Source: an uncultured Dokdonia sp.
Lineage (GTDB): Bacteria; Bacteroidota; Bacteroidia; Flavobacteriales; Flavobacteriaceae
NCBI GenBank assembly: GCA_947503305.1
Contig: CANNDF010000011.1
Span: forward strand, 1 to 39,338
DNA length: 39,338 bases
Direction: 5' to 3'
The position numbers and the translations under genes were made by a program. This document shows positions 1 through 39,338 of this stretch, piece after piece (within the stretch, counting starts at the first letter, position 1; the number at the start of each line of letters is the position of its first letter). Below the pieces are notes generated by a model that did not search any database, was not told the origin of the DNA, and worked only from the letters and a program-made list of their open reading frames with translations.

Positions 1-1913
1 TTAACAATACCATTGGTATACGCTACAGGATCTGCAATAGGATTACCTGCCTGATCAAAATATGAAAAGGTCTCATTTATAAAATCTCCAGATATCAATT
101 GCTCTGCCTGAGTTAAGTTAAAAATGGCAAAACCATCAGTATCAATATCACATTGCGTTAATAAGGGTAATGGATCTAATATAACAGGTAATGGACCTAC
201 CACAAGATCTATAGGTAGAACTGTAAAGCAATCTGTAAATACATTATTTTCTAATCGTGCAAAAATCTGTTGCGCATTTGCCGTTGTATTAGTAATTACA
301 TTAGGTAATGGACTTAAGTTTAATAGTGCATCATTAGCATCTATATGATAAGTCAGTATAAATTGAGTTGGGTCTTGAGCTCCTAAAATCGTTGGATTCA
401 GTGATAATAAATCAAATTGAACAAATCCATTGGTATCATCTCCATCCAGATCATTATCACAAATAATAAATGGCCCTGGATCAATAGGCACCGGACGTGC
501 GTTAACGATCAACATAAAAGAAGTGGTTTCAAAACACGCATCGTCAAAAACACTTTCGGCTCGGATAAATATCTCATCTGTTGGAGAGTTATAGGCCGTA
601 ATATCAAAAGTGTCTGCAAGTGATCCCATATCGGTATCTGCCTCTCCTTGTGATAAATGGAACGTAACAAAAACTTCAAGAGGGCTTTGCCCATTGAGAA
701 TGGTAGGTATGAGTGCCTGGAGGTTAAAAAGCTCCGAGCCATCATTGGAAGCATCATCACATACGATTTGATCTATAGGAGCTGTGGCTGTAGCTATCGC
801 AAATTCCACAATTACTGTATCACTACCTATACATCCTGCTCCTGTATCAACAAGCACCTGATATTCACCAGTCACAGTTACATCTAATATCCCATTGGTT
901 TCTCCTACAATATCCTCAAACATTCCGGTCATTGTATTAAATACCTGCCATTGAAAGGATGCTCCACCTCCAAGTCCATCTGTGGCATCTAATGTTATAA
1001 TATCACCATCACATGCATTATTATCACCGGCAATGGTTAAGTCTTCACCTAGATCAACACCTATATTAAAACTTCCTCCTTCTAAAAAAACTGCAATATC
1101 AAAAGCTGAATCCCCTTGATCTGCTACAACTAACTTAATAGAATATGTAGTACCTGCTACTACAGGTGATTGCGCATTTAATATAACTGTTTGTCCGTTA
1201 AAGTTTGTGAGTGCCGCATTAGGGTTGACATCATTAGGACCTCCTACAAGTAAATTATAATTTCCAAAAAATTCTGGATTAACATCATTACATGGATTTG
1301 GGTCATTAGGTAAATCTCGGACCGTTAATGGTGTAATAGGATCTCCTGTTGTAGGTACTATTGCAAGGTTACTGGAAACCCCAGTTGTCAAGTTGGTTAG
1401 GATAAAAGCAAATGAATCACCAAATGTGCACTCAAAATTATTGTCATATTCTTCAGACATAAAAATGAAATTGAAATCAATTTCATTGATATTAGGAGTA
1501 AAATCAAATTGGATAAAAGAGGCATTATTAGTTCCCGCAGGAATATTAGGTTGCGCTTCAAGATCTGTATCTCCCGGCCAAACACCTGTAGTTCCATTAC
1601 TTTGTGTTGTTGTATTAGGACCAGGGGCCTGATTAATAGCTCCCGATGAGAGTATCACACCCGTTTCAAATGGAAAGTCCGTCCCATTTGCATCAAAAGA
1701 CCCAATACCATTTGGTTCTCCAGCGCTAAAATCTATTCCCGTAGATTTTTGCACATTATCGATCATAGCACATGTATTTGAACCTCCAATTAATACATCA
1801 GTAACGAGAGTTTCAACATCTGCTACAGTCGTAAAGCTATTATCTACGGTAATTTGTGCATTAAGAAATAGGGGCGTACATATAGTAAAAACTATTAGTG
1901 ATAATTTCTTCAT
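1..1913 (-). CDS. Large secreted repeat protein with choice-of-anchor L domain, partial (3' end beyond left edge)
   Basis: About 637 codons are open on the minus strand from ATG at 1913 to the window edge with no stop. The product starts with a typical signal peptide (MKKLSLIVFTICTPLFLNAQ). Residues about 21-285 look like the choice-of-anchor L domain (ETGVILSSG, FIFMSEEYDN and FGDSFAFIL motifs). Then comes a region with VTGEYQVLVD-type sequence, followed by repeated modules of about 90-100 residues (CDDASNDGSELFNL, CDNDLDGDDTNGFVQFDLL, CDIDTDGFAIFNL) each leading into a YH or FHLS strand and a 'IFARLEN'-like strand. In Flavobacteriaceae this architecture normally ends in a T9SS type B or gliding-associated sorting domain; that end is not visible, so surface export by T9SS is inferred. 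No clear promoter was found upstream. Confidence 0.85.
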   Translation of the reverse strand, partial: MKKLSLIVFTICTPLFLNAQITVDNSFTTVADVETLVTDVLIGGSNTCAMIDNVQKSTGIDFSAGEPNGIGSFDANGTDFPFETGVILSSGAINQAPGPNTTTQSNGTTGVWPGDTDLEAQPNIPAGTNNASFIQFDFTPNINEIDFNFIFMSEEYDNNFECTFGDSFAFILTNLTTGVSSNLAIVPTTGDPITPLTVRDLPNDPNPCNDVNPEFFGNYNLLVGGPNDVNPNAALTNFNGQTVILNAQSPVVAGTTYSIKLVVADQGDSAFDIAVFLEGGSFNIGVDLGEDLTIAGDNNACDGDIITLDATDGLGGGASFQWQVFNTMTGMFEDIVGETNGILDVTVTGEYQVLVDTGAGCIGSDTVIVEFAIATATAPIDQIVCDDASNDGSELFNLQALIPTILNGQSPLEVFVTFHLSQGEADTDMGSLADTFDITAYNSPTDEIFIRAESVFDDACFETTSFMLIVNARPVPIDPGPFIICDNDLDGDDTNGFVQFDLLSLNPTILGAQDPTQFILTYHIDANDALLNLSPLPNVITNTTANAQQIFARLENNVFTDCFTVLPIDLVVGPLPVILDPLPLLTQCDIDTDGFAIFNLTQAEQLISGDFINETFSYFDQAGNPIADPVAYTNGIV

Positions 1914-2013
1914 AGGATTTAAAATTCTTAAAAGCTGTTAATTTACAACTTATATTACACTTTTAAAGTAGTTTGATAATTACTGTGATATAATTATTTA
2001 ACAACTAAAAAAG

Positions 2014-2051
2014 ACATATAGACTATTCAATGCATTGAATAGTCTATATGT
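2014..2051. repeat. 38-bp perfect palindrome, possible second terminator of the tRNA operon
   Basis: Nineteen bases on each side of 2032/2033 pair perfectly without a loop (outer part ACATATAGAC, centre CAATGCATTG). Read on the minus strand it is followed by CTTTTTTAG, so it can work as an intrinsic terminator behind the tRNA operon. The perfect loop-free symmetry would also suit a protein-binding site upstream of the repeat-protein gene starting at 1913. Confidence 0.7.
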
Positions 2052-2096
2052 ATAACAATTGAACCTATAAAAAACCTACCAGAGAAAAGTAATAGA

Positions 2097-2130
2097 AACA
2101 AAAAATCCTTATCAATATTGATAAGGATTT
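2097..2130 (-). terminator. Intrinsic terminator of the tRNA operon
   Basis: A 28-bp perfect palindrome (2103-2130, AAATCCTTATCAAT and its complement) lies 3 bases past the end of tRNA-Arg. On the minus strand the hairpin runs into GGATTTTTTG, a run of six T. Confidence 0.75.
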
Positions 2131-2133
2131 ATG

Positions 2134-2207
2134 TGATCGCAGCAGGATTCGAACCTGCGACCGTCTGCTTAGAAGGCAGATGCTCTATCCAGCTGAGCTA
2201 TGCGACC
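2134..2207 (-). tRNA. tRNA-Arg (anticodon TCT)
   Basis: The 74-nt cloverleaf has acceptor stem GGTCGCA/TGCGATC with discriminator A, D arm AGCTCAGCTGGATAGAGC, anticodon stem-loop TCTGC-CTTCTAA-GCAGA and T arm GCAGGTTCGAATCCTGC. No CCA is encoded. It is last in a Ser-Pro-Arg operon. Confidence 0.97.
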
Positions 2208-2235
2208 TGACTATCTTACATAGCGGTCTATTATG

Positions 2236-2310
2236 TCGGGGTGGCAGGATTCGAACCTGCGACCTCCGCGTCCCAAACGCGGCGCGATAACCGGGCTACG
2301 CTACACCCCG
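2236..2310 (-). tRNA. tRNA-Pro (anticodon TGG)
   Basis: The cloverleaf has acceptor CGGGGTG/CACCCCG with discriminator A, anticodon stem CCGCG-TTTGGGA-CGCGG and T arm GCAGGTTCGAATCCTGC. The CCA end is not encoded. It lies between tRNA-Ser and tRNA-Arg on the same strand. Confidence 0.97.
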
Positions 2311-2325
2311 AATGGTGTAAAAAAG

Positions 2326-2409
2326 CGGAGAGACGGGGACTCGAACCCCGGCGACAGTTACCCGTCGACAGATTAGCAATCTGCTCCATTACCACTCTGG
2401 CACCTCTCC
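2326..2409 (-). tRNA. tRNA-Ser (anticodon GCT)
   Basis: An 84-nt tRNA with the long variable arm typical of serine tRNAs. Acceptor is GGAGAGG/TCTCTCC (last pair G-U) with discriminator G; anticodon loop TTGCTAA gives GCT; T arm is CGGGGTTCGAGTCCCCG. It is the promoter-proximal tRNA of the operon. Confidence 0.96.
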
Positions 2410-2449
2410 TATTCTATTTATTAAAGAACTTGCTTTTCTAAAGCGGATG

Positions 2450-2480
2450 CAAATGTACATTATCATCTTTTAGAAAACAA
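2450..2480 (-). promoter_or_regulatory. Bacteroidota-type promoter of the tRNA operon
   Basis: On the minus strand TTG (2480-2478) is followed after 20 bases by TACATTTG (2457-2450), matching the -33 TTTG / -7 TAnnTTTG pattern. Transcription would start about 35 bases before tRNA-Ser. Confidence 0.65.
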
Positions 2481-2653
2481 GATTTTATAAACGATAAATA
2501 CGCTCTTTCTTAAATTATTTTTCAAACTACTGTCATTAATCTAATTACTGCTTATTTTTTAATTAAAAAAAAATAAAGATTTCTGTAACCGCTTCTTTAT
2601 AATAGCCGTCATACGAGCAAATAATAACATAAAATCAATTAAAAAACATCATT

Positions 2654-2992
2654 ATGGGAGGAGAAGTATTAATTTTTATCTGTATTTGGCTTGTGATCTT
2701 TGGAATTGCATACCTACATTATTCAACTAGAAATAAAGAACGTTTAGCATTAATCGAAAAAGGAATGGATGCTGGAATTTTTAAAGAAAATAAAGTAGCG
2801 CCTCCTGTATGGAAAGTCTTTGTTCTTAACCTAGCTTTATTACTTATGGGTATTGGTATTGGAATTCTAATAGGCCTTGCTATAGAAAGTACTGCTGGAT
2901 ATCACGATGCATTATATCCTGGAGTAATCTTCTTAATGGCAGGTACTGGCTTACTTAGCGGATTCTTTATGACGAAAAAGTTTGTGAAATAA
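2654..2992 (+). CDS. Small membrane protein, DUF6249-like
   Basis: 112 residues with three predicted membrane segments (about 5-23, 54-77 and 88-106). A conserved-looking stretch RNKERLALIEKGMD follows the first segment. The N-terminal helix plus 'ERxALIEKGMD' resembles DUF6249 proteins, which in Bacteroidota often sit beside sigma-factor genes; no sigma factor is seen here. Function is unknown. An intrinsic terminator follows directly. The family name is from memory of the motif. Confidence 0.7.
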   Translation: MGGEVLIFICIWLVIFGIAYLHYSTRNKERLALIEKGMDAGIFKENKVAPPVWKVFVLNLALLLMGIGIGILIGLAIESTAGYHDALYPGVIFLMAGTGLLSGFFMTKKFVK

Positions 2993-3010
2993 TTATACAC
3001 TTTTCTTCAT

Positions 3011-3052
3011 ATATAAAGAGCGAGAATTTTCATTTTCGCTCTTTATATTTTT
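3011..3052 (+). terminator. Intrinsic terminator after the DUF6249-like gene
   Basis: A 13-bp stem (3011-3023 with 3036-3048, core AAAGAGCGA/TCGCTCTTT) and 12-nt loop are followed by TTTT. The TfoX-like gene starts only 14 bases later, so that gene either uses read-through or has a promoter overlapping this element. Confidence 0.75.
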
Positions 3053-3065
3053 ATACATTTATGAT

Positions 3066-3416
3066 ATGGCTTTTGATATCTATTTTACAGATCGTATCCG
3101 TCAGATACTTAATGCATCTCATGTAGTGTATGAAGAAAAGAAAATGATGGGTGGGCTTATATTTATGGTCAATGGTAAAATGTGTATTGGAGCAGATCAG
3201 GATAAAGAAACTGGCGAGGATAGGCTTATGGCACGTATAGGAAAGGAATTCTATCAACATGCACTTCAAGAAGCTGGTGCTCGTCAAATGGACTTTACCG
3301 GACGCATCATGAGAGGTTTTGTTTTTATTTACCCAGATGGTACAGATTCTGATGTAAATCTTTCTTTCTGGATTAAAAAAGCGCTTTCATACAACAAATT
3401 AATACTCAACAATTAA
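3066..3416 (+). CDS. TfoX/Sxy family protein (N-terminal domain only)
   Basis: 116 residues matching the TfoX N-terminal domain end to end: KKMMGGLIFMVNGKMCIG near residue 26, LMARIG near 55 and ARQMDFTGRIMRGFVFI near 75. TfoX/Sxy proteins promote competence gene expression in gammaproteobacteria, but single-domain versions are widespread and their role is unknown. There is no C-terminal TfoX domain and no competence gene nearby. It converges on the HAD gene with 5 bases between the stop codons and no terminator. Confidence 0.9.
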   Translation: MAFDIYFTDRIRQILNASHVVYEEKKMMGGLIFMVNGKMCIGADQDKETGEDRLMARIGKEFYQHALQEAGARQMDFTGRIMRGFVFIYPDGTDSDVNLSFWIKKALSYNKLILNN

Positions 3417-3421
3417 TTTTG

Positions 3422-4105
3422 TTATATATAATCAACCAACTCTTGTGCTGTTTTTAATTGCTTAAAATTAGGGTGAACCACCTCTTCTGTTACTTGCTCA
3501 TGAATCCAAGTTGTATGGAAAGGAATGTGAAATGCATACGCACCTATTTCTAATACTGGGAGGATATCTGATTTTAATGAGTTCCCTACCATTAAAAAGG
3601 AAGAAGGGTCTATATCTAGGTGTTTTACTAATTTCTTATAGTTTGCAGGTTGTTTATCAGACATTACTTCTATATGATGAAAATAGTCAGCCAGACCTGA
3701 TTTTTCTAATTTCCGCTCTTGATCTAAAAGATCTCCTTTAGTGGCCATGACGAGTTTATGCTTTCGCGAAAGCGTATACAACACCTCTTCAATTCCATTT
3801 ATAAGTTGAACTGGTGCTTCTAACATCTCCTTCCCCATTGCTATTAATTTATTGATAATTGCAATAGGTAAATGACCTTCTGTAATTTCAATTGCAGCTT
3901 CTATAAGAGATAAAGTAAATGGTTTTATACCATACCCATACATCGGTAAATTGCGCATTTCCATTTCAAATAATCGTTTTTGACACTCCTCAAATGAAAT
4001 ATACTCATTTAACAATGTACAAAACTGATCTTCTGCATCTCTAAAAAATGTTTCATTGACCCATAATGTGTCATCTGCATCGAATGCAATTGTATTTATT
4101 TGCAT
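3422..4105 (-). CDS. HAD-superfamily hydrolase (phosphatase-like)
   Basis: 227 residues with all four HAD motifs: FDADDTLW at 8-15 (nucleophile D9, acid D11), MATKG around T122, K151 as the conserved lysine, and VGNSLKSD at 173-180. The helical insert between motifs I and II indicates a type I cap. Substrate cannot be told; the family includes sugar-phosphate and nucleotide phosphatases such as YjjG. A copy of GCTTTCGCGAAAGC at 3760-3773 is read as T-L-S-R-K-H (residues 111-116), in the variable part before motif II. Confidence 0.9.
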   Translation of the reverse strand: MQINTIAFDADDTLWVNETFFRDAEDQFCTLLNEYISFEECQKRLFEMEMRNLPMYGYGIKPFTLSLIEAAIEITEGHLPIAIINKLIAMGKEMLEAPVQLINGIEEVLYTLSRKHKLVMATKGDLLDQERKLEKSGLADYFHHIEVMSDKQPANYKKLVKHLDIDPSSFLMVGNSLKSDILPVLEIGAYAFHIPFHTTWIHEQVTEEVVHPNFKQLKTAQELVDYI

Positions 4106-4145
4106 ATACTATGGTATTATAGCTAAATTTTGTTACTTTGAAGCA

Positions 4146-4159
4146 ACCTTTATAAAGGT
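4146..4159. repeat. 14-bp palindrome between divergent genes
   Basis: ACCTTTATAAAGGT lies between the HAD gene (minus) and the T9SS propeller gene (plus). It could be an operator for either gene. It is short and A+T-rich, so chance is possible. Confidence 0.3.
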
Positions 4160-4235
4160 AAAAAGACTACAATATAAAGTTCCTATTTTCTATAGCGAGC
4201 AATTTAATTAATTTGTCAATGTAATACATACTCTT

Positions 4236-6806
4236 ATGTCATTAAAAACTAAAATCCTACTTTTTGTTTTTTCCGTTGCTGTATTGGGATTAACCATCAT
4301 TTCATTTTTAATCCCATCTACTGAAGAAAAAACATCAGAACTTCAAAAGAAATCCGATCGCCCATTATATCCTAATGAATGGATGTATAACCAACGAGCA
4401 TATCCAGATAATTATATTAATAAGGATGCTATAAGGAATGCTACAATACAATCTAGAGCTATTAAAGCAAGTCGAGACTCAAATTTAAATGAAGACTGGA
4501 GTCTTGTAGGGCCTTTAAATACGGGCGGAAGAGTTACTGACATTGCCATATCACCTGATAATAATGACCATTTTTATATTACGACTGCTGTAGGTGGGGT
4601 TTTCCGTACTACAGATAAAGGTGAAAACTGGGAAGCGGTTTTTGATGATATTGGAGTGCCATCTATTGGAAATATAGCAATAGCACCTTCTGATGCACAA
4701 CGTATTTATGTAGGTACCGGAGAAGCAAATGGAAGCGCTACATCTGGAGCTTTTCTAGGCGATGGTATTTATAGATCTGATGATGGGGGGGATTCATGGA
4801 CAAACAAAGGACTTCAAAACAGTAATCATATAGGACGTATTATTGTAGATCCAGCAAATCCTGATCGTGTTTTTGTTGCAGCTACAGGGATATTATATGG
4901 GTATAATGATGAACGTGGTATCTATCGTTCTACAAATGGTGGGGATGCATGGGAAAATGTACTTTTTGTTACTGACTCTACAGCTGCAATTGATATTATC
5001 ATGAATCCACTAGATACAGACATTCTGTATGCTGCGATGTGGGAACGTACTCGAAAGCCATATCAAAGAGATTATGGTGGAGTTACTTCTGGTATTCATA
5101 AATCTACAGATGGTGGAGATACTTGGGAACTTTTAGGCCCAGCCCATGGACTGCCTGCACCCGATGAACAAACGGGAAGAATCGGACTCGCCATCTCAGC
5201 ATCCAACCCAGATATTTTGTATGCACGCTATACGACCAATCAAGTCACCAATCAGTTTGATGGTTTGTATCGATCGCTAGACCAAGGAAATACATGGGAA
5301 TTATATGCCTTTAATGAACTTCTTGGTGTTGATGCCAATTTTGGCTGGTACTTTGGAAATGTCCGCGTAGATCCTGAAAATCCTGGAGAAGTCTATGTAC
5401 TAGGACAGCAGTTTCAGTTTTTTAATGAATCTTTTGGCGGATGGGATATCAACTCTGATATGCACGTAGATCATCATGCTTTAGAATTTTCAACATCTGA
5501 TAGTGATTTTATGCTTTCTGGTAATGATGGTGGCGTATATCTTTCGGAAAATGGCGGAGATAGTTGGGAAAAATTTACCAATTTACCAATTACCCAGTTT
5601 TATAACATTGAGGTAGACTTTACAGAACCTATAAATCTCTTTGGAGGAACACAAGATAATAATACCATACGTACATCTTCTACAACAGGAGATCAGTGGT
5701 TTGCTGTGTGGGGTGGTGATGGATTTCATGTAAATGTAGATCCTAGTGATAATAGTTTTGTATATGCAGAATCACAGTTTGGAAATTTAGCGCGATCTAC
5801 TGATGGTGGTTTTAGTTTTATTGGAGCACTTAATGGTATAAACCCTTCTGACAGGACTAATTGGAATACCCCCGTAATCCTCTCCCCTTTTAATCCTGAA
5901 GTGGTTTATTACGGTAGTAATAAATTATATCAATCTACCAATAGAGCTGTAAATTGGTCAGCAATTAGTGAAGATCTTACTGATGGTTTACATCCTAGTG
6001 GTTCTCTAAGTTTTGGAACACTGACTGCTATTGCAGCCTCATATTCTAATCTTACAACTATTTATACAGGAAGTGACGATGGAAATGTATCTGTCACCTT
6101 TGATGGAGGTACTACCTGGGAGAATATAAGTGAAGGGCTTCCTGATCGTTATATTACTTCATTGGCAATAAGCCCAACAGATGATCAAACGCTTTATGTG
6201 ACATTATCAGGGTTTAGTAATTTAGATTATACTCCCCATGTCTTTAAAACAACTGACGGGGGTCAAACTTGGAATGATATTTCAGGAAGTTTACCAAGCA
6301 TCCCTGCAAATGATATTATACTTGTGGATGTATCAGGACAAGAAGCTTTATTGCTAGCTACAGATATGAATGTATGGTACTCACAAGATGATGGTACTAA
6401 CTGGGATATACTGGGTAATGACCTTCCTTTTACAATTATACGGGATCTTAAATATCATGAACCAACTGGTTTATTATATGCGGGTACTTTTGGGCGGTCT
6501 ATTCATCAATATGACCTTAGTTCACTTGTCTTGTCCGTTGAAGAAAATAGTATTGCAAGTTCTGAATTTAGTATTTTTCCTAATCCCGTTTCGAATACTT
6601 TTACCTTAGACCATAATATTCAAGGTATCGGTTCGATAGTGATTTATGATACTTCTGGAAGAGAAGTCAGTATCCTTTATAAAGGTGAATTAACTAAGAC
6701 ACAAAACACTGCTTTCGAAAGAGGAAATCTTGCTTCTGGCATCTATATCATTAAAGTTACATCATCAAATACAACTTCTGTAAGTAAAAAACTAATTGTG
6801 CAGTAA
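4236..6806 (+). CDS. Secreted VPS10/BNR-type beta-propeller protein with T9SS type A sorting domain
   Basis: 856 residues. A hydrophobic segment at 6-26 acts as signal or anchor. Residues about 90-750 hold many sialidase/VPS10-type repeats of the kind 'Y+S+DGGDSWE' (for example GIYRSDDGGDSW, GIYRSTNGGDAW, GIHKSTDGGDTW, VFKTTDGGQTW), each with a preceding 'D-P-x-x-P-D' loop, giving one or two large propellers. Residues about 775-856 are a T9SS type A sorting domain (SIFPNPVSNTF, IYDTSGREV, LASGIYIIKV, KKLIVQ). The protein should be exported across the outer membrane and cleaved or anchored. The classical sialidase arginine triad was not identified, so enzymatic activity is not claimed; binding or degradation of glycans or proteins is possible. 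It is monocistronic, with a strong terminator after it. Confidence 0.92.
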   Translation: MSLKTKILLFVFSVAVLGLTIISFLIPSTEEKTSELQKKSDRPLYPNEWMYNQRAYPDNYINKDAIRNATIQSRAIKASRDSNLNEDWSLVGPLNTGGRVTDIAISPDNNDHFYITTAVGGVFRTTDKGENWEAVFDDIGVPSIGNIAIAPSDAQRIYVGTGEANGSATSGAFLGDGIYRSDDGGDSWTNKGLQNSNHIGRIIVDPANPDRVFVAATGILYGYNDERGIYRSTNGGDAWENVLFVTDSTAAIDIIMNPLDTDILYAAMWERTRKPYQRDYGGVTSGIHKSTDGGDTWELLGPAHGLPAPDEQTGRIGLAISASNPDILYARYTTNQVTNQFDGLYRSLDQGNTWELYAFNELLGVDANFGWYFGNVRVDPENPGEVYVLGQQFQFFNESFGGWDINSDMHVDHHALEFSTSDSDFMLSGNDGGVYLSENGGDSWEKFTNLPITQFYNIEVDFTEPINLFGGTQDNNTIRTSSTTGDQWFAVWGGDGFHVNVDPSDNSFVYAESQFGNLARSTDGGFSFIGALNGINPSDRTNWNTPVILSPFNPEVVYYGSNKLYQSTNRAVNWSAISEDLTDGLHPSGSLSFGTLTAIAASYSNLTTIYTGSDDGNVSVTFDGGTTWENISEGLPDRYITSLAISPTDDQTLYVTLSGFSNLDYTPHVFKTTDGGQTWNDISGSLPSIPANDIILVDVSGQEALLLATDMNVWYSQDDGTNWDILGNDLPFTIIRDLKYHEPTGLLYAGTFGRSIHQYDLSSLVLSVEENSIASSEFSIFPNPVSNTFTLDHNIQGIGSIVIYDTSGREVSILYKGELTKTQNTAFERGNLASGIYIIKVTSSNTTSVSKKLIVQ

Positions 6807-6821
6807 CGTACTATTGATCTC

Positions 6822-6867
6822 ATATAAAAAGCCCAAAATCAATTATCAGATTTTGGGCTTTTTATAT
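6822..6867. terminator. Bidirectional intrinsic terminator
   Basis: A 19-bp perfect stem (6822-6840 with 6849-6867, core AAAAAGCCCAAAATC) with an 8-nt loop and A and T runs on either side serves the convergent propeller gene and ettA. Confidence 0.9.
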
Positions 6868-6883
6868 AAATGCTTTTTGATGC

Positions 6884-8575
6884 TTAACGGACTAGCTTTT
6901 TATACTTTATACGTTTAGGCATTATATCACCGCCAAGGCGTTTCTTTTTATTTTCTTCGTAATCTGAAAAACTTCCTTCAAAAAAGTATACTTGACTATC
7001 TCCTTCAAAAGCTAGAATATGCGTGCAAATACGATCTAAAAACCAGCGGTCATGACTAATGACTACAGCACAGCCTGCAAAATTCTCTAAGCCTTCTTCT
7101 AATGCTCTTAATGTATTGACATCAAGATCGTTAGTGGGCTCATCCAAAAGTAAAACATTACCTTCTTCTTTTAAGGTCATTGCAAGATGTAGACGATTAC
7201 GTTCACCTCCAGAGAGTGTAGCTACTTTTTTATTTTGTTCGCTTCCGCTAAAATTAAACCGACTTAAATAGGCTCTGGAATTTACTTCACGACCTCCCAT
7301 TAACACTAAATCTTGCTCATCACTAAAATTTTGCCAAATAGTTTTATCAGGATCAATATTACTATGGCTCTGATCTACATATGCAATTTTAGCAGTATCC
7401 CCTACGGTAAAAGAACCTTTATCTGAAGTTTCTTCTCCCATAATCATTTTGAAAATGGTCGTTTTACCAGCACCATTGGGTCCAATAATACCAACAATAC
7501 CTGCTTGTGGTAAATTAAAATTGAGATCTTCATATAATAGCTTGTCTCCAAAAGCTTTACTTACTCCTGTAGCTTCAATAACATTGGTTCCTAAGCGGGG
7601 GCCATTGGGGATATATATCTCAAGCTTTTCATCTACCTGCTTCTGATCTTGGCTCATCAATTTATCATAGTTTTTCAAACGTGCTTTTTGCTTAGTTTGC
7701 CTTCCCTTAGCGCCTTGACGTACCCAATCTAACTCTCGTTCTAACGTTTTTTGGCGTTTAGAAGCTGTCTTGCTTTCTTGTGCCATACGCTTGGATTTTT
7801 GATCCAACCACGAAGAATAATTCCCTTTCCATGGAATACCCTCTCCTCTATCAAGTTCTAAAATCCAACCAGCGACATTATCTAAAAAATAACGATCGTG
7901 CGTTACAGCAATCACCGTTCCTTTATACTGTGCTAAATGATGTTCTAACCAATGTACAGACTCTGCATCTAAGTGGTTGGTAGGTTCATCTAGTAACAAA
8001 ACATCAGGTTCTTGCAATAGTAATCTACATAAGGCGACACGACGTTTTTCACCACCAGATAGCACTCCTATTTTTTGATCACTAGGAGGAGTACGCAATG
8101 CATCCATTGCGATTTCTAATTTGGTATCCAATTCCCAAGCTCCACGGGCATCAATCTCATCTTGTAATACTGCCTGACGAGCCATAAGTTTTTCCATCTT
8201 ATCGGCATCGCTATATACTTCTTCCAATCCAAATTGATCATTAATACTATTGTACTCATCAAGAATCGCTACAGTTTCTGCCGCTCCTTCTTTAACAACC
8301 TCCAATACAGTTTTATCAGGATCTAATTTTGGTTCTTGCTCCAAATATCCAGTTGTAAACTCTTTATCTGAAGTTACTTCTCCTTGGAAATTGGTATCCA
8401 ACCCAGCAATAATTTTCATTAATGTAGATTTACCAGAACCATTAAGTCCTAGAATTCCAATCTTTGCTCCATAAAAAAAGCTTAGGTATATTTTTTTAAG
8501 TACTGGAGTCTGTGCACCTGGATAGGTTTTTGAAACTCCAGTCATTGAAAATATTATTTTTTTATCGTCACTCAT
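6884..8575 (-). CDS. ettA: Energy-dependent translational throttle protein EttA (ABC-F ATPase)
   Basis: 563 residues, close to the about 555 of E. coli EttA. There are two ABC domains: Walker A GLNGSGKST (43-51), signature LSGGE (172-176) and Walker B ending DEPTN (196-200) in the first; GPNGAGKTT (365-373), LSGGE (454-458) and DEPTN (478-482) in the second. The linker at about 255-315 is rich in K, R and Q (P-site tRNA interaction motif region). There is no membrane segment. EttA binds the ribosomal E site and gates the first elongation step according to the ADP/ATP ratio. It lies 51 bases downstream of pabB with its own promoter-like motif between. Confidence 0.95.
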   Translation of the reverse strand: MSDDKKIIFSMTGVSKTYPGAQTPVLKKIYLSFFYGAKIGILGLNGSGKSTLMKIIAGLDTNFQGEVTSDKEFTTGYLEQEPKLDPDKTVLEVVKEGAAETVAILDEYNSINDQFGLEEVYSDADKMEKLMARQAVLQDEIDARGAWELDTKLEIAMDALRTPPSDQKIGVLSGGEKRRVALCRLLLQEPDVLLLDEPTNHLDAESVHWLEHHLAQYKGTVIAVTHDRYFLDNVAGWILELDRGEGIPWKGNYSSWLDQKSKRMAQESKTASKRQKTLERELDWVRQGAKGRQTKQKARLKNYDKLMSQDQKQVDEKLEIYIPNGPRLGTNVIEATGVSKAFGDKLLYEDLNFNLPQAGIVGIIGPNGAGKTTIFKMIMGEETSDKGSFTVGDTAKIAYVDQSHSNIDPDKTIWQNFSDEQDLVLMGGREVNSRAYLSRFNFSGSEQNKKVATLSGGERNRLHLAMTLKEEGNVLLLDEPTNDLDVNTLRALEEGLENFAGCAVVISHDRWFLDRICTHILAFEGDSQVYFFEGSFSDYEENKKKRLGGDIMPKRIKYKKLVR

Positions 8576-8608
8576 GTGTATGTATTAATATATTTAACTA
8601 TTCAAAAA

Positions 8609-8616
8609 CAAAATTA
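8609..8616 (-). promoter_or_regulatory. Possible -7 element of the ettA promoter
   Basis: On the minus strand this reads TAATTTTG, matching TAnnTTTG, about 34 bases before the ettA start. A clear -33 TTG at the right distance is missing. Confidence 0.35.
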
Positions 8617-8626
8617 CAAAATCCAT

Positions 8627-9937
8627 TTACGAAATCTGTTCTAAAACCTCTCGCATTGCTTTTGCTTTAAGTAAACACTCTGCGTACTCTTTATCAGGAT
8701 CAGAACCAGCAGTAATAGCGCCTCCGACAGAATACGAAATATACTTTTCGGTTTCATTATAAAGTATACTTCGAATGATCACATTAAAATCAAAATCACC
8801 TGCAGGTGTAAAATACCCTACACTACCACTATACAAACCGCGTTTGGTGTCTTCTAAGGTTTCTATAATTTGCATGGCACGTACCTTAGGTGCCCCTGTC
8901 ATACTTCCCATTGGGAATGTTGATCGTATTACATCTACGGGGGATATGCCTACTCCTATTTCAGATATCACTGTTGAAATCATTTGATGTACTTGTTTAA
9001 AAGGATAAACTTCACATAAGGTTTCTACAGCAACACTTCCTTTTTGGGCAGTCCGAGATAAATCATTTCTAACCAAATCTACTATCATAATATTTTCTGA
9101 TCGTTCTTTTGGATCTTGTGATAATTCTTTTGCAAAAGCGTTGTCTTCTTCAAGAGTCTTTCCCCTAGGAGCTGTGCCTTTAATAGGTTGTGTAATAATC
9201 TTATTTCCTTGTTTACGGATATAGCGCTCTGGAGTTGCAGAAAGTAAATAATGCATATCCATTTTCAAATAAGTAGCAAAAGGTGGGCTACTAATGGCAT
9301 TAAGCTGCTTATATGTTCGGTATGGATCAATAGTACCATAGGCATAAAACTCTTGGCAAAAATTTGCTTCATAAATATCTCCCCTATTGATATGAGATAA
9401 CATTGTACGTACCTTCTCTTTATAGGCTTCTTTATGAATCTTAAGTTTTATTTTTAAGGGAGCATTATTTGCAGATACAACATCGCATATACTATTTTGT
9501 TCCTTAGTAATGCTCCGCCAGTCTTCATCCATCTCATCATCTACCATCCCTAAATAATGCATCTCTATGACATTGCCTTTTATCAAAAATAATTTCTTAG
9601 GTTGGAAAAACTGAAGATCAGGGATATGTAGTCCATCATCATTTTTTGAAGTCAATTTTTCAACATCATTTTTAAGATCATATGCAAGATATCCAAAAAT
9701 CCAATCGGCTGTAGTTTGTTGGTATTCTTCAAGTCTATCAAAAGCCCCATGGTACGAGGTTTTAATACTTGTAAAAGCATCTACCGCTAATATGGCATTA
9801 TACTCTGGATATGCTTGATACTCATAATCATTACTATCTAACCATACAACCTCATCATAAGCTTGTGCCCAAGCTAATAGCTGTTGCTTTAATAGTACTA
9901 GATCTTCATATGTATGCGTTTGGGTCGTTCTATTCAT
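8627..9937 (-). CDS. pabB: Aminodeoxychorismate synthase component I (PabB type)
   Basis: A chorismate-utilising enzyme of about 436 residues. Numbered from the start at 9937, the PIKGTAPRGK motif is at about 251-260, ENIMIVDLVRNDL at about 281-293 and FPMGSMTGAPK at about 341-351. The lysine in PIKGT is the residue that separates PabB from TrpE, which has PIAGT. It adds ammonia to chorismate to give 4-amino-4-deoxychorismate for folate. No glutamine amidotransferase partner is next to it. An ATG at 9973 would add 12 residues (MHFGNAYFYKLK); I prefer the inner ATG because the upstream residues do not resemble the family, but the start is uncertain. Confidence 0.88.
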   Translation of the reverse strand: MNRTTQTHTYEDLVLLKQQLLAWAQAYDEVVWLDSNDYEYQAYPEYNAILAVDAFTSIKTSYHGAFDRLEEYQQTTADWIFGYLAYDLKNDVEKLTSKNDDGLHIPDLQFFQPKKLFLIKGNVIEMHYLGMVDDEMDEDWRSITKEQNSICDVVSANNAPLKIKLKIHKEAYKEKVRTMLSHINRGDIYEANFCQEFYAYGTIDPYRTYKQLNAISSPPFATYLKMDMHYLLSATPERYIRKQGNKIITQPIKGTAPRGKTLEEDNAFAKELSQDPKERSENIMIVDLVRNDLSRTAQKGSVAVETLCEVYPFKQVHQMISTVISEIGVGISPVDVIRSTFPMGSMTGAPKVRAMQIIETLEDTKRGLYSGSVGYFTPAGDFDFNVIIRSILYNETEKYISYSVGGAITAGSDPDKEYAECLLKAKAMREVLEQIS

Positions 9938-10046
9938 TTTCAGTTTGTAAAAATAAGCATTCCCAAAATGCATTGATATTCATTTAGAAAACTTATTTTT
10001 AGAATGTGCACTATAGCAAAGAAGTATTTATTTTTTACATTCTATT

Positions 10047-10265
10047 ATGAGTCAACCCAATAATCCATTGCACGGTGTCACCCTAGCAATGATATTAGAA
10101 TTTTTAGAAGCAAAGTATGGCTGGAAAGAACTCAGTTATCAGGTCAATATTAATTGTTTTAAAAATGATCCATCCATAAAATCGAGTTTAAAGTTTTTAC
10201 GTAAGACACCATGGGCACGGGAGAAAGTAGAGCAATTATATTTACAATCAATAGATCGTACATAG
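10047..10265 (+). CDS. VF530 family DNA-binding protein (DUF2132)
   Basis: 72 residues matching VF530 almost throughout: [21 protein letters not shown] at about 6, then [31 protein letters not shown]. These small helical proteins have a DNA-binding-like fold known from a structure of a Vibrio protein; the biological role is unknown. It is single-gene, with the 22-bp palindrome 15 bases downstream. Confidence 0.94.
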
Positions 10266-10280
10266 GGAGAAGTTAAAAAA

Positions 10281-10302
10281 GTATGCTTTCGCGAAAGCAT
10301 AC
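10281..10302. repeat. 22-bp palindrome containing GCTTTCGCGAAAGC (intergenic copy)
   Basis: GTATGCTTTCGCGAAAGCATAC is perfectly symmetric; the shared 14-bp core is at 10285-10298. A run of six A precedes it, so on the minus strand it resembles a terminator, but no minus-strand gene ends here. Confidence 0.9.
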
Positions 10303-10348
10303 AAATACCTCTCCGTCTAATCGTCGAATATAGTATCTTTAAAGACAA

Positions 10349-11977
10349 GTGAAACATACGTTTATGATATCAAAAAAGGATTTTTCCCAGTATCGCAATA
10401 GCCTCTTTAGGCATTTAGATGGAATCGTTACTGCTCCATCTGCCTATGAATTATATACTAATGGTGTAACTGATTATTTACTTGAAAAAAAAACGTGTTC
10501 TTTAAGCGAGCTCACAAAGAAGTTTGCTGCCAATGAGGGATATCTTAATGTTGCTTTACATGTACTATGTTCTCAAGGCTGGCTCGTGCAAGATATAGAT
10601 AATAAAAGTGACCAAATTACATATAAAACAACTTCAAAAAGCGCGATTGCCTTTCCGATGTTTAATATCTATAAAGATGTAGTGCATCTGTTACGCCTTA
10701 GTGCAAATTATCACTATCGCAAATTTGAAGTGCCTCCATTCTTAGCACTAGAAGAAATTTTCAAGCATTTTAAAAACAGGTACTCTCTCCCACTCTCGGA
10801 AGATCCTATTACTCAAGAAATTCAAGAACAAATACTTACTCATATTGAAGGGATCATTCTAGGTCCAACACTAGTACATCTCTCTATGAATGGAATGTTT
10901 CATAAGTATTTTATGCAAGCAAGTTTTAAGTTAGAAGAATTTCATGAAGATCCAGAGAACTTTGAGAGATTGCTTACGATTTTAATCCATTTTGGTTTAT
11001 TCTCTAGAACAAATAACACATATCGATTTACAGAAAAAGGATTGTTTTTTGCAAAGAGAGCTAGTGCTTATGGAGTTACGGTATCTTATATACCTACACT
11101 TAGAGCATTAGATGAGCTTATTTTTGGAAACCCAACAGCTGCCAAAGAAGCTGGTGATGGAAACAAAGAAGGGCATGTAGATCGTGCAATGAACGTTTGG
11201 GGAAGTGGCGGTGCTCATTCTAGTTATTTTAAAGTAGTGGATGAGATTATTATAGATTTATTTAATAAACCTTTAGAGCAACAACCTAAAGGGATTTTGG
11301 ATATGGGATGTGGTAATGGCGCCTTTTTAACACACCTTTTTGAGGTAATAGAACATCAGACATTGCGCGGAAGGCATCTTGACGAACACCCATTAATTCT
11401 TGTCGGTGCAGATTATAATGAAGCTGCGCTTAAAATTACTAAAGCAAATCTTATACAGGCAGATATATGGGCAAAAGTAGTTTGGGGAGATATAGGTGAC
11501 CCCGATCGGCTTGCTTCAGATTTACATCAAGATTATGGTGTTTCTCTAGGTGATTTACTCAACGTACGATCTTTCTTAGATCATAATCGTATCTGGAAAG
11601 AGCCTAAACACATAGATCCTACACATATAAGCGACTCTACAGGGGCTTTTGCCTATGAAGGCAAACGTATTCCCAATAATGCTGTAGAAGCGTCCCTAAG
11701 TGAACATTTCAAAGCATGGGCTCCTTACGTCAAAAAATTTGGATTATTGCTTATCGAGTTACATACGGTCCCTCCTATTCACATTGCACAAAATATAGGT
11801 AGATCTGCAGTTACAGCCTATAATGCTACTCATGGATATTCAGATCAATATATCGTAGAAGCCACTGTTTTTGAGCAAGTTCTTAAAAATGCAGGTTTAT
11901 ATCGTAATGATTCGCTTTCGCGAAAATTTCCAGACTCAGAACTAGCAACCGTTACCGTAAATTTATTCACCATGTAA
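10349..11977 (+). CDS. Class I SAM-dependent methyltransferase, AprA-related
   Basis: 542 residues. The N-terminal half contains two helical winged-helix-like blocks (about 30-100 and 175-240, each with SLSELTKKF- or FERLLTILIHFGLF-type helices). A Rossmann methyltransferase domain follows, with motif I LDMGCGNGA (317-325), an acidic GAD at 353-355 after beta 2, and GDIGD at 380-384. The layout resembles the AprA-type methyltransferases of polyketide assembly lines, but no polyketide or peptide synthase gene is near; the substrate is unknown. The ATG at 10364 (MISKKDF) is a possible start, since a TATCTTTA motif at 10334 would place transcription start near the first ATG. A degenerate copy of the palindrome is at 11914-11925 (read L-S-R-K). 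A terminator follows. Confidence 0.85.
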   Translation: MKHTFMISKKDFSQYRNSLFRHLDGIVTAPSAYELYTNGVTDYLLEKKTCSLSELTKKFAANEGYLNVALHVLCSQGWLVQDIDNKSDQITYKTTSKSAIAFPMFNIYKDVVHLLRLSANYHYRKFEVPPFLALEEIFKHFKNRYSLPLSEDPITQEIQEQILTHIEGIILGPTLVHLSMNGMFHKYFMQASFKLEEFHEDPENFERLLTILIHFGLFSRTNNTYRFTEKGLFFAKRASAYGVTVSYIPTLRALDELIFGNPTAAKEAGDGNKEGHVDRAMNVWGSGGAHSSYFKVVDEIIIDLFNKPLEQQPKGILDMGCGNGAFLTHLFEVIEHQTLRGRHLDEHPLILVGADYNEAALKITKANLIQADIWAKVVWGDIGDPDRLASDLHQDYGVSLGDLLNVRSFLDHNRIWKEPKHIDPTHISDSTGAFAYEGKRIPNNAVEASLSEHFKAWAPYVKKFGLLLIELHTVPPIHIAQNIGRSAVTAYNATHGYSDQYIVEATVFEQVLKNAGLYRNDSLSRKFPDSELATVTVNLFTM

Positions 11978-12015
11978 AAAACACTTCATTCCATACATCG
12001 GAGCAAAGTGTTTTT
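11977..12015 (+). terminator. Intrinsic terminator after the methyltransferase gene
   Basis: AAAAACACTT (11977-11986) pairs with AAGTGTTTTT (12006-12015) across a 19-nt loop; the T run is part of the stem and is followed by CG. Confidence 0.6.
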
Positions 12016-12111
12016 CGAATAAAAACAAAGTATGAAAATATAATTATACTACTATATCGCATGGTGATATAAAAGGTTGCGTCTTACTCATGATTCTCGA
12101 TAGTATTTAGA

Positions 12112-12143
12112 TATACTTTATGTAACTTACGTTTTAAAGTATA
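12112..12143. promoter_or_regulatory. Inverted repeat just before the aminotransferase start
   Basis: TATACTTTA (12112-12120) and TAAAGTATA (12135-12143) are perfect 9-bp arms 14 bases apart, ending 4 bases before the ATG at 12148. It could be an operator or a leader hairpin that covers the start codon. A TACGTTTT motif inside the loop region resembles a -7 element. Confidence 0.35.
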
Positions 12144-12147
12144 CCTA

Positions 12148-13416
12148 ATGAAAAACAAACAACGTAGATTCTTTGTAAAACGTCTTATGGCGGGTAGCCT
12201 AGGGGTGACCTTATTTTCTAATTATACATCAACAGCAACTATATCTACACTTCCCTCATTAGGTAATTCTGATGATACCTCAGAAGCTTTTTGGGAAACT
12301 GTAAAAAAGCAATTTAGATTTGCCAAAGGGGTACATTACTTCAACAATGCGTCATTAGGTTCTTCACCCATTGAAGTTCAAGAAGCAACAAATACATATA
12401 GAGCTACACTAGATGCCTTCCCTTCTAAATATATGTGGGGAGGCTGGAATGAAGAAAAAGAGAAAGTACGGGCACAAGTAGCAGATTTGTTTTCTGTCTC
12501 CAAAGAAGAAATTGCCATTACCCATAATACAACGGAAGGTATGAATCTTATTGCTCGTAGCTTTGATCTTCAAAAAGGAGATGAAATTATCTTAGTAGAC
12601 CATGAACATCCTAGTGGTACAATACCTTGGGAAGTATGGCAAGAACGTAAGGGTATAAAACTGGTACGCCCTGTAGTACCAATTCTTCCTAGCTCTGTTG
12701 AAGAAGTTGTTGCTGTATATGAAAAAGCAATTACCAAGAAAACCAAAGTCATTTCTATGTGCCATATTGTAAATACGAATGGTATGATTTTACCTGTAAA
12801 AGAAATAGCAGCGATGGCGCATAAAAAAGGGATCCTGGTTGCTGTAGATGGTGCACAAGCTGCTGGTATGTTTGAAATAGATTTGCATGATTTAGGTTGC
12901 GATTTTTATACCGTGAGTGCCCATAAATGGTTATTTGCTCCTAAGGGTATAGGTATTTTTTATGCAAGACAAGAAAGTCAACATTATTTAAAACCGTTAC
13001 TAGTAGCTAGAGGTCATGAGGATACAAGTATACGACGGTTGGAAAATTATAATACTCGCAACCTTCCGGAGTATTTAGGTCTTGGAACTGCCGTTGCATT
13101 TCATACTAAAATAGGAAAACAAAAGATCGAAAAACGCTCTTACGAACTGAAATCCTATTTTAGAGAGAAAATCAAACACAACGCTGCTTTTATTCTAAAA
13201 AGCCCTGAACAGGATGATTTATCCTGCGCCATACAAGTGGTAGAGGTTGTTGGGAAAAATGTATCCGGTATAAAAGAGCAACTTTTTGAAAAATATGGTA
13301 TTGACACACGACCCATGACTACATATAGATTAAATTCAGTCCGTATTTCTTTTGCTATCTATATTACAAAAAAAGACATTGATTATCTTGTAAACGCTTT
13401 AGAATCTCTTGCATAA
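12148..13416 (+). CDS. Class V aminotransferase-fold PLP enzyme with Tat-like signal
   Basis: 422 residues. The N terminus RRFFVKRLMAGSLGVTLF (6-23) resembles a twin-arginine signal, pointing to export. The fold-type I PLP core follows: TTEGMN near 128, DHEHPS at 151-156, VDGAQA around D234 (PLP nitrogen contact) and SAHKW with K260 as the Schiff-base lysine. The family includes cysteine desulfurases, isopenicillin-N epimerase-like enzymes and selenocysteine lyases; no catalytic cysteine loop of SufS type is obvious, so an epimerase or lyase role is more likely. Monocistronic; substrate unknown. Confidence 0.88.
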   Translation: MKNKQRRFFVKRLMAGSLGVTLFSNYTSTATISTLPSLGNSDDTSEAFWETVKKQFRFAKGVHYFNNASLGSSPIEVQEATNTYRATLDAFPSKYMWGGWNEEKEKVRAQVADLFSVSKEEIAITHNTTEGMNLIARSFDLQKGDEIILVDHEHPSGTIPWEVWQERKGIKLVRPVVPILPSSVEEVVAVYEKAITKKTKVISMCHIVNTNGMILPVKEIAAMAHKKGILVAVDGAQAAGMFEIDLHDLGCDFYTVSAHKWLFAPKGIGIFYARQESQHYLKPLLVARGHEDTSIRRLENYNTRNLPEYLGLGTAVAFHTKIGKQKIEKRSYELKSYFREKIKHNAAFILKSPEQDDLSCAIQVVEVVGKNVSGIKEQLFEKYGIDTRPMTTYRLNSVRISFAIYITKKDIDYLVNALESLA

Positions 13417-13479
13417 CAATCCCTGAAATAAACAACACAAAAAATTAATTAAAGTATTAATAATTGCTATGTACAATAT

Positions 13480-14352
13480 TCAAAAGCTATTATCATTTAT
13501 AACCTCATGAATCTGTTTTTTAATTAACTTTCGATAATGCCTCCTTAATTTTCCCTCTACTTTACTGTCTGGAATTTCCTTGGAAATATTCATCCCATTA
13601 ATCCAGATTTTTGTTTTGTTATCTGTCATTTTTTGTAATGCAAATTGAAAATCTGTAATTGTATCTCTGTCTAGTATCAGAGTATCTATCTTATAATATG
13701 TGTTAGTATTTATTGTATGTTCTATACTGTCTTTAAAGTGACCATTTAACTGATAGTTTTTTAAGGGAAAGCTATCTATTTTAATTTGATAACCATTCTT
13801 TCTTAATGCTTTCAATAATGCTACCTTAGAATAATTAACGGTTTTAGTACATTTAAAGCATTTCAATTCCCCTTCAGAAAGAGTATACCCATAATAAGCA
13901 GGTGGAGCAGTAGCCATAAACAATATAGCGGAAGGAATTAAGAAAAAAATTGGGTTGACGTAGTTAATTTTTAATCTACTAAATCTATCAATGAATTTTA
14001 AAAAGTAATAGGATATAGGTAATACACTTAAAGATAACAAGTCCGAATAATCTACTACTCGTGTAATTGAGATGAAAGCAAAACGATTATAGAAATCAAT
14101 AAAAGATTGAGAAAAGCTTGATTTCCAAAATAAAAAAAAGAGAGCCACAAAAAATATATTCACTTTTATGTTCTTAGGAAAGAAATAGGATATGATCATA
14201 GGTGCAATTAACACGCCTGCAAAATCAGAAATTTTACCTGTTATCCAATTTGAAAATTCTAATTTTAAATAATGATCATTGAGAAATAGTATTAATAACC
14301 CTATTACAAAGACATAATTCAAAATGTAAAATTTTTGATTATTCTTTTTCAT
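13480..14352 (-). CDS. Hypothetical multi-pass membrane protein
   Basis: 290 residues, unrecognised beyond a conserved-looking motif. About five hydrophobic segments lie in the first 160 residues (for example 9-25, 44-60, 64-80, 100-118 and 133-150). The loop after the first, NWITGKISDFAGVLIAP, is the most striking motif; similar 'TGKLSDFAGL' proteins occur in other Bacteroidota as far as I recall. The last 130 residues are soluble and polar with a CFKC pair near 166-169. It lies 51 bases downstream of mazG on the same strand. Base composition is more A+T-rich than its neighbours. No function is proposed. Confidence 0.75.
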   Translation of the reverse strand: MKKNNQKFYILNYVFVIGLLILFLNDHYLKLEFSNWITGKISDFAGVLIAPMIISYFFPKNIKVNIFFVALFFLFWKSSFSQSFIDFYNRFAFISITRVVDYSDLLSLSVLPISYYFLKFIDRFSRLKINYVNPIFFLIPSAILFMATAPPAYYGYTLSEGELKCFKCTKTVNYSKVALLKALRKNGYQIKIDSFPLKNYQLNGHFKDSIEHTINTNTYYKIDTLILDRDTITDFQFALQKMTDNKTKIWINGMNISKEIPDSKVEGKLRRHYRKLIKKQIHEVINDNSF

Positions 14353-14403
14353 ATAGTGTTTACAACGTAGTCATATAATGGTATGGTATGGAATAAGATA
14401 TTT

Positions 14404-15177
14404 TTATAATCGTTTTGCTTCTTCCCAAAACACATCCATCTCTGCTAGCGTCATATCAGAAAGTGATTTCCCAAGATCCTTTGACTTACTTTCAAGGTAT
14501 TGAAAACGTTTTATAAATTTTTTATTTGTCCGTTCAAGCGCACTTTCAGGATCGACTTTAAGAAAACGGGCATAATTGATCATAGAGAACAACACATCTC
14601 CAAATTCGGCTTCTATCTTTTCTTGATTATTTTCATGTACTTCGTGTTGGAGTTCGCCTAGTTCTTCTTGTAATTTTTCAAAAACTTGTTCTGGTTCTTC
14701 CCAGTCAAATCCTACCCCTGCCACTTTATCTTGAATACGGCTTGCTTTTACAAGTGCAGGAAGGCTTTTAGGGACTCCTTCAAGCACAGATTTTTTACCT
14801 TCTTTTAGCTTTAATTTCTCCCAATTGCGTTCGACTTCTTTCGCATCATTTACATCTAGATCTCCATAGATATGCGGATGGCGAGATACGAGCTTATCAC
14901 AAATACCATGTGCTATATCCGAAATGTCAAAATCGTTTGTTTCACTACCTATTTTAGCGTAAAAAACGATGTGCAATAACAAGTCTCCCAGTTCTTTTTT
15001 TACCTCATTAAGGTCATTATCGAGAATAGCATCACCAAGTTCATAGGTCTCTTCGATCGTCAAATGACGTAAACTTTGCATTGTTTGCTTTTTATCCCAC
15101 GGACACCCTACACGGAGCTCATCCATAATTGTTAACAAACGATCAATAGCTATAAGCTGGTCTTCTCTAGAGTTCAT
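14404..15177 (-). CDS. mazG: Nucleoside triphosphate pyrophosphohydrolase MazG
   Basis: 257 residues with the two tandem MazG repeats: CPWDKKQTMQSLRHLTIEETYEL with KKELGDLLLHIVFYAKI in the first (about 20-78), and EKLQEELGEL with EFGDVLFSMINYARFL in the second (about 165-205). The EExxE and ExxD metal-binding pattern is present in both. MazG hydrolyses NTPs to NMPs and pyrophosphate, a house-cleaning and stringent-response-related activity. No MazEF toxin-antitoxin genes are adjacent. Confidence 0.95.
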   Translation of the reverse strand: MNSREDQLIAIDRLLTIMDELRVGCPWDKKQTMQSLRHLTIEETYELGDAILDNDLNEVKKELGDLLLHIVFYAKIGSETNDFDISDIAHGICDKLVSRHPHIYGDLDVNDAKEVERNWEKLKLKEGKKSVLEGVPKSLPALVKASRIQDKVAGVGFDWEEPEQVFEKLQEELGELQHEVHENNQEKIEAEFGDVLFSMINYARFLKVDPESALERTNKKFIKRFQYLESKSKDLGKSLSDMTLAEMDVFWEEAKRL

Positions 15178-15250
15178 ATATTAGAATAATTGATCTTATC
15201 GTTATTTTTAATACTACTATTGTGAATACATCAATAAGTTATAAAACTAA

Positions 15251-15281
15251 AAAAGCCTTTACAAAATGAATGTAAAGGCTT
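15251..15281 (-). terminator. Intrinsic terminator of the ruvX-def-DUF5606 genes
   Basis: AAGCCTTTACA (15253-15263) pairs with TGTAAAGGCTT (15271-15281), with a 7-nt loop. On the minus strand the stem is followed by TTTTAGTTTTAT. Confidence 0.75.
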
Positions 15282-15305
15282 CTGTATATTATAAAAAGTT
15301 ATGCA

Positions 15306-15719
15306 CTATTCTTCTTCATCTGAAACTTCAGGAGAAGAAAAATCCATCATATCCTTTTTTTGAAGAATATTATACCACTGTACAACCTTCTTTATATCAC
15401 TAGGGTATACACGGTCTTCATCATAATCAGGTACTACATTAAAGAAGAACTCTTCGAGTTCGTCTTTTGAGACTTTGTGATTAATGGTAGGTCCTCCATT
15501 TTCTTTTTCTTTAATCTTCTGGAAAACTTCTCGCAAAGGAATTTCTTCCGTAAGTGTATATATAGCAATTTCAGAAAGCACACTCACATTATGACGCATT
15601 CCTACAGTTAATCGTTTGCCATCAAGCAATGACTCTGCTACAAACCCACTACGCGTTTGTGTCTTTAATTCGTATATCCCAGGTTTACCAGAAATGGCTA
15701 GTATTTTATCTAAACTCAT
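15306..15719 (-). CDS. DUF5606 protein
   Basis: 137 residues. The start at 15719 (MSLDKILAISGKPGIYEL) is preferred over the ATG at 15743 because family members begin with this motif. Features: RSGFVAESLLDGKR near 24, SVLSEIAIYT near 46 and an acidic C-terminal tail (SPEVSDEEE). No membrane segments. DUF5606 proteins are conserved in Bacteroidota and of unknown role; the location after ruvX and def is compatible with a housekeeping task. Confidence 0.88.
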   Translation of the reverse strand: MSLDKILAISGKPGIYELKTQTRSGFVAESLLDGKRLTVGMRHNVSVLSEIAIYTLTEEIPLREVFQKIKEKENGGPTINHKVSKDELEEFFFNVVPDYDEDRVYPSDIKKVVQWYNILQKKDMMDFSSPEVSDEEE

Positions 15720-15813
15720 AGTAGTATTAAAATTGGACGGCAAATATGCATTGCCTTAATGATATATGCAACTTTAATGATGCTCTTATCGGTAATGTTA
15801 TAGTAAATTTAAC

Positions 15814-16404
15814 TTATCGTTTCTTTGACATCTCTGGAAAACGCATTCTATAGTCTGCACTACATTTTCCTTTTGAGATATTATTGAGTTTCCCTTTTAT
15901 TAAACGTTTTTTAAGACTGGATAGTTTATCTGTAAAGAGTATCCCTTCTATATGATCATATTCATGTTGTATTACACGCGCAATATAACCCGTATAAGTT
16001 TCTGTATATTCTTTAAAATTTTCATCTTGATAACGTATTGTTACCTTAGGTTGTCTAAATACATCTTCTGTTACCCCTGGAATACTAAGACATCCTTCAG
16101 AAAATGCCCATTCTTCACCTTCTTCATCTAAAATTTCTGCATTTACAAATACCTTTTTAAAACTTGCATACAAAGCACGCTCTTCAGGAGAGAGCTCCTC
16201 ATCCTCTGCAAAAGGGCTAGCGTCTACCAGAAAAACCCGTATCGAAAGACCTACCTGTGGAGCAGCCAGTCCAAGTCCATTGGCGCCATACATAGTTTCA
16301 AACATATTTTCAATAAGTTCTTTAAACTTAGGATACTCAGGAGTAACTGCTTTTGCTTTGCGTTTTAATACGGGATCTCCGTAGGCTATTATAGGTAAAA
16401 TCAT
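15814..16404 (-). CDS. def: Peptide deformylase
   Basis: 196 residues with all three deformylase motifs: GLGLAAPQVG (43-52), EGCLS (103-107, zinc ligand C105) and HEYDH (147-151, zinc ligands H147 and H151, catalytic E148). It removes the formyl group from new protein N termini. There are 3 bases between the ruvX stop and its start, so the two are co-transcribed. Confidence 0.97.
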   Translation of the reverse strand: MILPIIAYGDPVLKRKAKAVTPEYPKFKELIENMFETMYGANGLGLAAPQVGLSIRVFLVDASPFAEDEELSPEERALYASFKKVFVNAEILDEEGEEWAFSEGCLSIPGVTEDVFRQPKVTIRYQDENFKEYTETYTGYIARVIQHEYDHIEGILFTDKLSSLKKRLIKGKLNNISKGKCSADYRMRFPEMSKKR

Positions 16405-16407
16405 AGG

Positions 16408-16818
16408 TTATAAATTATACAGGTAATCCTGCAAAATAATAGTCGCACTTATCTGATCAACAAGCGCTTTGTTCTGACGTTTTTTCTTTCCTATTCCACT
16501 ATCAATCATTGTTTGAAAAGCCATTTTGGAAGTAAATCGCTCATCATGTCTAATGATATTAAGTGTCGGAAAATTTTTAATAATGCTTTCGCGAAAGCGT
16601 ATAATCTCCTCTTCTACATCTGAGGGCTCATTATTCATTCTTTTAGGCTCTCCTATTACCATACTCTCAACATCCTCTTTTCCCAAATACTCTTTTAAAA
16701 AAGGCACTAACTCTTTAGTATTCACGGTAGTTAAACCAGATGCAATAAGTTGCAATTCATCGGTTACAGCAATCCCTGTCCGTTTGGTTCCAAAATCTAT
16801 TGCAATGATGCGAGCCAT
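16408..16818 (-). CDS. ruvX: Putative pre-16S rRNA nuclease / Holliday junction resolvase-like RuvX (YqgF)
   Basis: 136 residues from ATG 16818 (MARIIAIDFGTKRTGIAVTD). An upstream ATG at 16836 is less likely: a TATTTTTG -7-like motif at 16834-16841 would start transcription after it. RNase H-like features: DFGTKRTG near 8, VIGEPKRMNNE near 54 and HDERFTSKMA near 91, with a final D near 120 (LVDQISA). E. coli YqgF helps mature 16S rRNA 5' ends. A GCTTTCGCGAAAGC copy at 16585-16598 is read R-F-R-E-S. Confidence 0.93.
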   Translation of the reverse strand: MARIIAIDFGTKRTGIAVTDELQLIASGLTTVNTKELVPFLKEYLGKEDVESMVIGEPKRMNNEPSDVEEEIIRFRESIIKNFPTLNIIRHDERFTSKMAFQTMIDSGIGKKKRQNKALVDQISATIILQDYLYNL

Positions 16819-16833
16819 CTGTAAAATTTTGTG

Positions 16834-16841
16834 CAAAAATA
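16834..16841 (-). promoter_or_regulatory. Possible -7 element for ruvX
   Basis: The minus strand reads TATTTTTG (TAnnTTTG) 16 bases before the chosen start codon. No good -33 element was found. Confidence 0.4.
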
Positions 16842-16944
16842 AGGAAAACTAAAGTATGACGCATGCGCTATTCTCTAGTAAAATCAAATATCTTTATTTA
16901 TGTATTTATACGCTTCACATTTATAAAAATGCAGTCATAAGTTT

Positions 16945-16952
16945 TATCTTTG
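16945..16952 (+). promoter_or_regulatory. Possible -7 element for dapD
   Basis: TATCTTTG matches TAnnTTTG, about 58 bases before the dapD ATG. The -33 region is A+T-rich without a clear TTG. Confidence 0.45.
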
Positions 16953-17009
16953 AATAACATTAATGTTTAATTTTTTATAATATCTCTATGCAATGGAGAT
17001 TCTACACAT

Positions 17010-17825
17010 ATGACACAACTTCAAAATCTAATAGAAGACGCTTGGGAAGATCGCTCACTTTTACAAAACCCTGTAACCATAAATGCAATTCGTGAGGTTG
17101 TAGATATGCTAGACAGAGGAACTCTTAGAGTTGCCGAACCTACTGCAATGGGATGGCAGGTAAATGAATGGATAAAAAAAGCTGTTGTTCTTTACTTTCC
17201 TATTCAAAAAATGGAAACCTTGGAAGCAGGTATATTTGAATACCACGACAAGATTCCATTAAAAAAGGATTTTGAGAATAGAGGTATTCGTGTAGTCCCA
17301 AATGCAGTAGCAAGACATGGTTCTTATATCTCAAGTGGCGTAATTTTAATGCCAAGTTATGTGAATATAGGCGCTTATGTAGATGAAGGTACGATGGTAG
17401 ATACATGGGCAACTGTAGGAAGTTGTGCACAGATAGGTAAAAATGTACATCTAAGTGGCGGAGTAGGCATAGGTGGCGTTTTAGAACCATTACAGGCAGC
17501 ACCTGTCATAATAGAAAATAATGCGTTTATAGGTAGTCGTTGTATTGTTGTAGAAGGCGTACGAGTAGAACAAGAAGCTGTTCTAGGAGCAAATGTTGTT
17601 CTTACAGCATCTACAAAGATTATTGATGTAACTGGTGATACTCCTGTAGAATCTAAAGGACTTGTTCCTGCCAGATCTGTTGTAATTCCGGGTAGTTATA
17701 CAAAGTCATTCCCAGCAGGTGATTATAATGTTCCATGTGCATTAATTATAGGTACTCGTAAAGAAAGTACTAATAAAAAGACGTCATTAAATGATGCATT
17801 ACGTGAATATGATGTAGCCGTTTAA
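17010..17825 (+). CDS. dapD: 2,3,4,5-tetrahydropyridine-2,6-dicarboxylate N-succinyltransferase
   Basis: 271 residues, the normal DapD length. An N-terminal helical domain is followed by left-handed beta-helix hexapeptide repeats (about 95-220) containing VVPNAVARHGSYI, YVNIGAYVDEGTMVDTWATVG and HLSGGVGIGGVLEP. It succinylates tetrahydrodipicolinate in lysine and diaminopimelate synthesis, supplying the peptidoglycan cross-link residue. The GT9 gene starts 9 bases downstream, so both may share a transcript. Confidence 0.97.
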   Translation: MTQLQNLIEDAWEDRSLLQNPVTINAIREVVDMLDRGTLRVAEPTAMGWQVNEWIKKAVVLYFPIQKMETLEAGIFEYHDKIPLKKDFENRGIRVVPNAVARHGSYISSGVILMPSYVNIGAYVDEGTMVDTWATVGSCAQIGKNVHLSGGVGIGGVLEPLQAAPVIIENNAFIGSRCIVVEGVRVEQEAVLGANVVLTASTKIIDVTGDTPVESKGLVPARSVVIPGSYTKSFPAGDYNVPCALIIGTRKESTNKKTSLNDALREYDVAV

Positions 17826-17834
17826 TCGTAGTAA

Positions 17835-18902
17835 ATGACATTGATAAACAAAATATTAATTATTCAACAGAAGATGATAGGTGATGTCCTCACCTCCTCT
17901 ATACTTTGCGAAGCTATTAAACAACGCTTTCCAAAGGCAGAAGTACATTACCTTATAAATAGCCACACTCTCCCTGTTATTGAAAACAACCCTTTTATAG
18001 ACAAAAAGATTGTATACACAGCTGAGATTGCAAAAAGTCGAAAAGCAAAAAAAGAGCTACGTAAAGAGCTTAAATCTGAAGGTTATAATGCTGTAGTAGA
18101 TGTGTATTCAAAGATTGGGAGTGCTCGCATGGCAAAAAGCACAAAAGCACCTATAATTGTAGGGTACAAAAAGTGGTATACAAAATCGGCCTATACCGAT
18201 GTATATAGTTATAATACTATATCAGAAACCGAGGCTGGTATTGCTATAGAAAACCGAATGATGTTATTACAAGCTATAGATACCGGGTTTTCAAAAGCTC
18301 TAAAGCCTAAATTATATGTAACAGATAAGGAAATCGCTTTTGCAAAAGAACAATTGTTAAATCATCAGATAGATACTTCTAAGCCTTTATATATGATAGG
18401 TATATTAGGAAGTTCTGATTCTAAAACATATCCTCTTCCCTATCTCGCTGAAGTTCTTGATTATTTAGTAGAAAAAACAGATGGGCAATTACTTTTCAAT
18501 TATATTCCAAACCAAGTCAATCAAGTAGATACACTCTATGAATTGTGTGCAAAAAACACACAACTTCATATTAAAAAAGACCTTTATGGTAAGAGTTTAC
18601 GAGAGTTTATTGCTTTAACTAGTCAATGTGATGCATTGATTGGGAATGAAGGGGGCGCAATTAATATGGCCAAAGCAATCAATATTCCTACATTTTCCAT
18701 TTTTTCTCCTTGGATTATGCGTGCAGCATGGGCATTATATGAAAATAAACATAATGTTGTTGTTCATTTAGAAGACATCAACCCAGAACTTTATAAAGAA
18801 ATGACACTTAGACAAATTCAAAAAAAATGGAGTACCTATTATAAGGCTATAACTCCTGATTTTGCAATACAACAGCTTAGTGTTTTTTTAAAGAGTATCT
18901 AG
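17835..18902 (+). CDS. Glycosyltransferase family 9 (heptosyltransferase-like)
   Basis: 355 residues. GT9 signs: ILIIQQKMIGDVLTSSILCEAIKQRFP at about 7-33 (usual R-x-G/IGD start), HYLI near 38, and GNEGGAINMAKAINIPT near 273 (donor-site motif, normally D-S/T-G). Family members add heptose or similar sugars to lipid A-core or other surface glycans. The stop codon TAG overlaps the stop of the epimerase gene on the other strand in a shared CTAG (18899-18902). Acceptor and sugar are unknown. Confidence 0.88.
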   Translation: MTLINKILIIQQKMIGDVLTSSILCEAIKQRFPKAEVHYLINSHTLPVIENNPFIDKKIVYTAEIAKSRKAKKELRKELKSEGYNAVVDVYSKIGSARMAKSTKAPIIVGYKKWYTKSAYTDVYSYNTISETEAGIAIENRMMLLQAIDTGFSKALKPKLYVTDKEIAFAKEQLLNHQIDTSKPLYMIGILGSSDSKTYPLPYLAEVLDYLVEKTDGQLLFNYIPNQVNQVDTLYELCAKNTQLHIKKDLYGKSLREFIALTSQCDALIGNEGGAINMAKAINIPTFSIFSPWIMRAAWALYENKHNVVVHLEDINPELYKEMTLRQIQKKWSTYYKAITPDFAIQQLSVFLKSI

Positions 18903-19840
18903 CAAAACTTATTTTTATACCACAATACTTGAGCGCGTAATCCTTGTTCTAGACTTGTCTCTGGTATAAATGACAGTATTTTTTTTGCTTTAGTAATGTT
19001 TGCAGCAGTTTTTAATTGATCTCCAGGACGCTTAGGAACATCCATTATACATGCTTTTTTTCCTATTATTTTTTCTATAAGTGCAATACCATCTCCAGTA
19101 GTATTTACAGATTCACATCCTAAATTTATAATTTCTCCATTGCAACGTTTATGATGTACTATTACCTGCATCAACCCTTTTACAATATCTTTTACATACG
19201 TAAAGCTTCGTTCATGGGTATTACTATTTTTATATAGTGGGAAAGGTTTTTCCTCAATGATTGCCTTAATCAATTTGGTATATAGTTTTTCTGGTCTCTC
19301 TCTAGGTCCATATACAGAAAATAAACGAATAGAGCAGGCTGCAAGTTGGTCGCGATCATGTGCATCCATTATAAGTTGTTCTGCAATAAGCTTAGATTTT
19401 CCATAATAAGATGCTGGATTTGGAATTGCATCTTCAGAAACCGTAGCTTGTAATCCATAAACTGATGATGTAGATATATAAACAAAGAGTTTACATTTTT
19501 TAGAAGCATGTAATGTCCAGTTCAAAAGATTTTTAGTGGCAACTATATTATTGCGTTCATAGTCTTTATAGGACGTACTTTCAGAAATGCCTGGTTGTGC
19601 TGCAAAATGGAATATATAGTCAAAGTCACGAGGAAGAATTGCAAATAAGTCATCTACAAGATCTGCTTTAATAAAATGTACTCCCGCAGTCTCTATATCA
19701 GATACATTTATTTGCTTGAGTTCTGATGCATAGTATGGAGATAGATTATCAATACCTATAACTTGGTATCCGTTATGTGAAAGTTCTTCAGCAAAATGGG
19801 ATCCTATAAAACCTGCGGCACCGGTGACTAACACCTTCAT
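18899..19840 (-). CDS. NAD-dependent sugar epimerase/dehydratase
   Basis: 313 residues of the extended SDR family: TGAAGFIGSH (6-15) binds NAD, D31 fits the NAD ribose, STSSVYG at 123-129 holds the catalytic Ser/Thr, and Y146-xxx-K150 is the active pair. LFSVYGPRERP at about 172-183 is the usual 'YGP' segment. Best comparison is UDP-glucuronate 4-epimerase or UDP-glucose 4-epimerase types. Its start overlaps the end of the upstream GT2 gene by 4 bases, so translation is probably coupled. Confidence 0.88.
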   Translation of the reverse strand: MKVLVTGAAGFIGSHFAEELSHNGYQVIGIDNLSPYYASELKQINVSDIETAGVHFIKADLVDDLFAILPRDFDYIFHFAAQPGISESTSYKDYERNNIVATKNLLNWTLHASKKCKLFVYISTSSVYGLQATVSEDAIPNPASYYGKSKLIAEQLIMDAHDRDQLAACSIRLFSVYGPRERPEKLYTKLIKAIIEEKPFPLYKNSNTHERSFTYVKDIVKGLMQVIVHHKRCNGEIINLGCESVNTTGDGIALIEKIIGKKACIMDVPKRPGDQLKTAANITKAKKILSFIPETSLEQGLRAQVLWYKNKFC

Positions 19841-20673
19841 TCTATAATATCTCCTTTTTTAATTCCATAATATGTGTATGCATATTTTTTTATTCGTGTA
19901 TTCTTTCGAATATCTGCGTTTACTTTAAGAGCTTTTTCATTAATATACCCACGTTCATGATCTAAATGTACACATAATGCACTATATCGTATCTGTTTTG
20001 ACTTAAATCCCATATTGATCAAGCGTTCTCCTAACTCTCTATCTTCTCCCCCGTATTGCATACGTTCATCAAACCCATTAACCATAAGAATATCTTTTTT
20101 CCAACCACTAGCATTATGTCCATTCCAACTTGCGGTAGTGGGAGTGATCATATTTAAGATTTTTGCACTTTTTTTTGTAGCAGTGAGTTTCTTATTTTTA
20201 ATAGAGAATTTTAACCCGTTTTTCTTGAGCCATTTACTGTTAAAGCATTTTTGAGATACGATGTCATCTTTGGTAATTGCCTTAGAAATATCTAATGGTA
20301 ATTTAAAATAGCCACCTGATAAAAAGCATCTATCTTCTCTGTTTTCAAGATGTTGTGCAACAAAATCAGATTTAGGTATACAATCACCGTCTGTAGTTAG
20401 TATGTAGTCTGCTCGACATACTTGAATAGCCTTATTTAAAATACGTGTTTTTTGAAAACCGTCATCTTCTTGCCATATATGTATAATAGGAACAGGGAAG
20501 TCTTCAGAAAACTTATCAAGTAATGATTTTGTTTCTGGACCAGAACCATCATCTGCAACAATAATTTCAAAATCAAAAGTAGTCTGTACTTGATATCCCC
20601 AGAGAGTTTTCTCTAGCCAGTCTACAGCATTATACGTGCTTACAATTACAGAAATTGAAGGTGTATTTTCCAT
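19837..20673 (-). CDS. Glycosyltransferase family 2, with galactosyltransferase-type C-terminal region
   Basis: 278 residues. The GT-A core has ISVIVSTYNA (7-16), ADDGS with D41-D42, and TTDGD with D95 and D97 (nucleotide-sugar and metal binding). The segment WNGHNASGWKKD, then GFDERMQYGGEDRELGERL (200-218) has the GGEDRE motif typical of chondroitin-polymerase-like and galactosyltransferase C-terminal domains. Soluble or peripheral, no membrane helix. Forms a two-gene unit with the epimerase. Confidence 0.88.
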   Translation of the reverse strand: MENTPSISVIVSTYNAVDWLEKTLWGYQVQTTFDFEIIVADDGSGPETKSLLDKFSEDFPVPIIHIWQEDDGFQKTRILNKAIQVCRADYILTTDGDCIPKSDFVAQHLENREDRCFLSGGYFKLPLDISKAITKDDIVSQKCFNSKWLKKNGLKFSIKNKKLTATKKSAKILNMITPTTASWNGHNASGWKKDILMVNGFDERMQYGGEDRELGERLINMGFKSKQIRYSALCVHLDHERGYINEKALKVNADIRKNTRIKKYAYTYYGIKKGDIIE

Positions 20674-20684
20674 ATTTATAAAAT

Positions 20685-20724
20685 CAAAATTACAATTTTA
20701 ATTAATAAAAAGTTAGTAGTTTTG
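20685..20724. promoter_or_regulatory. Divergent -7-like elements between two glycosyltransferase genes
   Basis: The minus strand has TAATTTTG (20692-20685) and the plus strand TAGTTTTG (20717-20724), each matching TAnnTTTG and each close to its gene start (20673 and 20739). -33 elements are not clear. Confidence 0.35.
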
Positions 20725-20738
20725 TCCATATATTAATT

Positions 20739-21497
20739 ATGGAGAAATTAACAGCTATTATCCCTACAGGTAATGAAGAGCATAACATCAGGGATGTTCT
20801 TGAATCTGTGTCTTTTGCAGATGAAATTATTGTAGTAGACTCCTTGAGTAGTGATAATACAGTTGCTATTGCCAAAGAATATACAAATACGATCTTAAGT
20901 CGCAAGTATCATTATTCTGCATCTCAAAAAAATTGGGCAATTCCTCAGGCAAAACATCAGTGGATCCTTTTGGTAGATGCAGATGAACGTGTCACACCAG
21001 AATTAAAAGAGGAAATCATTACTATCCTTAAAAACCCTCCTACGGATGATACTGTTGGGTATTGGATCTATAGAATGAACCACTTTATGGGAAAACGTGT
21101 GCGATATAGTGGTTGGCAAAATGATAAAGTAATCCGCCTTTTTAAAAGAGATAAATGTATCTATGAAGATAAAATGGTGCATGCAGAAATTATAGCAGAT
21201 GGTAAAGTAGGTTTTTTGAAAAACCGATTTTATCACAATACCTATATTACCATTAATGATCATATCACAAAATTAAATAGGTATGCAGCCTGGCAAGCTA
21301 GAGATTATGATAAACGTACCAATAGACTTACCGTTTTTCATTTTGCAATAAAGCCGTTTTGGGGTTTCTTTAAGCATTATATTATACAAATGGGGTTTAG
21401 AGATGGCCTTGTAGGTTTTGTTATTAGTAGTTTACATGCGTATGCCATTTTTATGAGGTATACAAAACTTTGGTTATACCGAAGAGGAAGAATATAA
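20739..21497 (+). CDS. Glycosyltransferase family 2, WaaE/KdtX-like
   Basis: 252 residues: TAIIPTGNEEHNI (5-17), IIVVDSLSSDN with D34, SASQKNWAIPQA at about 60-71 and LLVDADERV with D80 and D82. The QKNWA and 'F.HYI...G..DG..G' segments near 205-225 match lipopolysaccharide core glucosyltransferases of the WaaE group, which usually also have a membrane-facing C terminus; residues 220-245 are hydrophobic. Role: sugar addition to lipopolysaccharide or lipooligosaccharide, precise linkage unknown. Confidence 0.9.
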   Translation: MEKLTAIIPTGNEEHNIRDVLESVSFADEIIVVDSLSSDNTVAIAKEYTNTILSRKYHYSASQKNWAIPQAKHQWILLVDADERVTPELKEEIITILKNPPTDDTVGYWIYRMNHFMGKRVRYSGWQNDKVIRLFKRDKCIYEDKMVHAEIIADGKVGFLKNRFYHNTYITINDHITKLNRYAAWQARDYDKRTNRLTVFHFAIKPFWGFFKHYIIQMGFRDGLVGFVISSLHAYAIFMRYTKLWLYRRGRI

Positions 21498-21543
21498 TCT
21501 ACTCATATAAAACATAAACTATTTATAATAAATAGTTATAAAT

Positions 21544-21576
21544 AAGAAAGCCTCTTCTGACGAAGAGGCTTTCTTT
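21544..21576. terminator. Bidirectional terminator between waaE-like gene and rpsA
   Basis: A 13-bp stem AGAAAGCCTCTTC/GAAGAGGCTTTCT (21545-21557 with 21562-21574) with a 4-nt loop TGAC between convergent genes. Confidence 0.85.
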
Positions 21577-21596
21577 ATATTAAGAAGATACAAGGA

Positions 21597-23429
21597 TTAA
21601 TTTCCTCCTTCCATTTTCCTTTTAAGAGCTGCTAAGGCATCATTTGCATCACCAAGTGTTGGTTTTGCTTCATCTGCTTGTGCTTTGGCTTTCTTAGCTG
21701 CCTGCTTAACGATTTTTGCTTCATCCTCTTTATGGATAACCATATGAGATGCAACTACTCTTTTAAAGTCTTTATTAAACTCTATTACCTGGAATTCTGC
21801 TTCTTCTCCTTTCTTAAGTTTAGTTCCATCTTCTTTTTCCAGGTGACGTGTAGGGATAAAAGCAACAATATCTTCATTAAAAGTTACTGTAGCTCCTTTA
21901 TCTACAATCTCTGTAAGAACTGCAGTGTGCTTTGTACCTACACCAAAGTCTACATCATATTTATCCCAAGGATTTGCTTCAGTTTGCTTATGTCCTAAGC
22001 TTAGTTTACGTCCTTCTACATCAAGTTCAAGTACTACAACTTCTAATTTATCACCTACAGCACAGAACTCAGATGGGTGTTTGATTTTCTTAGTCCAAGA
22101 AAGATCTGATATATAAATTAGTCCATCAATCCCTTCTTCTAATTCTAAGAATACTCCAAAATTAGTAAAGTTACGTACTACACCTTCGTGACGTGAACCT
22201 ACAGGATACTTAGCAGTAATGTCTGTCCATGGATCTGGAGCTAGTTGTTTGATTCCTAAACTCATCTTACGATCATCACGATCTAAAGTTAAGATCACAG
22301 CTTCTACTTCATCCCCTACTTTCACAAAGTCTTGTGCACTTCGTAAGTGTGTACTCCAAGACATTTCACTAACGTGAATAAGTCCTTCTACTCCTTCTTC
22401 TACTTCTATAAAAGCACCATAATCAGCAATTACAACTACTTTTCCTTTTACTTTATCACCTATATTAAGAGTCTCGCTTAATGCCTCCCATGGATGCTTG
22501 CTTAACTGCTTAAGACCTAATTGGATACGAGTTTTATCTTCATCAAAGTCTAAGATTACAACATTTAATTTTTGATCAAGCTCAACAATCTCATTCGGGT
22601 GATTGATACGTGACCAAGAAAGATCTGTAATATGTACCAGTCCATCAACACCTCCAAGATCAACAAATACCCCGTATGATGTAATGTTCTTAACCACACC
22701 TTCCAGTACCTGACCTTTTTCAAGCTGCCCGATGATTTCTTTTTTCTGTTCTTCAATATCTGCTTCAATAAGCGCTTTATGAGAAACAACTACGTTTTTA
22801 AATTCATGATTGATTTTTACAACCTTGAATTCCATTGTTTTATTTACATACTGATCGTAATCACGGATAGGCTTAACATCTATCTGAGATCCTGGTAAGA
22901 ATGCCTCAATTCCAAAAACATCAACGATCATTCCTCCTTTAGTACGCGCTTTTACAAAACCATTTACAATGGTTCCATCATCATGAGCTGCATTTACACG
23001 ATCCCAAGCCTTAATTACACGTGCTTTACGATGTGATAAAATTAATTGCCCAGTAGCATCTTCACGTACATCTATAAGTACTTCTACTTTGTCTCCAATT
23101 TTAAGATCTGGATTGTAACGGAACTCATTAAGAGAAATTACACCTTCAGATTTTGCATTGATATCTATAATTGCATCTCGATCTGTAATCGTAATAACAG
23201 TTCCTTCTACAACTTCATCATTAAGCGTATCTACAAAATTCTTTGCTACTAGAGCTTCAAATTCTTCAAGTTGCTTATCGTCTACAACATCAATACCTTC
23301 TTCGTATTTTTCCCAGTTAAAGTCTTTAAGAAATTGTTCTGGGTTTGCTTGAGCAGGAGATTGCTCAACTTTTGGTGCTACTGCAGTAGCTTCTTCCTGA
23401 ACTTCAGGAGTTTTTGTTTCTTCAGCCAT
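21597..23429 (-). CDS. rpsA: 30S ribosomal protein S1
   Basis: 610 residues with six S1 RNA-binding domains in order, starting at about 75 (VVEGTVITITDRDAIIDI), 160 (GTIVNGFVKARTKGG), 240 (LEGVVKNITSYGVFVDL), 325 (VKGKVVVIADYGAFIEV), 410 (HEGVVRNFTNFGVFLEL) and 500 (HTAVLTEIVDKGATVTF). The N-terminal 40 residues are a Glu/Ala/Gln-rich extension. S1 unfolds mRNA leaders on the 30S subunit, though Bacteroidota lean little on Shine-Dalgarno pairing. The last residues (KRKMEGGN) are basic. Expression is from the consensus promoter at 23588-23618 with a leader of about 150 nt. Confidence 0.97.
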   Translation of the reverse strand: MAEETKTPEVQEEATAVAPKVEQSPAQANPEQFLKDFNWEKYEEGIDVVDDKQLEEFEALVAKNFVDTLNDEVVEGTVITITDRDAIIDINAKSEGVISLNEFRYNPDLKIGDKVEVLIDVREDATGQLILSHRKARVIKAWDRVNAAHDDGTIVNGFVKARTKGGMIVDVFGIEAFLPGSQIDVKPIRDYDQYVNKTMEFKVVKINHEFKNVVVSHKALIEADIEEQKKEIIGQLEKGQVLEGVVKNITSYGVFVDLGGVDGLVHITDLSWSRINHPNEIVELDQKLNVVILDFDEDKTRIQLGLKQLSKHPWEALSETLNIGDKVKGKVVVIADYGAFIEVEEGVEGLIHVSEMSWSTHLRSAQDFVKVGDEVEAVILTLDRDDRKMSLGIKQLAPDPWTDITAKYPVGSRHEGVVRNFTNFGVFLELEEGIDGLIYISDLSWTKKIKHPSEFCAVGDKLEVVVLELDVEGRKLSLGHKQTEANPWDKYDVDFGVGTKHTAVLTEIVDKGATVTFNEDIVAFIPTRHLEKEDGTKLKKGEEAEFQVIEFNKDFKRVVASHMVIHKEDEAKIVKQAAKKAKAQADEAKPTLGDANDALAALKRKMEGGN

Positions 23430-23489
23430 GTGCTAAAAATTACATCAGTTCAAAAATTATTTTTCTTACTGATGGGTTTTGTATTTTAC

Positions 23490-23584
23490 GTTTTTGCGAA
23501 AGCTTTATTAACCACAAAACCGTAAAAGTGGTTTTGTTTTTTGTTTTCTATCCTTTGGTGCTTTCCTAAGGTTATCCAAAAGGA
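23490..23584 (-). promoter_or_regulatory. Structured 5' leader of rpsA (candidate autoregulatory element)
   Basis: About 150 nt lie between the predicted rpsA transcription start (near 23583) and ATG 23429. The leader can form two hairpins: CCAAAAGGA (23576-23584) with TCCTTTGG (23551-23558), and the ACAAAACC/GGTTTTGT pair around 23513-23537. A degenerate palindrome copy GTTTTTGCGAAAGC is at 23490-23503. Leader autoregulation by S1 is known in E. coli; here it is inference. Confidence 0.4.
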
Positions 23585-23587
23585 GTG

Positions 23588-23618
23588 CAAAAGTACGTAT
23601 ATTTTCCTGTTTATCAAA
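23588..23618 (-). promoter_or_regulatory. Consensus Bacteroidota promoter of rpsA
   Basis: On the minus strand TTTG (23618-23615), 19 bases, then TACTTTTG (23595-23588): a full match to TTTG-N19-21-TAnnTTTG. Position and strand fit rpsA. Confidence 0.75.
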
Positions 23619-23706
23619 CTACTTATCCCCTAAAATTGATTATCAATAAAATACCCCTTTAAATCATTATAAAAAACATTGACTTTTGTACATTTAAAAT
23701 AAAAAA

Positions 23707-24057
23707 ATGAACCCTTGGCATTTATATCTCATGGCTGGAATGTATATAAGTATAGGTTGTATGCATTTTATAAAACCCAAAGCCTTTCTAAGCATTATCC
23801 CCAGATATATTCCTTCAGGAAAAATGATGGTCTATATAAGTGGTCTGGCAGAAATTATATTAGGTGTCTTAGTTTGTATTGATCTGACAAAAACCTATGC
23901 AATATGGGGCATTATAGCAATGCTTATTATTTTTTTACTAGTACATTGGCATATGATTGTAGACAAAAAATTTCATCATAAATTCCCTAAACCTATATTG
24001 TGGTTTCGATTTTTTTTACAATTTGGACTTATGTATTGGGCTTATTATTATTTGTAA
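23707..24057 (+). CDS. DoxX-like small membrane protein
   Basis: 116 residues with four hydrophobic segments (about 5-20, 40-58, 64-84 and 98-115) and the early GMYISIGCMHFIKPKAF and ISGLAEIILGV motifs typical of DoxX-like proteins. DoxX family members are tied to quinone or thiol redox functions in some organisms but most are uncharacterised. The AlkB gene begins 5 bases after the stop, suggesting one transcript. Confidence 0.82.
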   Translation: MNPWHLYLMAGMYISIGCMHFIKPKAFLSIIPRYIPSGKMMVYISGLAEIILGVLVCIDLTKTYAIWGIIAMLIIFLLVHWHMIVDKKFHHKFPKPILWFRFFLQFGLMYWAYYYL

Positions 24058-24062
24058 AATCT

Positions 24063-24665
24063 ATGTCTCTATTTCCAACCTCTCCACAATATCTTAATCT
24101 CCAAGGCGCCGATGTTGTATACTATTCATCATTTTTAACGCACAACGAAGCCTCTAATTATTTTAACAAATTATACCAAGATACTCCATGGCAACAGGAT
24201 ACTATTAAAGTTTTTGGAAAAACACACTTACAACCTAGACTTACTGCCATATATGCTACCAATAACCTTCCCTACTCGTATTCAAATATAACAATGTATC
24301 CTCATGAATTTACAGCAACTTTACATGAGATTAAACAAAAAGTAGAAATACTCGTAAAGCATACTTTTACAACCTGTTTACTTAATTTATATCGCGATGG
24401 AAAAGACAGTAATGGGTGGCATTCTGATGACGAAAGTTCCTTAGGTAAAAACCCCACTATTGCCTCGGTAAGTCTAGGCGCAAGCAGGGTTTTTAAATTT
24501 AGGGATAAAAAGGCTAAATCTTCTGTCTCTTCAATTCATCTTGAACATGGAAGTCTTTTACTTATGCAAGGGGCAACACAGCATAACTGGCAACACCAAC
24601 TTCCTAAGACATCAAAATTTGTGGAACCAAGAATAAATCTTACGTTCCGAGTGATTTTGGGGTGA
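24063..24665 (+). CDS. AlkB-type 2-oxoglutarate/Fe(II) dioxygenase
   Basis: 200 residues from ATG 24063, which is 5 bases after the preceding stop; an ATG at 24000 would overlap the DoxX-like gene by 58 bases and add residues unlike the family. The iron site is H120-x-D122 (GWHSDDES) and H177 (QHNWQHQLPK); R190 and R196 in EPRINLTFR bind 2-oxoglutarate. LNLYRDGKDSNGWHSD is the family hallmark. It repairs alkylated bases (or acts on RNA) by oxidative demethylation. No ada gene is near. Confidence 0.93.
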   Translation: MSLFPTSPQYLNLQGADVVYYSSFLTHNEASNYFNKLYQDTPWQQDTIKVFGKTHLQPRLTAIYATNNLPYSYSNITMYPHEFTATLHEIKQKVEILVKHTFTTCLLNLYRDGKDSNGWHSDDESSLGKNPTIASVSLGASRVFKFRDKKAKSSVSSIHLEHGSLLLMQGATQHNWQHQLPKTSKFVEPRINLTFRVILG

Positions 24666-24680
24666 AAGCACGTTAAAAGA

Positions 24681-25091
24681 TTACATATAAGTAATGTTTT
24701 TATAATTAGATAGTATTTTTTTAATTGATCTATGCTTTATATATAATAAAATTGCCAGTATAGATATTAATACCATGAGTATTTTATACTCTATTGCATA
24801 GTTTGTAAACTGAAATATCGTAGAGCCACAAAGTAGTACTATAGATAAGAATAACGTTTTCTTATAATAAAGTCCTAAAATGAGCATTGCTCCTAAAGTA
24901 AATTCTAAAAAGGGAAAAAGTGGCGCTGTCAATGAAAAAAACTCGTTATTAAACAACTCAGCACTAGTAAGATATGCTTCTATCTTAGACAAATATGAAC
25001 TGTATGATATCAAATTAACACACGACTGTACTATCATAAAAGCCCCGATAATAAACCTTAAAATTATATGCGACAGCGCCCCAAATCTCAT
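24681..25091 (-). CDS. DoxX/MauE-like four-helix membrane protein
   Basis: 136 residues with four hydrophobic segments (about 7-28, 53-74, 77-95 and 100-118). LRFIIGAFMIVQSCVNL and FPFLEFTLGAMLILGLYYKKT correspond to the first two helices of DoxX/MauE-like proteins. A lone cysteine is in helix 1 (C24). Faces AlkB tail-to-tail with 15 bases between. Role unknown; the divergent AraC gene may control it. Confidence 0.75.
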   Translation of the reverse strand: MRFGALSHIILRFIIGAFMIVQSCVNLISYSSYLSKIEAYLTSAELFNNEFFSLTAPLFPFLEFTLGAMLILGLYYKKTLFLSIVLLCGSTIFQFTNYAIEYKILMVLISILAILLYIKHRSIKKILSNYKNITYM

Positions 25092-25168
25092 GAAAAATCA
25101 CTTATTAACCGGGGCAAAGTTATGCATGCATAGTAAATTATTTCTTGTACTTTTTCCATATATAATTG

Positions 25169-25181
25169 TACAAAATTTGTA
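25169..25181. promoter_or_regulatory. Palindrome in the divergent DoxX-like/AraC intergenic region
   Basis: TACAAAATTTGTA is symmetric around 25175, about midway between the two starts. It is a possible operator, but A+T-rich and short. Confidence 0.25.
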
Positions 25182-25261
25182 ACTTACTGGTTATTAACGA
25201 TACTACAACGTTTTCGCAAGAAAAGGGGGATTCTAGGAAGTTGTAAAAAATACATAAACCT

Positions 25262-26146
25262 ATGAAGCGCTTTAGTCTACAAGACACTTTTCTCATTAAG
25301 CAGTTCACAAAAACTGGTATACATCGTGATATAGAGCAAAGAAATTATTTCGAAATTATTTTTATAGAAGAAGGTAAAGGAAAACACTTCATTAATGAGT
25401 TTATTGTCACTTACCAAAAAGAAGATATTTTTCTTGTCGCTCCAGAAGACAAGCATCATTTTGAAATTTCTGAAGAAACTACTTTTTGTTACTTCCAATT
25501 TACCGAATTGCTGTTTTCTAGTAAAATGAACTTACCAGACAGATCATACTGGCTGCATCGTATAGAAAGGATTATTCATCATCCTAATCTTCTCCCTGGT
25601 GATATTATAAAAGAAATGAATGATCGCGTACTTATATGGGATATCCATAAGGTCATTAATCAAGAATATAAGGATCAAAAAGAGTTCTACAAACATAATA
25701 TCTCAAATATGGTCAGTACGACTCTAAGTATCATTGCCCGTAATATCACAAGAGATTTTGAAAGTATTTCTATAAAAAGGAATACAGATGAACATACGAC
25801 AATAGATCAAATTTTATCACATATACGACAACATGTATATGAAACAGATTTGATGAGAATTACTGCTATTGCATCACACTTTAATATGACCAATAGTGCT
25901 TTAAGTTCATACTTTAAGAAGAAAACAGGAAAATCGTTACATCACTATATTCTTATGTATAAGATACATCTTGTAAAATATAGATTAAAAAATACTGATT
26001 TTACTGTCTCTGAAATAGCATATCAATTAGGATTTACAGATGAAAGTCATCTTACAAGAATTTTTAAGAAATATAATAATAGTACCCCAAAGCAGTATAA
26101 ACAAAGCGTGCTTGAACAACCTGAATCATTAGGGTTTTCTACTTAA
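25262..26146 (+). CDS. AraC family transcriptional regulator
   Basis: 294 residues. The N-terminal part (about 1-150) has a cupin-like ligand domain (FEIIFIEEGKGKHFINE, FLVAPEDKHHFEIS). The C-terminal part (about 185-285) has the two helix-turn-helix units: RITAIASHFNMTNSALSSYFKKKTGKSL and TVSEIAYQLGFTDESHLTRIFKKYNNSTPKQY. It is divergent from the DoxX-like gene, a usual target arrangement. Its stop TAA shares TTAA (26143-26146) with the stop of the nuclease gene on the other strand. Confidence 0.93.
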   Translation: MKRFSLQDTFLIKQFTKTGIHRDIEQRNYFEIIFIEEGKGKHFINEFIVTYQKEDIFLVAPEDKHHFEISEETTFCYFQFTELLFSSKMNLPDRSYWLHRIERIIHHPNLLPGDIIKEMNDRVLIWDIHKVINQEYKDQKEFYKHNISNMVSTTLSIIARNITRDFESISIKRNTDEHTTIDQILSHIRQHVYETDLMRITAIASHFNMTNSALSSYFKKKTGKSLHHYILMYKIHLVKYRLKNTDFTVSEIAYQLGFTDESHLTRIFKKYNNSTPKQYKQSVLEQPESLGFST

Positions 26147-26919
26147 CCAAAAAGCTCATTGAGCAATCCTGCTAAACGTATTCCCCCTTTTTGGAGTTGA
26201 AAACGTAACGTATCAAAGTAGGTGTACATATACTTGTACCCCAACTTATCACCTTTTTTAGTATTCTTATAAATATCCTTTACAAGAACCCTGCTATCTT
26301 CCATCCAATCCTGTATTGTTCCTTCTTGCAAAGAAGAAACTTGTTTCTTAGATACCTTTGGCATTGTTTGGGCAAGCTCAGAATATGACATATTATAGTT
26401 TTCTATCATTTGAGTATCCCAAACTCTGTGTAAATTTGTCCCGTCTCTAAACCACCGAACTTGAAAATCATTACCTCCTTTATCTTCTCCAATTCCCGTG
26501 TGCAATGGTTGATGTAAATCACCTATCAAATGAACTAATACTTTTAAATGAAATGCTTTAATTTGATCTGAAGAGCTAGGGTCTTTTATTTTATTAATGC
26601 ATGCTTCAATTCCTTTTATAATATCTCCTCGATCACTTGGTGTATGTGTGTCATACGTTTTATCAAATGGAATATTGACATAATGCCAAGGTCCATATGA
26701 TCTATAAAGAGTATCACTTTTTATTTCATCTGCATAGGTAGAAACAAGCGCCAGTGATTTACCATCCAATAATTTATCAATCGTTCGCTTAGCTTTTTTA
26801 GATAGATATTGTTCTGCAATAGCACCAGTAGTACGATGTCCTGTTTTACCCCAATCAAAATTACTAGCTTGAAGATTCAAATTGTAGATGATAAAAAAAA
26901 AGAATACTATAAGGCGCAT
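26143..26919 (-). CDS. Secreted S1/P1-type nuclease
   Basis: 258 residues; signal peptide at about 1-18. All nine zinc ligands line up with nuclease P1: W23, H28, D64, H79, H130, D134, H140, H164 and D168, with spacings identical to P1 (15, 4, 6 and 4 where compared). It is a trinuclear zinc enzyme cutting single-stranded DNA and RNA and removing 3' phosphates, acting in periplasm or outside, for phosphate or nucleotide scavenging. W23 must be the mature N terminus for zinc binding in P1, yet a likely cleavage after A18 would leave four residues before it. Confidence 0.93.
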   Translation of the reverse strand: MRLIVFFFFIIYNLNLQASNFDWGKTGHRTTGAIAEQYLSKKAKRTIDKLLDGKSLALVSTYADEIKSDTLYRSYGPWHYVNIPFDKTYDTHTPSDRGDIIKGIEACINKIKDPSSSDQIKAFHLKVLVHLIGDLHQPLHTGIGEDKGGNDFQVRWFRDGTNLHRVWDTQMIENYNMSYSELAQTMPKVSKKQVSSLQEGTIQDWMEDSRVLVKDIYKNTKKGDKLGYKYMYTYFDTLRFQLQKGGIRLAGLLNELFG

Positions 26920-26935
26920 AACTATATATTTTTGT

Positions 26936-26943
26936 CAAAAATA
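26936..26943 (-). promoter_or_regulatory. Possible -7 element of the S1/P1 nuclease gene
   Basis: The minus strand reads TATTTTTG, 17 bases before the ATG at 26919. A matching -33 TTG is not at the usual distance. Confidence 0.35.
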
Positions 26944-26980
26944 CAATGAATCTATCAAGTTTATGTTATACTAGTATAAA

Positions 26981-27025
26981 GATTGTAAACGCTTTCGCGA
27001 AAGCAAAATGTGTACCTTTACAATC
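26981..27025. repeat. Nested inverted repeat around GCTTTCGCGAAAGC
   Basis: GATTGTAAA (26981-26989) and TTTACAATC (27017-27025) are perfect 9-bp arms enclosing an exact 14-bp palindrome copy (26991-27004). It lies between the divergent nuclease and hydrolase genes; a TACCTTTA motif at 27013-27020 partly overlaps the right arm and could be the -7 element of the hydrolase gene. Confidence 0.7.
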
Positions 27026-27053
27026 CTAATATACCATCATAACTGACAGCCCT

Positions 27054-27983
27054 ATGAAATACGTAATTTGTTGTGTTTTAATTTTAGGAATGACTCCTAT
27101 TTTATTTGCTCAAAGTAATCCTATCTCGCAGGATATTAAAATTAATCCGTATGTATACGGAACTTTATTAAAGCCAGAATCTCCTACAGAAAATCTTGTT
27201 ATTATTATCCCTGGATCTGGACCAACAGATCGTGATGGAAACCAACAAATGGCACGTAATAACTCATTACGATTACTTGCAGAAGGAATTACAGCTTCTG
27301 GTATAGCTACATTTAGGTATGATAAACGGGTGCTTACTTTATTAAAACAACGTGCATTGCAAGAAGAAAAATTACGATTTGATGATTTTGTAGAAGATGC
27401 TGTTAACACTATCAAGTATTTTTCTGAACGTGGTAACTACAGTAATATTTATGTACTTGGTCATAGTCAAGGCTCTTTAGTAGGAATGATCGCATCTCAA
27501 AAAACTATGGTTGCAGGTTTTATTTCTCTGGCTGGAGCTGGACAAACTATAGATAAAGCTATTGTAAATCAAATAAAATTACAGATGCCTGATCTTGCAG
27601 AAAGTGCAGTCAAATCTTTTGAGGAATTAAAAGAAAATGGTAAAGTAAAAAACTATAGCCCTGCACTTAGTTCAATTTTCAGACCCTCCTCGCAGCCATT
27701 TATGGCTAGTTGGATGAAATATAATCCTAGTGATGAAATACAAAAATTACAAATCCCTACACTTATCATTAATGGAACAAAAGATATTCAAGTAGATGTA
27801 AGTGAAGCACATAGCTTAAAAGCTGTAAAGGATGATGCCTCACTTATCATTATAGATACTATGAATCATATTTTACGATCTATAAAAGGGGACAACCTTG
27901 TAAACACCAAATCATATAATGAACCCCAACGACCTTTATCTGAGGGACTTATTGAAGCAATTACTACTTTTGTTTTAAAATAA
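27054..27983 (+). CDS. Secreted alpha/beta hydrolase
   Basis: 309 residues, signal peptide about 1-19 (ends LFAQ). Oxyanion-region motif PGSGPTDRDGN (53-63), nucleophile elbow GHSQGS with S138, acid in GTKDIQVD near 242-249 and histidine in MNHILR near 270. The GSGPxDRDGN motif is found in a Bacteroidota group of exported serine hydrolases, often called acyl-CoA thioester hydrolase-like or esterase; substrate is unknown. It leads a run of four plus-strand genes but has its own upstream region. Confidence 0.9.
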   Translation: MKYVICCVLILGMTPILFAQSNPISQDIKINPYVYGTLLKPESPTENLVIIIPGSGPTDRDGNQQMARNNSLRLLAEGITASGIATFRYDKRVLTLLKQRALQEEKLRFDDFVEDAVNTIKYFSERGNYSNIYVLGHSQGSLVGMIASQKTMVAGFISLAGAGQTIDKAIVNQIKLQMPDLAESAVKSFEELKENGKVKNYSPALSSIFRPSSQPFMASWMKYNPSDEIQKLQIPTLIINGTKDIQVDVSEAHSLKAVKDDASLIIIDTMNHILRSIKGDNLVNTKSYNEPQRPLSEGLIEAITTFVLK

Positions 27984-28023
27984 TTTCTAGCTGTATTTAT
28001 ATTTTATACAGCACCTATTTCCT

Positions 28024-28031
28024 TACTTTTG
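28024..28031 (+). promoter_or_regulatory. Possible -7 element of the M61 peptidase gene
   Basis: TACTTTTG matches TAnnTTTG, 28 bases before the ATG at 28060. The -33 region has no clear TTTG. Confidence 0.4.
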
Positions 28032-28059
28032 TTTCAAATTACCTATAGTATATATCTCT

Positions 28060-29946
28060 ATGAAAAAACATATCGCTTATATTTTTGTTCTTATTCTTCT
28101 TAGTGCCTGTGGTACTTCAAAAACTATTCAATCTAAAAAAACGACAGTCAAGGTCTCAATAGATTTAGTAAATAGTACTGATGACAAGCTAAATGTGACA
28201 TTAGAACCAGGTACTATAACCTCTGATCTAGTGACATTTTATATTCCGGAAACAGTACCTGGCACCTACTCTGATGATGACTACGGTAAATATGTAGAGC
28301 AAGTGGAGGCCTTTACTAGTAAGGGAGAGCTTCTTCCTGTTGAACGTACATCCGATAATACCTGGAATATCCAAAAAGCTACTACCCTAGCTTCTATACA
28401 CTATGTTGTAAGTGATACTTATGATATCGAAGGTGAACATGATATCTTCTCTCCTTCTGGAACTAATTTTAAAAAAGGACAACAGTATATGTTGAACCTC
28501 CATGCACTTGTAGGGTATATTAAAAATCAAGAAGATCTTGTTTATACGATTGATATAAATAGGTCAGAAAAAATGGAAGCAAGTACTTCTCTTCCCATAC
28601 AAACTAATGAAAACTATACCCCCACTGTATTTGAAAATCAAAAAACGGTAGATAGTTATATTGCCCAGAGGTATTTTGAAGTAATAGATAATCCTATTAT
28701 GTATAATATCCCTAATAAGGAAGTGTTTGATATAGGAGGAATTACAATAGAATTAAGTGTTTATAGTCCATCAGGCACGGTAAAAGCCTCAGATTTAAAA
28801 CCAAATATTGAAAAAATGATGGAAGCCCAAAAAGCATATTTGGGTGCTATGAATACTACAGATAAATACACTATACTTCTGTATTTAAGTACTGTATCTC
28901 CAGATGATGCTCAAGGCTTTGGAGCTTTAGAACATCATACATCAACAGTAGTTGTATTACCAGAAAGCATGCCACAAGAAGCTATGGATGCTGCAATGAT
29001 AGATGTAGTAGCACATGAATTTTTTCATATTGTAACACCATTAAACCTTCACTCTGCAGAGATTCATAAATTCAGATATAATGACCCGAAAATGAGTCAG
29101 CATTTATGGATGTATGAAGGAATTACCGAATATTTTGCACAGCATTTTCAAGTACAGCAAGGGCTTATAAATGCTCCTGATTTCTATAATACCCTTACAG
29201 AAAAAATTGCAAGAGCAAAGAGCTATGATGATACAATGTCTTTTACAGAAATGAGTGCAAATGTTCTTGAAGAACCTTATGCCTCTAGCTATGGAAACGT
29301 ATATCAAAAAGGAGCTCTTATCGGAATGTGCCTAGATATCCTCTTGAGAGAAAATAGTAATGGAGAAAAAGGGGTGTTAGATTTAATGAGAGCATTAACA
29401 GAACGCTATGGGTCACAACGACCATTTGATGATCAGGCTATTATACCACAAATTACAGAAATGACATCACCCGTAATAGGGGCATTCTTTCAAGATCATG
29501 TAATAGGAACCATACCTATTAATTATAGTGCCTATTTTGATAAGGTTGGGTTAGAATATACAACTATACAAGCACCTACTGGTTATTTCTTAGAAGGAAA
29601 TCAACCCTATATTAATGGTTCACAAGCCACTAATGAAGTATTTATCCAAGATGGAATTGAACTACATTCTTTCTTTAAAGAGCTAGGAATTGAAGGAGGA
29701 GACGTCATTAAGAGTATTAATGGAAAAACATATGATATTTCAAATGTTTATGCTTTAATATCAGATTCTAATGGATGGAAAGTAGATGATCCTGTTACTT
29801 TTATTGTAAAACGTGGAGAAAAGGAGTTAACACTTACAGGTAAAGTGTCAGAACCCCAAATAAGTAAGCCTAGTATTACCGAGTTACAATACTTTACAGA
29901 AGGCCCTGAATTGAGGCTTCGCAACAGTTGGTTAAAAGGTTCTTAA
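28060..29946 (+). CDS. M61 family metallopeptidase with PDZ domain, lipoprotein
   Basis: 628 residues. N terminus has a lipoprotein signal with lipobox LLSACG (C17). Zinc motif HEFFH: H319, E320 and H323, with the third ligand in the downstream YEGITEYF (352-359). The N-terminal beta domain (about 25-190) is typical of M61; residues about 535-605 form a PDZ-like domain (GGDVIKSINGKTYDISN). M61 enzymes are glycyl-aminopeptidase-like; many bacterial members are exported. Probably anchored in the outer or inner membrane by its lipid. A 53-base gap separates it from the DUF5916 gene. Confidence 0.92.
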   Translation: MKKHIAYIFVLILLSACGTSKTIQSKKTTVKVSIDLVNSTDDKLNVTLEPGTITSDLVTFYIPETVPGTYSDDDYGKYVEQVEAFTSKGELLPVERTSDNTWNIQKATTLASIHYVVSDTYDIEGEHDIFSPSGTNFKKGQQYMLNLHALVGYIKNQEDLVYTIDINRSEKMEASTSLPIQTNENYTPTVFENQKTVDSYIAQRYFEVIDNPIMYNIPNKEVFDIGGITIELSVYSPSGTVKASDLKPNIEKMMEAQKAYLGAMNTTDKYTILLYLSTVSPDDAQGFGALEHHTSTVVVLPESMPQEAMDAAMIDVVAHEFFHIVTPLNLHSAEIHKFRYNDPKMSQHLWMYEGITEYFAQHFQVQQGLINAPDFYNTLTEKIARAKSYDDTMSFTEMSANVLEEPYASSYGNVYQKGALIGMCLDILLRENSNGEKGVLDLMRALTERYGSQRPFDDQAIIPQITEMTSPVIGAFFQDHVIGTIPINYSAYFDKVGLEYTTIQAPTGYFLEGNQPYINGSQATNEVFIQDGIELHSFFKELGIEGGDVIKSINGKTYDISNVYALISDSNGWKVDDPVTFIVKRGEKELTLTGKVSEPQISKPSITELQYFTEGPELRLRNSWLKGS

Positions 29947-29999
29947 TTTTTTCTAAAATTAAAAGGGTTTATCTACATTCGTAGTATTCAACTAACCAA

Positions 30000-32195
30000 A
30001 TGCCAAGAAGACTACTCCTTATTGCTGTTATATACTTTGTTTATATTTCAACAAGCGCACAAGAAAAAAAAGTCTCTGTAAAATATATCTCTGAAACCAT
30101 TACGATAGATGGTAATCTCAATGAGTCCGTTTGGGAACAGGTAGCCCCTGCAACAGATTTTTGGCAATACTTTCCTACAGATACAATACAAGCACAAAAT
30201 CAAACAGAAATACGATTTCTATATGATGACAAAAAACTATATGTAGGGATCAAAGTAAACGCAATTGGAAATGATTACATCGTTCCTTCATTACGTAGGG
30301 ATTTTAGAGCTGGAGGAAGTGATAATATCACACTGATGTTTGATACTTTTAATGATGGTACTAATGCATTTTTATTTGGATCAAATCCTGCTGGAGTACT
30401 AAGAGAAGCATTAGTATCAGGAGGGGGCACAGAAATCCGTGGGTTTACGACGAGTTGGGATACAAAGTGGGTAGGAGAAACTAAACAGTATGATGGCTAT
30501 TATATCTGTGAATGGGCAATTCCATTTTCTGCTTTTAAATTTCGAGAAGGCGAAACAAAATGGAGATTTAATTCTTATCAATTTGACACACAAGGTAATG
30601 AACGCAATACATGGATAAACATACCTCAAAATCAATTTATTTTTAATCTTGGATATATGGGAGATATGGTTTTTGAAAAACCATTAGGAAATTCCAAAAG
30701 CCCAATTTCTATTATACCCTATGTAAATACGTTTGCAGGGGAAGATTTTGAAAATAATGAAGATACCTTTGACATTAGTTTTGGAGGGGATGCAAAGTTT
30801 ACTATAGGAAACAGTCTTAATCTAGATGCTACAATAAATCCAGACTTTTCAAATGTAGAGGTAGATCGCCAGGTAACAAATTTGACTCGTTTTGAAATAA
30901 ATCTACCAGAACGAAGACAATTTTTTATTGAAAATAGTGACCTCTTTGCAGACTTTGGAGATTCCAGAGATGCTAATCCTTTTTTCTCAAGACGCATTGG
31001 AATTGCAAGAAATGCAGATGATGAAACCATACAAAATGATATAATAGCAGGAGCTAGATTAAGTGGGAAATTAAACAACAACCTACGTATAGGTTTACTT
31101 AATATACAGACTGCTACAGATGCTTCTAATGAAATAGGAAGCAATAACAATACTGTCGTTGCTTTACAACATAAACTATTCAGTAGATCTAATATTAGTT
31201 TCCTTTTTGTAAACAGACAAAATACAAGTGATGAAGATTTTATAATACCAGATGAAGAATATAATCGAGTGATAGGTGTTGATTATAACTTGGCTAACGA
31301 GGATAACTCATGGACAGGTAAAGCCTATATACATAAGTCATTTACACCAGAGATTAAAGATGATGATTATTCTACAGGAGTACGACTGCAATATAATAGT
31401 AAAAGCTGGCGTATACGTGGTAGTGGTGTTTTTATAGGCAATAATTTTAATTCAGATCTAGGCTTTATAAGACGCACAGATATATTTAAGATAGATCCTC
31501 AAGTAGAATATTTATTATTCCCAAAGAAAGGAAAGATTAATCGACATATATTTTCATTTACCCCTACCATTATATGGCGCCCTACAGAGGGTTATTTTAA
31601 TTCTGATTATACCATAGAATCACAATGGAATGCAGAGTTTAAGAATAATGCAAACCTTAGTGCTACTCTTACAAACAATTATGTTTTCCTATTTGATGAA
31701 TTTGACCCTACACGATCTGATGGAACTCCCCTACCTGCAAATACAGATTATAGGTATTCAAGTTTCGGATTACGGTATCAGTCGGACAGGCGAAAAGAAT
31801 TTTCATATACATTACAGCCTACTGGGGGAGCTTTTTTTAATGGTCATATTGTTTCAGTACGTGGAGATGTAAATTATAGGATACAGCCCTATTTTAATCT
31901 AGCTATGCAAGCTCGATATGATTATATAGAATTACCAGCTCCTTTTGCAACCGCAAACTTATGGCTTGTAGGACCAAGACTTGATGTTACTTTTAATAAA
32001 TCTATTTTCTGGGCTACATTTATACAATACAGTTCCCAGCAAGATAATTTTAGTATAAATTCCCGTTTACAGTGGCGTTTTGCACCACTTTCAGATTTAT
32101 TTTTAGTCTATAATGATAACTACTTTACTGACACTGTATTTGCACCTAGAGTACGTTCTATAAATTTAAAAGTAACCTACTGGCTTTATTTGTAG
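30000..32195 (+). CDS. DUF5916 protein with CBM9-like N-terminal domain (outer-membrane barrel)
   Basis: 731 residues, signal peptide about 1-20 (ends TSAQ). Residues about 25-215 are a CBM9-like/DOMON beta-sandwich (TITIDGNLNESVWEQVAP, FLYDDKKLYVGIKV). The following stretch has the DUF5916 hallmark: NPDFSNVEVDRQVTNLTRFEI, then LPERRQFFIENSDLF at about 300-314. The C-terminal half alternates aromatic and polar residues and ends in aromatic-rich strands (NLKVTYWLYL), consistent with an outer-membrane barrel. Role unknown; family is abundant in Bacteroidota. Confidence 0.92.
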   Translation: MPRRLLLIAVIYFVYISTSAQEKKVSVKYISETITIDGNLNESVWEQVAPATDFWQYFPTDTIQAQNQTEIRFLYDDKKLYVGIKVNAIGNDYIVPSLRRDFRAGGSDNITLMFDTFNDGTNAFLFGSNPAGVLREALVSGGGTEIRGFTTSWDTKWVGETKQYDGYYICEWAIPFSAFKFREGETKWRFNSYQFDTQGNERNTWINIPQNQFIFNLGYMGDMVFEKPLGNSKSPISIIPYVNTFAGEDFENNEDTFDISFGGDAKFTIGNSLNLDATINPDFSNVEVDRQVTNLTRFEINLPERRQFFIENSDLFADFGDSRDANPFFSRRIGIARNADDETIQNDIIAGARLSGKLNNNLRIGLLNIQTATDASNEIGSNNNTVVALQHKLFSRSNISFLFVNRQNTSDEDFIIPDEEYNRVIGVDYNLANEDNSWTGKAYIHKSFTPEIKDDDYSTGVRLQYNSKSWRIRGSGVFIGNNFNSDLGFIRRTDIFKIDPQVEYLLFPKKGKINRHIFSFTPTIIWRPTEGYFNSDYTIESQWNAEFKNNANLSATLTNNYVFLFDEFDPTRSDGTPLPANTDYRYSSFGLRYQSDRRKEFSYTLQPTGGAFFNGHIVSVRGDVNYRIQPYFNLAMQARYDYIELPAPFATANLWLVGPRLDVTFNKSIFWATFIQYSSQQDNFSINSRLQWRFAPLSDLFLVYNDNYFTDTVFAPRVRSINLKVTYWLYL

Positions 32196-32265
32196 TCTTT
32201 TTTAGTATTTTGCTGGTATTGTTAGAATGCATTCTCAAAAGCATTCCTCTTCTTAAATACTAGAT

Positions 32266-33528
32266 ATGTTATATATAATAGAAAAAACACCTTTTTTTAC
32301 AAATGATGCCATTATATTTGGTCTACTAGCGATCCTCCTTGGATTTATTTTTTATACTTCAGGAAAAAAAGAAGGATTTTGGGCAAAATTTTATAAATAT
32401 ATTCCAGCATTACTCCTATGCTATATGTTGCCTGCAGTACTTAATTTATTTGGATTAGTAGATGCAGAGTCTTCTAAATTATATTTTGTAGCAAGTCGTT
32501 ATTTACTCCCTGCATCTATTGTTTTGTTTACACTAAGTGTAGACTTAAAAAGTATTGCAAACTTAGGCCCAAAAGCATTAATTATGTTTTTAACGGGAAC
32601 CATAGGTATTGTCATAGGCGGTCCTATAGCTATACTTATAATATCATTTTTTTCTCCAGAAACTATCGGAGGATCTGGCCCTACTGAAGTATGGAGAGGA
32701 CTATCAACCATAGCAGGAAGCTGGATAGGTGGAGGAGCAAATCAAGCAGCGATGCTAGAGATTTATGAATATGATAAAATAGAGTTTGGAAAAATGGTTC
32801 TTGTAGATGTCCTTATGGCAAATATATGGATGGCTATTTTATTATTAGGTATTGGAAAATCTAAGCGTATTGATAAATGGCTAAAAGCAGATAGTTCTTC
32901 AATTGAAACATTAAAACAAAAAGTTACTGAGTTTTCTGATAGTGTAAAAAGAAATCCTTCCTTGAATGATTTGATGATTATTCTAGGTATTGCATTTGGA
33001 GCTGTTGGGATATCTCATTTTGGAGCAGATTATATGACAACTTTATTTACTGATGTTCCTAAAAGTTCGACGCTTTACACATTTACAAAACCCTTTTTCT
33101 GGCTTGTTACATTTGCAACCATCATTGGAGTTAGCCTATCATTTACCCCTATGAAATCTTATGAAGGTGCTGGAGCAAGTAAACTAGGAAGTGTATTTAT
33201 ATACATCTTAGTAGCGACTATTGGGATGAGTATTGATTTAGGAAGTGTTTTTGAAAATCCCGGCCTCATTGCCATAGGTTTTGTATGGATCGCAATACAT
33301 GCAGGTCTTCTTATTCTTGTGGCAAAACTCATTAAAGCTCCATACTTCTTTCTAGCCGTAGGAAGTCAAGCAAATGTTGGAGGTGCAGCATCTGCTCCTG
33401 TAGTTGCAGCAGAGTTTCACCCATCACTTGCTAGTGTAGGTGTATTACTAGCTGTTTTTGGATATGTGGTAGGTACTTATGGAGCGATATTATGTACAAT
33501 TTTAATGGAAATGGCATCAGCTGGCTAG
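32266..33528 (+). CDS. DUF819 family membrane protein (transporter-like)
   Basis: 420 residues with about ten hydrophobic segments over the full length. Motifs: YMLPAVLNLFGL near 45, GGGANQAAMLEI near 162, and a matching inverted half ending with GSQANVGGAASAPVVAAEFHP near 365. The repeated 'G-x-A-N-x-A/G' loops suggest two related halves, as in secondary transporters. DUF819 (YjcL-like) has no established substrate. Terminator or promoter evidence on either side is weak. Confidence 0.9.
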   Translation: MLYIIEKTPFFTNDAIIFGLLAILLGFIFYTSGKKEGFWAKFYKYIPALLLCYMLPAVLNLFGLVDAESSKLYFVASRYLLPASIVLFTLSVDLKSIANLGPKALIMFLTGTIGIVIGGPIAILIISFFSPETIGGSGPTEVWRGLSTIAGSWIGGGANQAAMLEIYEYDKIEFGKMVLVDVLMANIWMAILLLGIGKSKRIDKWLKADSSSIETLKQKVTEFSDSVKRNPSLNDLMIILGIAFGAVGISHFGADYMTTLFTDVPKSSTLYTFTKPFFWLVTFATIIGVSLSFTPMKSYEGAGASKLGSVFIYILVATIGMSIDLGSVFENPGLIAIGFVWIAIHAGLLILVAKLIKAPYFFLAVGSQANVGGAASAPVVAAEFHPSLASVGVLLAVFGYVVGTYGAILCTILMEMASAG

Positions 33529-33577
33529 TATTTCAAATAAAATAATAGCATCTTTGCGATATCAAAAATCATTTTTA

Positions 33578-34279
33578 ATGAGAAGATTCTGTGTCTTTTT
33601 TCTGCTTACATGTCTACTAGCCTCTTGTTCAAAATCTGGCAACTTTACAGTCTCGGGTACTGTAAGAGGTCTTAAAAAAGGAACCCTTTATTTACAACAC
33701 ATAGAAGATACATTACTTGTAAATCTTGATTCACTCGTTATAGATGGAAACCCCGAGTTTTCTTTTACTCATGATTTAAAAGAACCTGAAGTTTTATATT
33801 TACACCTTGATAAAAAAGATGCCTCTGGTTATGATGATCGTATCTTATTTTTTGCAGAACCCGGTGAAATGAATATCACTACCTCTCTTAAGAATTTTGA
33901 AGGGTTTGCCGCTGTTATTGGATCCGAAAATCAAATGCGATGGGCACAGTTTCAAAAAATGAATAGGCAGTTTAATGATAAAAATCTAGATCTTATCAAA
34001 GGCTCTTTTGAAGCTCAACAAACAGGAGATCAGGAAGAAATTTTAAAATATGATGATTCTATTCAAAAATTGCTCGTCTCAAAATACAGGTATACTGGTC
34101 AGTTTGCATCTACAAATGCCAGCTTAGAAGTAGCTCCTTATATTGTAATGACACAAATACCAGATGCAAATATTACGTATCTAGATACTCTTTATAGACG
34201 TTTCCCAAATAAGGTAAAACGTTCTTTATATGGTAAACAATTGAAAATGTTAATTGAAAATCGTAAAAAAGATGAATAA
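33578..34279 (+). CDS. DUF4369 lipoprotein
   Basis: 233 residues from ATG 33578; an upstream TTG at 33554 is rejected because the ATG gives a proper lipoprotein signal (MRRFCVFFLLTCLLASC) with lipobox LASC. DUF4369 domain at about 24-120: FTVSGTVRGLKKGTLYLQH, LDSLVIDG and ILFFAEPGEMNI. This domain is usually followed by a thioredoxin-like redox domain in Bacteroidota; here the rest (about 120-233) is helical and has no CxxC, so it is a shorter variant with no visible thiol activity. A CATCTTTG motif 26 bases upstream may be the -7 element. Confidence 0.87.
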   Translation: MRRFCVFFLLTCLLASCSKSGNFTVSGTVRGLKKGTLYLQHIEDTLLVNLDSLVIDGNPEFSFTHDLKEPEVLYLHLDKKDASGYDDRILFFAEPGEMNITTSLKNFEGFAAVIGSENQMRWAQFQKMNRQFNDKNLDLIKGSFEAQQTGDQEEILKYDDSIQKLLVSKYRYTGQFASTNASLEVAPYIVMTQIPDANITYLDTLYRRFPNKVKRSLYGKQLKMLIENRKKDE

Positions 34280-34314
34280 TACTCTATATACTACAATCAA
34301 TACTAGTACTCAAT

Positions 34315-34349
34315 AAAAAAGGCTTCTTTCTAATAAAGAAGCCTTTTTT
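34315..34349. terminator. Bidirectional intrinsic terminator
   Basis: GGCTTCTTT/AAAGAAGCC (34321-34329 with 34335-34343) with a 5-nt loop, flanked by six A and six T, between the DUF4369 gene and tRNA-Thr. Confidence 0.9.
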
Positions 34350-34350
34350 G

Positions 34351-34424
34351 AGCCGATGGAGGGACTCGAACCCACGACCTGCTGATTACAAATCAGCTGC
34401 TCTAGCCAGCTGAGCTACATCGGC
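34351..34424 (-). tRNA. tRNA-Thr (anticodon TGT)
   Basis: Acceptor GCCGATG/CATCGGC with discriminator T, anticodon arm CTGAT-TTGTA-ATCAG region reading TGT, and T arm GTGGGTTCGAGTCCCTC. It sits 58 bases downstream of an 88-residue protein gene on the same strand. Confidence 0.95.
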
Positions 34425-34482
34425 CTGAACACTGCAAATATAAATGAGATTTATTCATATTTGCAACATCTTTTTTAAAAAT

Positions 34483-34749
34483 TTATAAGGAATTAATTCG
34501 CTCTACAAGACCTATAGCTTTTTCCTCAAGTTCTACACGAACTCCTGTCAAATGCTTAGTTCTACTTTCTACTTTTCGGTCATTTACTTTTTCAATCAAT
34601 GTATCAAAAGTTGCGATTGCATCATCAATGATTGCCTCACTATTTTTAGTATCCTCTTTAGGATTAAGAGCTTCCCATACATATACTGCATCTATTATGT
34701 CTCCTAATACAAAATTGATGTCTTTCTTTAAATCTCTAATCGTTGCCAT
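34483..34749 (-). CDS. Conserved-looking small helical protein, unknown function
   Basis: 88 residues, soluble and largely helical (heptad-like hydrophobic spacing across residues 5-85), no cysteine. The start MATIRDLKKDINFVLGDIIDAVY and the ending VELEEKAIGLVERINSL are well formed, and the reading frame has coding character with plausible codons. I do not recognise a family. It lies 42 bases after manA on the same strand and probably belongs to that transcript. Confidence 0.8.
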   Translation of the reverse strand: MATIRDLKKDINFVLGDIIDAVYVWEALNPKEDTKNSEAIIDDAIATFDTLIEKVNDRKVESRTKHLTGVRVELEEKAIGLVERINSL

Positions 34750-34791
34750 ATTAATTTATTTGGGTGCAAAATTAAACTAATTAAATCCTAA

Positions 34792-35763
34792 TTATAAATA
34801 AACTTCCAGAAATTTAGCATTTTTACTTTCTATATTAATTTCTTTACAAGCAGCAGGTATCAGGGTGGTTTGCCCCTTTGTAAGCGTTTCTTCTTCATTA
34901 CCATCCATTAATTGTATACTACCATCTATCATGATAAGCACTGTAAAACTATCTGTACGAGATATACGATACGACGAGGTTGTTGTAAGTAGTACAATAT
35001 CTGTTTTAAAATAGGGACAGTGTTTTAATTTTTGCACACCGTCTAATGTATCATCATACGTAAGCTTATAATCCATTGGGGTTTTAAAATTAAGAGCCCT
35101 TCTCGCATCATTGATATGTAAATCTCTAAGTGTTCCGTCTTTTTGTTTACGATCATAATCAAAAACCCGATATGTAATATCTGATGTTTGTTGGATTTCT
35201 GCAAGCACCACCCCCTTTCCTATTGCATGTATTAATCCAGCATTTATAAAAAACGCATCTCCCTCTTTTACAGGAATATATTGTAGATGTTCATGAATAG
35301 ATCCTTTTTCAAGAATTGCATCAAATTGTGTAATTGTTATTTCTTCTTTAAACCCAATGATTAATTTTGCATCGGGTTCGGCCTTTAAGATGTACCACAT
35401 CTCTGTCTTTCCTTTACCTTTATGTTGTTGTGCTGCTATTGTATCATCAGGATGAAGTTGGACAGAAAGATCATCAGAAGCATCTATATACTTTATTAAT
35501 AAAGGAAAATCTGATCCAAAACGATCTGTTACGGATGTTCCTAATACCGCTTTCGCGAAAGCAGACACAATAGTCCCTAGCGCCTTCCCTTTATGAATAC
35601 CATTTGTGATAATACTTTGATCATCTGGTAAGTCTGCAATTTCCCAGCTTTCTCCATAAGGTCGATCTTCATCAGTCTTATGCAAAAATGTTTTTAAGGC
35701 GTTTCCTCCCCAAATTTTTTCTTTAAGAATAGGTCTGAATCTAAGTGGATACCAGTTATTCAT
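34792..35763 (-). CDS. manA: Mannose-6-phosphate isomerase, class I
   Basis: 323 residues, the short Bacillus-type ManA. Metal ligands: QLHPDD with H104, KTEMWY with E121 and NAGLIHAIG with H179; YRVFDYDR (198-205) is the substrate-side motif. Converts fructose-6-phosphate and mannose-6-phosphate, feeding GDP-mannose or glycan synthesis. It overlaps the peroxiredoxin gene by 8 bases. A GCTTTCGCGAAAGC copy at 35549-35562 is read A-F-A-K-A at 68-72 in a loop region. Confidence 0.95.
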   Translation of the reverse strand: MNNWYPLRFRPILKEKIWGGNALKTFLHKTDEDRPYGESWEIADLPDDQSIITNGIHKGKALGTIVSAFAKAVLGTSVTDRFGSDFPLLIKYIDASDDLSVQLHPDDTIAAQQHKGKGKTEMWYILKAEPDAKLIIGFKEEITITQFDAILEKGSIHEHLQYIPVKEGDAFFINAGLIHAIGKGVVLAEIQQTSDITYRVFDYDRKQKDGTLRDLHINDARRALNFKTPMDYKLTYDDTLDGVQKLKHCPYFKTDIVLLTTTSSYRISRTDSFTVLIMIDGSIQLMDGNEEETLTKGQTTLIPAACKEINIESKNAKFLEVYL

Positions 35764-36217
35764 AAGATATTTGTTTTACAATTTGTAATGCTTCTATAAT
35801 ATGTTTTTTTGCTTGTATGCTATCAAATCTCATTTGTATAACTCCATCTTTATCTATCACAAAGGTTTCTCTTCCAGGTATTAACCCCAATAATTCTCCT
35901 TTTACCCCATATTTCTTTCTCACCGTATTCTTAGTATCCGATAACATTGCAAATGGAAGTTGGTAACGTTTAACAAATCGTTTATGAGAATTGACAGTGT
36001 CATTACTTACACCAAAAATAGTAGCTCCTAAGTTCATAAACTCTGCATAATTATCCCTAAAACTACAAGCTTCGGCGATACACCCCGGAGTAAAATTTTT
36101 AGGGTAAAAATAAATAACAACAGGATGAGTTCCTATATAATCTGAGAGAACAATGTCTTCCCCATCTTGGTTTTTTAATGTAAATAACGGTGCCTTATCA
36201 CCTTTAGAAATTGCCAT
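35756..36217 (-). CDS. bcp: Peroxiredoxin, Bcp/PrxQ type
   Basis: 153 residues with the thioredoxin-fold core and PKNFTPGC-IAEAC-SFRD: peroxidatic C46 and resolving C51, five apart as in BCP/PrxQ. FAMLSDTKNTVRKKYGV is the helix-strand signature. It reduces peroxides using thioredoxin. Its start is one base from the queD stop, and it overlaps manA at its end by 8 bases, so the genes are one unit. Confidence 0.92.
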   Translation of the reverse strand: MAISKGDKAPLFTLKNQDGEDIVLSDYIGTHPVVIYFYPKNFTPGCIAEACSFRDNYAEFMNLGATIFGVSNDTVNSHKRFVKRYQLPFAMLSDTKNTVRKKYGVKGELLGLIPGRETFVIDKDGVIQMRFDSIQAKKHIIEALQIVKQISYE

Positions 36218-36218
36218 A

Positions 36219-36629
36219 TTATGTTCCTGTATACACTACAAAATTGCGCGGTGTCTCATATAAAGTAATCGTAAGATCATATTTATCATCTAGCACGTTC
36301 TTCATTTTATTATAGATCACTACTGCAATATTTTCTACGGTTGGATTAAGATTTTTAAATTCAGGAACTTCTATATTTAAGTTTTTATGATCTAGTACAT
36401 CTTCTACTTCGCTTTTGATCATATCCTTTACAATTTTAAGATCGATAAGATATCCTGTGACCGGATCAATTTCACCAGTAATTCCAACAATAAGTTCATA
36501 ATTATGACCATGAAAATTAGGATTACTACACTTTCCAAAGACACGTTCATTTGTTGCATCATCCCAAGCTTTATTATACAATCTATGAGCTGCATTAAAA
36601 TGAGCACGTCTATTTACTGTAATTCTCAT
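36219..36629 (-). CDS. queD: 6-carboxytetrahydropterin synthase / 6-pyruvoyl-tetrahydropterin synthase family
   Basis: 136 residues with zinc ligands H15 (FNAAHRL), H40 and H42 (NFHGHNY), catalytic C34, and D80-H81 plus E125 (LYETPRN). The single FGKCSNPNFHGHNY arrangement fits QueD, which makes the queuosine precursor, though PTPS of the pterin path shares it; no other queuosine genes are visible. It overlaps idi by 4 bases. Confidence 0.88.
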   Translation of the reverse strand: MRITVNRRAHFNAAHRLYNKAWDDATNERVFGKCSNPNFHGHNYELIVGITGEIDPVTGYLIDLKIVKDMIKSEVEDVLDHKNLNIEVPEFKNLNPTVENIAVVIYNKMKNVLDDKYDLTITLYETPRNFVVYTGT

Positions 36630-37144
36630 GACTCTAAATAGGAATAAAACCGTTCAAATATTATTTTAAACCAAGCGGTATATAATTCTGGGTGTTGTTT
36701 TATATCGCTTTTTACATCTTCTAATGGCATCCATTTCCAAGAAGCAACTTCATCTTTATTAATAATAGGCTCTCCTTCATAGTTCCCAACGAGTACATGG
36801 TCTAGTTCATGCTCTGTAAGGCCATTATCAAAAGGAGCTTTATAAATAAATGATATTGTCTCTTTAAGAGGGACTACAAAACCCATTTCTTCCAGTAATC
36901 TTCTCTTTCCTGCTTCGATATTGTTTTCACCTTCTCTTTGATGACTACAACAAGTATTTGTCCATAATCCCGGAGAGTGGTATTTATGTAATGCACGTTG
37001 TTGAAGCATTACTTCATTATTTTCATTAAAAATAAAAACAGAAAAAGCGCGATGAAGGACTGCTTTTTCATGGGCTTCCATTTTTGGCATTAGTCCTATT
37101 TGTTTATCCTGTTCATCTACCAGGATTACTAATTCTTCTTTCAT
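36626..37144 (-). CDS. idi: Isopentenyl-diphosphate delta-isomerase, type 1
   Basis: 172 residues from ATG 37144 (MKEELVILVDEQDKQIG); the ATG at 37171 adds nine residues unlike the family. Nudix-fold isomerase with WTNTCCSHQREGE (catalytic C65), metal-site histidines H25, H31 and H68, and EHELDHV (E111, E113). Interconverts IPP and DMAPP for quinone and other isoprenoid synthesis. First gene of the idi-queD-peroxiredoxin-manA group. Confidence 0.94.
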   Translation of the reverse strand: MKEELVILVDEQDKQIGLMPKMEAHEKAVLHRAFSVFIFNENNEVMLQQRALHKYHSPGLWTNTCCSHQREGENNIEAGKRRLLEEMGFVVPLKETISFIYKAPFDNGLTEHELDHVLVGNYEGEPIINKDEVASWKWMPLEDVKSDIKQHPELYTAWFKIIFERFYSYLES

Positions 37145-37187
37145 ATATTGCTGTAAAAATACAAAATACAAGAATGATTATATAAAA

Positions 37188-37212
37188 AAAGCGCTCTATT
37201 TAAGAGCGCTTT
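37188..37212 (-). terminator. Intrinsic terminator after the OmpA-family gene
   Basis: AAAGCGCTCT/AGAGCGCTTT (37188-37197 with 37203-37212), 5-nt loop, followed by TTTTT on the minus strand. Confidence 0.88.
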
Positions 37213-37235
37213 CACAATAATATGACGCAATAAGT

Positions 37236-39188
37236 TTACATATCCCCCAATATGATAAACTCACTACGCCTATTGCGTTGATGTTCATCTTCGCTACATT
37301 GTTTCCCATTTGTACATTCATTGACAGGTTGAGACTCTCCATACCCTCGTCCTGTTAATCTAGAAGTATCAATTCCATTTTCTATTAGCCACGATATAGT
37401 AGCTTCATTTCGCTTTTGAGATAAGCGCATATTATAATCATCATTGCCTCTACTGTCCGTATGTGATCGTATATCAATTTTTAAAGTTGGATACTCTTCA
37501 AGTGCTATCTGTACTTTAGCCAACTCTATAGCTGCATCTGATCTAATATTAAATTTATCAAAATCAAAATATATTGGATTTAAATCTAAAATCTTTGCCA
37601 GATCATCACCCTCCCCTAGAGGTTTACGAGCTTTTTCCATTAAAATCTCTTCGGTGAGGTTTGAAGATATAGAAGGTATCGTAACCATTTTTTCAACTGG
37701 AGTATATCCTTCTTTTTCTGCTCTTATGATAATAATTTTATCACAAATAGGGTTGAATATAAATGATGCTGTAGGGTCTGTAATTGAAGATTCAAAAACA
37801 TTTTTATTTGTATCATACATCTCTACTTTTACACCAGATAATTTTTCACCAGTATCCTTATCAAGTACAGTTCCTGATAATACGATATCGCATGGTGGTT
37901 CAACTTTTTTAAGTTGTTTAATTATATAAATATCATCATTACCAGCTTCCCCTCCTCTATTTGAGGATATAAAACCAATATTTGACGTTGTATCCATTGT
38001 ATATGCAAAATCATCCTTTGGTGAATTTACAGGTTCTCCAAGGTTTGTAATATCACTTACTTCTCCTTGATCCCCTACTGTGGTTACAAATAAATCCAAT
38101 CCTCCTAATCCTAGATGTCCATTCGAAGCAAAATAAAGTTCATTATCTGTAGTCATATGCGGAAACGACTCTCTCCCTTCTGTATTTATTTTTGCACCCA
38201 TATTAACAGGGGCTCCATAAGATCCATCTTCAAGAATATCTACATACCAGATATCTGACTTCCCGAACGTACCTTCCATATCTGAGGCAAAGTATAATCG
38301 TTTATTATCGGCGCTTAAAGTTGGATGGCTTACTGTATACTCATCACTACAAAATGGAAGTTCTTGGGCTTTACTCCATTTACCATCTTGATTAAGAACA
38401 GCCTTGTATATTTTAAGCTTATTGATACCGTCATTATCTTCTCGATACTTTCCATTATTAAAGTTATTCCGAGTAAAATAAACAGTGTTTCCATCCGTAG
38501 AGAAAACGGGGGTGCTTTCATGGAACTTACTATTGATAGCTCCCTTGTACTTTTTCACATACTTTAAACCATCTTCAAGGGTAACTTGAGTTGTATCAAC
38601 TTCATAAAGATCTAAAAATGGCTGTCCATTCCATTCATGTCTGCGTTTTGTAAAGCCGCCTGTATCTCTAGCCGAGGCAAAAATAAGTTTGTCTTTATAT
38701 AGTGTAGCTCCAAAGTCAGAATACCCAGAATTGATTGTTATCGAATCTACTGTATAGCTTCCTCGTTGTTTTTCTATTTTTTCTAAGTAATCTGGAGATT
38801 CTTTAAAAAGTTGAGCGCGTTTATCATCTCTTTTGAGCTCTTGAAACTTAAGCATAATCTCATCAGACAATCTATAGTTTTTTGTGGCTCTTAGTGAAAT
38901 TGCATATCTAAAATAAGTCTCGGCATCGACAGCATCAATATATTTTTCAATTAATTTTGCATACCATACTTGAGCGTTTTCATAGGATGCGTTTAAATAG
39001 TAAGAGTCGCCTAGACGTTTATACAAATCGGCAGATTCATAACCTTTGTCTGCTACTTTTTGATAAATATTTTGAGCATCAATATATCCAAAGTTATCAA
39101 ACCCCTTATTTGCTTTTGATATCTTACGTTCCTGTCCGAAAGAAACAGACATCGCAAGTAAAAATAATATCAATATTTTTTTTTTCAT
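37236..39188 (-). CDS. OmpA-family outer membrane protein with PD40-type repeats
   Basis: 650 residues; signal peptide about 1-18 (ends SVSFG). The first 130 residues look like TPR-type helical repeats (AQNIYQKVADKGYESADLYKRLGDSYY). Middle (about 150-420) has WD40/PD40-like motifs (STDGNTVYFTRNN, SADNKRLYFASD, TTDNELYFASN). Residues about 435-515 are a carboxypeptidase-regulatory-like beta sandwich (VLSGTVLDKDTGEKLSGVKV). C-terminal OmpA peptidoglycan-binding domain: IYFDFDKFNIRSDA, SHTDSRGNDDYNMRLSQKR, GRGYGES and RNRRSEF. Downstream partner of a PorP/SprF-family gene (12 bases between), the usual flavobacterial pair. Confidence 0.93.
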   Translation of the reverse strand: MKKKILILFLLAMSVSFGQERKISKANKGFDNFGYIDAQNIYQKVADKGYESADLYKRLGDSYYLNASYENAQVWYAKLIEKYIDAVDAETYFRYAISLRATKNYRLSDEIMLKFQELKRDDKRAQLFKESPDYLEKIEKQRGSYTVDSITINSGYSDFGATLYKDKLIFASARDTGGFTKRRHEWNGQPFLDLYEVDTTQVTLEDGLKYVKKYKGAINSKFHESTPVFSTDGNTVYFTRNNFNNGKYREDNDGINKLKIYKAVLNQDGKWSKAQELPFCSDEYTVSHPTLSADNKRLYFASDMEGTFGKSDIWYVDILEDGSYGAPVNMGAKINTEGRESFPHMTTDNELYFASNGHLGLGGLDLFVTTVGDQGEVSDITNLGEPVNSPKDDFAYTMDTTSNIGFISSNRGGEAGNDDIYIIKQLKKVEPPCDIVLSGTVLDKDTGEKLSGVKVEMYDTNKNVFESSITDPTASFIFNPICDKIIIIRAEKEGYTPVEKMVTIPSISSNLTEEILMEKARKPLGEGDDLAKILDLNPIYFDFDKFNIRSDAAIELAKVQIALEEYPTLKIDIRSHTDSRGNDDYNMRLSQKRNEATISWLIENGIDTSRLTGRGYGESQPVNECTNGKQCSEDEHQRNRRSEFIILGDM

Positions 39189-39200
39189 GACATTATATAT

Positions 39201-39338
39201 CTAAAAGAATCTAGGTGTAAGTAACCTATCATACTCATTAAATAATTCAAATCGCAAGAATACTTCAAAACTACCATCATTAAAAGTGGTATCTCCTAGA
39301 TCTGTACTCTCTCTATCATAAGCAATTCCTATCAACAT
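39201..39338 (-). CDS. PorP/SprF family type IX secretion membrane protein, partial (C-terminal 45 residues)
   Basis: The last 45 codons, open to the right edge and ending TAG at 39201-39203. They read ...GIAYDREST, GSFEVFLRFELFNEYDR, LLTPRFF. The C-terminal 'GSFEV.LR..L' and 'TPRFF' ending are typical of PorP/SprF-family outer-membrane barrel proteins that assist T9SS substrates. Such genes normally sit between a giant adhesin gene and an OmpA-family gene, so such an adhesin gene is expected beyond the edge. Too short for barrel assessment. Confidence 0.8.
   Translation of the reverse strand: MLIGIAYDRESTDLGDTTFNDGSFEVFLRFELFNEYDRLLTPRFF

Follow-up and report, generated by a model that had tools for sequence, protein, structure and literature searches.

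What kind of site is a 14-bp palindrome that recurs within and between genes, and what keeps it intact? The question is raised by a 39,338-nt stretch of DNA (the window), part of contig C11 of an uncultured Dokdonia genome (G000; 4,264,867 bases, 57 contigs). All seven copies named in the first-pass annotation, five exact and two degenerate, were found again, with gene contexts that match the ORF table (Table 1). These are the seven matches to GCTTTCGCGAAAGC at two or fewer mismatches in the window; 100 dinucleotide shuffles averaged 0.03. The G+C content of about 35% assumed in that annotation also agrees with the window, which measures 31–37% per 2-kb block.

Table 1. Copies of the palindrome in the window, with their gene contexts
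Copy	Position	Context	Coding or match
Exact	3760..3773	In HAD-like ORF (3422-4105, minus)	Codes LSRK
Exact	10285..10298	Intergenic; flanking ORFs divergent, 8627-9973 (minus) and 10349-11977 (plus)	
Degenerate, GCTTTCGCGAAAAT	11914..11927	Near the end of ORF 10349-11977	12/14, one arm altered
Exact	16585..16598	In ruvX (ORF 16408-16836, minus)	Codes RFRES
Degenerate, GTTTTTGCGAAAGC	23490..23503	Upstream of ribosomal protein S1 gene (21597-23429, minus)	12/14
Exact	26991..27004	Intergenic; flanking ORFs divergent, 26143-26919 (minus) and 27054-27983 (plus)	
Exact	35549..35562	In manA (ORF 34792-35763, minus)	Codes AFAKA

Copy number in the genome and across the family

A genome-wide search revealed GCTTTCGCGAAAGC at 570 places in the 4.26-Mb own genome, and the same letters reversed without complementing had no occurrence there. 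Markov models of order 1–5, fitted to 439 kb of the genome after masking the sites, gave an expected genome total of 0.001–0.011. Without masking, the expectation was 0.003–0.012 at orders 1–4 and 1.5 at order 5, the latter because the motif feeds its own model. Chance would thus yield far below one copy, as had been proposed, and the count, rather than lying near the Markov value, lies about five orders of magnitude above it (570 vs 0.001–0.011). The mean spacing in the whole genome, about 7.5 kb, fits the scale of roughly 6–10 kb read from the window.

The palindrome was similarly abundant in close relatives. Among 59 genomes (the own genome and its relatives), copy numbers of 369–905 were seen in every one of the 18 same-genus members, the own genome and 17 others; G027 of genus g11 carried 578, G029 carried six, and the remaining 39 had none. 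Among 397 genomes sampled evenly across the family, six had hundreds of copies (two of genus g1, three of g11, and one of g210), and the remaining 391 had 0–19; at least one copy was present in 80 of the 397, of which 74 had 1–19. We infer that g1 is Dokdonia, and g11 is probably Nonlabens; among the matches listed, named records in which one stretch carried several sites came mostly from these two genera. Genome G230 (C1; genus g210), with 408 copies, represents a third site-rich genus and adjoins Dokdonia by rpsA identity (88%). Phylogenetic analysis of rpsA took in 30 of the 35 genomes searched, the five left out including one site-rich genome (G027). The 11 site-rich genomes in the tree grouped together with a support of 87/95 and in 89% of 200 bootstrap trees; therefore, one origin suffices. 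Copy number showed no dependence on genome size, genomes of 3.3, 5.5, and 4.26 Mb having 905, 903, and 570 copies, respectively.

Where positions were listed for low-count genomes, several showed clustered copies, such as G116 with all 16 within 80 kb of one contig, and those of G184 were scattered. One cluster, in an uncultured Aquimarina (L070), reads from its ORFs as a copper-efflux type region, and homologous regions in G118, G127, G141, G254, G376, and G029 carry sites at the same places. In the metal-resistance-like islands (L070, L188-L203), sites lie 933 bp apart in two instances, and some have decayed by single substitutions. The DNA of such islands in other genera probably came by way of the site-rich clade. 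Sampling of 280 kb from site-poor genomes, as 14 pieces of 20 kb each, yielded no copy at two or fewer mismatches, and a weak test on 14 samples of 20 kb gave no obvious long repeat peculiar to other flavobacterial genera. A viral scan yielded 120 stretches, and the 80 of these that were listed were mostly single hits without a known host.

Anatomy, placement, and persistence of the site

GCTTTCGCGAAAGC forms the centre of an extended palindrome, approximately TACGCTTTCGCGAAAGCGTA. In G016, the base preceding the core is C in 89% of copies, and further out A, T, and T are preferred (61%, 77%, and 66%, respectively). The palindrome spans about 20 bp and the biased flanks extend 20–30 bp, the whole site with flanks measuring 60–70 bp. 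The 5' flank is poor in C and the 3' flank in G, equally at coding and noncoding sites, in both Dokdonia and Nonlabens; in G016, the C frequency of the left flank is 0.05–0.13 for about 25 bp compared with 0.17 farther away. No covariation was observed between the flank arms, which argues for a double-stranded footprint and not an RNA stem. Outside the sites, TCGCGA (22 vs 16–23) and CGCG (199 vs 210) occur at chance level, so at least 14 bases appear to be read.

Most copies are perfect. Exact, one-mismatch, and two-mismatch copies numbered 58, 11, and 9 in 439 kb of G000; 70, 2, and 5 in 240 kb of G003; 191, 8, and 21 in 620 kb of G016; and 8, 2, and 4 in 60 kb of G230. The corresponding numbers were 50, 14, and 14 in 258 kb of other Dokdonia (one locus) and 43, 6, and 2 in a Nonlabens set picked for holding sites. 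The islands outside the clade held 41 exact and 11 one-mismatch copies (omitting L070, which almost wholly duplicates part of G254), a one-mismatch share somewhat higher than that of G016 or G003 but not clearly higher than that of G000. Many two-mismatch copies lack one outer GC with the other arm intact, and one-armed copies recur in relatives. Observed-to-expected ratios at 0, 1, 2, and 3 mismatches were about 1.4e5, 515, 18, and 4 in G000 and 2.0e5, 177, 21, and 1.5 in G016; the drop from exact to one mismatch was 268-fold in G000, 1670-fold in G003, and 1129-fold in G016. For uptake sequences, the accessible part of PMC1939737 likewise describes a ratio that falls with mismatch load, with a drop of 92 in H. 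influenzae and 82 in N. gonorrhoeae.

Spacing was mostly more even than random. The first 326 kb of G000 contig C1 hold 51 sites with a spacing CV of 0.48 (random, 0.97; none of 10000 draws reached so low a value) and two gaps below 2.5 kb where 15.8 were expected; the CV becomes 1.12 over 400 kb once the adjoining 63-kb gap is included. The 70 sites of the 240-kb G003 block gave a CV of 0.54 (0 of 10000 draws as low). A single 25.6-kb gap kept the matching G016 block from over-even spacing (CV 0.913, P 0.30). Gaps below 500 bp, of which about nine were expected, are missing from both blocks. Around the chromosome of G016, 20 stretches of 20 kb contained 3–9 sites each (mean 6.45, variance 1.94), a flat and under-dispersed distribution, and by eye these 20 stretches showed no trend of site density with GC skew.

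Some DNA lacks the site. The 63-kb stretch G000:C1:326186-389711 (L154-L157) contains none and appears to be a conjugative element because two genes there have type IV secretion coupling-protein domains. Further long gaps on this contig, such as 747504-823769, may resemble it. Two closely related Nonlabens phages (L466 and L467; 71 kb together) have no copy at two or fewer mismatches; both are annotated with DNA methyltransferases. The G003 DNA that did not align to G016 was about as site-dense (12 sites in 45.2 kb) as the shared DNA (58 in 194.8 kb).

Site density was 6- to 10-fold higher between genes: 0.54 per kb between ORFs vs 0.087 within them in G000, and 1.62 vs 0.159 in G016. Convergent, divergent, and co-directional gaps had densities of 1.89, 1.40, and 1.64 per kb in G016 and 0.53, 0.32, and 0.66 per kb in G000, with no clear preference for any gap type in either genome. 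These densities give no sign of the placement at gene ends expected of Rho-independent terminators. About half of the sites lie inside ORFs, in all frames, and the three readings seen in the window recurred in the frame tally (AFAKA, RFRES, and LSRK: 15, 11, and 8 in G000; 46, 21, and 20 in G016). Together with the counts in the own genome and its relatives, this use of all three frames bears out the earlier view of a genome-wide, DNA-level site beyond protein selection, and the first-pass interpretation as a whole is partly supported. Fifteen frame-0 sites of G016 fall in the first 45 codons, and in ten of them Q comes next. Most of the early-gene frame-0 sites listed for G016 and G000 resemble signal-peptide ends (...SAFAKA, cleavage, Q). 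This recurrent coding suggests that one DNA site became a recurring protein cleavage motif, and frame use and signal-peptide placement together suggest that the site settles at protein-tolerated positions.

Comparison of the sister species G003 and G016 (95% identity over 195 kb) showed that 56 of 58 aligned G003 sites are exact in G016; in the reverse direction, G003 matches exactly at 56 of the 57 G016 sites that aligned, the value for random 14-mers being 58%. The exceptions are single substitutions. Insertion elements are not supported: the three sites lost or gained between these genomes differ by one substitution each. At the ruvX site, 15 of 16 relatives, with 72–77% flanking identity, have the exact sequence and the 16th has one mismatch; a pairwise count below 80% identity (302 of 406) draws repeatedly on a few positions, above all this one. 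Of the other window sites, that at 3760 is exact in G017 and altered in G005, its two alignable relatives, and that at 10285 has a degenerate form in G017, the sole relative that aligned. Between Nonlabens and Dokdonia orthologues, none of five sites was common in a small sample: three of four Nonlabens sites aligned to other sequence and one fell in a gap, and one Dokdonia site was missing from its Nonlabens homologue. Thus, sites last within the genus and may turn over between genera. Fourfold-degenerate divergence was 0.056 at 7–30 bp from the core, 0.141 on average, and 0.194 beyond 3 kb; the within-interval difference (0.016, 95% interval -0.012 to 0.043) was not significant.

Candidate readers and explanations

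The candidate families tested do not separate site-rich from site-poor genomes. Six of the 16 site-rich genomes and four of the 23 site-poor ones had a PF00437 (T2SSE/PilB-type ATPase) hit above the cut-off, and the full-length form was missing from 10 of the 16 site-rich ones, on which basis a type IV pilus receptor was rejected. ParB_N gave one chromosomal gene in each of 34 genomes, with extra copies in site-rich and site-poor genomes alike, and C5 methyltransferases (PF00145) showed no association (7 of 16 site-rich, 11 of 18 site-poor). ComEC was found in all 20 genomes searched (13/13 site-rich, 7/7 site-poor) and the DUF5689 protein in 14/14 site-rich and 17/19 site-poor genomes; the site-rich genomes thus have at least these two competence components. 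Only one site-clade-specific column was detected in an alignment of 30 DUF5689 proteins. The protein measures 658–659 aa in two Dokdonia (G000, L493; G014, L489) and 466–510 aa in the other site-rich genomes aligned. As described in the accessible text of PMC8459023, the flavobacterial transformation system comprises ComEC, DprA, ComF, and RecA plus four proteins of unknown function, including a DUF5689 surface protein. R. columbina DNA, according to the available part of PMC7965970, is best outcompeted by the species' own DNA.

We consider it somewhat short of an even chance (about 0.45) that GCTTTCGCGAAAGC is a protein-read self-marking site, most likely the uptake sequence of a pilus-independent Flavobacteriaceae competence system. 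A sequence-specific protein of the clade would read the symmetric, double-stranded site of about 20 bp (60–70 bp with flanks), and the accumulation of sites would mark the chromosome as self. This reader would belong to the pilus-independent competence system of the family, and site-bearing DNA would be taken up more readily. Recombination with relatives would then restore mutated copies and keep the sites evenly apart, a molecular drive like that of DUS and USS. The receptor would most likely sit on the outer surface of the competence system, with the DUF5689 surface protein and a neighbouring outer-membrane protein as candidates.

This uptake reading, the best explanation overall, is favoured by a copy number independent of genome size and by the site-free conjugative element and two Nonlabens phages. 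It also accords with the intergenic excess, the permissive protein positions, the lack of a preferred gene context, and the resemblance to DUS traits reported in the accessible part of PMC2397512. The weak rise of divergence with distance from the sites points the same way, although the within-interval test was not significant. Several observations speak against uptake. The presence of DUF5689 in most site-poor genomes, with one clade-specific column only, and the frequent absence of the T2SSE/PilB-type ATPase from site-rich genomes are among them, and known uptake sequences work via type IV pili. We know of no uptake sequence so far that is palindromic. DUS are reported to be absent from recently acquired genes, whereas the unaligned G003 DNA is about as site-dense as the shared DNA. 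The drop from exact to one-mismatch copies is steeper than that of DUS or USS, and one 240-kb G016 block is not over-even. The fuller proposal, that this is the first DNA uptake sequence in Bacteroidota, palindromic, read by a pilus-independent receptor, and kept by strong drive across Dokdonia, Nonlabens, and the third genus, is put forward tentatively.

Number, perfection, and spacing would also be explained by a clade-specific nucleoid or chromosome-organising protein that binds the palindrome as a dimer every 3–7 kb and organises loops, with selection keeping the sites perfect. We regard this as rather unlikely. A perfect palindrome with independent arms and broad symmetric flanks would suit such a protein, as would the mostly over-even spacing, the very few one-mismatch copies, the long persistence of the ruvX site, and the similar density of shared and unshared G003 DNA; however, copy number does not track genome size, 63 kb gets by without a site, and ParB-family genes are alike in site-rich and site-poor genomes. 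The protein is likened to Noc, SlmA, or MatP, but its sites are spread over the whole chromosome. The sites of Noc, SlmA, MatP, and ParB are also palindromic, 12–16 bp long, and read by dimers on the chromosome, but they number from a few to fewer than 100 and are biased towards or away from the origin or terminus, whereas there are hundreds here with a flat distribution. A segregation or occlusion site (parS, Noc, SlmA, matS) was therefore rejected as first choice, given this distribution and the ordinary ParB content; the segregation or origin-terminus role suggested earlier is unlikely in view of the flat map over one whole chromosome (G016).

A HIP1-like iterated palindrome, maintained by methylation or repair acting on an inner palindrome, is improbable. 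HIP1 of cyanobacteria (GCGATCGC) is likewise a clade-wide, highly iterated palindrome found in and between genes, and as a descriptive class the earlier comparison with it stands. As a mechanism it fits poorly: the site here has 14–20 bp instead of 8, the inner palindromes TCGCGA and CGCG are not enriched alone, and C5 methyltransferases, the only class searched, include no matching enzyme conserved alongside the site. The same observations tell against the short restriction or methylation motif also suggested earlier. For HIP1, the accessible part of PMC4390886 describes orphan methyltransferases for the inner sequences.

There is little to recommend a recombination or packaging signal, whether Chi-like or serving as the start site of a chromosome-moving gene transfer agent: one site per 3–7 kb would suit it, and biased transfer or repair would give persistence and drive, but known Chi sites differ in being short, directional, and non-palindromic. 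An RNA-level element (terminator or hairpin) or promoter operator, for which the palindrome and the intergenic excess might speak, is highly improbable given that there is no clear gap-type preference, that the flanks do not covary, and that ORFs contain roughly half of the sites, with every frame represented.

Relation to known systems and significance

Returning to the uptake reading, comparison with DUS of Neisseriaceae and USS of Pasteurellaceae, as far as the accessible parts of PMC1939737, PMC2397512, and PMC7811141 describe them, shows several shared features: near-perfect copies by hundreds to thousands, an intergenic excess, conservation at orthologous positions, a core with longer flanks, and an observed-to-expected ratio that falls with mismatch load. 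The site differs in being a perfect palindrome of at least 14 bp with far fewer one-mismatch copies, and it is 3- to 7-fold sparser than USS, for which the same partial sources give a spacing of about 1 kb. Its hosts are Bacteroidota that lack a general type IV pilus ATPase. The site-rich genomes searched resemble Riemerella, in the accessible text of PMC8459023, in having ComEC and the DUF5689 surface protein. No established uptake sequence is known for Riemerella; the available part of PMC7965970 lists nothing beyond A/T-rich k-mers no longer than 10 bp.

In the 5.39 million papers searched, from which subscription journals were mostly absent, the 14-mer does not occur. Among the matches listed, no description of it emerged in work on iterated palindromes, uptake sequences, or Dokdonia and Nonlabens, and the literature found contained no uptake experiment on this clade. 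Its 10-bp core occurs in 10 papers, none of them on the subject by title and abstract start.

Site clusters in other genera offer a fingerprint for flagging DNA that may have come via the site-rich clade. If the sites are nucleoid sites, they would form an unusually dense, perfect, and even binding-site set and give a handle on chromosome organisation in Bacteroidota. To our knowledge, sequence-specific DNA uptake is established only in two proteobacterial families. If the sites are uptake sequences, specific uptake would have evolved outside these two families and in the absence of a general type IV pilus ATPase, with a bearing on how drive and safe exchange shape genomes.
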